The notes beneath the pieces were generated by a model. That model was not told the origin of the DNA. It worked only from the letters and a program-made list of their open reading frames with translations, and ran no database searches. DNA of 64,000 nt from Pegea sp. RAD2-039 (taxonomy: Eukaryota; Chordata; Thaliacea; Salpida; Salpidae), in contig JAQGEQ010000272.1 of NCBI GenBank assembly GCA_034620365.1, forward strand, positions 434,001 to 498,000. The letters run 5' to 3'. The position numbers were made by a program, and so were the translations under genes. This document shows positions 1 to 64,000 of this stretch, piece by piece (the stretch's first letter is position 1; each line of letters opens with the position of its first letter).

Positions 1-2183
1 AGCTGTAAAGATACTGCAAATTTACTATTAAATGAAATCAATGCTATTTGAGATACTTTTGTTTAGAAAACTTTTAATAATTTATAGTTTTTATCCTTTA
101 ACTATATTAGTCAAAGTGAGTTTTCGATTTGATATAAGTAATTGAATTTTACAAAAAACTAAACAAGTTTGAAGATAAGCTATTATCTTAGTAAGAAGTT
201 ATCATCATTTCAATGTACTTTTATTAAAAAATATGTTCCCAGTTTTTTTGTAACTTATTAGAGATTAGTGAAATTGTAATTTTAGTGACGGTTTACAAAC
301 ATTAGAGATTTAATAAAATATCAAAGGTAAACAAAAAAGATTTTAAAAATTATTTAGTGCAAAAGTATACTACCAGAAATGATTAAAAATTACTCAAAAA
401 CTTAATTCATAAAATTATGTATTACAGCTACAAAAAATTACTCTAAAATATAACAACACAAATCTTTCGTCTTTTAAAAAATACATCTTTTTTATCATAA
501 TAAGTCGAATGGTTCAAGTCTCAGTATCTAACCAAATACTTAAGAATTTGGTTTGCTGTTGCTAGGCAACAATTCGAGCAGCGTTTACTTGTGTTGATAC
601 AAGGCGTTTTCTCATTTAGAAATTTCTTAACGGAAGCCTTATTGTTTTCAAGTTTATTCAATTGCAGCTGAAAAACAAATTGATCAGCTGATTATCACTA
701 TCAGTAATCTAACTTTTCTGAATCATTCTAAAGTTTTATTTTTAGAATTAAAAAACAGCTTCAAAGCACTTTTTATCGACTAATAAACTCTTTGTCCTTT
801 ACAAAGTAAATTGTTAAACAACTTTAATTAATTAAAAAATAAATTGTAACAATGCTTCAAAAATAACAACACAATTCAAACTAATTGCTTGGTTCTGTCA
901 AGCATAGCTGTATTTTACATTTATTTTGGTGTGCATTCTATTTTGCGCTGAGATTTATATATGAGAGAAAATAGCAGAAGAAAAAAACTGCTAGAAAAAT
1001 GCTCACAATACATCGAATGGAATGAATGAAAAAGTTATTTGGGAAAATCTTATTCCATATAAAAACATTTATTTGAAAACATAATGTATCTAGAAATTAT
1101 TTTTTTGCAAATTTATTATTTAGAGAAAAATTTCATGGTATATATTTTTTAAAATATTAATTTTGATTCTTGTATTATTTTATATTTTTTATAGATTATT
1201 TATAGATTATTTGATTACGATAACATAAAAACTAAATAAACTATTATCTATGATAAATTCAAACATATACTAATAGTATACGAAATAAAATTTACTTATT
1301 TAATGAAAATAAAATTGATAAGATTTATTTATTTTAATATATTCATTCATTCGTCATTCAGATAGAAAATAATTTAGTGATAATTTGTTGACAAATAATT
1401 AATTAATTAAAATACTGATTTGAAACACTGGACATCAGTTCATCAATCTGAAACTTTTAAGTTGCTTTACAGAAATTAACTGTTTGCTAGAAATGTTTAT
1501 GCTTGAATCACTTAACAATTTAATTTGATTTAGAATATTTGAATATCCTGAAAAATGATTTGAACAATTTTAAGATAATTCAAGTAAAAACTTCATTTAG
1601 TTCAAACACAAAAATCTTCTTTTACAATTGAGATATTTTAAATATGCAAAATCGAAGTATTTAAGCTACATGTTTTCTTTCATTGCATTGCAATCTTCGC
1701 ATTATGTTAAAACCTTCAAAACACAACCGTAAAATTTAAAATATGCAGTAGTACAAGTGATTTAAAATTCTCAACTAAACTTTTCATAACAAACATTAGT
1801 TTAAATTTGATTATTCAATTTAATAAAATACCATCAAATCTAAATGCTTCAAACATACATTTAACAACAATTTGTCAAATTATTTATATATATATATCTA
1901 GTGTGCTTGTGTAGTAGTATAATAAAAACTATAACTTCAAAAAAATTACAAACAACTTTTGCGTTTGGTAGTCGAACTTGATGCTTAGCAGTTTTGCAAG
2001 TGTGTGAAGAAAACCACTCTACGTTGGTGGTATTATTTTGAAAAATGGTTCTTTTGTATTACAAACTTTCATTTTGAAATATAAAAATTCAGCAATTAAA
2101 CTTTAACATTTTTTACTAGTAGTAGTTGACATTTTAAAAGTGTGAAATTTTGCAACAAATATTTTCAACTCATCATCTTCTAA
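1..2183. other. AT-rich non-coding stretch
   Basis: No open reading frame with family resemblance, RNA gene or long repeat was recognised. The stretch is AT-rich with short homopolymers and a TA dinucleotide run near 1884-1900. It may contain introns or UTR of a minus-strand gene whose candidate exons lie just to the right. Confidence 0.4.
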
Positions 2184-2812
2184 TTACTTTTGAGGTTCTT
2201 TATTACGATTTATCAGCACAATAGTACTTTGAAGTCTCACAACTTCTAAAGTCATCATAATCCCTGTTTCTTTAAAAAGCTCCCAAAATTGTGAAAACCA
2301 AATCACACTGGATCCTTTTTTATGGCCTCTAATGATGTCTCCCTTTTGAATCGATTTTTGCAAGCAGAGTTATTCGAGTAGAGTAACAAATAATATCTCA
2401 ATATTACTTGTGTTTTATACTTCTTAGTTTGCCTATTGCTCTTCAATAATCTGATCTTGTGAGAATGTACTTATGTAGAAAATTATCAATCTTTTATAAG
2501 TAAAAAATGATTTAATTTTAGTTTTTATTGAAATTTGAATGACATCTGGTGTTAAGAATCACTTTTTAACGATATCTTAATTCTTATCACATTATTGTAA
2601 TTGTTATTTATTAAAAGATACAAATTGTGAGTCATTTATGAAAACTTTAAGAAAATAGTTATGTTGAGAATATATCAAAATGAAAGAAGATATTTGAAAG
2701 TTAGGATTATATAAAACGTTAGTTGCAAAAGTCATCATCTGTCTAACAAAAACTTCAGCAGAAGGTATTGTTTTTAAAACAAAATCGTCCAATTTTAACT
2801 CCACATATTCAT
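2184..2812 (-). other. Two weak candidate exons of an unknown gene
   Basis: Two minus-strand stretches look protein-like. The first (about 2718-2812) follows a plausible acceptor and reads DEYVELKLDDFVLKTIPSAE onward without a stop. The second (about 2188-2350) includes GDIIRGHKKGSSVIW and a segment FWELFKETGIMMTLEVVRL, which has the spacing of the end of a PDZ domain. They can be joined in frame, but the acceptor of the second is poor (no pyrimidine tract) and the donor of the first is weak. I do not recognise the protein. They could equally be chance open stretches or mobile-element debris. Confidence 0.2.
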
Positions 2813-3990
2813 CTAAAAATGTTTTTAAGGAACTTGCTTAATTTTAATAATTTATTTGGATTCAGTTGGATATTGACAGATAGGTTTGAGTTTTATCATT
2901 AAAGTTATTCGATTAGAGGTCTTGTCTGCTTCAATTTCTACTAAAATCTCAAAATTACGTTTTTAAACGAATATTTAAAAGTAGTTTTTACGATAAAATT
3001 ATTTTCAAAAACTTGGAAAGTTTTACAATTCATCTAAAAGCTAGTTTCAATAAAAGTTTTTCAAATTCAAGATAAAAAGTTGAAAACATAAAATTTATTC
3101 AGAAAATCTTTAGTAATGCAACAGGCCATATAATCTCACATTTTTAAATTTTTTCAAATGCAGTTCAGCATTTTTGATTCGATTTTATTTTAATAAAACG
3201 AAATATTATATATCAATATATAAATCTAATAACAAAATAATATATATTATTATATAAATTTGTCGAATTATTAGCTTCATTCAAAGTTCATTGAATTTGA
3301 AAATTTGTTGAAACAAAAAAATACTCCGAAAAAGTTTGGAATTGAAAAATCTTCAAACTTTTATAAATCGTATATAGACCATGAAAAATATTTCACTGAT
3401 ACTACAATACTTCTAAAGAGAAATCAAAGTTTATATGGTGATTAGAGAGAGAATATTTGGAAAAAATATAAAATCAAACACCTATATATACACTTCTTTA
3501 CATATATAAGTTGATATTGATACAAATTTTTACGAAACTTTTAAGTTCCTATAAAGTAGAAGAAAATATAAAACTTATCAAACAATATACTTCAGTTGTT
3601 TTACTAAAGGATAAAATATGATGAAAATATAAGAATCAAGTTAAATTTATTCGATACAAAAAGTTTGTTGGAAAAATAAAGATTATATTTTGTTTCTTTA
3701 AGATATTTTTCTTATTTCTGACAAAAGAAATTTAATATTTTTGAAAAGTATTTAAATACAATTGTACTTACCAATAAATTGTATCAACTTTGCCAGACAT
3801 CTAAATAAATGAAGCAAATACTATTCGATAAATGTTAAAATAATCTACAGATAAATGAATCTATTTTGATAGGAATTTGATACATCAAGCAAATTGTCAT
3901 AAAATAGTAGATGATAAAAACAGAAAAATTCTTTTGTATCTACTAAATTGACTGAGATTTAAATACTTATAAAATTCTAAAAGTTACACA
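2813..3990. other. Non-coding spacer downstream of TMEM115
   Basis: This is AT-rich sequence between the candidate exons and the TMEM115 stop codon. It contains a TA-rich patch around 3206-3256. Nothing else was recognised. Confidence 0.4.
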
Positions 3991-5309
3991 CTAAATCTGA
4001 GAATCAGGTGTTGATTCAATATCAATTGTGACAGATTCCGATAAATTTTGACTACTAGTAGTAGTAGATGGTTCTTTCAGTTGGTCTTCAAATGGTTTTT
4101 GTTCTTGACTAGCCTCAGGTTCATCAAGTAACGGCCATTCAGTCTCTTCAGTATTCTGTTTTTCTTGTGTTTGCAATCTTTCATCAAGAGCCTTGATTGC
4201 TTTGTTTCTAAAAACAGCAGAAAATGTTAAAAGTGAAAATATGAAAGATTTCTGCTTTATTTCATTCTTAGTAAATAATTATTGTTTTGCGACTTAAAAA
4301 AAATTGTTAAATAAAATAAATCTGTAATTAAATTAATTCTATCTTTATTGTTTTTAGTTGTATTTCTATTAAAGTACATTTAACAGTTATTTAATTATCA
4401 AAATAAAATAATTTAAATAATGAGATAAGAAACAACGATTTGTTTAAAATGATCTAACCTTCTTCTCTCTGCATCAAAAGAATCTGACAGAGATATTGTG
4501 AGCTTGCTAGGGGCACCAACATCATATCTATAAGAGGTCTTTCTACAAATCCTCAGAGTCAGCAATAATTTGAAGACAAAATTACTAAGAGCACCCACAG
4601 GCCCTTGTAGGGCTTTTGGGAAAAAAGTCTTAAAAGCAAAATGAGAAGCTTGATCACCTCTTCCTTTGATGTGACTTTGATAAAATCTAAGATAGATCCA
4701 AGATATAAATATCCCAAAAAGTGTCATAATAAGCGGTGGGGCTGGTATAAGGCCAAATATCTTAGACAAAATCAAGATAAAAGAGTAAAGAAAGGGTAAG
4801 TTTTTAACATTCAGACCAATTGATCCAATAACCATTTGATCTCCCCTACTTTGCTTAAAGCAAACTAAAACGCCACCAACATAAGAATGTAAACCATAAA
4901 CATGAACATCAAATAAATAAGATATATCAAAAGTTGACATGTATATAAATAGATAAACAAAAAAGGTTGCTAAGCCTGTTGATGCTGTTATAATACTAAA
5001 GAAGATTAGAAAACCTTTAATACCCCAAATAGATTCCAAAAATTTAACACTAAAAAGTATTGTTATAAGGTTTGAAGCTAATGAAAAGAGATTAGTTTCA
5101 ATAAGTTGATGAGTAAAGAGAGTCCAGATCCAAAAGTTGGGAAGGATCAAGTGGCCTGGTGTAATTGCTAAGATTTCCTTGACATCAACAGCAAATGAGA
5201 GAAGATAGAAAAATATTAACAAAGAACAAGAAATCTTAGTAATGAATGTTGTTTGCCATATAAAGCTTGTAGCTGTTAGCTTGGCATTAACTAGTAGACC
5301 AGATCTCAT
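3991..5309 (-). CDS. TMEM115: TMEM115-like Golgi multi-pass membrane protein
   Basis: TMEM115 is a rhomboid-like, non-proteolytic multi-pass protein of Golgi membranes, linked in vertebrates to retrograde Golgi-to-ER traffic and the COG complex. There are two exons on the minus strand: 4459-5309 and 3991-4207. The donor AAG|GTTAG and acceptor TTTTTAG join in frame (phase 2) to give 355 aa, against about 351 aa in human. The family signature is visible: an N-terminal hydrophobic helix, then LTPGHLILPNFWIWTLFTHQ-like text (here ITPGHLILPNFWIWTLFTHQ), a run of hydrophobic helices, a Gly-rich GLHSYVGGVLV-type segment, and a cytosolic tail beginning DAERRR and continuing NKAIKALDERL across the intron. 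The last ~60 residues are acidic and Ser/Thr-rich, as in relatives. The start is the first Met of the open frame. Function is inferred from the family. Confidence 0.88.
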
Positions 5310-8082
5310 TTTAATTTGTAATATTTAAAAAATTCAAAGTCAATCTGTAAAATAATGAATTTTTTAAATTAAATGATAAACCATACAAAAAAGGAGTATA
5401 GATAATTGATTAAATTTTCAAAGTTATTTCAAGTTTGTTGGAGTAGAAACACTTACTAACATTTTCTTAACTAATGATTATATAATAAAAATTAAAAATT
5501 GATTTAAAGTTTCAGCTTTTATATATATCTAAAAAAATAGATATCTATTAATGTGATTATATTAAATTACAATAATTAAATCGTTATCATAATAATAATT
5601 ATTAAATAATAATTTAACTAAATTACAGCCATAAAATTCAGTATAAACTGTTGTTGAAATTAAGTTAATGTTAAAGTATAACAATATCAGTAATTACAGT
5701 TTTTATATTATAAAAGTATTTGCTTTCTACTCTGACTTATCATTTACAATTAATACAATTAAATAAATAATAAATTTAAATATTAATAGATAATAAGTAC
5801 AAAACAAGCAGATAATTATAGAACTTTTTTTAATTATTTTAAATTTCATATAAATGTAACAGCAAAAAACTTATTATTTCAAAAAATCATATTTTATCAG
5901 TTTGTTTCATAGAGTAGATTAGTAGATTATCTTACTAAAATATAGAAAGTAAAATATTTTTTCCCAATGTTTAATTAAATATTCCTGTGTTTTTTAAATT
6001 CAAATTATGTGGTTTAGACGTGTTTTGAACCAGAAAGAAGAAAATATCTAATTACAAAGAAAACTATCATATTAATGACCTAAAACTACAATTAAAAATA
6101 AATTTTAAATGACAAAAAATTCTGAGAAACTTAATAATCATTTTCTACTTGAAAAAAATATAGAACATTTTAAAGTAATTTTTAAATGAAATGTCAAATA
6201 ATTTAGGAATGGTTTAATAACTGTAGTTTTTATAAAAGCATCAAAATTATTACTAAATATCATATACAATAGCAAATAGTAACTGAAAAAAATTTGCAAA
6301 AATAAAATAAGTTAGTAAACGAAAAAGTAAATAAATCCAAAACTAGAAGAAGAGAAATCGTGAAACTTGAAAATATGTAAACAATAGTGAAACGATTTAG
6401 AAAAAACGAAGTAAAAAATCTAAAACGGTCTTATAGAATATCTAATTTATAAATAACTTAATTAACTTACAAACAAACACAGTAGCTACAGGAAATGATA
6501 TTTTTTAGCATTTTAATAAAAAATTATATATTAACCATAAGTTATCGCAAAATTTATAAAATATAAAGACTAATATTATGATAAGTAGACACTGAAGGCT
6601 TACTGTAACTATTTTGATTAATTTAATTTCTGCAATAAAAAAAGTTTACACATTATAGTAGTTTTTTTTTAATAGAAAAGCAATAAAATAAATTCTAAAT
6701 AATCACGCTAGTGAGTCACATTGATTGTACAGATAATATTTTATGCTTTTATATAGAAGCTGTCGTAGGTATAAATAAAAACAGATTGATAAAATGTTAG
6801 CGACTACGACATTATGCACAGATATTGTAAGTAAAGTCGATATTGTAACTGCATAATAGCTTTGACATACTTATGTTACATAAATTGTATAAAGTTTTTT
6901 TTTCAAAAATTATAGAATAACTATGACTCTTGTATAATTACCAGATTGAATTTTACAAATCATGTAAATACTTAAATATAAGCAGACTAAAACAGCTAGG
7001 AAAATAGTTAAAACATCTAACTTTAAAGAAAACAATTAATTAAAACATTTGCAAAATGGTTTAAATCCATTGTTATTCAGTGGTAGGGCTTCGAGGTCCG
7101 AAGACACAGTACAAATGGCCAAACAGTGAAAGAGAATACATACAAAAGATAGACCAATAAAAAGCGATTAAAAGACGGTGAGAGGATATAGTAACAAATT
7201 ACTTTTCTTTTGACAGTCAACTTCAATTGTTTAACTTGTTAAAAGTACACCAGATTGAATTTTTAAAGGGATTAAGATTGGGTAATCATAAAAACTTTAT
7301 TTTCTTGCACTTTCTTCTTTATTAAGTACTCGGTTTTAACTTTTTAGAAGCACCTCTGTTTTCGTAGTCAACTTTGGGTTAGCAGTTATTCTCTAGTCTG
7401 GAGACGTGATCGAATCAACAAAGTCTGTATTTCGTGAATTTTTTGAGATATTAATTTTTACATTAAATATTAATTTATTGATTCAGGAAACAAAAAAATT
7501 AATACATAATCCTTTAAAATTAAAATATTTTAAAATATATAAAATTAAAAATTATATGTTTGGCAGCTGTGTTTCTACACAAGCTTTTTCTAACGTTAAA
7601 TATGAAAATCGTGATGTTTTGCTTTTAACTGTTTTTATAAGAAAATATTATTATTTTTTTTTGTGTTAGTATTTTAAACATAAAACTAAAGTAAAATTTT
7701 GTTTTAAGAAGCTATAACATTTATGATATAAGTGTAGCATTCTATATTTTAATAAAAAACTAATTAATTCATTAACAAAAGTTTGAAAACCTTAAAGTGG
7801 AGAATTGTTTTACTTGATTTAAAAATAAAATTTAAATTTGTGACTTAGTCAAATTATTTTTAATATAAATTATTTTTGTAAAGATTATAACTGAAATAAA
7901 AGAAATTGTATCTAGATGAGTAAAAGTTTGAATTTTGTTTAACATGTGAGAAAATAAATAAATAAATTTTCCCAGAAATTTTAAGCTCTAACAAAAGATC
8001 TTTTTTGAATATATTAATTAAAACATTTTAACAATTTTCAAATATTTTAAAAGATTCTCAAATTTAAGATATTTGCATCAGG
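5310..8082. other. Intergenic region between TMEM115 and CEP131
   Basis: The two genes point away from each other, so this 2.8 kb should contain both promoters. It is very AT-rich. A slightly GC-richer patch at 7075-7130 and a short open stretch at 7406-7669 show no family resemblance. No CpG-rich promoter, TATA element or RNA gene could be assigned with confidence. Confidence 0.4.
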
Positions 8083-11000
8083 ATGGAAGATAAAAGTGAT
8101 GAGGATCTGGTAAACAAAAGACGCGAATATAAATCAAGGCAGGCTCGTAAAAATGCTCTTCGAGTAAGATGTCTTTTTATCTTTGGTAAATTAGTAAAGA
8201 AGTTTTTGAAATAGGAACTTAATCAATTGGGAAAAATTGTTGATATTGAAGCTCAGAGCAGAAAGTTTTCTCCTTCAACTGATGATTCTAAAAATTATAA
8301 AAAAAAAGAGAATGATGAAGTTGAAGAGTTTTTTAAGGTGTAGTCATTTATTTACTTTTTAGTTTCCTAATTTACTAACTGAGAATTTAACTTTCTTTTT
8401 AGTCTAATTCCACTAATGAAGGTTCAATTAGGTTTGTTGAATTTTTCCACATAATTCATTCTTTAATCTTTTTGTTTCAAAAGTAGTGGAAGTAACTTTA
8501 TGGAGTCAAAAATGTTTGAAGAAAATAAAACAACCAAGGTAGAAAGTATTTTTTAATGATTTTAGAAAAGATTTATTCAATTTTTCAATTTATTTCAAAT
8601 ACAGAACTCGGAATATTATTTAACAAACAACATACCAACAGAAAACTTAGCAAGTGAGTTATCAGTTGTTAATTCTTTTGTTTAAATTATAATTTCAGCA
8701 TCTTCAAATCAACCTTCGAATGATAAACTGACAAGCATCATGAAGTTCTTAGATCAAGTTGAAAAGAAAGCTTCAAATGAACAACTTCATCATATTGATC
8801 AATCTTGTTGGAAGAAACAGATTAATGAAATTGAAGAAAAGTCTTCTGAAGTAAAGATTGTTTTGATATTTAAATGATGTTATCTGGGCACAAATTAATC
8901 AAAAAACATTTTAACCAAATAGAAGTAAACTTTTAAAAAGGAATTATTATGAAATTTAATAACTAATTTATAATAATGTTGATTATTAATAGTTAACAGA
9001 CAGATAATAAAATATAAATTTAATTACCGAAAGATTTAATACAGTTGTTATCATAATTATCAAATTATAAAAATCAAATTGATTAAAGAGGAAATTAATA
9101 AAATTTGAAACACATTCCCTGTTGCTAACTTATTTTGTTTCTTTAACTAAAAAAGATTTTGCTTTTAGATGACACAAGAGATGTTGAAAATGAAAATGAG
9201 TTTTGAAGAAAAAACTCGAAACGTTGACTTGCTCGAAAAAGCGTTGGTACGTCAGCATATCTTGTGATATTTATTGAAAAAATTTACTTTGATGAAATTA
9301 TTGAATTCAAATTGAAGTAGAAAAAAGATCTCAAAATATCCTGGAAGGAATTCCAGTCTTATTAGGATTTTCTCACTGACCTTTGACCCGTGTTTGCCCG
9401 CGTGGTTTTCTGATGTATTTACAAATAATGACCTTTCTGTTATTGTCCCGGTACCTAAGCAAGGGACAGTGATTAGTGATCGTTTCCTAGAATGTTGTTC
9501 CACATCACCTCTTGTCTTCTCCCTTTTTGACAACATTCTCTGACGGATGACCTACAAGGGACTTTCACAAACCTTTTCTTTCAGACATTTGTACGTTTAT
9601 AGATGCAGTTATAAATCAATTTTCTTAGCTTACTGATATTTAATCTAAGAGATTCTGGGAATCTAACTTTTATTCTCATTTTTATCACAACTTTTTGCCT
9701 TCAAATCATCTATCTTATCAATATCAATTTTATACATTCATCATAAAACTTGTATTCGGCTGATGAGTCACTTCTTCAACTAAACTCCAGAAATCTAACT
9801 GACCTTTTATCAACTTTAGAGTGATCAGAAGATGACTTTGGAACAGAAATCTCAAATTCAGGTTAATAACTTGGAGCGACAACTAAAAATGCAAAAGCAA
9901 CAATATGAAGCAACTATTCAGAGGCATTTGACATTCATAGATCAGGTTGCAATTTTCCATAAAAGTTTGATTTAAATCAATTTAAAAAATAATTTCCAGT
10001 TAATTGATGATAAAAAAGTCCTCAATTCCAAATGTGAAGATTTAGTTAAAGAATTGAAATTGTTAGATGATAAATATCAGCGTAAAATTCGGACCTTAAA
10101 TGATTCCAACTCAGTTGAAGTGAAAAAGGTTTGTGCTTGTTTGTTGTGTAGTTGTTGATGATGCTGTTTGTTGTGTAGTTGTTGATGATATTGTTTGTTG
10201 TGTAGTTGTTGATGATATTGTTTGTTGTGTAGTTGTTGATGATGTTGTTCGTTGTGTAGTTGTTGATGATGTTGTTTGTTGTGTAGTTGTTGATGATATT
10301 GTTTGTTGGGTAGTTGTTGATGATGTTGTTTGTAGATCAAGGAGAATATTTTAGCATCTGAAAAGCTTTATCGGGAGCAATGGGTCAAAGAAAAAACTAA
10401 TCGAATAAAAGTAAATGAAGTTGATTACTTTTCAGTTTGTAACTTCGTTGTTCTTATGCAGGAGATGACAGTGAAAGGTCTTGAACCTGAGATTGAAGCT
10501 TTAATGAAAAGACATAAAAATGAAGTTTCAAATATCAAATCTCAACATGAAGCAGAAATATCGAAGGTAGAAAATCTGATGTTCACATTTCAAAGCTAAA
10601 TTTCATCTTCAGCTTGGAGCTTCGCTAGATTTTCGTTTCAAACAATGGAAAGAAACTCATCAAACCCAAGTAGAAAACGAGAAAGAGACTTACGGACGAC
10701 GAGAAGTCGAAATCGCGAAAGAGAAGTGAATTGAAGATGAAGAAAAGAGTGAAGTTACTGATTTGATCTTTGACAGATTCAAGCATCAACTTGAGATGGT
10801 TGAAATGGATTTCCAGAAAGAGAAGAAGAAGATTTTTGAAGAACTTGAATTTGAGAAGAATCAGTTGAAACAGTGGGCGGTTAAGTAAGTGATCTTCATC
10901 TGATCTTCACTTGATCTTCACTTGATCTTCACTTGATCTTCATCTGATCTTCACTTGATCTTCATCTGATCTTCACTTGATCTTCATCTGATCTTCACTT

Positions 11001-13350
11001 GATCTTCATCTGATCTTCACTTGATCTTCATCTGATCTTCATCTGATCTTCACTTGATCTTCATCTGATCTTCGCTTGATCTTCATCTGTTCTTCACTTG
11101 ATCTTCATCTGATCTTCACTTGATCTTCATCTGATCTTCACTTGATCTTCATCTGATCTTCACTTGATCTTCATCTGATCTTCATCTGATCTTCACTTGA
11201 TCTTCATCTGATCTTCACTTGATCTTCATCTGATCTTCACTTGATCTTCATCTGATCTTCATCTGATCTTCATCTGATCTTCACTTGATCTTCATCTGAT
11301 CTTCACTTGATCTTCATCTGATCTTCACTTGATCTTCATCTGATCTTCACTTGATCTTCATCTGATCTTCACTTGATCTTCATCTGATCTTCATCTGATC
11401 TTCACTTGATCTTCATCTGATCTTCACTTGATCTTCATCTGATCTTCATCTGATCTTCACTTGATCTTCATCTGATCTTCATCTGATCTTCACTTGATCT
11501 TCATCTGATCTTCACTTGATCTTCATCTGATCTTCACTTGATCTTCATCTGATCTTCACTTGATCTTCATCTGTTCTTCACTTGATCTTCATCTGATCTT
11601 CACTTGATCTTCATCTGATATTCACTTGATCTTCATCTGATCTTCACTTGATCTTCATCTGATCTTCACTTGATCTTCATCTGTTCTTCACTTGATCTTC
11701 ATCTGATATTCACTTGATCTTCATCTGATCTTCACTTGATCTTCATCTGATCTTCACTTGATCTTCATCTGATCTTCACTTGATCTTCATCTGATCTTCA
11801 CTTGATCTTCATCTGATCTTCACTTGATCTTCATCTGTTCTTCACTTGATCTTCATCTGATCTTCACTTGATCTTCATCTGATCTTCACTTGATCTTCAT
11901 CTGTACTCTTTGTAGGAAGGAGAATGAAGTTGAACTGCTGAAAACTCAACTTCGGGGTAGCACAGAGACTTCAGCCGCTCAAGTCAAAGTCAACTTTGAT
12001 AAAAAGCTTTTTGAGATTACTTCTGATCATGAAGATGAGATGAAAAGGATGAGGAGGAGACTGGAAGCCGAGAAGACCGCTTGGCAGGAAACTTATTCTC
12101 GAAATCAGGTTGGTGTCTGATCTCTAAATGAGATTGTTGATGAGTCTGATCTTTAGGAAGCAATCTTGTACCAAAAAGAAAAAGAGTTTCGAGAAGTTCT
12201 TCGCTTAGATCGCGATAAAGAGATTAATCTGGTTGTGAGGAAGTTGGAAGAAGAAATGCAATCTCAACGAGAAGAGTTGGAGCAAAGCGCTGAGAACAGG
12301 TTGAAGAATTAAAAAAATCACTGTAGCGCCATCTAGCGGATGAAAAATTTCTTAAATCAGTATCCGCAAGGTGGCGCTCAAACACGTGTTAATTTATCCA
12401 TTTAAAATCAAACTTAAAATATCATTATTTTTATCTTGTTTCTAAATTTGATGTTAACTTTAACAGAATCAAGAGAGTGAAAAAGAAATATGAATCTGAG
12501 ATAAAAGATTGTGAAAAATCTGAAGAGGAACTTCAGGTGATCCTCAGATTGAAAATTTATTCAAATTGATGAAATGCTTTCAGGAAAAATATGTCTCTCT
12601 CAAATCTGCAGTTAATGATCTTACTGATGAGAATTTGAGGTTAAAAAGCTCTTTGAAATCAGCTCAGATTCACATTGATCAACTCGAGCAAGTTTGTAAC
12701 TTCCTAAATTTTAACTTTTTTCTCAACTTTTTGATTTGACAGAAAAATGAGAAGTTGAATTTAGAAAGATCAAATATCTCAGAGGTTGTCAGGAAAGAGT
12801 TTGCAGATGAGATTGATCAACTGGAAGATGAGTTGAAGCAATGTCAAGAAGCTCTAAGCAAAGCCAAATTACAATGGAGGTAGCTCATCTAATCCTTGTC
12901 TAATCTTTATTTTCTCTTTGTCTTATACTTGTATGATAGAATGTTTATCTAATCTTTATCTTAGATTTGCCTAATCTCTATTCGATTTAAGCCTGATCTT
13001 TATCTGTTTTTATAGAATGTTTATCTGATCTTCTTCTAATGTTAAAAATAAAGATTTTTTTTTAGAAATGAAGTAGCAGAACTGAAGTCGGTGAATTCTC
13101 AGGAACTATCTGCAGTCGATGAAAGGTAAATGCAAGCTGCAATATTTGCTGCAACATTTGCTGCAATCTTCAAGAAATTTTCATATTTCATAGAATTCGT
13201 CAAATGATGGAAAAAAAAGAAGAGACTATTTTACAGTTTCGCTTGAAATGTGAAGCAGCCTGTAAAAGAGCTGATCATCTAGAAGAATTGTTTGAAGAAC
13301 AACGAAATAAACTTCTCGCTCCATCTGTCAAAAGCATCAAAAAGAAATGA
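8083..13350 (+). CDS. CEP131: CEP131/AZI1 centriolar satellite and cilium protein
   Basis: CEP131 is a coiled-coil protein of centriolar satellites and basal bodies needed for cilium or flagellum formation. Twenty exons join in frame: 8083-8163, 8215-8337, 8403-8431, 8487-8538, 8605-8653, 8699-8850, 9169-9246, 9820-9945, 10000-10128, 10336-10410, 10462-10566, 10613-10725, 10777-10884, 11916-12108, 12157-12299, 12467-12536, 12584-12691, 12743-12879, 13066-13125, 13194-13350, giving 695 aa. Family signatures: CWKKQINEIEEK; TVKGLEPEIEAL near residue 301; ENRIKRVKKKYESEI; and a C-terminal KRADHLEELFEEQ followed by Pro/Ser and a basic end. Nearly the whole protein is heptad-rich coiled coil. It is shorter than human CEP131 (about 1080 aa): the long N-terminal region is missing, or its exons lie upstream and were not seen. 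Exons 12/13 use a 51-nt intron that removes an apparent in-frame stop. Identity is confident; individual small exons 3-5 less so. Confidence 0.85.
10136..10335 (+). repeat. 27-bp minisatellite filling CEP131 intron 9
   Basis: About seven tandem copies of a 27-bp unit, GTTGTGTAGTTGTTGATGAT plus ATTGTTT, run from just after the 5' splice site to the acceptor. The last copy ends in GTTGTTTGTAG, which is itself the 3' splice site. Both strands are open in one frame (VCCVVVDD-type and HHQQLHNKQ-type peptides) only because 27 is a multiple of three; these are not genes. Confidence 0.9.
10891..11902 (+). repeat. 11-bp satellite, 92 units, filling CEP131 intron 13
   Basis: The array is 1012 bp, exactly 92 x 11 bp. 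The units GATCTTCATCT and GATCTTCACTT mostly alternate, giving a 22-bp higher-order period. Occasional variants are TGTTCTTC, GATATTC and one GATCTTCGCTT. It begins immediately after the donor GTAAGT and stops 13 nt before the acceptor TTTGTAG, so the intron (10885-11915) is essentially repeat. Confidence 0.95.
12326..12377. promoter_or_regulatory. Pair of divergent CTCF-like core motifs
   Basis: Inside CEP131 intron 15, GCGCCATCTAGCGG (12326-12339, minus-strand core CCGCTAGATGGCGC) and CCGCAAGGTGGCGC (12364-12377, plus) form an imperfect inverted repeat with a 24-nt spacer. Both match the core of the bilaterian CTCF consensus. They stand out against the AT-rich intron. Occupancy is unknown, and an inverted repeat of a small element is an alternative explanation. 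Confidence 0.45.
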
Positions 13351-16300
13351 AAAAAAAATTTGATAAAAATCTGAAAAAAACGTTTTTTTTTGGAATTTAT
13401 CAAAATTGTTGTCTTATTAATTGGATCAATGTTCATTTATTCTTTTTTATTATTCTTCTCAAAAATCGTTTAAAAATCTTTGTATTTTCTTTTTCAAATA
13501 AAAACTTACTTGTTTAACTTGCTCGGCAAACAGAAGCTTGTTTAGCAGTAATAAATTCAGATGGTTTGTTTCAAAAAAGAAAAGAATAATGTGAAAACCA
13601 CATTTTTATCAGAACTTACTTTTCATAGAAGTAAGTTGGTTAAAACTAATTATTTAACAAGATTGATTTGAGTCCACGGTGTTAGCAGTCACCTTTGCAC
13701 AGAAAAGTAAAAAAATGGGAAATATTTAATGGCAGCAAAAAATGCGGAACAAAGTTTGTTGATAACATCAGAAACAAAATGATTTCACTTCCTTAAATTG
13801 TTCCTGTTATCTCTGCAGTGAACCTTTTGAGTTTCTTTCATACAATTCCTAATGAACCAATCACAACTAGAAGGTTTTTATCTCAGATTTCCAGATCCTT
13901 GTACTTGAACTTATTTTCGATATTCTTTGATATTCACATCTTGCGTTGATACCAGTAAACACATTTTGTTAGTTTCATCTTTTGTAACTATATCTAGTTT
14001 GTTCGCTTTTTCTTATATATTTATTATTATTGTATTCTATAATTTTATTACTTGACATCGTTTTTTGCATAGAATATTGTTTCAACATTATTTAATAAAG
14101 CCAAAAACATGACAACTATATTTATTTAGTTTATGCTGAATAATTTTCATTTCTTATAATAGATTTAAAAACCAAAAAAAATGTCTCAACTAAGATTTTA
14201 TAAATTTTTTTTCACGAAAACAAGCTGAAATATTTTTTCTATGTTAAATTTAATTCAAAGTTCTGTTATTATTTTCAAACTGTCAAAGAAATCTTGTTTT
14301 CGAACTCGTTTTAAACTAAAATCTGAACATTTTCAAAAAATAATGATTTTTTTACCAAGTAATTAACCAAATAAATAAAGTTTACCACAAAGTCAGATGA
14401 AACTCAAACGAAAAATAATATCTTATCAAAGATACGATCTTCATCTGATGATTGTTGCTAAAAACATTAAAATTATTTTATGAAGTCAAACAAGTTGGGT
14501 GAAAACCTTTTCAATGAAATGAAAATTCAAATTGTTTGCTTTTAAATATAAAATTTTATTGTTGAAGTTATTTATCAATCAAATAAATCGTAATTACCTC
14601 AAACTATTAGTAGAATTTCATTTTACAGGTTTCACAAACGTTGTTTTCTAACAACCACGTATTTCTAACATATAAACAAATCATTTAACTATAACTGTTA
14701 ATAACGATTTTTCAACATTTCATTTTAGATTATAGTTTTATTACAAATCTCTCTTTTATTAAAAAAAAATCTATTTTATTTTTATAAAGCATCATAACAA
14801 TTTATTAAAGTTTATCAATCAAACATAATAATGTAGTTTAACAACTTAAAATTCAAAAAAATTATTTTTATTTTTTGTTGTATTAGACTTAAATAGAAAC
14901 TTGTTATTTAAATTTGTTGTAAATCAATTTGATAGAGTTTATTTCTTAAAATTCTAAATTATGTGTCGCAGTTCATCAAAAATATGACAAACTCTATAAC
15001 AATAATTTGCATAACTATCAAAAATATGAATTTTGTTTTAAAAGTCCTCTAGTGATAGAATTTGTTTCCAAACTTGAAGATGCTGATGAATTATGATCGT
15101 GCATGTCTTTCAAAAAGGGATTATAACCGTCAGATCGTTGTGGCTTTGAACATGTTCAGCCCATAATCTACCATCACTTTTTTATAAAAGATGTCAATTT
15201 AACATGAAAAATGTCAAACTTTTGCTCGTTATAAGAAACAATACTTAATTTTTCTGACTAAAAATTGCGTAAATTTTCTGATAATTTTATGCTTTGCAAA
15301 TTTAGAAAGACACAATGGTTTTATTTCAAACAATTAAAAAATATCTCAATTTCAACAAAAAACAGTTTTCTCAATTACAAATTTCAGTTCCTAGAAAACA
15401 AATGAGAAAAGAAAACAAAATCTAATAGTTACAATCAATGTACTTCTTTGTAATAACTTAACAAAACTGAGACAGAATTCATGAAAGCCAAATTGGCTAA
15501 TAAAACAAAACCCAGTAAACAGTTTGACAAGATATACTTCCTTAACTTTTTATATAAAAAAATAGAGTTAATAAAGTTATTAACTAAAGATAAATTTATT
15601 ATTTATTTTATTATTTATTTTTACAACATCAAGACACATTTAATATTAATCTGAAGAAAGAAATTCTGAATTTTGCAATCATCTGATGTAGTTATCGAAC
15701 CAAAGAAAGTTTTGCTGATCTTTTAAAACAAATTGATTTTAATTGAATATTTTAACTTCAGAAAAATTTACATTTAGTTGTTAAAAGAAGAAAGCCACAA
15801 GTAGACAAAAGAGTTTTTACTTATTTTTTAATTTTTATCGTCTCAAATTTTTTATTAATTATTTTAAAACTTTTTTCAACAATTTATTGAACAAATATAC
15901 ATTATGGTTGATTATCGACTAGTTAGATATTCTTATTAATATCAGTATAAACTGATTTCTTTTGTTATCAAAATAATATTTTTTGGGGTTGTTGTTTAGA
16001 TACTTTTGCTTTATACTCGTTTGTATTTAGTAATAATATAATTAAAAACCATTAAAAAAAACTTCTAATGAAGATAAATTACTTAGCTAATTACTTTAAC
16101 TAGTTATTATTATAGAAAAATTTTCAACATTTTTTAATCAAGTTTCTTTGCTTTCTATTTTTTGTATATTTGCAAAAATATTGATAAATTTTGCATATAA
16201 AAAAGTCAGATTTACAACCAACTTGATTTGAAAATCAACTTTTACAAAACTATTTTCTTAATTCGCTTGGTTCCTTTTTTACAAAAACACAGAAGAAATT

Positions 16301-17024
16301 TCAGTGAATTTTTTAATAAAAGGTTAAAAGTCATTTTTAACAAACTTTTTATTTAAATTGCTTTTGAATAAGATAAATTTCAACAATTTTATATAATAAA
16401 TGTTCGGAGTTAAAAGCTATTAGTCATTAAATCTTTTTTAATATTCATAGAATATACAATTACAAAATAATTTTTCATCATTTGGTAATTAACTCTAATA
16501 AGTTAATTCTATTTTGTTTGAAAATAAGATAAACTAGATAAAAGATATCAATACAATAATTGAACAAAATGAAAAACATATTTTCGATTCAATCATTTTG
16601 ATCTAATTTATAAAATTTTAATTTTATTTGTAACTTATTGCTATTTCATTTTTACTTCATCTTATTTATTTCAATATAAATAAGTATAATTAAGTCAGTA
16701 TGAATTTTAATATAATTATAATCAACTAAATTTTTTCTGTTAATAATTCGTCAATATATTTTGCTTAGATAACTTTCGAATACTTAATACAATTTTTTCC
16801 AAAAAAAAACATTTTAAATGTTTATTCTTGAAATCAAATATAATAAAACAGCTAACTAATAAAGTGCTAATAAATATTGTAATATTTTCACACAAAAAGT
16901 TATCTAGATTTTTTTAAATTGTTTGAACACAATTAACAAACCTTGATTTCTAAAATATTATAAAATATTTTCAAAAAATCTTTCATGATAAATATAAATT
17001 CTCTAACAGCGAAATATTCTGTTG
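13351..17024. other. Intergenic region between convergent genes
   Basis: CEP131 (+) and the O-fucosyltransferase-like gene (-) converge on this 3.7 kb. No gene was recognised. A minus-strand patch near 15030-15140 is briefly open (GYNPFLKDMHDHNSS and neighbours) but lacks convincing splice sites and was not called. The rest is AT-rich spacer. Confidence 0.4.
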
Positions 17025-20000
17025 TCAAGAATTAATTGTAGATGCTTTTTTAGTATAGTTATTAACTAGTCTTGTGATTGTCATATCAGAGGTCCCATTA
17101 ATTGAGGTCTTTTTGAAATATCTTGCAATTCGTACATTAGTTGACCAGCTTGAATAAATTGAACGAATAAAAACCTGAGAATTTCAAAGAATATGAACGA
17201 TGTAATGAAGATGTTAAAGTATATTTGCCAAGAAAGTTAACATCATTGTTAGATGAAATTTCTATAGAAAAACTCATTTAACAGGTTTACTCACGAGATT
17301 TGAAAAGTAATTCTTAAAAACTATTTTGTGTTCATAAATAGTACTCTCTACTTCACAATCTTCGAAAATGCATTTTTAAAATATTTCTAAAAGTCTTACG
17401 TCACTAATGGAACATATCTCCATTTCCAATTGAGCAATTATATCAGAGTAAGCCTGGATATAATCGTCACAGTTTCCAACTACTTGTTGGTTATCTAAAA
17501 ACTGCTCCAGTTGAGTTGATGTAAAATAATTAATCTTTATTCTGCACAAACAGAGTTGATTAATTGAAAATAGATATGTGGTCATTAAACACAAAATTAA
17601 TTAAAGTCTGACAAAATTCTTGTCAGTAAATACAACTTTTACGAGTTTAAAAAGATTAAATTATCAAACATTTTCCTAAAAGTACTACTTTTGAAATTTT
17701 CATCTTTTAAGATAACTTATTATTATAAAAACTAAATTTTAATGAATAAACTGATCTACCCATCTATAGTAGGTAATAGATCTTTGAATAGCCAAGAATG
17801 AGTAGATTTAGGAGCCGCGAGATAAACATTCATCTCATCTTCAGGAAACAGATTATATTTGCTCTTTAATTGTACAAGACTTTTAGAGATGACTTCCGGT
17901 CTTATACTTCTGATAACTTCACACATTTCTTCTAAGTTTTGATTAGGTTTTTTCCCTTTTCATGTAGAAGCATTTATGTCATAGTATTTGCAAAAATTGT
18001 TTAAGTTTAATCACATTATTGAGTGTTACAGATAAACTTTATTAAATAATTAGAATTAGAATAATCTGTCAAATGATATTTCGAATTATTTTCAAACAAA
18101 AAACAGATACTTACTATGTTGAGGGTTTCCTCCTTCGCACATAAAGTTAACAAAGTCATTTAAATCGTATCTCCAATGAACAGCAACAAAAGCTTTTCCA
18201 TTAAACTGATTTTTGACAAATTCTTGTGCAATGTTCTGATAACAAACAAACGGTTCAATTCTAATAATCAAATTAACAATTTGTTTATTTATTTTAACTA
18301 GAGCTTATTTATAAGCACCTAAAACAATTTTTGATAAGTATTTTTACATCAATATAGCTTAAGGGTTTATTAAATTCTTAAATTCGAAAATATTTTAACA
18401 ATTATTTATTGCTACATAAACTTTAAAACAAAAATCGAAATTCAGTTAAAATAAAGAAAATATTACAGAAAAATATTTGGGAACTCCCGTCATTTCATCA
18501 ATCAACATTTTCAGATTGATGTCACTGAGGGTCCTAGAACCTCTGGATTGAATTTCTTCGAATCCAGGATACTAAATAGATGTTTGAAAAAAAGTTAAAG
18601 ATTTTGAATTTGAAGAGCATCAAAAGAAAAAGAGAAAAAAAGAATTGATATCGGAAGTTGATGATCAGATGTTGATGATCAGATGTTGATGATCGGATGT
18701 TGATGATCGGATGTTGATTGTAATATTAAATTTTTATATTAAATTAATGAAATAAATATTTTACATAAAGTATTTGAGGCTTATCCAACCTTCTTATATT
18801 CTTTAGTTTATCTAAAGAATTTAAAAGTTGTCAAAATAAAACAATCGAATGCTTTATATAAAAAGCTCAATGTAGATTAAAATTGTTTTGGAAAAATAGA
18901 AAATATAACAAAAGTGAAAGATACAAGTGAAATGAATATTATAAAAGGTTGATTATTCAAATAATATTGAAACAAGTAGTCCTTAGAGACTGCTAGTAAA
19001 AATACTATTTGGGTTTTTACACTTTCAAGCCTGGTAACTGGTTTAAGAAAATTTTTACCGCAATTCGATTTTTTGGAGGCGTGAAGTTGTCAAGCTCTCG
19101 AAACGGAAAAGCATAAAAGACGTGTCTTTTGGTTGTTTTAAAAATCTTCTTTAAATCTGATTGTTTGCTTGAAACATGATAATTCTTCTGTGGAGATTTA
19201 GGAAAGACTTCTATCTGTTAATAAAATATTTGTTGCTTCTTTTCCAACAAAGTGGAAACTTGATTTTTGCTCACATTTTTATTGAACAAGTCAAGATGAG
19301 TGATCTTTTCTGCTTGTTTCAGTTCTTCAACGAAGTATTGTTTTAAATGAGTCCCAACAAACATCGCATCAGGTGAAGACTGATCAATAATTTGAAGATA
19401 ATCACTTAAACTGATGACTGATAGGAGTTTTGTGAATGACGATACGTCAAATCTATGATAAAAAATTTGATTTTAAAGCTAAAAAATCGTTCCAGACTGA
19501 ACAAAAAGGGAGAAAATTCAAACTTGTCAAGTCATCTAATCGACTTAAGCTGAATAAGCTTGACTTAAATTTAATCAATAATTGAAAGTTTAGAAAAGAA
19601 CTGAAATTAAGTGCAATAAGTAAAGATGATTTGATTGTTGTGTCTCTAGGGGGAATGATCAATTTTAACGAGCTTATGCGAGAAACATAACGCAAATGGG
19701 CATTAAAAAATCAAGTTTCATATTCCTATGATTTTATTTTAATCTTTAGTTTAGTTTTTATTATCGCGTCTACCGCAATTTTTGTTTGTAATTTTGCTTC
19801 AAGTTTTAACAAATTTAAAGTCTTAGTAAAGAGTTATTATCATTTCAACAAAAATTCATTTCAACAAATATACATTTCAACAAGTATACATTTCGACAAA
19901 TATACATTTCAACAAATATATATTTCAACAAGTATACATTACAACAAGTATACGTTTTAACAAGTATACATTACAACAAGTATACGTTTTAACAAGTATA

Positions 20001-21583
20001 CATTTCAACAAATATACATTTCGACAAGTATACGTTTTAACAAATATACATTTCAACAAATATACATTTCGACAAGTATACATTTCGACAAGTATACATT
20101 TCAACAAATATACATTTCAACAAATATACGTTTCAACAAATATACATTTCGACAAATATACATTTCGACAAGTATACATTTCGACAAGTATACATTTCGA
20201 CAAGTATACATTTCAACAAATATCCATTTCAACAAGTATACATTTCGACAAGTATACATTTCAACAAGTATACATTTCGACAAGTATACATTTCAACAAG
20301 TATACATTTCAACAAGTATACATTTCAACAAATATACATTTCAACAAATATACATTTCAACAAGTATACATTTCGACAAGTATACATTTCAACAAGTATA
20401 CATTTCAACAAGTATACATTTCAACAAATATACGTTTTAACAAATATACATTTCAACAAGTATACATTTCAACAAATATACGTTTTAACAAATATACATT
20501 TCAACAAATATACATTTCAACAAATATCCATTTCAACAAGTATACATTTCAACAAATATACATTTCAACAAATATACGTTTCAACAAATATACATTTCAA
20601 CAAGTATACATTTCAACAAGTATACATTTCGACAAATATACATTTTAACAAATATACATTACAACAAGTATACGTTTTAACAAGTATACATTTCAACAAA
20701 TATACGTTTTAACAAGTATACATTTCAACAAATATACGTTTTAACAAATATACATTTCGACAAGTATACATTTCAACAAGTATACATTTCAACAAATATA
20801 CATTTCGACAAGTATACATTTCAACAAATATACATTTCAACAAGTATACATTTCGACAAGTATACATTTCAACAAGTATACATTTCGACAAGTATACATT
20901 TCAACAAGTATACATTTCAACAAGTATACATTTCAACAAATATACATTTCAACAAGTATACATTTCGACAAGTATATATTTCAACAAGTATACATTTCAA
21001 CAAGTATACATTTCAACAAGTATACATTTCAACAAATATACATTTCAACAAATATACATTACAACAAGTATACGTTTTAACAAGTATACATTACAACAAG
21101 TATACGTTTTAACAAATATACATTTTAACAAGTATACAAATATTGAGCTTTTTTAGGTGAACAACAATAAACTAACCTTACAGCCGGGTCTACTTGAACT
21201 TTCACTGACTTTGTTTCATTAACATCAGTAAAATGTTTAAAAAAAATTGGTAGAACTAAGGTTCTGTTTAAAGTGATTGCAATATAGGCAGCTTGTCGAA
21301 GTCCAAATAATTGATTTGTTGGTCCATTATATAACCAGGGTAAAATAAAACGATTATTTCGTAATCTAAAATAAGGTTCAATTTTTTTTCTTTTGTTTTC
21401 GCTTAGAATTTCCGAAGTATTCTTCCAAGGAATACATTGTTTTGTTACTACTAAGGAACCTCTTGTTGAAGTATTTTTCATTTTGCAATCCAAACTAAGT
21501 AATAATTGAACGCTGATAAAAACCAGCAAAAAAATACAAACAGTTTGAATTTTATTTTTTCTTATTAACACTTTATCTTTCAT
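17025..21583 (-). CDS. GDP-fucose protein O-fucosyltransferase-like enzyme
   Basis: A predicted type II Golgi/ER membrane glycosyltransferase of the O-FucT superfamily. Eight exons on the minus strand: 21177-21583, 19275-19452, 19059-19214, 18467-18571, 18115-18235, 17760-17931, 17400-17541, 17025-17174, all phase-compatible, 476 aa. It has a short basic N-terminus and one transmembrane anchor (about residues 14-31). The donor-binding N-terminal motif is GPTNQLFGLRQAAYIA (87-102), the counterpart of the GGxNNQ loop of POFUTs. AFVAVHWRYDLNDF (297-310) carries the Arg equivalent to the conserved HxRR Arg. VYLAAPKS and a late SSWSTNVRIAR match the C-terminal GDP-fucose site block. It is not clearly POFUT1 or POFUT2; plant-like and invertebrate O-FucT relatives are closer in feel. 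The acceptor substrate is unknown. Intron 1 (1.7 kb) is largely a 16-mer satellite. Confidence 0.8.
18658..18716 (+). repeat. Short 14-bp tandem repeat in an intron
   Basis: Four copies of GTTGATGATC(A/G)GAT lie in the intron between the third and fourth coding exons of the O-fucosyltransferase-like gene. The unit shares the GATGATC/GTTGATG vocabulary with other intronic arrays in the window. Confidence 0.85.
19840..21138 (+). repeat. 16-bp satellite (~81 copies) in O-FucT intron 1
   Basis: About 1.3 kb of head-to-tail units with consensus ACATTTCAACAAGTAT. There is systematic variation at TTTC(A/G)AC and AA(A/G)TAT, plus an ACGTTTTAAC subtype. The array ends 38 bp before the exon-1 donor at 21176. 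Three minus-strand open stretches of 60 codons inside it (peptides such as MYTCRNVYLLK) arise because 3 x 16 nt returns to frame; they are not genes. Confidence 0.95.
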
Positions 21584-24560
21584 TTTTCTAAAATCTTGCC
21601 TTACACATTACAAAGCTTCTGTGATAAATCATAAATGTTAGAACCTGCAACCCGAAATATTTCTAAATTAGTGAGCTGCATGATATGCAATAAAAGTTTT
21701 CATGTCAATATTAAATTAAAAATTTATTTTTGAAACTTCTGTAAATAAGAATTAATTCAAATTTATTTATCAGACAATTATATAAAATTCTAAGTTAATT
21801 TATTTGATAAGATTACTTTAATCATTTAATTATTGCCTTATTTTTATATGAAATAAACTTTTAATTAAATAAGTTTTAAAAAGATATTAGTAATAGTTTT
21901 ACTTCATTAATTGTTTCCCAAAAATTATCAATCTTCTTAAGATGACTTATACCAGATATATTGCATGATATTATATCTAAATTATTCTACTACGAGAAGT
22001 TTATTTTGATCTTTTTCTGAATATTAAGCATTTTGACACTATATAAGCTTTCTATGAGGAAGTTACATTTAATGATACAAATTTCAATAAATGATCTGTC
22101 ATCACTCAACAAGGGAAGACATTAATCTTCAAGTTAGAAGTAGTAAATCAAACAATAAAATATAAAAATTTTAGCTGAGTATCAATAATTTGATAAAAAC
22201 AACTTTACTTATCGTCAACCAAACTTTAAAAATGTAAAAATGCTGTTTTTACGATAAAAATTTTCCAAAATTTTGTTTCGTGATAGAAACTACTAAACTA
22301 TCTCTCATTCAAAAGCTGATGTAGATTTACAGAGGGATTAATGAAACTACTTTGTGTATGTAGTAACATAATCACCTGTATGATAAAAACTTACTTTCTT
22401 CTATCTAACAAAAAGGAAAGAAAAAAGCTTTTGGATGAATGAAATACTAATTGTAACTAAATCACCTTTTTATAGTAACCTTTAAAAAAATTTCGAGTTA
22501 ATATCGATTTACCAGTAAAACAGCAAGAGTGAGTGAACAGTGTGATACGTCCTTTTTTCGTGAGTATACCATAACAAGAGAGCATGTCCTTAGGCATTTC
22601 GATTTTACAGTGTTTCGAAACAGATTAGATATAATTTGATTAAAAATATCTTTCGCAGACAACGTTATTTGATTAGTTGATATGAATTTTATGATAAGAA
22701 ACTTTGATTAAAGCAAATAATTTCTCTGTTAGAAATAATTTAAATAAACAATTTAGAATACACAAAATGTACTAAAAAGTTTATTCCCTAAATACGTATA
22801 ACTTCATCATAAATGATTTAATTAATATTGAACGTTAAAACCTTGGTAACTTAGTGCTTTCTCAGTTTAATAAATATTAATTCGTATTTATTGATAGACA
22901 AGAAGATAACCTTAATGAGATTTAACAATGGACTACTAGAAAGTTATAAAAAGCTGTCATAACTTAGCAGGTTTTAAGGTACTTTTTCACTATTATATCC
23001 AATTATATACTTAGTAATTCTAAAAAACCATCGCTACAAAACTATTTTTATTTAAAATACTTTAAATACTTTTATTTATTATTTTTTCATCAAATTGAAT
23101 ACTTTCAATAAATTCAAACTATGCGATGGTTGTGGCAGAGAAGAAATTAACCTTTTTTGAAATCGATTTGAACAAATACTAGCAATTTTCAGGTTTAAAA
23201 AAAGATTTTCTGTAACATAAGATTAAAATGAATTCAAATTTACTTTAAGTCTACACTGCAAACAATTTTCTACTACACTTGTCTATCATTTATTCACGAA
23301 ATTAAAATTAGCATACGAAATTGTTTGTAGTCTGTCTGTTTGTTTGTTGAAATCTGAAGTCACGAAACTTTTAGACTAAAAAATTTTTTGTTAATATCAA
23401 CTTTTGTAATTGTTTCAAACAAATTTGTTTTTTTCTCATTTTATACATAAAAATAAAGATTTAGATTAAAATATTAAATTATAATTTAAAAAACCATCAA
23501 CAACATCACCACAGCTAGCGGTCGTAATTTATTACTTTCCGTATTTTTATGCAAAAGTTGTTATTTTTAAAATATCAAGAATATCTAGAAAGTTGAAATT
23601 CAACATTTTAAAAGAAATTTTCATAGAAATTAATTAAATCTGAAATTGCATTTTTTTGAATAATTAATATATCTGTTTGTTTAATAGCAATTTTTTTTAC
23701 TAAATAATTTTGCATCTAAATTGATAAGTTTCATTTTATTTAGATTTTTTCTATAATTGCTTTTTAACAGCAAAGACTGATGCAGTTATCGAGCCTACGA
23801 TACCGAAGAACGAAAACCAGAAAATAAAACAAATCAGCTGACAAGTTTATTAATTAAAGTTATTATTCGAATATTTAAGTTTTGTAGCTTTTCAGAAAAA
23901 CTGAAACTTATTTCTTAAGTGACAGTTTTCGATTATTTTTATCGTTGCTACGAAATGTTACATCTTTTCTAATATCGACGTAAAGTTCTCCAAATTACAA
24001 GATATCACTTCTTTGTATTAGAAAGATGTTTAAAGATATTTGCTGGCATCTATTAAACAGACATAAGAGCAATACGAACAGATAAATGCTGTAATTTTCC
24101 AAAACTACGATGCATCAATTTTAAGTTAAATTAGAAAACATTTTCCTGATTACAATCTATTTTTAATATATATAGAAAATGCTTGGCTTTCAAAAATGGT
24201 TTTCAGTTGAACTTTTGTTTAATAATCAATTGTTATGTTAAAATATTTTTCAATTTTATTTTAATTAAATAAAGAAACATAAAGCTAATTATTTTAATAA
24301 TTTTATCGTCTTATTCTGATTTAAAAAGTAATATTCATAATTTAAGATTTTATGAAGAAAATTTAATGAAACTTTAAAATTATTTGTTTCATTTCAGAAA
24401 AGTTTATTTCTCCGTCCAATGGTGGAATATTTAAAGTTATCATCATCAGCCCTCCTATGTGAAGTATTTTTCCATAAAAATATTTAGTTAAGTCAATCTT
24501 AATCCTAAATATCCTATTTAGAGTCTTTTCATACAAAAAAATCTTGCGTTTTGTCTAAAA
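21584..24560. other. Non-coding region upstream of the O-FucT-like gene
   Basis: About 3 kb of AT-rich sequence holding the presumed promoter of the minus-strand O-fucosyltransferase-like gene at its left end. No open frame with family resemblance was found. The right end may be part of the LINE debris that follows. Confidence 0.35.
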
Positions 24561-24633
24561 GGTCTTGAATGTAGTGACATTGGCTTTTCCTCGGCAAACG
24601 TTTACTTTTATAGAGATTAAGCGAAAGATATAA

Positions 24634-24645
24634 TGCGCATGCGCA
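24634..24645. promoter_or_regulatory. Perfect palindromic NRF1-type site
   Basis: TGCGCATGCGCA is a full NRF1 (alpha-Pal) consensus, extremely unlikely by chance in this base composition. It lies about 320 bp upstream of LINE-derived coding debris on the plus strand, and no host gene start was recognised beside it. It may be an internal promoter of the element or an orphan promoter. Confidence 0.5.
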
Positions 24646-24699
24646 ATAAAAAAGTAAGCGTTATCATAATTTTCATATTTATATATTGGTTTAAGTTGA

Positions 24700-25435
24700 A
24701 AGTACAACATGTCGTACTACTTACGTTACAAGAACAGACTGCAGAAAGCATTTTTCCAACTACAAGTAAATAGTATCTCCCCTGCACAAGCAGGAAAGGA
24801 CTATGACTTCCTTCTATTTAACGCCTGCATTTAGAAAGCTCAACTAACAAACAGTTTGGTTTTAAATATATGTCATGTGTTAGCAAGAGATGCTCTTTTT
24901 CAGGGACCCTTCTTCCTGCTTATTGTAATAAATAGATAAATTGATTAACTGATGATATGTCTTCTAAACTTCACAGATAACTTTACAAAATGCAATCTTC
25001 TATACGTCCTCAGAGGCTCTTCAATCAAAGTTAAACCGCTCAACAATTTTAATAACACCCAGTGTAGTAACAGCTTTTTTAATAAGGTAACCAAAGTTTG
25101 GAATTCCCTGCCCAATTCCATCACTACATCAAAATCTATTACATTTTTTTAAATTAAAAAAAAGATTTTAGTAGTTTTCTTTGCAAGCTATATGCAACAC
25201 TACCAGTTTCCTCACTTTCTTAATTTATTTTGTCATCTCAAATTTTTGATATATAATTTACGTTTTATCTATGCATCTACAGTGTTTGTATTCTTTCTAT
25301 ATTAATCTTAAATTGATAAACCTTCAAAATATCTCTTTACTCATACTATTTATGTTTTTGCTGTAAGAGCTGTTCAAGATGTTACTTGCAGCTGAAACAT
25401 GTTTGTAACATTTTGTAATAAATGTTTAAATAAAA
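24700..25435 (+). mobile_element. 3' end of a decayed non-LTR retrotransposon (LINE)
   Basis: The open part at 24952-25152 ends with FFNKVTKVWNSLPNSITTSKSITFFK-like text, the typical C-terminus of LINE reverse-transcriptase proteins (FFxRxxxxWNSLP...SLxxFK). It is followed by about 280 bp of 3' UTR and a tail ATAAATGTTTAAATAAAAC. The stretch 24700-24950 has similar character but is broken by stops. The same 3' region recurs near 30.9-31.2 kb, so this is a family. Confidence 0.65.
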
Positions 25436-25525
25436 CAATTATGTTAGTACACAAGATTGTATTTACGATTCAATCTGGCAAAAAAATAACATTTCAGTTC
25501 AAGTCATTAAATTAAAAAAGGTGTT

Positions 25526-26863
25526 TTATGAAGCAAAGAATTTTCGAGAGCTAGCTCCATATGTCGCCCCATAACGGTATTTGTGACCCGGTAGAAAGCC
25601 GTTGTAATTCGGAATAACTCCCTCTTCTCGATAAACAGGCGTATTTACATTGAAGTCAGTTTCGTGAAGTTGTTGACTTTGCATGGATAAATCAATTGCT
25701 CGCTTCGATAAATGTATATTCATTCGTGTGTCATGAACAAATTCTTTTATTGCTTCATTAGTCAACCTTCTGTAGGACTTTGCAAACCTGGTAATAAAAA
25801 GTTTTTTTTAATTTGAAATACTTATATATGAAGTAGTAAGCAAAAAAGAGAATAAGAAATATTTTTATGCTTTTGCGGAATACTTTAGAAATTCATAATT
25901 CAAGCAGCTTAATTTTATAACAAAATTTTACAATTACATAAAAGTTATTTCTAATATGAACTTATAACTATTAATATTATAAATAAAAAGATATAAAAGT
26001 AATAATACATGATATATTAATAATTTGTGAGAAACCAACTTCATTAATAATAAAATAATAAAAATTTCCTTTCTTAACATTAAAAAAATTAAGCTTTATT
26101 AAATCTTTGAAATAATTTTGAGTAGAAAATAGTTTTTATGGTTTAATTTATCGATTAGTTTACAAACCTTGAACGAGACCGTGGGATGAAACCAGAATAA
26201 GTACAAGGAAAAGTAACTGGCTTGTCACCAATAATACTTAAATCGATCTGATTTTTATCAATTCTTTCACTTTGAAGTTGTTTATTCAAAGGTTTTAGAG
26301 GTAGCTATCATAAAACAAAATATTATAGAAATGAACTTGTACTTTTAAATGTAAATTTTTGATGAATTAGCTAAAAAAATTATATTTTTAAAAGTTGATT
26401 AGAAAGTATTCGTAATTAATCAACTTACTTTTAAGTCATTTGCTAAAGGTGAATAGTTTCTCTTTTCTTTGTGGCTATTTATACGTTTCTTGAAGCTCTG
26501 GTTAGAAAGTGAACAAATTTTTGTATATCTTCTACCAAAAAACTCTTCACCATTAGGTATATAAGCTGAATAACCAGGCATCATAGGATCAACATATTTA
26601 CGGTCTCCCCAAGTTTCTTTAAGCCATTCTAAGCTCTGAGGTGATGATATATCATCTTCAGAGTCTTTTACTTTTAATGGAATAATTTCATTTAAAACTG
26701 AGTTTTTAGATCTGGCAATTTCAGAATCAGTCAACATTTTATGAGTGGCTTTACCAAAAGTGTCCCCAAATCTAAAAACAAGCTGAGGAGTATACCCGCT
26801 ATAACCAGGAGGGTAATAGGGCTCTTTATTGAACGGGACACTTCTTCTAATTTTTCCTGACAT
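25526..26863 (-). CDS. CIMIP2/FAM166-like ciliary microtubule inner protein
   Basis: CIMIP2 proteins sit inside the lumen of axonemal doublet microtubules of motile cilia and sperm tails. Three exons: 26429-26863, 26168-26304, 25526-25787, in frame, 277 aa (human CIMIP2B is about 275). The protein is built from repeats of the family motif: PPGYSGYTPQLVFRFGDTFG near residue 18; MPGYSAYIPNGEEFFGRRY; CTYSGFIPRSRSRFAKSY; and IPNYNGFLPGHKYRYGATYG at the C-terminus. Tyr-Ser/Asn-Gly/Ala-Phe/Tyr-x-Pro cores followed by FG/RYG are the tubulin-contacting hallmark. The Met at 26863 is preferred over the upstream in-frame Met at 26929 because it directly precedes the conserved block; the longer start adds 22 basic residues. 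Paralog assignment (A, B or C) is not certain. Confidence 0.85.
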
Positions 26864-27787
26864 TGCTTTTTTCTTTGACACAAATTTTACACATTTAACA
26901 TTTAAAGTATCTAACTTAATGTTCTTCAATTACTTACAAATGTTACAAATTGAACAACTTAAAATTACCAATTATTACATCATAGAGGAAGAACCTTTGC
27001 TAGAAGTCTTTTAAAAATACGATTCTTATCAGAGAAAAACAACAATTTTAATATTGAATTCAACTGACTTCAAATTATCCTTGTTCAAATAGCAAGACAC
27101 AAATTGCAGCTCTTTTTTTATGTCTGCGTTATCATCTTTTAATAATATTTCGTCTGAATTTCTTTGGATTATAAAACACTGACATTAACGACATTTAACA
27201 TTTTATGAATTTCTTCATTTCTTCTAAAAGAATTTATAGCATTTAAAGGTTACAAAATTATATCTAAAATCATAAAAATTACCATCAAGTAAAAATTAAG
27301 GAGCAGGCGAGTTTTCAGCACCTTTATCCACTAAGCACAAGATTTGTTCGTTACAAGTTACATGATTGCAGACAAATTTTGTTAATTATTTTACTTTTTC
27401 CTTCATTTAAACGATGAAGTTACATTTGGTGAGTGACTTATTTCCTGACTAGCTGCAACTTGTTGAAATTTATTTAGCTTCAAATTTCTTTACAGCAAAT
27501 TTTATTTAAAAATATTAAATTTAAAAATCTAAACAAATAAGAGATATGTAAGAGGTAAGAGTGTATGAAAAAAGTTAATTCAATCTAAAAGCAAGAAGAA
27601 ATTGCACAAAATAAGCGAAATATCAAAGAAAGCTAGAATTACAAACGAGCCAAGCACGAGAGGCAAGTTAGTTACAAATAATTCAACGTATAAGCGACTA
27701 ATTAGTGATTACATCAGATAATTTACATAAAAAGTGATTTAAAAAAAAAGTAAAAAAATAATTGATAGACATAAAAATGTGATTTGA
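26864..27787. other. Spacer between glutathione synthetase and CIMIP2-like gene
   Basis: Both flanking genes are on the minus strand, so this 0.9 kb holds the 3' flank of glutathione synthetase and the CIMIP2 promoter. It is AT-rich and no further feature was recognised. Confidence 0.4.
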
Positions 27788-30700
27788 TTAATTTGAAGAA
27801 ACGTCGACGAAGTAGGGGGCATCGAGAACCGCGACGCCGTTCACCACACCACCGTCTTCCAACTTATGTGGTTTTGAACGAAGAAGATGTCCAGCAGTGA
27901 AATTACTCATCACTTCATCACCTTTTCTATAAAAAGACTTCAAAATAACTCCAATGATGACGTCATCAACTCACGTCAAAAGGACACCAAACACTCCTAA
28001 TTCACTGATGACGTCAACTCTTCGCGCTTTCGAGTCACTGATGATGTAATTGGGAGTCGGATTCGATCGAATCTTCTCCATTATGACGTAAGCACATCTT
28101 CGTTCATCTTCACCGATTTCTTGCAGATGACTTCTCAACTCTTCTCCATAAAAATTGTTTCCTGAAACTGACAGATGACGCGAGCTGATGACGTCATCAT
28201 ATATCACCTCCTCCTTCGCGTTGAGGCTTCAAAACATAATCTTCTGGATGTTCGAGAGCCATTTGGACAGCTAAGCTTCCTGCATCAGTCTGAAATCGTC
28301 CAATTAAACTCAATCTTGTGATCACGTGATAATCACCATATTCAGTGAATACAATCCCACAAAGGTCTTCCTGATCCTCTGAGCGATCTCAGCATCCACA
28401 TAACGTTCAACTGTCCCTGGTCTCGTGAGGACTTCTTGGATAGCTTTACTTCCGACTAATTGATGACCGATGCTCGGTGACTTCACCGCTGTGCTTTTCT
28501 CTATCTTCAATCTTGCCTCCCAATGCTGGAAGACACAAATTAGTCGATGTCCTGATGTTGATGTTTAGGGACTTGCTTTGTTTTCAGGAAAATGTTGGGG
28601 CATGTAACAAGAGCGGAAGTAAGTGACAGCTACTTCTTGATTGTTTCTGTAAAAGAAGTTCATAATTTCAATTTTTATTCAAATTGATGATTAATAAATT
28701 CTTAAAAAACAAAAAAAAAAGATTTTAGAAGCAAATTTCTTCTTACAAATAAAGTTTTCTGCTTGTCTCATCTAAATGAAGTTTATCTGTTACATCTGCA
28801 AATTTTTCCCGTTGTATGACTATCGAAGGATTTTCAGCATATACTTCATATTCTACAGCTCTTTGATCAAACACATTATATTCTTTATCAGAAATAAAAA
28901 AAATAATAATGGCATCAGCTACTCCATATGCCTTCCATGCTTCCGCTAAGCCTTTTCCGAAACTCCTCAAAGTTAAATTAGTAGGTATCCTACTCGCTAT
29001 ACTGTTCATAGGTTCATCTTTTAGTACAGTTAGGTATAAACGTCGTATTTTATCAGTTCCTACGCCACCGAAACTTGAAGCGATTGTATTAACTTCAATC
29101 TGCTTGTATAGTTTTGTGATATTGTCAAGCATATAGTCAGTTCGAAATAGACCAAGTGTACAGATCTGAAAATAAATCAAGTTGTATTTAACTACATATG
29201 AATATCAACTTACTTCTTTGTTGAGATGATATGTTTGCAAATAAATGTCAAAAAGATTTTTCATGAAGTCGTCAGCTCGAATAACACTGCAGAAAATAAT
29301 TTTATTTATGAATAATTGATGATAAATAATCAACTGAAATAAATACGTCCAGTATAAGATGTGAATGAAAAATTGATCATAACAGAAAATTGCTTTTTTT
29401 ATTTACCATTTTATTAGTTAAATTAAAACAGAAAGTTGAAACTAATCAAACCTTGAAAGTGTTTCTATTAAAAATTCATGATCTAAACTCAATTGGTGCA
29501 TCAATCGGTTAATATGAGGTTGAATAGATATCAAGTCTTCAAATTCATCTTTAATTATTGGTGATGGAAAGAGGGTGAATGGAACATGTTTAAATCTCTA
29601 TAAAATCAATTACAATAAACGTTTAAAGTAATTGTTAAAACAAACAAACAGTTTTAAACTATTTAATAGAACTCTTCATTTAAATAATTAATTCTATTTC
29701 ATTATAAAAGTTCAAAAAATAAACTAAATGTTTAGATTGGTTAACTCTAAATTATATCATAAAGTTAGTAGTAAATTTTTACAAAAAAATTCTAATTTGA
29801 AAAATTTATACCCTAAATAATTTTCAACTTTTTATGATTTATCAAAATTTAAAGTTAATATCTATTTGAAAAAACTTAGAAAAGTTTAAATAACAATCAT
29901 AAATATTTTAATTTTCTTTTTTGACATAGATTCAGTAAGAAATTTATTTCAACGACAAAAATGTTTTTGTATCTTTGGTAAATTTATGTATGATAAGCAA
30001 TGCTAAAAAGAAACCATTGATATTTTTTGGTCTTGTCAAATATTTGTGCAAGGACTTTAAAACAATCAACCAAGTCAAAGTAATTCTGTTTTGCACCAAT
30101 TTCATACTAAGATAAAAAGCTTAAATAAAAAACCGGACATCTTTAAGAAGATGGAAAACGAGGCTTTAGAGGCTGATGTAGATAAAACTTTGAAGATTTA
30201 AACTAAACAACTTAATCAAATTTCCTCAATAGATAAAGGAAATATCCTCAAAATCCAACTGTGAAATTCTTAGCTTTTTCAAGAAAGATTTTCAAACTTT
30301 TTCGAAAGTTGGTGGAAGGTAAAGTACCTCTAAAGAAAAGTGAATCACTTTATACCAAATGCTACAATCTTTCTTCCTTACCTTGAAAAGATATTATAAA
30401 CCTTAAATCCTTTCAAAGATCTTTTACTTTTCTTAGAAAAGTGAACTTTCACTTGTGAAAGTTTTAATTTAGTAATAGTAATCAATTTTGATTTTACAGA
30501 AAAACCCATTTTGTTTATTGTTACAGAACAATTTCTGTATATCGTTCCAGTCAAAGGTTTTGGCCAATAAAAATAGGAAGGCAAACGAATAACAAAACTA
30601 AGTTCCTCATAATTCTGTTTTCATAACAAATATTTATTTATTTATTGGAAAACTTTTCTTAGATGTAGCATACTTTGTACAGAGACCATCTCTAAAAACT

Positions 30701-31351
30701 TTAAATAAAAATCCTTCAAGACATTTTTTTCTGATCTGAAATCACTATCTAAATAATTAATGGTTTCTTTATCTGAAGTTTAATGAACGCTTTAAAAGTC
30801 TTTCATATAATCTTAGGGGTTTATTATTAAAATTAACCCATTCAAAAAACTTAAGAAGACCTGACAGCTTTTCCAGGGTAGCTAGGGCTAGGAGGGAATC
30901 TTCTTCTCAACTTCATGACTACATCAAAATCTATCACCTCTTTTAAAATTGTGTTTAAAAAAATATGATTTAAGTAACTTCCTTAAAGTTAGTTGTAGTG
31001 CTACAATTTCTTTATTTTCTCCACTTATTTTGTATTTTTATACATAAATTATGTTTACTCTATCTGTTCCTATTTCTTACAAGTAAACTGTGATACTTAA
31101 GAACTTTTTTTTTTGCTCATATTGTTTTTTAATGCTATAAGAATTGTCTACCTTGTCATCTGCAGCCATGTATTGAATAAAATAAATAAATAAGATTACT
31201 TATAAATTGTTTTACAAATTACCAAAAATACCTTTGCATTTTGAATATCAGGAGCAATCATAACAATTCCATTTGCTCCAGCATAATCAGAAGCATTTTC
31301 AACAAGATTTTTTAAAGTGTCATCATCAACTTGATTAATAGCAGAACTCAT
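27788..31351 (-). CDS. GSS: Glutathione synthetase (eukaryotic type)
   Basis: A cytosolic homodimeric ATP-grasp enzyme that joins gamma-glutamylcysteine and glycine using ATP. Nine exons: 31232-31351, 29452-29597, 29214-29286, 28747-29165, 28577-28646, 28337-28525, 28208-28289, 27975-28161, 27788-27926. They give 474 aa, the same length as human GSS. Recognisable blocks are FTLFPSP, FRTDYML, IEVNTIASSFGG, FDQRAVEYE, the ATP-binding loop KPQREGGGNN (360-369), SELGVFGV, and the C-terminal substrate loop DGGVVNGVAVLDAPY. The intron after exon 5 needs a GC donor (AAA|GCAAGT), a classic GC-AG intron. Three TGACGTCA octamers lie in introns 7 and 8 and in exon 8. Intron 1 (1.6 kb) is loaded with retro-element debris. 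Confidence 0.95.
30000..31190 (+). mobile_element. Decayed LINE inside GSS intron 1
   Basis: Opposite to GSS, the plus strand carries stop-broken LINE-like protein text (NLKSFQRSFTFLR before the inserted element, CSILCTETISKNFK after it) and, at 30880-30960, a block sharing ACTACATCAAAATCTAT with the LINE end at 25.1 kb. The 3' UTRs and AATAAAATAAATAAATAAG tail also correspond. It is interrupted by the short element at 30438-30651. The left limit is uncertain. Confidence 0.5.
30438..30651 (+). mobile_element. ~214-bp retro-element with 12-bp target duplication, copy 1
   Basis: The insert is bounded by ACTTTTCTTAGA at 30426-30437 and again at 30652-30663, a 12-bp target-site duplication. It ends in an A/T-rich tail, AATATTTATTTATTTATTGG. 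Its 198-bp core (30450-30647) is about 99 % identical to 33821-34018 (two differences seen). Removing it rejoins the surrounding LINE text. No protein is encoded convincingly; it is probably a non-autonomous or 5'-truncated retrotransposon, recent by its identity. Confidence 0.75.
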
Positions 31352-33820
31352 CTTTTAAATTAAATAATTTCTAAGAATCTATTTAAAAACTAAAGAGTTA
31401 TTTTTCATTAAATCATTACAATTATTTATACAACTTTTAGCTTTCAAAATAAAAATATTCAGTTTTTATTCTAAGTTATAATTGACAAAAAGATAAAAAT
31501 TTCATTCATAAAATCACTTTTAATGGGAGCAGTTAATAATCAAAACAACAAATAGTCATTATAAGTAAAAATAAATGTTTATAAACCTTTATAAACTTCT
31601 AATTATAAAAAAATACATTAATTACTACTTATAAAACTATTTTTATTAGTGAACTAGTGATAATTCAACAAAAAGATAAAACAAACATATATTATTAGAA
31701 CTACATAATTAAATAACAATAATTTATTAAATATTAAATAAATATAAAATTTACTAAAGAAAGCTAAATAATAATAATAAAAGTAACAACAGAAAGTTTG
31801 ATATAATTTTTCTTAAGCAATAAAAAATTTATGAATAAGTAAACACAAATTTTAAGATAAAATTAATTGAATGAAATTATCAAAATGACTTAATGACAAC
31901 TTAGCACAAAAACTAATTGTATATGTAAAACTTATGAATAAACTTTATCATTGTGATATGACGATTTGATTTCTGTGAAAATAAATATATAATTAGCAAA
32001 GTCACGCTTGCACTCATTCTAATCAATAAACTTTCCTCACTATTGACGTGCTATATCTATAAATTGTTAATAAAGTAAATTTTGAATTAATTTTCTTTCC
32101 ACATAATACAAAATGGCTTAAAAGCAGATTAAAGCTAATATAGTATATTTTCATTGTGTCAACAATTACATCGCATTTCATATCAACCTATTAAACAAAC
32201 ATTATAGCTGAAAAAGTTAAGAAATGACAGTATACTAACAGTATACATGGGAATACAACAGCTAATAACTCCAACTATATTTAATAAATATCTTAAAATT
32301 ATTTTAGTGATTATTTCAATTTAATAGAGATGTAATAAGATACGTAATTTAACTATTTAAAGATGTCTACAAACTTTAATTATTTTCATATATGAACAAA
32401 ATTAACCATTAGGCTTAAAAGTATCTAGTTGTACCTGCAAATACCAAAGATTTTATACACTTTTCAAAAATTCAGCTTTAATTTGTAATATTAGCAGCAA
32501 AATGTATATAATTCTCCATGTGCTTGATAAAAATATTTTGTAATTTTAGCAGTTTGCCAAATAGAGTCTAATAACTTGATTACAAAGGTTTATGTTATGC
32601 AAGAGATAGCTTTGCATCTACAGTGCTCACTTCTCAAAGTAAAATATTAAAAAGTTGTTCAGCCATAAAGTATGTTTATGTGAAATATAAAATGAAAAAG
32701 TATGTAAAAGTTTGATTTAATGAGAAGAAAACATTCAGGCTTTTGCGGTTTTTACTTAGGAATTTTAATTATATTATTTGATGATAATGATCTTTATTTA
32801 GCAGGAGAACACTGTTTTGTGTTTTTGTATTTATTTTATTCTTAAAAACCTTTATTTAGCAGGAGAACACTGTTTTGTGTTTTTGTTTTTTGTATTCCTT
32901 ATTTATTTTATTCTTTAAAATCTTTTTCTATAAGAAGTTTTCTAAATAAAATGCTTAACCTTTTCATTCATTGTATTTCAATAGAGAAAGTTCTTCATCT
33001 AGCATAGGTAACAGCAAGTGTAGAAATTGGTAATTTGTAAACAAGTAAAAAATAACTTAACATAATCTAAAAAAAATTCATCTTGATAATTAAATCTTTG
33101 ATGAAAAAGATGTCAAAGGGTCGGTGTGTTTTACTGTATCGAAAGTTCTTTTGAAAATGATTAAAACTTTGGATAAATGGGTTGGTGTCTTAACCTAACT
33201 TAAATATTTCATTAAAATAATGTTTTGACCTGCCAACACCAAATTATACAAATTCACAATTACTTTTTAAGAAAATATTTTAGAATAGTTCAGCTTAGTT
33301 TTTGTTGCAGACCTCTGACTCAAACTTATTTCAAAGCAAATATAAAGAAACAAGTTTCTTACTAACTTTTTAATTCTTATATATTGGCTGATAATAATTT
33401 GACCCTAATAAGACAGGAGCTTCATCTGATTGCTGTGTTTACCATTGTGTAATATTATAGTAGACAGTTATTCATTAAACAAATAATTTAATAATTGGTT
33501 TCTTGAATAATAGCTTTTATAAATTCCAGTATTTTCGTACATTACGTAAGCTACAAAACTAAGAGAAAGTGATGATTATATTATAAGTTTGATTATAAAT
33601 AAAGCCTTATAAAATAATCACTATAGTGAAAATGAACTCTTCACACACAAAATTGAAGATATAATACATTAGATACTTAAAATGGCAATCAGTCAGTTAT
33701 ACCATTTTCTCTAAGTTGGACGAAAGCTGAAGTTTAATTTAAAAACTTAATCTGACACTTTACCATTTCGCAAAGTTATAACTCAAACCAGAGACATATT
33801 TTCAGCTAGTAATCTTTAAT
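31352..33820. other. Intergenic region upstream of glutathione synthetase
   Basis: AT-rich sequence holding the GSS promoter at its left end. No gene was recognised. A 58-bp tandem duplication near 32.8 kb is listed separately. Confidence 0.35.
32793..32908 (+). repeat. 58-bp tandem duplication
   Basis: The block starting TTTATTTAGCAGGAGAACAC at 32793 recurs at 32851 with the same CTGTTTTGTGTTTTTG continuation. It is a simple local duplication. Confidence 0.85.
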
Positions 33821-34018
33821 CACTTGTGAAAGTTTTAATTTAGTAATAGTAATCAATTTTGATTTTACAGAAAAACCCATTTTGTTTATTGTTACAGAAC
33901 AATTTCTGTATATCGTTCCAGTCAAAGGTTTTGGCCAATAAAAATAGGAAGGCAAACCAATAACAAAACTAAGTTCGTCATAATTCTGTTTTCATAACAA
34001 ATATTTATTTATTTATTG
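33821..34018 (+). mobile_element. Second copy of the short retro-element (core)
   Basis: 198 bp nearly identical to 30450-30647, ending in the same TATTTATTTATTTATTG tail. The 5' sequence before CACTTGTGAAAG differs from copy 1, and no clear target duplication was seen, so the 5' end may be truncated here. Confidence 0.8.
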
Positions 34019-34649
34019 TATTATCTTTTTTATATAGTTTTAAATAAATATTGAAACTATCTTTTGGCGTTATCAATCAGCTTATGGTATAGTTTGTTTT
34101 GATTTAAAAATAATTCATAACAATAAATTTTGTAATTCAAATGTTTTTAATTGTAGCAATTTCTGAGAAAATTTTGTATAAAGTTATATCACCTTTTTTA
34201 TATAAAATTAATTTTACTTTTTACTATTTTTCTAAAGCTTGACATTGAGTTTTTATATTATTAAATTTGACAACTGAAATTTTTTATAAACTATTATTCA
34301 TTTTATAAACTATTTTGAAATAAAATTAATTTCCTCTTCTTATTTTATACTTACTTTATACTATACTTTATTTCTTAAAAAATTGTTTTTTATAACTTTT
34401 TCTGTTTTAATTTTAAGATATAGTTTAATATTTTTTAAACTTATATAAAGTTTATTATTGTAATTTTTGTTTTAATCTTTCACCTATATTATCCTTATAA
34501 TTATTGCTTTATATACAAAAAGTTTAAATTTAATCTGAAGTATTGGTTTCTTTTGTTTACAGATTAAAGTTTTTATTTATTTATGAAATAATATATGATG
34601 CAGATAAAACATTGTAAAAGTATAATTCAAGAAAAGGTATAAATATAGT

Positions 34650-35730
34650 TAAGAGTACAAAATAAGATAATGGCAGTATATAATATCACTTGTTAACCAG
34701 ATTACTCAAGTCTTATAGCTTAATTTTAAAAAAAGTGATAGAAAGAAGATTCCAAAATTAATTGAATCAACTAAGAATGATTCAAACTATATAAAAGATT
34801 GCAGAAAATATGGTATAAATTTACCATATTAAGTTAATAAATTTACCAAGGTTTTCTTATTAAGCTTTGAGAGACAGTCTTTATATGAGGAAGAAAAGTC
34901 CACATATCACTGGAAGGCTTCTAGTAAATAATCTTTAAACTGATTCAAACTTGAAAATATATTTTTTAAGATGAAAACTCTATATTTGAATAAGTGGTTA
35001 ATGTGATGAGAGATCATAGAAGATAATATCCAAGTTGTTAATGATAAGGTATAAGAAAATGTATTATTATTATTTAAATAGAATTCCAACAAATTTAGAT
35101 TTTAATTTGAAGATTTATTTATTAAGAGGTAGAAGTATTCTAGCAAGATTGAATTGTCTAGATTCAAGCCATAGGCTCATAGATTTCAAAGAAAGATAAA
35201 TCAGTACTGAAAATGATACCATCATTGAAGAGAGCTAAAACCATTTAGAGTTGAAGTATAGTCTGTAATATCATTGATATAAATATTGAAGAGAAAAGGC
35301 CTTAGAAAACATTACTAAAAAGCCCAAGGAAGAATGGAACAGGGTCATTTATGGTGACTTGTATACTTTTAAGAAATTGCTCAATTTCAGAAATAAGAGG
35401 TAAAGAGTTGATCTTCAGAAAGTAATATTCAGAGAAGTCAAATCAGTTTTTTTACCAATCAACTGATTTGAAGATTTAACAGAAGTAGCTACTAGTGAGA
35501 GAAATTTGTGGCTAGTTTAGTGGCTTATCTTGTTTATGGACTGGTACAACGATGATGGAACTCTTATCGAAAGGTACATAACTGGAGGTGGTGACGAATT
35601 AAAGAGATGTAATAGAAGATATTATAGAATAAATAGAGAACTTAATAAAGTAAGAAGAACTTTTCCAGGTGAATGAGTTACTTTGACTTTAATATTATTA
35701 AGATGGTTATCATCCTGAAGATTTGATTTG
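34650..35730 (-). mobile_element. Heavily decayed LINE reverse transcriptase remnant
   Basis: Read on the minus strand from 35.7 kb downward, stop- and frame-broken text resembles the start of a LINE RT domain: SSIIVVPVHKQDKPLN, then ISLTSSYFC.IFKSVDW (family pattern VVPIxKKGDKxxxxNYRPISLTSxxCKIFE), and further along a match to FNIYINDITDYTSTLNG, a typical PLLFxIYINDL block. It is non-functional; the boundaries are approximate. Confidence 0.55.
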
Positions 35731-36844
35731 TCCATTTATTTTGTTGCAGGTAATAATTCAGACAGCTCTTATAGCAAACAGTATAACTCCAGAAAAATGA
35801 TAGAAAGGCTTTTAGTACTACTTTTCAACAGTATTTTAGAAAAAAATAGTTATATAAAGGATTAAATTCGACATTTAATCATTTCTTATCTTGTTTAACT
35901 TTTGATTTAACAAATTTTCTTTATAGATTTTATTAAGTTTATGGTAACTTGTTAAGTGTGTTTATATATTAGACTAATTGAGTTTAAAATTACTGGTTAT
36001 AGACTTGTATGTAAATCTTATACATTTAGTGATGTTACTTTGTTAAGAAGCTTACATTTAAGGTTTAGTTAGTTGCAATATTTTGTCAATTTTTGTAAAA
36101 TTTTAGTGTCAGCTCTGTTATCATTAAATTAAAGCATTGAACTATTTATAATTTTGCTAAAATTAATTTAAATAATTGAGGGTTTATTTTTCTATAAGTT
36201 GCTTTATATTTCATAGTTTTAATATAGTTCAAAAAACGTTAAAAATAAACTTCTTAAACTTTAAAATGTATTTTTAAAATAGATTTGTTATCATGATTTT
36301 ATCTTAAAACTATTTTCTCATTGATTATTATTTTAGATTATTATTTAACATTATCTTATCATTTTAGAATAAAGTATTTTTTCTATTGACTAGTTGCTTT
36401 ATAAAACTAATAATATTCAGTGTAAATTTATTATCTGGGTTTAAAACATTTGAATAAGCGAGGTACATTAATCAAAATAACTCAAATTTTTCTCGCATGA
36501 CTTATTGTATTCTCTAAGCATATATTTCCGATATTTAAATTACTTGACTGACAGTATTTAAGAATTGATTATTCATAGTTTAGATAACTATAAGTTCTAA
36601 AAAATAATTTTGTTGTTGAAATAATATTACAAAAATAGCATTAATTTTGTTAACTACATAACTTAAATACTTTAGCTAATGTTTTTGTTTATTGTTATGG
36701 ATTTTTTATCACTTTTTTTTACTATATATTTTGACTGATTGCTTTGAGTATTGATTAACATTTTATTTAAAATTTTAAGCTGTAAAAAGAAGTTTAGTTT
36801 TATGAATTTAAGACTATAAACTTGTGAGTGTGAATCTAGTATAA

Positions 36845-37306
36845 ATGCAGGCCGGTACATCCAATCAAGTTTCCAACCCAAACACTATTGTTTGGAATAG
36901 CCCTGGTATATGGGTCACATATGTGCTGGTCATAGGGATGGTCCATATGATTCTATTAAGCATTCCCTGGTTCTCAACTTCTGTTAGTTGGACTTTAACC
37001 AATGTCTTACATGGTACATCAATGTATTTCTTCTTACATACCATAAAAGGAACACCATTCGAGACATGTGACCAAGGAAAGTATAGGTACTTCACTCACT
37101 GGGAACAGATGGATTCTGGGCAGCAGTTCACGGCTGCAAGAAAATTTTTCATGACTGTTCCAGTTGTCATGTATATCCTCGCCAGTTTTTATTCCAAATA
37201 TGATCATTATCATTTTCTTGTAAATACTTTAGTATTGTTAGTATGTCTTCTGCCAAAACTGCCTCAGTTACACGGGGTTAGATTATTTGGGATCAATAAG
37301 TACTGA
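36845..37306 (+). CDS. ORMDL: ORMDL sphingolipid regulator
   Basis: ORMDL/Orm proteins are ER membrane proteins that bind and inhibit serine palmitoyltransferase, setting the rate of sphingolipid synthesis. There is a single open frame of 153 aa, the exact family length. Conserved text: VNPNT-like start ([19 protein letters not shown]), [42 protein letters not shown], and the C-terminus [17 protein letters not shown]. Four hydrophobic segments are visible. Unlike its heavily split neighbours the CDS has no intron, whereas vertebrate ORMDL genes are split. This could reflect intron loss or an old retrocopy; the perfect frame and conserved sequence indicate a functional gene. Which vertebrate paralog it corresponds to cannot be said. 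Confidence 0.95.
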
Positions 37307-38714
37307 TAATTTCATTATTATTTTAGCAATAGATCATTTTAATGATATTCATCAAAAACTTATAAATGTTTTAAAGTAGTAATGTTTTCTTTTCAGTTAT
37401 ATACTTAGCTTTTCAGAATTTTTAATAAATGTTTTAAGAATCAGAATTTGATTAACATTTTTATTTATGTTGTTCTTAACTTTAGCATTTTTGATGTTAA
37501 ATATACTTTTGTCTTGGGTAGAATTTATTATATAGTATTATTACAATTAGTTTATTCATTGAATTTATTTTTAAAAAGTTGATAATAACCGACTATATGT
37601 TGATGTTATTTTTTCTAATTTTTATTTGATGTTTTGTAGTTGAATCAACTATTTACAACTTTCATCAAATAAATGAGTACAAAAAACTGGTTTCATTGTA
37701 TTATCAAGAGATCAATTTAATAACCAACAGTATGATTTAAATAAAAAAATTCATCAAGTTTATGCCTCAGGATATTTAAATACGATGTTATCTTGTTATC
37801 AGTTAAAACTTAATTTTTAGCAATTTATGTTTTAAGCTTTTTATACTCGAAATTTTATTTAGACTCAAAATCAAGCAAACATCTTAAAAATATCTTTATA
37901 TAACAAATTAAAATAAATATTTGAAATTTTTTGAGGTAAAAATAAATTTAGTAGTAATTGATACAAAAATTGGTTGTAGTCATGGAAACAGTACGCTGGC
38001 GATTCAAGGTTTTTTCCCACAAAACAAACTATTAATTCTCGATAATAAAACAATATTAATAAATAGACTTTTTTAAACTAAGGTCAAATAAAACTAAATA
38101 TTTAAGTATTACATTAGCGGCTCTTTTGAAATATTATTAAGAAATAAACTTGAAACAAAGATATAACCGGTTTGAGCATCTCGTTTATTCAAGTATTTTC
38201 ATCGTTTTTGAACTAGAATTTCGAAAGTTGAAAAATACAGGTCAAACAAATTGTATAAGAAGTTGTATTGTAAATTTAAGCATTGATGTAAGTAGTAAAC
38301 TTTTCAATCAAATAACGATGAGTTATATGATAGCATTAGCACAAACCTTCAGCTTAAACAAGAATAGTTTGTTGTAAAAATGTATGTTTTAGTTAGCTTA
38401 TATAAAGTAAATGTGTGACGAAAACTTTTTGAGGTTTTATATTAAATTTATAAATCGCTAATTTGTAAATACTTTTTGATTTTATTGATTCATTTAACGA
38501 ATAGTTGAAAATAATAAGTTTTACAGCTTTTATAGTAAGCACATAACGATAACTATAGAGAAATAGTGAAAGGCCTGAAGTATACCATAGTTTAACATAG
38601 ATAGAAAAACAAATAAGAACATTTTAAAGGCAAATTTGTGCATACAGAATTAGGAATACAATAATTACAAAAAAGAAAATGGAAAAAGCAAATAAAATAG
38701 AAAGAATTTAACAA
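37307..38714. other. Region downstream of ORMDL
   Basis: Probable 3' UTR (several AATAAA-like signals) and AT-rich spacer. Short open stretches at 37.9-38.4 kb show no family resemblance and were not called. Confidence 0.35.
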
Positions 38715-39580
38715 GGCGGTGACACTTGAGGACGCCCCGCGGGTCAATCAATACTTCAGTGTTGGCAGATCGGTCCTCAGATATTCCAAATTGTTATCTT
38801 TGAAGGTTTTTCCAATTCATCTCTCCTCTCCATTTTTGTTACGAGAATGATTCATTCTTATGGGCATTCTTGAGACTGCAAAGAGACGCATGGCCCAAAG
38901 TTGGTGTTGTTGCGAGCGCTAGTCACGTCACAGGGTCACTTCCGACCACCCAGGACGTCTATAGATTGGTGAGCGCTATAGGGGGTGAGGGATGCTAAGA
39001 CGGTTTTACGTTATTAGGGGCTTAATGATTTTTTGGCTTAATGTCGCGCTAATGGTGACCCAATTAGTTTGGCTGTAAAAACAAGCTTCAGACATCTTAC
39101 AGATTTTAATAGGACCATAGCCTTTTACTTTTCGTATTTAAGAAGTTAGAAACCTTTAAAGCGGGTCGTGAATCACAATGTGACGGACTCCAACCCTGTT
39201 GCTAACAGTCTTAAGGAAACTTTACTTAGCTCCATAAATCATATAATCATGGTTACGTGCTGAACGTGACTGGAGTTTTTAGAAAAGGTTCTTAGAGAAG
39301 TCAATTACCAGAGCGTTTAGACTCAACGCGATTACAAGAGTCTATCGAAGATGTATAGCGAAGATTACGAGGTGGTCAATGACTCTACCTAGCCGTCTAG
39401 CGCACGAATCGGAGAATCTCCTGCGGCATCACCTAGCTAAAGTCATTGAAACCGATTTGCATGCCTTGCAAAAGAAGATCAATGAGTTAAATTTTTTCCG
39501 AAATTTGGCGAATGGCAGCTTTAAGTTGGTTTTTGGTGAAGGCAACGAGATTTACGATATCGAGATTACTAGATTGTGAC
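38715..39580 (+). other. GC-richer block with a decayed protein-like frame
   Basis: Base composition rises abruptly (for example GAGGACGCCCCGCGGGTC at 38730) and falls again after about 39600. On the plus strand, stop-broken text runs through LEFLEKVLREVNYQSV and YKSLSKMYSEDYEVVNDST (39270-39395), then an overlapping frame at 39379-39579 reads MTLPSRLAHESENLLRHH and INELNFFRNLANGSFKLVFG. I do not recognise the protein. A decayed mobile element or horizontally acquired fragment is more likely than a host gene. Confidence 0.35.
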
Positions 39581-42222
39581 ATTTTTGAACTTACAAATAT
39601 ACATAATATTAAGTACATCTGTTTCAGCCTCAGTTTCTATATAAGTATGACAGCCCTCGAAGTATTCATACACATCTGGAGTTGCACAATTAGCAAGTGC
39701 TGTCAATTTGTCTTCATCATTTCTATCTGACATAAACTTGTGTAGGAGATTGGTAAAAGTTTTCTTCCATTAATACCACTCATTGGTTGCCGATGAACAA
39801 TTTGGATCTACAGACAGCACTTTTGGTTTAAATAGTTGATTCATTAAAAAAAAATTGGTAACAAAAAAAGACTGTTATTCTCGTTCAACTAAAATCTTAT
39901 TTAAATGTACACTAGGTATAGAAAAAGAAACTATCTTAACCGTTGTTAAGCTTTTAAAAGACCACAAACAATCATATAAAGAGGTTTCATATTCTAAAAC
40001 TTCAAAATAATTTTTGCTAAGTTGATCAGATTTTTGTTTATTTAAACAGATAAAAATATATAAATATACTGAAAATGAGAGATCAAAACTATTAAATATT
40101 TATTTACGTCATATTTATTCAGATCAATTTAACATAACTGAAAGGTCTTTTATTATAAAACTTTTAATGAAGCTTTGTTCTGAAGTAAGATTGAAGTTAT
40201 GGTTTTGTATAACTGGTTTTGCATACAAGCTATTTATTTTTATTTATATATTTATTTTTTATTTATATTTTTTAATTGTTAGATTGCACTACTTTTGAAC
40301 TTTAAGGTTTTCACTCAAAATAACTTATCATAAAGTTGCTAAATTGAAATCTTTTGGTAGTTATAAAGATTTTATTGGTAAACAATTTTACTTTTTATAT
40401 TTTATAAGGTAAGATCTCAAAAAATGTTTACCTGCTGAAAAAAACAGGTAGCCTTACAAGTCTTTATACAATTGTAATAGTAGTTAAATTATATACAAAA
40501 AGTTTATATTGATAAACATAATTTACTAGTGCTGATTTTATTCTCGTGGTCGGTTCTTTGTGTATCTGTTTTTCAAAGTGTTTTGTAAAGGAACTAAATA
40601 GATGCTACTAAATTTGATTGTGTATTTTTAAGGATTTTATACTTCTTGAGCCCATCTCTGTCAATCTTTTGTTTATTTATATAAACTTAAAAAAACTTTA
40701 ACAAGACTAAAAAAATGTTGTTTGTTGTGATTTATTGACAGCTTTTATTAAAGTGAACAATTTAACTGAAAAGTAACAGGAAATAGGGGAAGCAGGTGAA
40801 AAGAAAATCTTTAGTAAAACCGATAAAGCTCAAAGTTTATTCTTAGTGTCAGCTTTTAGTAAATGGTACTACTATTTACTATTAATAGTAAGAAGATAGC
40901 AAATAAAATTTTATGATGGCTGTAAAGTTTCAAATATTATTCTTCTAGCTATTTTTTTGTAATTTGTAGATGAAATGTTACTTTGAATAACGAAGATAAA
41001 TAATTAAATTACCACAAAAATTTAGAAAAAAATAGAGTTTTATGTAATAATTAATGTTGTAACGAAAAAAAAATACCGAAAAACAATTTATTAAAAGGCA
41101 TTAGACAAAATATGAGTTTAGTAGTAGATGCATGTGTCAAGTTGGCCTGTGTTAAATGGGTGGAGATTTTCTTGTCAAAGTTAAAGTAATCGATAGTATA
41201 AGAAACTAATTGATTTTTGTTTTGATTTTTTATGTAATTATGATTTTTGTAAGTTTAATAAAATTGTTATTTTCAACTTCTCTAAAATTACTTATAATTT
41301 ACTATTTCATAGTATGTTTGGTGTCTTTCCAAATTATTGATGTTTATTCTATATTTGAAGTTTAAATGAAATTATGAAATAAATTTTTGAATTATTAGTT
41401 TTATTGCAAAAGTTTTATGTTACTTTCAATCTGTTAAATATTAAAAAACATTTGCTGTATAAACAAAACCTTTAACTGAGTAAATAGCAAAGGTTTGAAA
41501 GATAATTTTATCCTAAAATAGTGAAATATTTTTGCTTTTAGTCTTTTGTTTGTTTTAATCTCATCCAGTAGAATCTATATTAGTTTTATAATTTTTAAGT
41601 TAACTTTTATTTTTAAGATGTAAAATGTTTTTAAATAGATATTAAAGATATATATTTTTAGACAAAATTAAGACTTTGGCTTTTATCTTAATTTGAAATT
41701 GAAATGATTTTTAGTGACAATATTTCCATATTTAGATAACAACAATTTGATTTACTTATCTACAATGATAGTTTTAGAATTACTGATATCTTTAACTTCT
41801 TTTTCTTTTAATAATTATAATCATGAACTGTTTCAAGCTTTTTAATAATTTTTATTTTAGATCTAATTAACTAACATGATATTTATTTTTTCCTTAATTT
41901 ATTCTTTCAATAATTGGTATAAATGGCAAAAAATATATATAAATATAATATCTTTTTTGTATGATTTTATAAAGTTTTATTTTTATGTAAAATTTGATGA
42001 TTTTTTTTAAATTCTTTTTAAAGTTAAATGATTTTAACTTAATACTGATAATTTATGTTTAATTCAAACCAAATGTTTACATAAAAAGTAAATATAAGTT
42101 CCACTAAAAAGTTCTAAGTAAACTTTAAAATATTTGGTGAGAAGTTGTAATAATAAAGTTTTATAATTTAAGAATTTAAGTTTTTTAGATTCGCCAGAAA
42201 AAAAAGTTATTAAAATTAGAAA
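39581..42222. other. Intergenic region upstream of Numb
   Basis: 2.6 kb of AT-rich sequence between the GC-richer block and the Numb start. No gene, RNA or repeat was recognised. Upstream non-coding exons of Numb could lie here. Confidence 0.35.
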
Positions 42223-44386
42223 ATGATTAGAACAATTAGACAAAGTTTTAGACGAAAAAAGCGACGTCCTACAACAGAAAACAATCGACCAGCAGAATGG
42301 AAATGTGATGAGGATGCTGTTAAGGCATCTAGATGTAGTTTTCACGTGAAAGTCAGTCTTTGTGGAATCATTTCTCGTTTTTGAACCTTTTTTTTGTAGT
42401 ATTTGGGTCATGTAGAGGTCCAAGAATCACGAGGGATGCAAGTTTGTGAAGAAGCTGTGAAGAGATTGAAGTCTGTGAGTTTGTAGTCACTTTGATGCTG
42501 CTTTTGTTTTGCATTTTTTATAATTTTCTGTTTTAATTTAATTTCAGTTTTTCATTTCTTACAAGTTATTTTGTTCAATTATTTTCTAATTTCAAAAAAA
42601 ATTTAATTTGTTTTTTTTTTTGCATCAATTTTTGAGCAGTTTCATTTTTTAAGTAATTTTTTTTCGATTTATTTTACAGGATATTAGAAAAAACAGAAAA
42701 ACATCTTTTTTTGGACTGGTAAAATCTTTGCATGCAAATTTTTTTAGATTCCTCAATAGCAATTAAATTAATTAAATTTCCTGATTTCTAACTACTTTCT
42801 AAAGCCACAATATTATTTTAGAGAAAAAAGAAAAAGATAAGAGCGATGCTTTATATTACTCCTGATGCTCTAAGAGTTGTTGAAGACTCAACAAAAGCCC
42901 TACTTTTGGATCAAACTATTGAAAAAGTTTCATTTTGTGCCCCAGATCGAAACTATGAGCGCTCTTTCTCATATATTTGTCGAGATGGAACCACTAGAAG
43001 ATGGTTATGTCATTCATTTTTTGCTATTAAAGATTCAGTAAGCTTCAACTTGTTTTCAGAAAAGTAAAAACGCAAAAAATGTGAATAATTTGAACAATTT
43101 TCTTGGTTAACTGAAATGAATAATTTTGTTGCCTTTTTCTTAAAGAAAACTTTATTTTTTTTCTTCTTTATTTCAATCAACAAAAAACCTTTTTCCAAAA
43201 CTCGCGATAAAATGTCATAAAATTTATCAAGTGCTAAAACTGTAAAACGCCAATCTTTCCCATTTTAATCACAGGGCGAGCGCTTGAGTCACGCGGTTGG
43301 GTGCGCGTTTGCTGCTTGCTTAGAAAAGAAGCAGAAACGGGAAAAAGAAGGAGTGAGTGCAACATATGCCAATAACGGAACGACGTTTGCTCGTGAAGGT
43401 TCATTTCGGGTGAAGACTTTGACAGAACAACGCGCTGAAAACGAGCAGTCTTCAGGTGATCCCGTGATCGCGTCAGTGACGTCATTATCAACATATTATT
43501 TTTAGAAGTGAACAATGAAACTGCAAAAACAACTGTTGAAGTTCACAACATCAAGGCAATTCCTCGTCCCCATGCCCCTCCGCATCTCCTGCGACAAGCT
43601 TCAATGAGGTCCTTGGGATGTTCACGACCCGCAAATCAATTAAATTTGATAATTTCAGACCCCTGAGTCATAAGAATCGGTTGAAGAATGGCGAGGAACT
43701 GCTGCATTCTCCTTTTAAAAGGAATTATTCGCTTCAGTTAAATAATTTGCCTTCAAATGTTGCCAAAAGGGAAATGATGAATCCGGGTTTGTTCATTTCT
43801 TATTTGGAAACACTTTTTATATTGACTTGTTTGTAGTCCCTGAAGTTGATGAAGATCTGATAGCATCTTCTCATCAAATTGATGATCCGTTTGCTAAGGC
43901 TCCAATGTCGAAGATTAGTCTTCCCCAAATAACTAGTGAGTTTTTATCTACTTCTCAACAAAACTACATTTAAAATAACATCACATTTTATCATATAAAA
44001 TCTGAATAAAAACCTAAACCTCTAAAGATTTAGATCTTAAAGATTCTGATTTTTAAAGATTCTTTTTTGATCTAAAGATTTTTTAAATCTTCATCTGAAG
44101 ATCAAAACAATTTCCATTTCTTTTAGATCTTTCCAACTCAGAGATTTTGAAACCAATTCAACTCTATCACAACCAGCCATCTGAAAATAGCCAGCAACTT
44201 ATCAACTTTGGTCCGTCCTCGCCGGTTCATGACACTAATCCTTGGGCCGCAGACGCTCGCTTACATGCGGTAGACAACAACAACACATCATCATTACGTC
44301 ATCAACGAACTCCATCTGAGGCTGATGAGTGGTTGAAGAAAATTGAGAAACAAGCCAATCAGAACCAGTTTCAATTTAGTATGTAG
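42223..44386 (+). CDS. NUMB: Numb, PTB-domain endocytic adaptor and Notch antagonist
   Basis: Numb is a membrane-associated adaptor that links cargo, including Notch, to clathrin endocytosis. Nine exons: 42223-42351, 42400-42474, 42680-42718, 42822-43037, 43275-43455, 43506-43608, 43659-43786, 43837-43935, 44127-44386, giving 409 aa. The N-terminus [12 protein letters not shown] is the basic membrane-binding motif (phospho-regulated by aPKC in relatives). The PTB domain (about 27-178) includes [48 protein letters not shown] and [17 protein letters not shown]. The tail keeps [16 protein letters not shown] (aPKC/14-3-3 site region), DDPFAKAP (DPF, AP-2 binding), DTNPWA and [10 protein letters not shown]. 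The C-terminal NPF (EH-domain) motif of vertebrates is absent. A donor-like GTATGT overlaps the last codons, so an alternative 3' exon near 44646 is possible. Confidence 0.93.
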
Positions 44387-45228
44387 CAACTATATAAACC
44401 ATCTAACAGACAGTGGTAACCATCTACCACTCACGACAACCACCTAGCAACCATCTACAACAACACTTAGTAATTTTTTTAACTTATGCTATTTTCTATC
44501 TTTTTCATTTTCTTTTAATTTTGTTGCAATGAAAATTAATTCAAAATTCGAGATTTTTCCTTTTAAATATCATTTTTATTCTACAAACATCAATTTTCAT
44601 TAAAGTGAACATTCTGGCTTTTTTTCACTTTGAAATCACTTGTAGGGCGAATCGACCAAACCGAGCAAAGTTCCTTTTCGTCCTAAAACTGTTTTTGATT
44701 GATCTGAGAATTTGTAAATAATTAATTAGTGTCTTATCATACTAATTACGTTGCTAAGTTTTTAGTGTCTTTTAAGTTTAATTAGATTTGTAAATTCTTT
44801 AAGCAGCAAGCTGATCAAATGTTACAGGCTGGTGTTTCTAGCACAGCAATTTCACTTTTTTTCCTTATCATGTTAGCAAATTTCGTTTGAATCACTTACA
44901 ACTAATCACGTGCTTATCTTCATACCAATATTTCTTTTCTTTTTTACCGTATCCACGGAATGTGGAGTTTTTCGCTTTTCTTACGTCATAAAACGCGAGC
45001 TTTTCCGACTTTTCAACTTTTTTTTCTTCCTTTTCATGTTTATCTACAAAGAAATCGATTTTGTACAGCCGAGTGCCTATCAAGCAATTTTCTGTAAATT
45101 TTAGCTCGATATCTTTCCAAACATTAACTCTTAATTTCCTTTTTTATCGTCGTTCATACTATCAACGTTTCTGACGTCATCCACGCGGTAATGACGTCAC
45201 CCGAACGGTGCTTACGATACAAATAAAT
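44387..45228. other. Spacer between Numb and an orphan exon
   Basis: Includes the Numb 3' region. An alternative Numb last exon could start at 44646 (after CTTGTAG), encoding a short tail, but phase choice is ambiguous. Two TGACGTCA octamers lie at 45172 and 45192. Confidence 0.4.
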
Positions 45229-45382
45229 CTAACTTTGTGGAGTTTCTTGTTTTTCTCTGTTTCGTAATCGATGAATCGCGTTTAAAGCGACTTTAGCATT
45301 TTCTAGGATTAACAGATCAGGATGTTTAGATCCTCCTAAAATCTTTGAACCGACTCTAGGATCCATTACAAATTTGATGAAT
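45229..45382 (-). CDS. Orphan C-terminal exon, unknown protein
   Basis: On the minus strand a good acceptor (AAACTCTGTTTCTAG) opens a 50-residue frame ending in a stop. It contains KFVMDPRVGSKILGGSKHPD and LLILENAKVALNAIHRLRN. Codon usage and amphipathic helical character look like a real terminal exon. I do not recognise the family. Upstream exons should lie at higher coordinates; a short minus-strand stretch near 45690-45743 (LLGLYDEIVSAELCPS) is a candidate, but the junctions are not convincing. Confidence 0.4.
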
Positions 45383-45805
45383 CTAGAAACAGAGTTTAAA
45401 TTTTGACTGAAATTAATTGAATTGTTACAAGTAATTTACTAAATTCTAAAAACAATTTTTTACTTTCTACTAATAAATAATCGAATTAATTTCTGCTAAA
45501 AATAAAATCTTTTTCTTCTAAATCAAGAAATTATTTTAAGAAATATTCTGTTAAAAACCTTCCATTATTTTTACAAACGGTTAAACTAAAAAATCTAATT
45601 ACTGAAAAAACAAAAGTGATTATAATTAGATAAAGAAAATTGAATTCAACAAAAACAAAATTTAAAAAGATTAAGAAAAACAATTTAAAATTAATTGAAG
45701 GGCACAACTCAGCTGAAACTATCTCGTCATACAAACCAAGCAAATGAAACCTTTTTAAAAGCTACTCTCCAAACCCTTCAAAAACAAACTTTTATTCGTC
45801 AATAC

Positions 45806-46187
45806 GTTATGTAAAACATACTTTGCCTTGAATAAATACTAACATCTAGCAGACAATATCAAAATATTTCTATTTTTGAAGGTTGTGTTATGGTTATTTT
45901 TATTACAAAACTTTTGTAAATTATTGTTAAGATTTTTGTGTATACAACTTGAAACTGGTTGAGATAAACTATATTGTCATCAAGTAATTAGCAATAAAAT
46001 AAAACAACTTTTCTAGTTTCTTTTTTGGTTTTGCTTCAGGCGAAGCATTATTTTTCAAGTTGAAATCAATTTAATTATCAACTGTATTTTTTATTTGTTA
46101 CTTTAATCTGTTTTGTTTATAGATTTTGTGTTTTAATCTTTTAAATTATTGTTTTATTTATTTGAATTTCATTAAATAAAATTAAAA
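45806..46187 (+). repeat. Long direct repeat, copy A (~0.4 kb)
   Basis: Closely matches 48679-49108: both contain TTCAGGCGAAGCATTATTTT and end in ATTTGAATTTCATTAAATAAAATTAA-type sequence. Copy A lacks about 48 bp present in copy B. No coding capacity was found; the A-rich end suggests the 3' end of a retrotransposon family, but no target duplications were identified. Confidence 0.85.
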
Positions 46188-48678
46188 CTTTTTTTATCAA
46201 AAAAATTATTTCTTTAAAGATTTGTTTAAGATTTGTTTAAGATTTAACTAAACAAGTTTTCCGAAAACAAATAATTTCAGTTATAAAGTTTACTATGATG
46301 CTTCAACTTTCACTTGTTGTATCTGTAAACTTTGATTGTTTATTTGACAAGATTTGCTTCGGAGTTATTCTTTCATCTTCACGAAACTTTAATTAATTTT
46401 CGAACAAATATTTTCTTTTAAAAAGTAAATTTTTTGTACCCTTGCTGACATTTAATTTTTAGAATTTTTTCGAACAGTTTAGGTTAAACTTTCCTGAATT
46501 TATTTATTTTAATTTTCATCTCAGATTTATTGTTTTGCATCAAGAAAGATCTCGAAGAAAAATTTTAATTGTCAGTGCACCACAACTAATTTTCTTCAGT
46601 TATTTTGTTTATTTAAATGTTTTTAATCAATTAAAACAAGATACGAATAAAACTAGCTCGCCTGGTTGTATAATAAGGAAGCTGCAGTAATTAGTCAAAA
46701 ATTTCAGGTATATTTGTAGCAAAAATGTTATTATAAAACCAATTAAGTCAATTTAGAGCTTTAAAATATAGCAAATTTTTCCTTTTTAACTAAAAGCTTC
46801 ATAACAAACCTGTTTTACAAAATTAAAAATCAACAGCTTTATCTTAAAGGGGATTGAAGATTACTTATTAGGTGGAATCCACCAAACTCATGTAGAAAGA
46901 TCTTTGTATCTACTCCTAGTGAAGTCACCAGTAGGGCTCCTTAGGGTTCTACAATTGTTGCTTAATTAATCCTTCTCTCAAGTTATATCAGTTCAGACGA
47001 TATATAATACACCTTAATAAGTTCATATAACTTGGTACTTTAAATTAGCATATTTTTCTTGCACCATATATAATACACCTTAATAAGTTCATATAACTTG
47101 GTACTTTAAATAGAGCATATTTTTCTTGCACCATACAATTAATACTTGGAACCAATGGCCAAGCAATTATTGCCAAACTCTCTCTTGATGTTCAAACTGA
47201 TGTTTGACCGTTTTAATATTGACTCAATTGTCATTTCTAACCTGTGATTGTTTTTCTGATTTATTTTCTGATTTTGTGATATAAATTTGCTTTTTATTAA
47301 AATTATGAATAAACTATTATAATAATTATAAGGGTATATTATAATAAAATAATTGTTACACCAAACTGTTATCATTATATTGATTTGTTTGATTTATCAA
47401 TTCAATTGGTAGCTGCTTACTTAGATAGATATATTTAAAAAGTTTAAATGACTCAATATTTATCTATTTGTTTTTAAAGTAAAGCTTATATAGAAATTAA
47501 AATTAATTATCTTAGTAAATAATCACATCTAAAATAACTATCTACAGGAAATATGATTTCGTCACCATAATGACATCATACTTTTTAAGGAAATAGTGAA
47601 AAAGACAGTTTAGGTGCACCAACATTTAATATTTCCATCGAAAAAAATTTTCATAGAAAATGAAGTTAATATTTTAGTTTTGATAATAAACGTTCTATAG
47701 AATGTATGCATCTCTTTCTTATATAACGATATTTTATAATTATTACTTTTAATTACTTAGTTATTAATAATAATAATGAATATAATAGAAATAAATAAAT
47801 CGATATAAGAAGAAAAACAAAAACAAATGAGTACTATAATATAATTAAGTGTATAATTTTAGGTTAAAAAAAAATTTTTTGAATTGTTTAGATAAAACTT
47901 TAATTTTGACCGTCAAAAAATTAAAATTTTTAAGTTCATTTTTTTTTAAAATTGCAATGATATAATCAATTAAGTTTTTATAATTAAAAATATATTATTC
48001 TTTTTTACATACAAAAAGTTGGTTCAAACCTCCGCGCTTGATTTCATAACAATTTACTGAAGATAAAATTATAGATACTATGAACAAACAAATGCCAAAA
48101 CTTTTATTTCATGTTTATTTTATCAAAACTTTTGTTTGAATTTTAGTGTAACAAACAAAAAATTTATTCATATAATATCTTCATTGTTTAAACAGCAGAT
48201 TAAAAACCCATTATAAAAATAGAAAAAAGAAAATCCTATATCACAAAAGTACATAAAGTTGTGATTGGTTGATTCATTTGATTTTGTTGATTCTTAGTAA
48301 TTTTACTTCATTATTGGTTCATGAACCACTAAGCGTAATTACTCAATATGCAAATTAGTGCAATCTTACGAAAAATTTAAAGAAAATAGAGATGTTGATC
48401 ACAAAATTAAGATACATGTGTTGGAATAGTTACATAACATACAGAAAGAACAAGTAAGTTGAAAAACTAGTTGTCATTTAAAAACTGCTTAAGCTTGGTG
48501 AATAAAACAAGTTGAATAAGTTTGCAAAATGAAGAAAAATTAAAGAAGTTAATTCAGTTTTGTGGCTTTGCTATTATTTTTTCTATTATATTTTTTTCAA
48601 TTGAAGTATTTTTGTTGTCACCGTTTTTTTTCAAAGTTTGTAGCGTTATTGAAGTAAAAAGTATAACTTTTTCGAATG
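46188..48678. other. AT-rich spacer between the two repeat copies
   Basis: No gene was recognised. A minus-strand open stretch at 47139-47375 and a hydrophobic plus-strand one at 48522-48704 that runs into repeat copy B have no family resemblance. A 66-bp tandem duplication is listed separately. Confidence 0.35.
47001..47134 (+). repeat. 66-bp tandem duplication
   Basis: The block beginning TATATAATACACCTTAATAA at 47001 recurs at 47067 and both copies end in CATATTTTTCTTGCACCATA-like sequence. It is a local tandem duplication, possibly within an old element (46860-47150). Confidence 0.85.
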
Positions 48679-49108
48679 GTTATGTAAAACATTCTTTGCC
48701 TTGAATAAATACTAACATCTAGCAGAAAATATCAAAATATTTCTATTTTTGAAGGTTTTTTTATGGTTATTTTTATTACAAAACTTTTGTAAATTATTGT
48801 TAAGATTTTTGTGTATACAACTTGAAGCTGGTTGAAATAAACTATATTGTCATCAAGTAATTAGCAATAAAATAAAACAACTTTTCTAGTTTCTTTTTTG
48901 GTTTTGCTTCAGGCGAAGCATTATTTTTCAAGTTGAAATCAATTTAATAGAAATTATTTATAAAAAAGTTACTCTTTTAAAAGGTTTTTAAAGACTTTTA
49001 TTAACTGTATTTTTTATATGTTACTTTAATCTGTTTTGTTTATAGACTTTGTGTTTTAATCTATTGAATGATTATTTTATGTATTTGAATTTCATTAAAT
49101 AAAATTAA
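48679..49108 (+). repeat. Long direct repeat, copy B (~0.43 kb)
   Basis: The longer partner of 45806-46187, with an extra ~48 bp (around 48949-49000) absent from copy A. The two copies are in the same orientation and 2.9 kb apart. Confidence 0.85.
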
Positions 49109-49742
49109 CATTTTTTTGTTAAAAACATATAAACATGTTTCTGTCAAAATTCATGAATATTTTCTAAAATTGCATCATTTTTGAATCTATTTAATTAGAA
49201 TCTTTATAAGACTTATTCGAAATAAATTTCAAAAATTTTAAACAAAAATGTTTTTTATGACATTTGCTTTTCAGAAGTTATTAAGAAAAAGAATTTGGAA
49301 GCTTTTGTTTTGTTTATTATAATTTTGGTTTTATTTTAGCGAAGGTAACAGCAGTGTAGATTTATAACCGTCTTTGGTTATAAAAGAAAGATAAAAAAAT
49401 AAAGAATTATAAAAGATAATTTATCCAGATTACAAATTTCAAGCAATCAGAATTTTTGGTTTTTGTAAGAAAGATCAACATCAGTAACATCTCGCTATTG
49501 ATGACGTCACTGTGCTTTGACGCTATTCGTCGGCTTTGCAAAAGCTAAAAAGTAGAAATCACGAAAAAAAAGTTAAAATCCTTAATCTATGACGTCATCA
49601 CTTTACTTGAATATATTCTCGCGTTTCTACTTGACTTTTTAACAAAGGTTTTAAGTGAAAAACGTTTCCTAAGAACTTTTAAACAGCAAAAAAGATTTTC
49701 AATTCAAACTTCTTTGCTGAAAATATTCTTCATCTTCTATAG
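49109..49742. other. Upstream region of the sulfotransferase gene
   Basis: Contains two exact TGACGTCA (CRE-type) octamers at 49502-49509 and 49590-49597, 150-240 bp upstream of the start codon, in an otherwise AT-rich stretch. This is the likely promoter region. Confidence 0.45.
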
Positions 49743-51320
49743 ATGGCTGTGAAAGTGAAATTATATAAATTTGCTTTTTGCTTTTTTCTGTTAATTTTAG
49801 TTTATTTTTTTGTTGGATCAAAGAAAAGCTTAGTCTTGGAAGAGAGGTCTTGCCCGGAAGAGAAAGGTCCTAAAAAATCTCTTTATTTCTACTCAACTAA
49901 TTTATATTTTTACAAAAGTTTCGAAATCTTCATCTGATCTGGATAATGATGAAAGACTTCGGATCGAGAAATGGAGGCTGATTGAAAAAATGTTGAAGAA
50001 AGAAGTGATTGATTTGAATAACGAATATCAAAATGTAACAACTGAAATATTTCAGCAAAAATCCAAACGTTTGCCTTCAATTATCGGAATCGGGGTTGAA
50101 AAATGTGGGACTCACGCTCTTGCTCAGTTCATCTGGGACCATCCTTTAGTAAAATGTTTCAAGAACATCGAAGCTCATTTTTTTGAAGGAGGAAAAGACA
50201 AAGATTTGAATAAATACTTGTGAGTTGATGACGTCATCACTTAGTTTAAAGTCTAAACGAAAATGGCTGAATTGAAAAGTTGCGCGAAACTTTTTAGGAA
50301 TGATTTTTCGCAGAGAAATGATGCCAGAAGTGGAAGAAAATGTGATGATCATGGAAAAAACCCCAGCTTACTTCAGTTTCCCCCCTTCAAACATCCCACA
50401 GTTGATCAAGAATAGTGTTCCTGAAGCCAAGCTGTTGCTGATTTTATGTGATCCTGCCAAAAGAGTGATCTCCGATTATTTTCAAGAAGTTAGTGTTTCT
50501 TTTTTTAAATCCTAAATTTTATGGTTAGTTGATTTGTAAAATTATAAAGTTAGTTACTAAAGATTGTTAATTGATCAACAAGAAAAGATTCCAGACAGAG
50601 ATTTCAAGTTTGAATCTCATACAAGATTAAAGAGAAGTGTTTAACTCCTTGACTTGTAAAAAGTCCTCAACACCAAATCAATAACAATTTACCTTACTAA
50701 CAAATCTCGTGTTTGAAGACTTGCTTTTAACTCACCAACTTTCAACTTATTAAATCGCTTATAATTAGATACTTGCTTTTTTACAGCTCATTATGAAATC
50801 AATCAGCAAAAATACATTTCCAACTGTTGAAGATTATATAACAAAATATCAAAAAATTTATGAGATTTTTGGCAAATGGGAAAATGAAGAACAGATGAAA
50901 GTTTATCGAGAAAGTTTGATAAAAGCTCATCGCTATAAATACTCGAGTACCATCTTAACTACTGGTTACTACGCCTTGCATCTTTCAAGGTGGTTAGAAT
51001 ATTACAACTCTAGTAATTTAATGGTTATAAATGGCGATAAAATGATTAAATCTCCTGGAGAAATCATCGAAAATGTCCAAGATTTTTTGGGTCTACCAAA
51101 GCTTATACTAAAGCGAGATTTTGTTCGTGATCCAAACACGAATTTTTTCTGTCTTAAACATCCGATCAGTAAGACTCTATCATGTCTTGGTGATGGAAAG
51201 ATGAGGACTAGAAATGGAAGAACTCCTATTTCCAACGAAACTTTACAAAATCTCAAACAATTTTACCAACATTCAAATGAACAGTTATATAAAATGTTAG
51301 GAACAGATTTTGGTTGGTAA
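49743..51320 (+). CDS. Heparan-sulfate 3-O-sulfotransferase-like, frame problem
   Basis: HS3ST enzymes are type II Golgi proteins that move sulfate from PAPS to glucosamine 3-OH of heparan sulfate. Four exons: 49743-49866, 49919-50219, 50298-50488, 50787-51320. A signal anchor spans residues 8-24. The 5'-PAPS loop is IGIGVEKCGTHAL with Lys103 kept; the catalytic-base motif EAHFF (Glu126) is kept; MEKTPAYF, VISDYF, GYYALHLSRWLEYY and the C-terminal FYQHSNEQLYKMLGTDFGW match. Oddities: the 3'-phosphate motif reads LCDPAKR where relatives have VRNP; the KGRTHP loop is expanded to MRTRNGRTP. Exon 2 ends in phase 2 (TT|GTGAGT), but exon 3 needs phase 1, so the recognised frame does not join. Either a frameshift, a sequence error or an unseen splice is involved. 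It may be a pseudogene or diverged enzyme. Confidence 0.75.
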
Positions 51321-52029
51321 AAAAGTAAAAGTAATTTATAGATAAATTTGATTAAACTTATATTTAATTTGCGTGTGATTCCATTTTTTGTGCTTTTAAA
51401 CTTTTATTTAGAATGAAAGTTTGTATAAAAGCAATTAGTTAGATTTTAATAGGTTTGAAAATATATGTTTTAATAAAGTTTTCTAAAATGAGATTTTATA
51501 AAAATAACTTTAACTGGATTACTTTGTTTGAATCAATTGTACAAATTAGAAACTTAAAATTCAAAAGCTCTGCATATTGAAAAAAACTTCCATTTATATT
51601 CAAAATGTTTATTTAACTAACTGTTTGCATGTCAGTCGAAATAGAAAACTAATCGTTTGCAAATATAATTATTTTATTTTTTCAATTATTTTCTTATTCG
51701 ACAAAAACGGTTTGTGCATAAACTGATCTTTTTAAAGTAAAATAATTTATTATGGTTAAAAAGATCTTAAAAAAGACAACGGCTGAAATCCTCTGCTTCT
51801 TAGTAAAACGAGTCTTCCATTACTTAGCGCAGCCAATATTTTGCCACAAATAAGTTACAACCTCAATTTACATTGGATGCATTGGGAATTAATAACGTTC
51901 TACAGGGGCATGCAGACTGTAAATTAGTGCAATAAATTAAATTTTCACTGCAATTAAAGAAAAGTCTAGACCATTCGTGACTTCAGAAAAACTGCATCAC
52001 TAACGATGAGTTTGCTCCTCTAAAAGTCG
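51321..52029. other. Downstream spacer of the sulfotransferase gene
   Basis: AT-rich 3' flank; composition becomes GC-richer after about 51780 as the LINE remnant approaches. No gene was recognised. Confidence 0.4.
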
Positions 52030-53100
52030 ATGTTGTCGCTTTTTAAGAGACGCGCCGGACAAAACTCTGTAAGAAAAAGAGACTAAACCTTTAACTGGTA
52101 AGAAAAGCCTACCAACGAACGCTGAAAATATGGTGCAGATTTTGCTGTCAACAACATCCTACTACGTTCAGTAGTCGTAGGTTTAGATGGCAACGAACAA
52201 GTCTCCACATACACACCAAAAAAACACATCGACCTCAGTCAGTGTCACGCGCACACCTTGTACACTGCTGATGACGTCAAAAATGAAACTCAATCTCGTT
52301 ATTTGCAACATTCCCAAACACGACAATCCTATATATCTGGATGACTTCAATTGAAGATCAGGTGCTGATCACCATTCTTAGATTGCATGTCTCGGACGTT
52401 TTGGTTTTAAAGATGAATTCTAACGGACAACGCCTTTTTGATCTTTGTCGCTCACAAAATCTCTTTATTACCAACCTATTCTTGTACAACAGAGATGAAC
52501 ATGTGGTAATTTGAGCATTTTTCTCTTCTCTATTCCCAACAAATACGTCCATCTGTGTGGTTACCATACCCGCCTACCCCGTGATAGGTTCTGGGTTCGA
52601 GCCCAGGCTGGCGTATGCTTATGACAAGAAAGATTCCATTAAAAAATAACCCAAATAGAAGGGCCTTGTGACTCTGGTAAAATGACAACACTTCTGAGAA
52701 ATGCAAAACTCTAAATTTAAAGTCAGTAGGAGTTAGAGCACCACAGGCAGTTCGTCACTGTACTCAGTATCGTTCTGGAAGTTCCTGTGACGCCAGCCGG
52801 GCGTAGCTTTATTATTAAGTCTGTTCTGCTGTATAGCATGACTGGCTTTGAGAGTATAATCCTCTCAGCTGCACAGGTAACTACTTGGTCTCCATAATTT
52901 CTGTCCTGACATATATATATGACCGTTCTCGGCCGAAGCACACAAAAAACGACTTCCATGACGAACACTGCACTGGACCAAATGGGATGTTTACCAATCA
53001 GATCTAGATTGTAAACCTACATAAGGAGAAATCAGCAAAGCTATTTCTGCAATGTGTTCTGGGAAAGCAGCAGGTAGTGAAGGTATACCACCTGGCCTTA
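52030..53100 (+). mobile_element. LINE remnant: AP endonuclease and start of RT
   Basis: Stop- and frame-broken plus-strand text follows a LINE ORF2 order. There is the endonuclease region with KPTNER, YGADFAVNN and VGLDGNEQVST, then the active-site block (DDFN followed by SGADHHS, CLGRFG) and, in another frame, MNSNGQRLFDLCRSQNLFIT (52408-52467). After the SINE-like insert, ISKAISAMCSGKAAGSEGIP (53039-53100) matches the entry of the RT domain. The rest of RT is missing. Composition is visibly GC-richer than the host sequence around it. It is dead. Confidence 0.75.
52550..52720 (+). mobile_element. tRNA-derived SINE fragment inside the LINE remnant
   Basis: GGTTCGAGCCC at 52594-52604 is a perfect Pol III B box. 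About 35 nt upstream, TGTGTGGTTACCATACCCGC resembles a degenerate A box, the usual A-B spacing. The downstream sequence (to about 52720) reads like a SINE tail body (CCAAATAGAAGGGCCTTGTG). A full tRNA cannot be folded: the acceptor arm is absent and the T-stem is imperfect. It splits the endonuclease and RT parts of the LINE. Confidence 0.5.
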
Positions 53101-54391
53101 CATAAACTTGTTTTGACCCTGGTTTTATAATTTAGCTTCAGTTCAAATTTTACTCTATAGTGAGTTCAATTTTACAAGAATTTTTTAAACACCTAATGCA
53201 GAATGTTAAATAAAGATTAAGTGTAAATAAAAATGAAATATTACCATTAATTGATATAAATGCTGCATTCTATAATATGTAAGATAAAAAGAAAACGAAA
53301 AAGTGAAAAATATTCGATCGATTTTATAATTTTCAGTCATAAATACATTAATTTAAACTTTTCAAGTCTTATTTCTCACAAAATAACACATCTATTTTAA
53401 ATTATTGTTTATTTTTTTGTGAAAGTTTGTCATAATTATGTAAGGCAGTCAGCATTTAGTAAAGGCTTTCCGATTTCCATTTACAATGTTTATATCAATT
53501 CATATTTATCTATTAACATATCATTTAAAAGATAGAGCAGTTTTTTTTTCCGAGAATAACTTTTTAACTTCTTGTTGTTAACTGTTTCAATAAAACAAAC
53601 TTTTTAGTAGAACTCGGCATTTTCATATGTCAATTTTAATCAAAATGTTGTCGAAGATATTTATAGCAAAATTAAGATAGCTAAGCAATGGTACTAATTT
53701 TGTAGATTTCAAAAACACTTCTTAGTAAAAATAAAAAATTTTCAAAAGTTTTTGATATCATAATTTCAACAAACTATTGCAATTGAAGCATGTATTTTGG
53801 GTAAACGATTATTTAATATTTTGAATCACGAATATCAAACTTCTTACAATTTTTTTTTTATAAACTCTCAGACACAAATTACATCTCATTTGATGACTAC
53901 TTGTTCAATTTGAGATGAACTACTCTCTAATTATTAACTTTTTTTTAATTCAAATATTTAAATATTTTTGATTTATATTTCACATTATTATATTTTAAAC
54001 ATTTAAACAGAAAGCTAAGTTGCATTTTATAGTATTTAATAGAAGTAATGATAGAGATTTTTTGCAAAAAATGTGTTTTATTTAGAAAGATAGAATTTCT
54101 AAATCACTTAATGTTGATGACTAGCTAAATTTTAAAAAGTTAATTTTAATCAAACAATTATAGTTTTAAATTTTAGCTTTTGGCTAATGTTATTTGATAT
54201 CATTATTTATAGTTATTTTTAAATATTTTTATAAAATATTTTATATAATATGTTATAAAGTTTTAGAACTTTAATGTTTGAGTTTGTATAATAATTTATA
54301 TTAATAAGCTATTAGAAACTAAATTAAAGGCAAATGTTGAAAATGTTTTAAAATTTTGATATTTATTTTGTTGAATAGTTAAGAGACAAAA
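53101..54391. other. AT-rich spacer upstream of the first CoREST-like gene
   Basis: About 1.3 kb with no recognisable gene or repeat; it presumably includes the promoter of the gene at 54392. Confidence 0.4.
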
Positions 54392-56142
54392 ATGCAAATC
54401 TATCAGTCAAAATATCATTACCTTCTTCCTGGACGAAAACGAAATCATGACAAGATTGAAGAATATAAAGGTTTTTAAAAAAGCATCTTATAATTCTGTC
54501 TGTGAAAGATTTTCCTTAAATACAATTATCAAAATATTTATATTTTAATTTATTATTTTATTATACATATAAATTGTTATTAGTTTAATAAAACTATAGA
54601 TTTCAATATTTATTTTTGCATATTTTTCTAAAATGAACACTTTTTAAAAATTAGAATCTTATTTTGACTTGAAAATTATATTTTTGATAATTCAATAAAA
54701 CTAATTATTTATTAATATGTTTTAAAATATTGTTTACAAGTACTTATCAAAACTTTCAAAGTTTGTTAAGCTTAACATTTTTGAAATTATTTTAATAATA
54801 ACCTCAGAAACTCAACAAAGTTATTTTATTTTAGATGCTTGTATAAAAGTTGGTGAACAGCATCAAGCAGTAATTCCTTCTCTTAACACAGGTTACATTT
54901 CACAATTTCACAAACTGATTGAATTAAAAACAAAATTTTAGATTTAGAAGCAGCAAAACTAGAAGAAGAACACCCGAGTGTTTTATACTGGGAAATGTCC
55001 GAAAAATTAGATCCAATTAAACGTTGGTGCTAATTAACTCAATTGTTAAAACTTTATAAACAATTTTTACAGTCAAAACATATTGTGACGAGGCTGCCAA
55101 GGAGCATTCCTTTGATATGGACCAGGCTTTGGGAATATTATACTGGCACAAGCATAATATAGCAGATGCCAAAAAAACTATGTTCAAGCTTGCTTCTATT
55201 GCTGGTGATTTTTTCGTAGAATTTATCTTTCTTTTTTGTTGTTTTTATCAAAGCTAACAATTTCTAAAAAAATGTTGTTTTCGATTGAAAGTTGACCTTT
55301 AACCTCACAGAACAATGGACTCAAGAAGAAGAAGACCTCTTTAGACAGGCTTTTGAGACAAATGGAAAACAGTTTCACAAAATCAAAGAATTTGTGAGTT
55401 TTATGAATGACTTTTTCAATATTTTGATCTTTTTTTTAGCTGCCAGGTAAAAGTGTCCAGGACTTAGTTCATCATTTCTATAAATTAAAAGCGAAGAGGA
55501 GTAAAGGTTCTTGGGTAGATTGGGTCGCGAATAAGAATGAGAATAACTCCAGCTGCAGGTTTCTTTATATTTTTATATCTTTATCTTTTCTTTCAACTTT
55601 TTCTTTTTTTTAGTTTGGATGGTGAAGAAGAATCGAGTTTTTCAAAAAAGAAGGTGAATAATGTTAAAACCATTTCCAAATCTGACCATTTTCGCCTCTT
55701 AATTTTTTAAATTTCTAGACAAACGGAAAAATCGGATTTTCTGGTTTTGGGGCTGGAGGTAAGTGAAAAAGGGGTTTTCCCAAAACAAAAACAAAATCAT
55801 TGAAATTGTTCAGATCGAATCACAGCAAGTGAACTTGATGAAGCGTCGAGAAGTCTTTGCGGCGATCTCAGTTCTTTAAATACTATTGATAAGGAAATTA
55901 TCAAATTAAAGAATGAGGTGAAAAATGATCTTTCTGATCTTCATCTTTTATCTTTGAACAATTTGAAGGTCCAGCAGCAAAAGCAAGATAATTTAGGAGA
56001 AGAGAAAGAAATTAAAGAGATTTTAGAAAGTATTAAAAATAAGTTTTCTCAAAAAGAAGAAGATCAAAGTGAGGACTTCTTATGTTGATTTTTAAGTTAT
56101 TTCAATTTTGTTGTTACAGCTTTAAAAGAGGAAGAAGATTGA
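54392..56142 (+). CDS. CoREST-like ELM2-SANT corepressor (copy 1), no SANT2
   Basis: RCOR/CoREST proteins scaffold HDAC1/2 through ELM2-SANT1 and bind the demethylase LSD1 through a linker helix and SANT2. Eleven exons: 54392-54470, 54835-54891, 54942-55022, 55073-55204, 55311-55393, 55440-55558, 55614-55653, 55719-55758, 55814-55917, 55969-56068, 56120-56142, giving 285 aa. The ELM2 domain contains IKVGEQHQAVIPSL and MDQALGILYWHKHNIADAKK (human: EQALGMLFWHKHNIEKS). SANT1 (about 118-165) contains QWTQEEEDLFRQAFETNGKQ and LPGKSVQDLVHHFYKLK. A Lys/Ser-rich segment and a coiled coil (ASELDEASRSL to KNKFSQKEED) correspond to the LSD1-binding linker. The protein then ends: no second SANT. Exon 10 could start 6 nt later. 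The gene lies 2.8 kb upstream of a related gene in the same direction. Confidence 0.85.
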
Positions 56143-58956
56143 ATCCATTGAGATATAAGATTTTATACTTTGCTTAAATCCTTTGTGAATTTTTTAAAGG
56201 TTTTTTTCGCACACCTTCAACCTAATCGTGTTTCGGTTTTTTACGCATTTCTCAACTAAACAGTTTTTAGAAAACTTTGTGTGATGAGTCTCAGCAAAGG
56301 GAAATACCCAAGTATGTAGGCCTCAATTGGTCAGTCGAGGATTTCTGAAGATACTTTTGGTAAAACTTTGCTTGAAGAAACTACCTTCTGAGGATGATAG
56401 GACCTCAAAATCGTCAATTTTACAAATCATTTTGCAAAAACAAAAGCTAAAGTTGTTCTTTTAGTTTTGGAAATTAAAGTTTTGTGAAATAATCAAGTTT
56501 TAGTTTTTTCTTTGTTTAAATGAAAACTAAAATCTTTTACAAAAATATTAAAACTCACAGAAAAAAAACTCTTTAAAAAGTGTTATTATTTGAAAGCGAT
56601 TAAAAAACAAGAAAACATTTTATCTAAAAAGTGAGAGAGGATTATGAGCAAAATCTTTGCAGATCAAAGCTTGCCCACGAAAAAAGTTTCTTAGACTTTT
56701 GTTGAAAAACTACTAAATGTTGAATCGTAGTAAAAAGAATTTGCTCAATGATTAATTTTCTAAATTAAATCTCATATTTTTAAGCAAGAAAGAAACTTTA
56801 GAATGAAAATCATAAAAATATGGCAAGTTAGTTGTGAACTGTTCCATCTTGTTTGAAATATTTAAAAGATCAAAACTAACTAGTCAAGAACATAAAAATT
56901 AAAAAAGTTCAATTAACCAAATATCGTTCAATTCAGCCGAACTGATATTTACAATAAAATAAGTTTTGAAGTTGACTTTGTTCTAGCCCAAAATAAAGAC
57001 TGTAAACTCAGAGAAAGGGGTTGTCGGCTCAGTACCCTTGCTTCTACCAGCATCAACCTTTTCTCTGATTTTTGAAACTTGAGGACTTCTATTCAGTTTT
57101 TCAGCTATAAGATATTAATTCTATTTAAAAGTGATTCAATGTTGTAAGTTCAACTTCTGAAGATTTACTGCAAAGCTGCATTATTTTCTTATGGTAACTT
57201 GACTGCAAAATTTGGTTCTTCTAACTAAGCAAGATCAGAAACTGTACTTGCATCAGCTGTCATAAGATCAATAAATGATTTTATTAAAGGTAATAGCAAA
57301 TTCATCTTACCAATAAAACGCGTAATAAAACGATAATTCTTTAGTTAAAAAAATATAGTTATTAATATTGGAGTTATCACCAATTTAAAGCAAAACTAAG
57401 TATGTTTCTACCATGATATAATAGTTGCTACAATTTAATGTAGAATTTCTATTACCATTTCATATATGAACCATTTAAATTTATTCAAATGAAATGTAAT
57501 CAAGAAGTAAAAAGACAATTTATGATTATAAGGCAGAGTATTAAATAAATCTACATATATTTCGATCGTGCATTCAAAATTGTTTAAATTATAATAATAC
57601 TATAAATTCGTTATCTAAACAAATACACATTTAAGAAAATATTTCGAAATCTGTAACTATTAGATTTGAATATTCGTTGAGAACCCTGATACTAAAAGCT
57701 TGCTTTCTTCGGTAAATTTTATGGTTCAACAAATATATTAATATCGTTCATTATTTTAAGTATTGAAGACTTGCTACTTAAATTTACATATTTTAGTTTA
57801 ATTTTTATCGACAAGAATATTTAGTAAGATGTGAATGTTGAATATAAAAAATGAAAATAGCTTTTCCAGAAATTTAAGAGAAATTGACAAAAAAAGGTTT
57901 TTGAGGTTAAAGGATTGAAGATTAGGAGGATAACTTGAATTTTGTAAACATGTATTGCTAATTTTAACTTTTCTCTTTAATTTTTTGTGGTTTTCTACAA
58001 TTTATCAAGTAGGTTTGCTAAAATTAATTTTCAAAACATTATGTTATCGACTTTGTATCTATTAAAATTGTTATTATTAGTTAAGAGTCAATTTGATTTT
58101 GTAATTATTTAGATTTATCTATTTCTTATCAAGTTTTTATTTTTGATTTTATTGATAATTTTTGAGATTTAAGTAAAAATTTCCAACTGTTTTCAAGTTT
58201 GTTCGAATTTAGAAATATTATTGCTTCAACAACTTTTCATTTGATTTTCTCATTTTATAATTATTATTAAATTTATTGGATTAATTGTTGTTTTTTCTGC
58301 GATTTTTTATTATTTATCAATCAAACTTTTCAATATATTTTCATTATCGTTAAAAATTAGAAATTAGTTAAAAATTGAATTTTTAGAAATAAATAATTCT
58401 TCAAAAATTATCATCCAAAATTGATGAAAGAAAATTTGATTTATCAAAAACTTTCAACTTAATTTTTAGCAAAAATATTTCCAGCTTTTAATGAATCATT
58501 AATTTTCACTTCCTATTCCTTTAAGTTAAAAATGAAATTCAAAAAGTTTATCTTACAACTTAATAAGGTTTTTCTATTTTATAAAAAGTTGAAAAACTTT
58601 ATAATATTGTTAACAAATTTTTGAAGCAGATTTATCTATAAATTTTTGGAGCTTTTTTTACTGAGTTTTCATCAAAGTTGGTTTATGAAGGATTTGAAGA
58701 AGTAATTTTCTTTTAAAGCTATGAATAAAGGTTTCTATTTCAAATTGTTGGTTTAAAAATTTCGACAAATGACTTAAAAAATATTTAGATAATCTTTTAA
58801 AAGTTTAAAAATCTTTTGAAATAACTTCTGGAAAATTTATAAATCTGATCTAATTAAAATTTTTTATATTTTCAACTTTTAACAAAACTTAATCAGAAAC
58901 AATTGAAAGCACTCAAGCGTGACTACCAACTTTTATTATATTTTTCAACTTTTTAG
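56143..58956. other. Spacer between the two CoREST-like genes
   Basis: 2.8 kb, AT-rich. The first part is the 3' region of copy 1. No open frame or repeat was recognised. Because copy 2 seems to start inside an exon preceded by an acceptor, its 5' exon(s) may lie here unseen. Confidence 0.4.
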
Positions 58957-61900
58957 CAAAATGCAGTGTCGGGTTACAAACGAAAACGTCATGTCACAAA
59001 AGCGATATTTTGACGTCATCAGTCGCGCTAACAGCCGATCAATTACAAATCTTAGAGCATCGGACTAATATGAACAGATCTGAGCTAGTAGATATTTGTT
59101 ACCACCACAAAACCCATTTTCTTGACAAGTACGAACTCTTGCACGCCACCAAGTGTTGTGATCCTTTCAAGAAACATCGCAAGACAGTGAGAAAGGGACT
59201 GTTACGCGTGACACTCAATATCTGTCGACGTCACTACTATCTTCCGCTTCTCGCTCCCGGAAAAAGGATTTGTAGAAATTGTAACAAAATTCTCAATGAA
59301 ATTTCACAAGACAACAACTTGGAACCAACGAAGCGGAACGATCGATTACGTCATCCATTAGTTGCTAACAGGTTGGTTATCAGGTTGTCACGTGATCTAG
59401 TGATGAAGTCATCTTTGTAGGGTCTCACTGCGAAGTGGAACGCGATCTTCGACAAGGATGTATAAACCGAAAGTTGATGAGTTCAAAAAAACAGCTGGAG
59501 TCGATCGAAGGTGACGTCATCAGCGTGTGACGTCATCAGTGATTGATTTGTGTGTTTTTTAGTTTGAAAAAAGAAGATGAAGCAGAAGAAGAAGAAGAAG
59601 AAGCAGATATTGGTAAGATCGTACTGATGTTGATCTTAATGATGTTGATCTTACTTATGTTGATCTTACTGATGTTGATCTTACTGATGTTGATCTTAAT
59701 GATGTTGATCTTAATGATGTTGATCTTGTATGTCTTTAGAGCTTCCAAGAATTCGAATGAGAGTTGGTGAGATGTATCAAGTTAAAATCCCATCGCTTTC
59801 ACAAAGTAAATCTTTATGACGTCATCGTCGCGAAGCTCTAACTTCTTCTGTCGTCAGCTTTGACATCAGGTTTTTACGCAAATGACGTCATCTCCCGCGA
59901 GACGTTACTGTGGAAACCAGACAACCAATCAGCAGACGAAGGTGGTTTTTGTTGATTTCATTTCAAATTTTTTTTTATTTTTTTCTTTTAGTGACAAAAT
60001 ATTTGGAGTTTGCTGAAAAATTTCATAAATACAACGAAGAGCAAGCTCTTCAATTCCTTTATTTCCATGAGAAGGATATTGGAAGAGCAAAGAAAGAGTT
60101 AAAGAACCAGATTCCGTGTCCAGGTACTCAACTGATAACACCTGATGGCGCTGTTGTTGATGAAGATGATTTTTTAAAGATGCTTGGACAAGTGAGGAGA
60201 AGAACCTTTTTGAACAAGCTCTTAGATGGATCGGGAAAGACTTTGCTGCTATTCAGAAAGTGGTTAGTGTTGACTGGTTGCTGGTGGATGTTAAAGTGTT
60301 GACTGGTTGCTGGTGGTTGTTAAAGTGTTGACTGGTTGCTGGTGGTTGTTAAAGTGTTGACTGGTTGCTGGTGGTTGTTAAAGTGTTGACTGGTTGCTGG
60401 TGGTTTTTACAGTGTTGACTGGTTGCTGATGGTTGTTAAAGGGTTGACTGGTTGCTGGTGGTTGTTAAAGTGTTGACTGGTTGCTGGTGGTTGTTAAAGT
60501 GTTGACTGGTTGCTGATGGTTGTTAGTGTTCACTGGTTGCTGGTGGTTGTTAAAGTGTTCACTGGTTGCTGATGGTTGTTAAAGTGTTCACTGGTTGCTG
60601 GTGGTTGTTAAAGTGTTGACTGGTTGCTGGTGGTTGTTAAAGTGTTGACTGATTGCTGGTGGTTGTTACAGTATTGACTGGTTGCTGATGGTTGTTAAAG
60701 TGTTCACTGGTTGCTGGTGGTTGTTAAAGTGTTCACTGGTTGCTGATGGTTGTTAAAGTGTTGACTGGTTGCTGGTGGTTGTTAAAGTGTTGACTGGTTG
60801 CTGGTGGTTGTTAAAGTGTTGACTGGTTGCTGGTGGTTGTTAAAGTGTTGACTGGTTGCTGATGGTTGTTAAAGTGTTGACTGGTTGCTGATGGTTGTTA
60901 AAGGGTTGACTGGTTGCTGGTGGTTGTTAAAGTGTTCACTGGTTGCTGATGGTTGTTAAAGTGTTCACTGGTTGCTGATGGTTGTTAAAGTGTTGACTGG
61001 TTGCTGGTGGTTTTTACAGTGTTGACTGGTTGCTGGTGGTTGTTAAAGGGTTGACTGGTTGCTGGTGGTTGTTAAAGTGTTGACTGGTTGCTGGTGGTTG
61101 TTAAAGTGTTGACTGGTTGCTGATGGTTGTTAAAGTGTTCACTGGTTGCTGGTGGTTGTTAAAGTGTTCACTGGTTGCTGATGGTTGTTAAAGTGTTGAC
61201 TGGTTGCTGGTGGTTGTTAAAGTGTTGACTGGTTGCTGGTGGTTGTTAAAGTGTTGACTGATTGCTGGTGGTTGTTACAGTATTGACTGGTTGCTGATGG
61301 TTGTTAAAGTGTTCACTGGTTGCTGGTGGTTGTTAAAGTGTTGACTGGTTGCTGGTGGTTGTTAAAGTGTTGACTGGTTGCTGGTGGTTGTTAAAGTGTT
61401 GACTGGTTGCTGGTGGTTGTTAAAGTGTTCACTGGTTGCTGATGGTTGTTAAAGTGTTCACTGGTTGCTGGTGGTTGTTAAAGTGTTCACTGGTTGCAGT
61501 TCCCTCATAAAACCATCTCAGAAATTATCAAATATTTCTATTTGTGGAAAAATAAAACCAAATTTATAAAGAAAAAAGCGATTAAAGAGGAGATACGAAG
61601 GTGAAAGCAGATCATGTCACTTACATGCTTTTCATCAATTATTTTTGCAGTGAACCAGTTAGAAGCAGCATCGAAATTTACACAAAAAAAGAAAAAAAGG
61701 TAAAAAATCGAAATTTGTCAAAAAATTAAAAATAAAATTGCAAATTTTTAAGAAATTCAAATTGGTTGGAGAGAAATCTCAATATAGTGATTCAGGTTTG
61801 TGATTGGTTGGCTGCTTGTGACGTTATTGTTACGTCATCATTTACGTAGCAAGTAGATTGACAAGTGAAGAAGCTTCAGCTGTGTTGAATGATCCAGGAT

Positions 61901-62119
61901 TGATTCTAGAGTCTCTGAAAAGATTTGATCATCAAAAGAAGATGTACAGAAAAGAGGTTTGGAAATTTGAGAAGAAAAACTTGTTTCAAATCTTTCGAAT
62001 TTCAGATTCAATTTTTGAAGCAAGATATTAATGATTTAGAAGATCAAATCCAAAAGATCAAAATTTTATCAAAAGATGAAATTACAAAACTTTTAAAAAA
62101 TCGAAGAAAGAGTAGCTAA
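58957..62119 (+). CDS. CoREST-like ELM2-SANT gene (copy 2) with Cys/His-rich N-terminus
   Basis: Twelve exons join in frame: 58957-59371, 59421-59510, 59563-59612, 59740-59805, 59858-59941, 59992-60123, 60180-60262, 61500-61600, 61651-61699, 61753-61795, 61850-61956, 62006-62119 (about 443 aa, 5' end not found; the first exon seems to follow an acceptor). Order of parts: a ~110-residue Cys/His-rich module (KCSVGL, TSCHK, DICYHHK, KCCDPFKKHRK, ICRRHY, KRICRNC) that I do not recognise and that could bind zinc; an acidic run (EDEAEEEEEEAD); ELM2 (RIRMRVGEMYQVKIPSL, LLWKPDN, NEEQALQFLYFHEKDIGRAK); SANT1 (AWTSEEKNLFEQALRWIGKD, KTISEIIKYFYLWKN) split by a 1.2 kb minisatellite intron; a coiled coil (LTSEEASAVLNDPG to DEITKLLKNRRK). 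It lacks SANT2, like copy 1. That the N-terminal module belongs to the same gene is inferred from continuous splicing frames. Confidence 0.75.
59613..59739 (+). repeat. 15-bp minisatellite filling a copy-2 intron
   Basis: About seven units of GATGTTGATCTTA(A/C)T between the donor GGTAAGATC and the acceptor TGTCTTTAG. The whole 127-nt intron is repeat apart from the splice ends. Confidence 0.9.
60263..61498 (+). repeat. 29-bp minisatellite (~42 units) filling the SANT intron
   Basis: The unit is TGGTTGCTGGTGGTTGTTAA plus AGTGTTGAC. The array starts with the donor itself (GTTAGTGTTGACTGG) and ends GGTTGCAG|TTCC, where CAG replaces the usual CTG of the unit and serves as the acceptor. Rare variant units (GACTGATTGCTGG...TTACAGTATTG) recur 609 bp apart, at 60647 and 61256, which is 21 x 29, showing a block duplication inside the array. 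Confidence 0.95.
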
Positions 62120-63590
62120 GAAGCTTCGAATAGCGATGATGACGTCACTTCTATTTTTAGATAATAATTTTCTGAAGAAAAATTTTTGCAATTATTTATT
62201 TCTTATTTATTTTCAATAAAATTTTGTTTAACTTCATCATATTTTCAGCTAAAATCGATAAATAAAAATATTTTTGAAAAGTTTTTTATTCAAATATTTT
62301 GTGGCATTTTTTATTTTCTAATTTTCAAAATCTATTTATTTAAAACAAAAATATTTCATATTTAAAAGTTGTAATTAATAAAAATCGAAATAAAAATTCT
62401 CAATTCTTAAACTTTTATTATTTTAATAATTTTTCTAATTTGACGAGAAAATAAGTTTAAAAAATATCCATTTTAGATTTGATGTTGAAAACATTTTCTC
62501 GATATTTTGAAGTTTTTTTTATCAATAAATTTGTTTATAGTTAAAATCCAAGAAACATTTTGAAATGAACATTAAATTTTGTAGATTTCAAACTCAACAA
62601 AACTAACTTCAATATTTTATACTTTTTTTAGAAATTTAAAAAACTGAAATAAATTTCAATAACTTTTTTTCTACTTTTGAAAAAATTAATCTCTTCAAAA
62701 ATTCTGGAAATATCAACTTAGCATTTTTTAAATACCTTTTTTAAATTGATTATAATTTATTTTGAAGAGGATAAATTATATAAGACGATAATGTTTCCAG
62801 CTTCCACGAAGAAGTCGTCTCTTTCGCTCATTTTCAGATCAAACTTTTTTAAATCTTAATGTCTTCTAAAGAACTGTGTCATCAACAAAGTCAAGAAGAA
62901 GAAGATTTTCTCATGAACTTATTTAATCCACGGAAAGTCTTTAAATATTTTGTTGTTTTCCTCGTCATTAAAAACACTTCTGGACACCACAAAAGTTGTC
63001 TCTTTCAATTTTAAAGAAATTGTTTATCAACTTTAATTAAAATTAATTCAAAAGTCAATTCAACTATAAAAGGGAGCAACGGAGAAGAGATTTGTTTCTA
63101 GAATAGATCATCGAAAATGATGAGAGATCTGTTTTGATTTTATTTGAATCTCTGACAACTTTCTTGTTTATCAAATTTGTTTGATGGAACATTTTGCTTT
63201 TAGCTTGAAGTAATCTATCTTAACTTTCATAACAACTAAATTTATCCAATTTCTTATTTCTTTTAATAAAAATTTTGCATTATAAAGTAGTTTGAAAATT
63301 AAGTTGCTAAATTATTTCTTATTTCGATTAAAAAAGCTCCAAAAATCTATTTTTTGAGATTAAAATAACAAGTAGACATTTAAAGAAGTTTCAAATGTTG
63401 AAATTTCTAGTAAGCTTGATTTGAAGTTTAATCTTTCATTTATAAATTATATTTATTCATAAATTTATTGATTATTTCCACTCAGCAATTTCAAACAAAA
63501 TCTTTTTCAAATCAAATTTCTATTTATTAAGCTAAAAATATTTTCAATCAAAAATTGATTATATAAAAAAATATCTTTCTTCATTACTTC
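62120..63590. other. Spacer between convergent genes
   Basis: The 3' flank of CoREST-like copy 2 (a TGACGTCA at 62140, 21 nt after the stop) followed by AT-rich sequence. No gene was recognised. Confidence 0.4.
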
Positions 63591-63792
63591 GCTTACATGA
63601 CGTCACTCACTTCGCTAACATGACGTCACTAACTTCGCTAACATGACGTCATGTTCTGCTCATACTTGCTTATGTAACAAATCTCGTCTTTGATCTTTTA
63701 TTTTAGCTTATAACCAAATCAATTAATTCAAAAATGTCATAATCAATCACGTCATCAATTACGTCATCAATCACGTCAGCAATTACGTCATC
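63591..63792 (+). repeat. TGACGTCA-containing short tandem repeats
   Basis: Three copies of a 23-bp unit (ACATGACGTCACTAACTTCG plus CTA) span 63595-63655, then 11-12-bp units (TCAATCACGTCA / TCAATTACGTCA) span about 63741-63800, running into the last codons of the minus-strand gene. The first set carries three exact CRE octamers. Confidence 0.8.
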
Positions 63793-63977
63793 AATCACGT
63801 TTAACAATTCCAACTTCGTTGCGTCTGTTGGTGAGTTTCCACGGAGTATCATAAGTTGTCATATAGAAATAAGCGGTTTCTAGTTGGTCTTTAGTTACGC
63901 CATCTCTAACCAACATCTCAAATAACATATTCGACTCTTTCATCCAATCATTTAACTCCGGGAAACCCCCAAATTTT
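63791..63977 (-). CDS. C-terminal exon of a SOUL/heme-binding protein
   Basis: SOUL/HEBP proteins are small heme- or porphyrin-binding proteins. On the minus strand, an acceptor TTCGTTCAG opens a 61-residue terminal frame: KFGGFPELNDWMKES, then AYFYMTTYDTPWKLTNRRNE and a VGIVKRD end. This matches the C-terminal pattern of the family (RFGG...W...; YxxxYDsPfkLxnRRNEVW). Upstream exons are beyond the right edge of the window. The stop is at 63791-63793 and lies inside a small ACGTCA-type repeat, so the last residues may be repeat-derived. The family match is by recalled pattern. Confidence 0.75.
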
Positions 63978-64000
63978 CTGAACGAAATAAATTGAAATGA

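Follow-up and report, generated by a model that had tools for sequence, protein, structure and literature searches.

The window, a 64,000-nt stretch of one contig of the salp Pegea sp. RAD2-039, contained a CEP131-like gene, two tandem CoREST paralogues and, on the minus strand, an O-FucT-like gene (Table 1). Four introns, two in the CEP131-like gene and two in CoREST copy 2, consisted of tandem repeats nearly from end to end, with units of 27, 11, 15 and 29 bp as the preliminary description had stated, and both TRF and the gene model bore this out. All four were called by a splice-aware HMM that was given no array information. This model, of our own build, was seeded with 57 long ORFs and self-trained on the window and 25 random loci; the first self-training round was too permissive (478 genes in 314 kb), and a stricter round was used. 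The surrounding introns were indeed close to 50 nt, as had been described: the others in the CEP131-like gene and CoREST copy 2 were mostly of 46 to 79 nt (exceptions, one of 351 and one of 186 nt), and the median of the 345 HMM-predicted introns was 53 nt.

Table 1. Introns of the window discussed in the text, with the tandem arrays located by TRF.
Gene	Position	Strand	Length (nt)	Array	Array nt	Remarks
CEP131-like	10129..10335	+	207	10137-10333, 27 bp x 7.3, 94%	197	phase 0; acceptor GTTTGTAG unit-derived
CEP131-like	10885..11915	+	1031	10890-11903, 11/22 bp, 46 x 22 bp	1014	GTAAG donor, array, then 12 nt ending in TAG acceptor
	12880..13065	+	186	decayed 11-mer array, CTAATCTTTAT-like		TRF scores 42 (period 11) and 63; read by eye
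O-FucT-like, intron 3	18572..19058	-	487	18645-18718, 14 bp x 5.4	74	junctions hand-set
O-FucT-like, intron 1	19453..21176	-	1724	19841-21138, 16 bp x 81	1298	junctions hand-set; array AG-free in sense
CoREST copy 1	55394..55439	+	46			phase 0; site homologous to 60263..61499
CoREST copy 2	59613..59739	+	127	59617-59727, 15 bp (GATCTTACTGATGTT) x 7.4	111	
CoREST copy 2	60124..60179	+	56			ordinary intron; AAG acceptor; HMM
CoREST copy 2	60263..61499	+	1237	60266-61497, 29 bp x 42.6	1232	phase 0 in SANT1 domain

The 22-bp unit of the 1031-nt intron was made of two 11-mers (TGATCTTCATC and TGATCTTCACT), and the 186-nt intron carried a decayed relative of this 11-mer. The 16- and 14-mers reported for introns 1 and 3 of the O-FucT-like gene were recovered by TRF, both introns being only partly repeat; this gene was missed by the HMM and its junctions were placed by hand. 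As for the names, O-FucT goes back to a weak Pfam match that scored 20.2 bits, below the cut-off of 31.5, while CEP131 found no confirmation, neither a Pfam family nor a PDB chain matching the gene.

The array introns had GT..AG ends joining exons of a single reading frame, and coding frames together with homology marked them as putative spliceosomal GT-AG introns. Translation of the arrays was rejected in two cases: the 27-mer would place a TGA in frame if retained, and protein homology ran across the junction of the 29-mer intron. That splice sites were built from the repeat unit, as had been proposed, held in part. In the 1237-nt intron the array spanned from the donor GTTAGTG, which recurs within it, to the acceptor GGTTGCAG, derived from GGTTGCTG, and in the 207-nt intron only the acceptor came from the unit; the 1031- and 127-nt introns began with a GTAAG donor, and in both 12 nt outside the repeat preceded the exon.

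The CoREST paralogues displayed the same intron position and phase with very different lengths, 46 nt in copy 1 and 1237 nt in copy 2, and the alignment to REST corepressor 3 (PDB 4czz_B) was ungapped across the junction of the latter. An apparent frame change in copy 2 was due to the 56-nt intron placed there by the HMM; the spliced protein matched RCOR without a gap, which ruled out a frameshifted copy or pseudogene.

Similar arrays were found at other loci. The array of the 1031-nt intron had 81 matches on many contigs, with identities up to 93% and some at contig ends (C66:1, C97:9, C222:22). Among nine loci picked by similarity to two arrays, seven were called as introns of other genes, and all seven carried the unit in sense; the strand was fixed by a protein match in four of them (genes for dynein heavy chain, VPS52, CCDC47 and EMP70), while at L037, L040 and L043, which had no protein match, an HMM intron model trained on sense introns could have favoured sense calls. 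Of these three, L037 and L040 were searched and matched no Pfam family, L037 no NCBIfam family either; the Vps52 stretch matched no PDB chain. Protein matches spanned the junctions of five array introns (CoREST copy 2, L036, L038, L039 and L042). Arrays of related kinds were also present outside recognisable genes (L041, L044, C108).

Such scattering could reflect a dispersed 11/22-bp satellite family copied into introns by gene conversion, extrachromosomal circles or template switching, with splicing retaining only the sense insertions. In addition to the many matches, some at contig ends, the window and the unlinked locus L036 shared a 22-bp dimer that differed by one base (93% identity over 396 bp), for which dispersal is a simpler explanation than independent growth. 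However, the units varied by locus (periods of 11, 17, 20, 22, 24 bp and others), the best matches outside the window to its 27-mer and 29-mer were weaker, reaching 81% and 71% identity, and the unit words were common, mostly in sense, in ordinary introns, including introns of normal length with two or three units. We regard dispersal as a possible origin of the arrays, although not a likely one.

The 11-bp unit was polarised at splice-site patterns. Genome-wide, it adjoined a donor or acceptor pattern in 26 cases in sense (9 donors, 17 acceptors) against 9 in antisense (5 and 4), of which we read seven as artefacts; controls with reversed patterns gave zero in all four counts. In 204 ordinary short introns, 7-mers of the unit occurred 79 times in sense and 21 times in antisense, a count that may lean to sense with an intron model itself trained on sense introns. 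The permuted-unit control gave 13.2 +/- 9.4, and none of 300 permutations reached the 79 sense occurrences. These words were spread over 29 introns at 13 of 19 loci. A 49-nt intron at L045 contained two units, and by our own reading of the sequence introns of 45 and 49 nt at L047 and L049 contained three.

The sense strand of most arrays was free of AG. The preliminary description had raised the problem of AGs inside the repeats, which applied to a minority: AG was absent from 10 of the 13 arrays examined, and the others were the 27-mer (7 AGs), the 29-mer (43) and the array of L043 (24). The 1031-nt intron had no AG inside. That an 11-mer rich in T and C lacks AG is by itself no surprise, and the per-base absence of AG was set aside as stand-alone evidence because a repeat multiplies a single draw. 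Counting events instead, none of 96 created an AG against 4.9 expected, the sole such gap among the 16 dinucleotides; the array of L016, in a predicted intron, had one AG-creating event against 1.5 expected. Counted by occurrence, none of 391 substitutions created an AG against 17.8 expected with matched types (12 arrays, the 1031-nt intron being dropped as it gave no consensus at the forced period), but this count overstates independence and the main claim does not rest on it.

Two internal TTTTTACAG sites in the 1237-nt intron outscored the acceptor in use. The score of the donor in use was reached by 7 of 46 internal GTs in the 207-nt intron, 1 of 232 in the 1237-nt intron, 5 of 11 in O-FucT intron 3 and 7 of 121 at L043.

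The arrays might be functional, as polymers of units resembling branch sites and pyrimidine tracts that raise or regulate splicing efficiency. The 11-mer has CTGAT, then CTTC, then AT in place of the acceptor AG, and from the branch-site consensus we take CTGAT to resemble a branch site. A C. elegans minisatellite lies near alternative exons (PMC4039745). Since arrays are lacking from the CoREST paralogue and from nearly all other predicted introns, and different units occur within one gene, a functional role appears very improbable. The branch-point content of the units was dropped as a test because YTNAY, judged by eye, is too loose in T-rich DNA. A further and doubtful idea is that TGATCTTCATC is an intron-building module, in which a donor, n units (n from 2 to about 90) and an acceptor would make a working intron, the unit supplying branch-site and pyrimidine-tract functions without AG; introns would then arise or lengthen as a single splice-competent word changed in copy number.

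Array introns occur across the genome as a minority route, and the window is rich in them; although array matches lay on many contigs, they were rare in random loci. In 25 random 10-kb loci (250 kb), one of the 41 predicted introns of at least 110 nt held a clear array (TRF score of at least 80) and none was wholly repeat, and arrays made up 1.2% of predicted introns against 1.0% of uncalled DNA; these are lower bounds, with genes such as the O-FucT-like one missed by the HMM, and the densities set aside a 113-bp satellite miscalled as intron. The genome-wide mode of intron lengthening that had been suggested was thus unsupported as stated, and the proposed comparison of introns with the DNA outside them gave about equal densities in these loci.

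The near-equal densities would suit neutral minisatellites arising anywhere, some by chance in introns, with a strand bias merely following the T-richness of introns. Against this, seven of nine such arrays were intronic though predicted introns filled about 9% of the random loci, splice-edge matches were 26 in sense and 9 in antisense, and AG-creating changes were absent where those creating other dinucleotides were not. We therefore hold neutral scattering to be unlikely.

In-situ expansion of introns of about 50 nt, filtered by splicing, is the explanation we consider probable. The earlier suggestion that short introns expanded by duplication while splicing was kept agrees with the 46-nt paralogue intron, the array introns in unrelated conserved genes and the two- and three-unit introns of 45 to 49 nt. 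Some short introns apparently grew more than tenfold into head-to-tail repeats. The starting state would be ordinary spliceosomal introns, ancestrally of about 50 nt, whose sense strand carries pyrimidine-rich words (for example TGATCTTCATCT). Such words, some already in two or three copies within 45 to 49 nt, would act as seeds. Repeated tandem duplication of a piece of the intron itself, by slippage or unequal exchange, would lengthen it; the surviving orientation would be that whose sense strand has no AG competing with the true acceptor, and AGs newly arisen inside arrays would be removed. We infer that the introns grew and did not shrink, that duplication was the mechanism, and that selection lies behind both the polarity and the absence of AG. 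On this reading, stuttering would be able to lengthen introns provided that it does not mislead splicing.

Intron lengthening is usually ascribed to transposons. The array introns offer a transposon-free route with visible steps (two, three and tens of units) and a candidate rule for the arrays tolerated in genes, namely a sense strand free of AG; how repeat instability trades off against splice-site choice becomes testable in one genome. Introners are mobile introns, inserted at new sites as near-identical whole introns. Here a unit was common to many introns, but lengths and ends differed, and the one paralogue pair compared kept its intron position.

The array introns are related to the 'sequence stuttering' of avian dot-chromosome introns, with the strand rule and AG avoidance as new elements, and give it a second setting. 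In birds, short imperfect tandem repeats underwent massive local expansion, for which a local origin is argued, and the median intron cover by simple repeats rises from 7% up to 93 (PMC12954441). Introns dominated by imperfect tandem repeats are common to both systems, and a further likeness is that the avian gene PHF2 has none of the exon-edge copies displayed for its relative PHF8 (PMC12954441). The avian introns lie on dot microchromosomes with elevated GC, and exon edges were copied into some of them (PMC12954441), whereas Pegea has an AT-rich compact genome with one unit family at many loci, its arrays oriented in sense and for the most part free of AG. The part of the avian account at hand mentions no strand rule and no avoidance of AG (PMC12954441). 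A local repeat origin as in birds is favoured here by the unit words in ordinary introns, while the 22-bp dimer common to two loci speaks against it.

Other systems share single traits with the arrays. Intronic tandem repeats of Daphnia pulex likewise favour T-rich and CT motifs on the sense strand, but units of 1-5 and 7-8 bp are the intron-enriched classes, those above 8 bp being rarer in introns, and no wholly repeat introns are described in the part of the study at hand (PMC3152781). AG exclusion zones and AG avoidance in polypyrimidine tracts likewise reflect selection against a premature AG upstream of the acceptor, but they are described for the tract close to the 3' splice site or where the branch point is distant (PMC10946897, PMC1431707); here AG was missing from arrays ranging in length from 74 to about 1300 nt. 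CeRep25B of C. elegans resembles the arrays in that 75% of its repeats are intronic, but it has a near-palindromic 24-base unit, clusters on chromosome III with fewer copies on II, and is tied to multiple alternative splicing (PMC4039745). The giant introns of Drosophila kl-3 and kl-5 also contain satellite DNA, but at megabase scale (PMC6508621).

All arrays named in the preliminary description were recovered by TRF. Gene structures were predicted with a splice-aware HMM, seeded with 57 stop-to-stop ORFs (at least 110 codons, little tandem repeat) and self-trained on the window (bases 434001-498000 of contig C264) plus 25 random 10-kb loci (20 + 5) from the 105.7 Mb, 387-contig genome searched. 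The model was blind to the array-intron finding, though the window belonged to its training text, and it called all four array introns of the window exactly (Table). Predicted introns (n = 345) had a median length of 53 nt, with quartiles at 49 and 73 nt and a 90th percentile at 166 nt. REST corepressor 3 (PDB 4czz_B) aligned with the spliced CoREST copy 2 protein ungapped across the 1237-nt intron (E 1.2e-28). An apparent frame change near 60170 in this gene was explained by a 56-nt intron. The array introns of CoREST copy 2 and of four Pfam-supported loci are considered introns with high confidence, and those of the CEP131-like gene (16 predicted exons, CEP131 name unconfirmed) with good confidence.

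The two CoREST copies, arranged in tandem, displayed both a short and an array intron. At one and the same SANT domain site, a phase-0 intron of 46 nt follows FHKIKEF in copy 1, and the phase-0 array intron of 1237 nt follows FAAIQKV in copy 2. The copies also share the preceding phase-1 intron (106 nt in copy 1, 56 nt in copy 2). The intron position thus predates the array; a short ancestral state is the more parsimonious reading, though not a proven one.

Splice sites had been described as made from the repeat unit. This held for the 29-mer intron, both ends of which resemble edited units, but not for the 11/22-bp and 15-mer introns, where the GTAAG donor and the 12 nt preceding the exon are non-repeat. 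According to the trained weight matrix, no internal AG scored as high as the used acceptor in 10 of 13 array introns. Such AGs were found in the 29-mer intron (2 of 42) and in two O-FucT-like introns (6 of 18 and 4 of 14), where they sit in unique parts, since the arrays there are without AG. Internal GTs scoring at least as high as the used donor were present in 4 of the 13 (Table). Two TTTTTACAG sites within the 29-mer array scored above the used acceptor and are possible alternative splice sites.

Sense-strand AG was absent from 10 of the 13 intronic arrays. Since a chance absence is multiplied along with the repeat, distinct substitution events were counted instead of bases (with the shortest period taken for L037 and L040, two of the fetched loci). 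None of 96 events in the 13 arrays created AG, against 4.9 expected from each array's substitution types, and the same count displayed no comparable gap for any other dinucleotide. AG-creating events numbered 3 (2.5 expected) for three arrays lying outside any recognisable gene, 4 (4.1 expected) for the arrays of random loci L018 and L030, whose setting is ambiguous, and 1 (1.5 expected) for that of L016, which is probably intronic. AG avoidance in intronic arrays is thus suggestive (chance about e^-4.9) and not universal. In the open-licence literature, the closest phenomenon found was the "sequence stuttering" of introns that lie on dot chromosomes of birds (PMC12954441); stranded short repeats are known from Daphnia introns (PMC3152781), and AG avoidance near 3' splice sites from several eukaryotes (PMC10946897). 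Judged by titles and abstract beginnings, none of the open-licence papers listed reported whole introns of sense-only, AG-free minisatellites.

A whole-genome DNA search with the intron-13 array yielded at least 81 matches, 40 of its 297 candidates having been scored; the 29-mer array gave 26 including itself (others at 65-71% identity), and the 27-mer gave relatives at 81% identity or less. Nine matched places, picked as short and contig-internal (seven for the 11-mer, two for the 29-mer), were fetched and submitted to the HMM with the gene prior relaxed from 1e-8 to 1e-4. Seven of the nine arrays were placed in introns, with the unit in sense in all seven; no clear gene was found around the arrays of L041 and L044 at this prior. 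Protein matches spanning the junction fixed the strand of L036, L038, L039 and L042 (for the last, the best PDB chain was labelled CFAP57 and the next DNAH5). For L037, L040 and L043 the strand is that of the HMM call, made with an intron model that learned from sense introns, and no Pfam family was found in the L037 and L040 proteins. Dispersal of a satellite, subject to the same splicing filter, is a rather unlikely source of such arrays; growth in situ combined with that filter probably produced the array introns.

Array introns and other repeats (window positions unless a locus or contig is named)
Feature	Position	Unit	Array share of intron	Particulars
CEP131-like intron	10129-10335	27 bp		GTs at or above donor score 7/46
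CEP131-like intron 13	10885-11915	11/22 bp
CoREST copy 2 intron	59613-59739	15 bp
CoREST copy 2 intron	60263-61499	29 bp		GTs at or above donor score 1/232
O-FucT intron 3				GTs at or above donor score 5/11
Fetched intron	L036		69%	EMP70
Fetched intron	L037		85%
Fetched intron	L038		93%	Vps52
Fetched intron	L039		75%	CCDC47
Fetched intron	L040		99%
Fetched intron	L042		95%	dynein stalk
Fetched intron	L043		94%	GTs at or above donor score 7/121
Sites in 29-mer array	60404-60412, 61011-61019			TTTTTACAG
Palindrome in introns	59511-59562, 59806-59857			TGACGTCA
Palindrome within array	63586-63651			TGACGTCA
Contig-end arrays	C66:1, C97:9, C222:22, C247:348	11-mer
Identical array ends	C50:581455, C198:70213			53 nt
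Satellite	L030:7461-10000 (C132)	113 bp		22.5 copies, 93%; continues past locus
Array	L018:8626-10000 (C28)	16 bp, GTCACGTGGTTAGCTG		86 copies; continues past locus

Some 11-mer arrays lie at contig ends, as expected of either a repeat-broken assembly or a subtelomeric satellite. The identical array ends on two contigs represent either a haplotype copy or a segmental duplication.

Polarity beside splice sites was searched genome-wide as a pair of adjoining 11-bp units no more than 30 nt from GTAAG or TTNCAG. Raw matches amounted to 26 in sense (9 donors, 17 acceptors) versus 9 in antisense (5 donors, 4 acceptors), with 0 for reversed-pattern controls in each of four pattern classes. With one intron counted twice (C1:5593782-5593830) and the C50 and C198 matches identical, sense matches represent about 24 distinct introns, two of them known before. 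Among antisense matches, C17:72718 fell within the L036 array and those on C25 and C116 overlapped sense donors read backwards (by coordinates); one on C8 and two on C260 were unit variants, and C1:1802638 was CTGTAAGTC on the opposite strand (by reading). Matches on C52 and C267 remained after this sifting, which was uneven, all antisense matches being judged singly and 8 of the 26 sense ones inspected (the window intron, L037 and five small loci).

Words of the unit also occurred in ordinary introns. In 204 such introns of up to 110 nt at random loci, 7-mers taken from the 11-bp unit numbered 79 in sense (29 introns, 13 loci) versus 21 in antisense (13 introns, 9 loci); permuted units gave 13.2 +/- 9.4, and 0 of 300 permutations were as high. 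Densities per kb were 6.8 on the sense strand of these introns, 1.2 per strand in uncalled DNA, and 2.8 (sense) and 3.6 (antisense) in exons. The five small loci (L045-L049) were taken from sense acceptor matches: L045 held two units in a 49-nt intron (HMM call, gene prior 1e-3), L047 and L049 three units each in introns of 45 and 49 nt (read by eye; the HMM did not call them so), L046 a long array extending into its acceptor, and L048 one or two units. TGGTCGAGGAGTT words were found in 11-12 ordinary introns (window and random loci), almost exclusively on the sense strand, and perhaps stem from a recently duplicated gene. The palindrome TGACGTCA was strikingly common in introns and recurred within arrays; GACGTC was found in 16 of 252 short introns versus 0.6 expected.

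A clear array is absent from most of the long introns predicted. Together, the 25 random loci (250 kb) encompassed 41 predicted introns of at least 110 nt, none wholly repeat and one with an array scoring 80 or more (L016; 260 of 393 nt, intron open at the locus end), versus 4 of 13 by the same measure in the window. Arrays covered 4.7% of predicted intron bases versus 1.0% of uncalled bases at random loci, the former falling to 1.2% without 813 bases of the L030 satellite, an HMM miscall. These figures are lower bounds because the HMM misses genes and called some arrays otherwise (L011 and L025 as exon; L018, at its locus end, uncalled). Protein kinase genes, apparently intronless and with full-length domains in a single open frame, were also observed in dense clusters on C265, C260 and C75.
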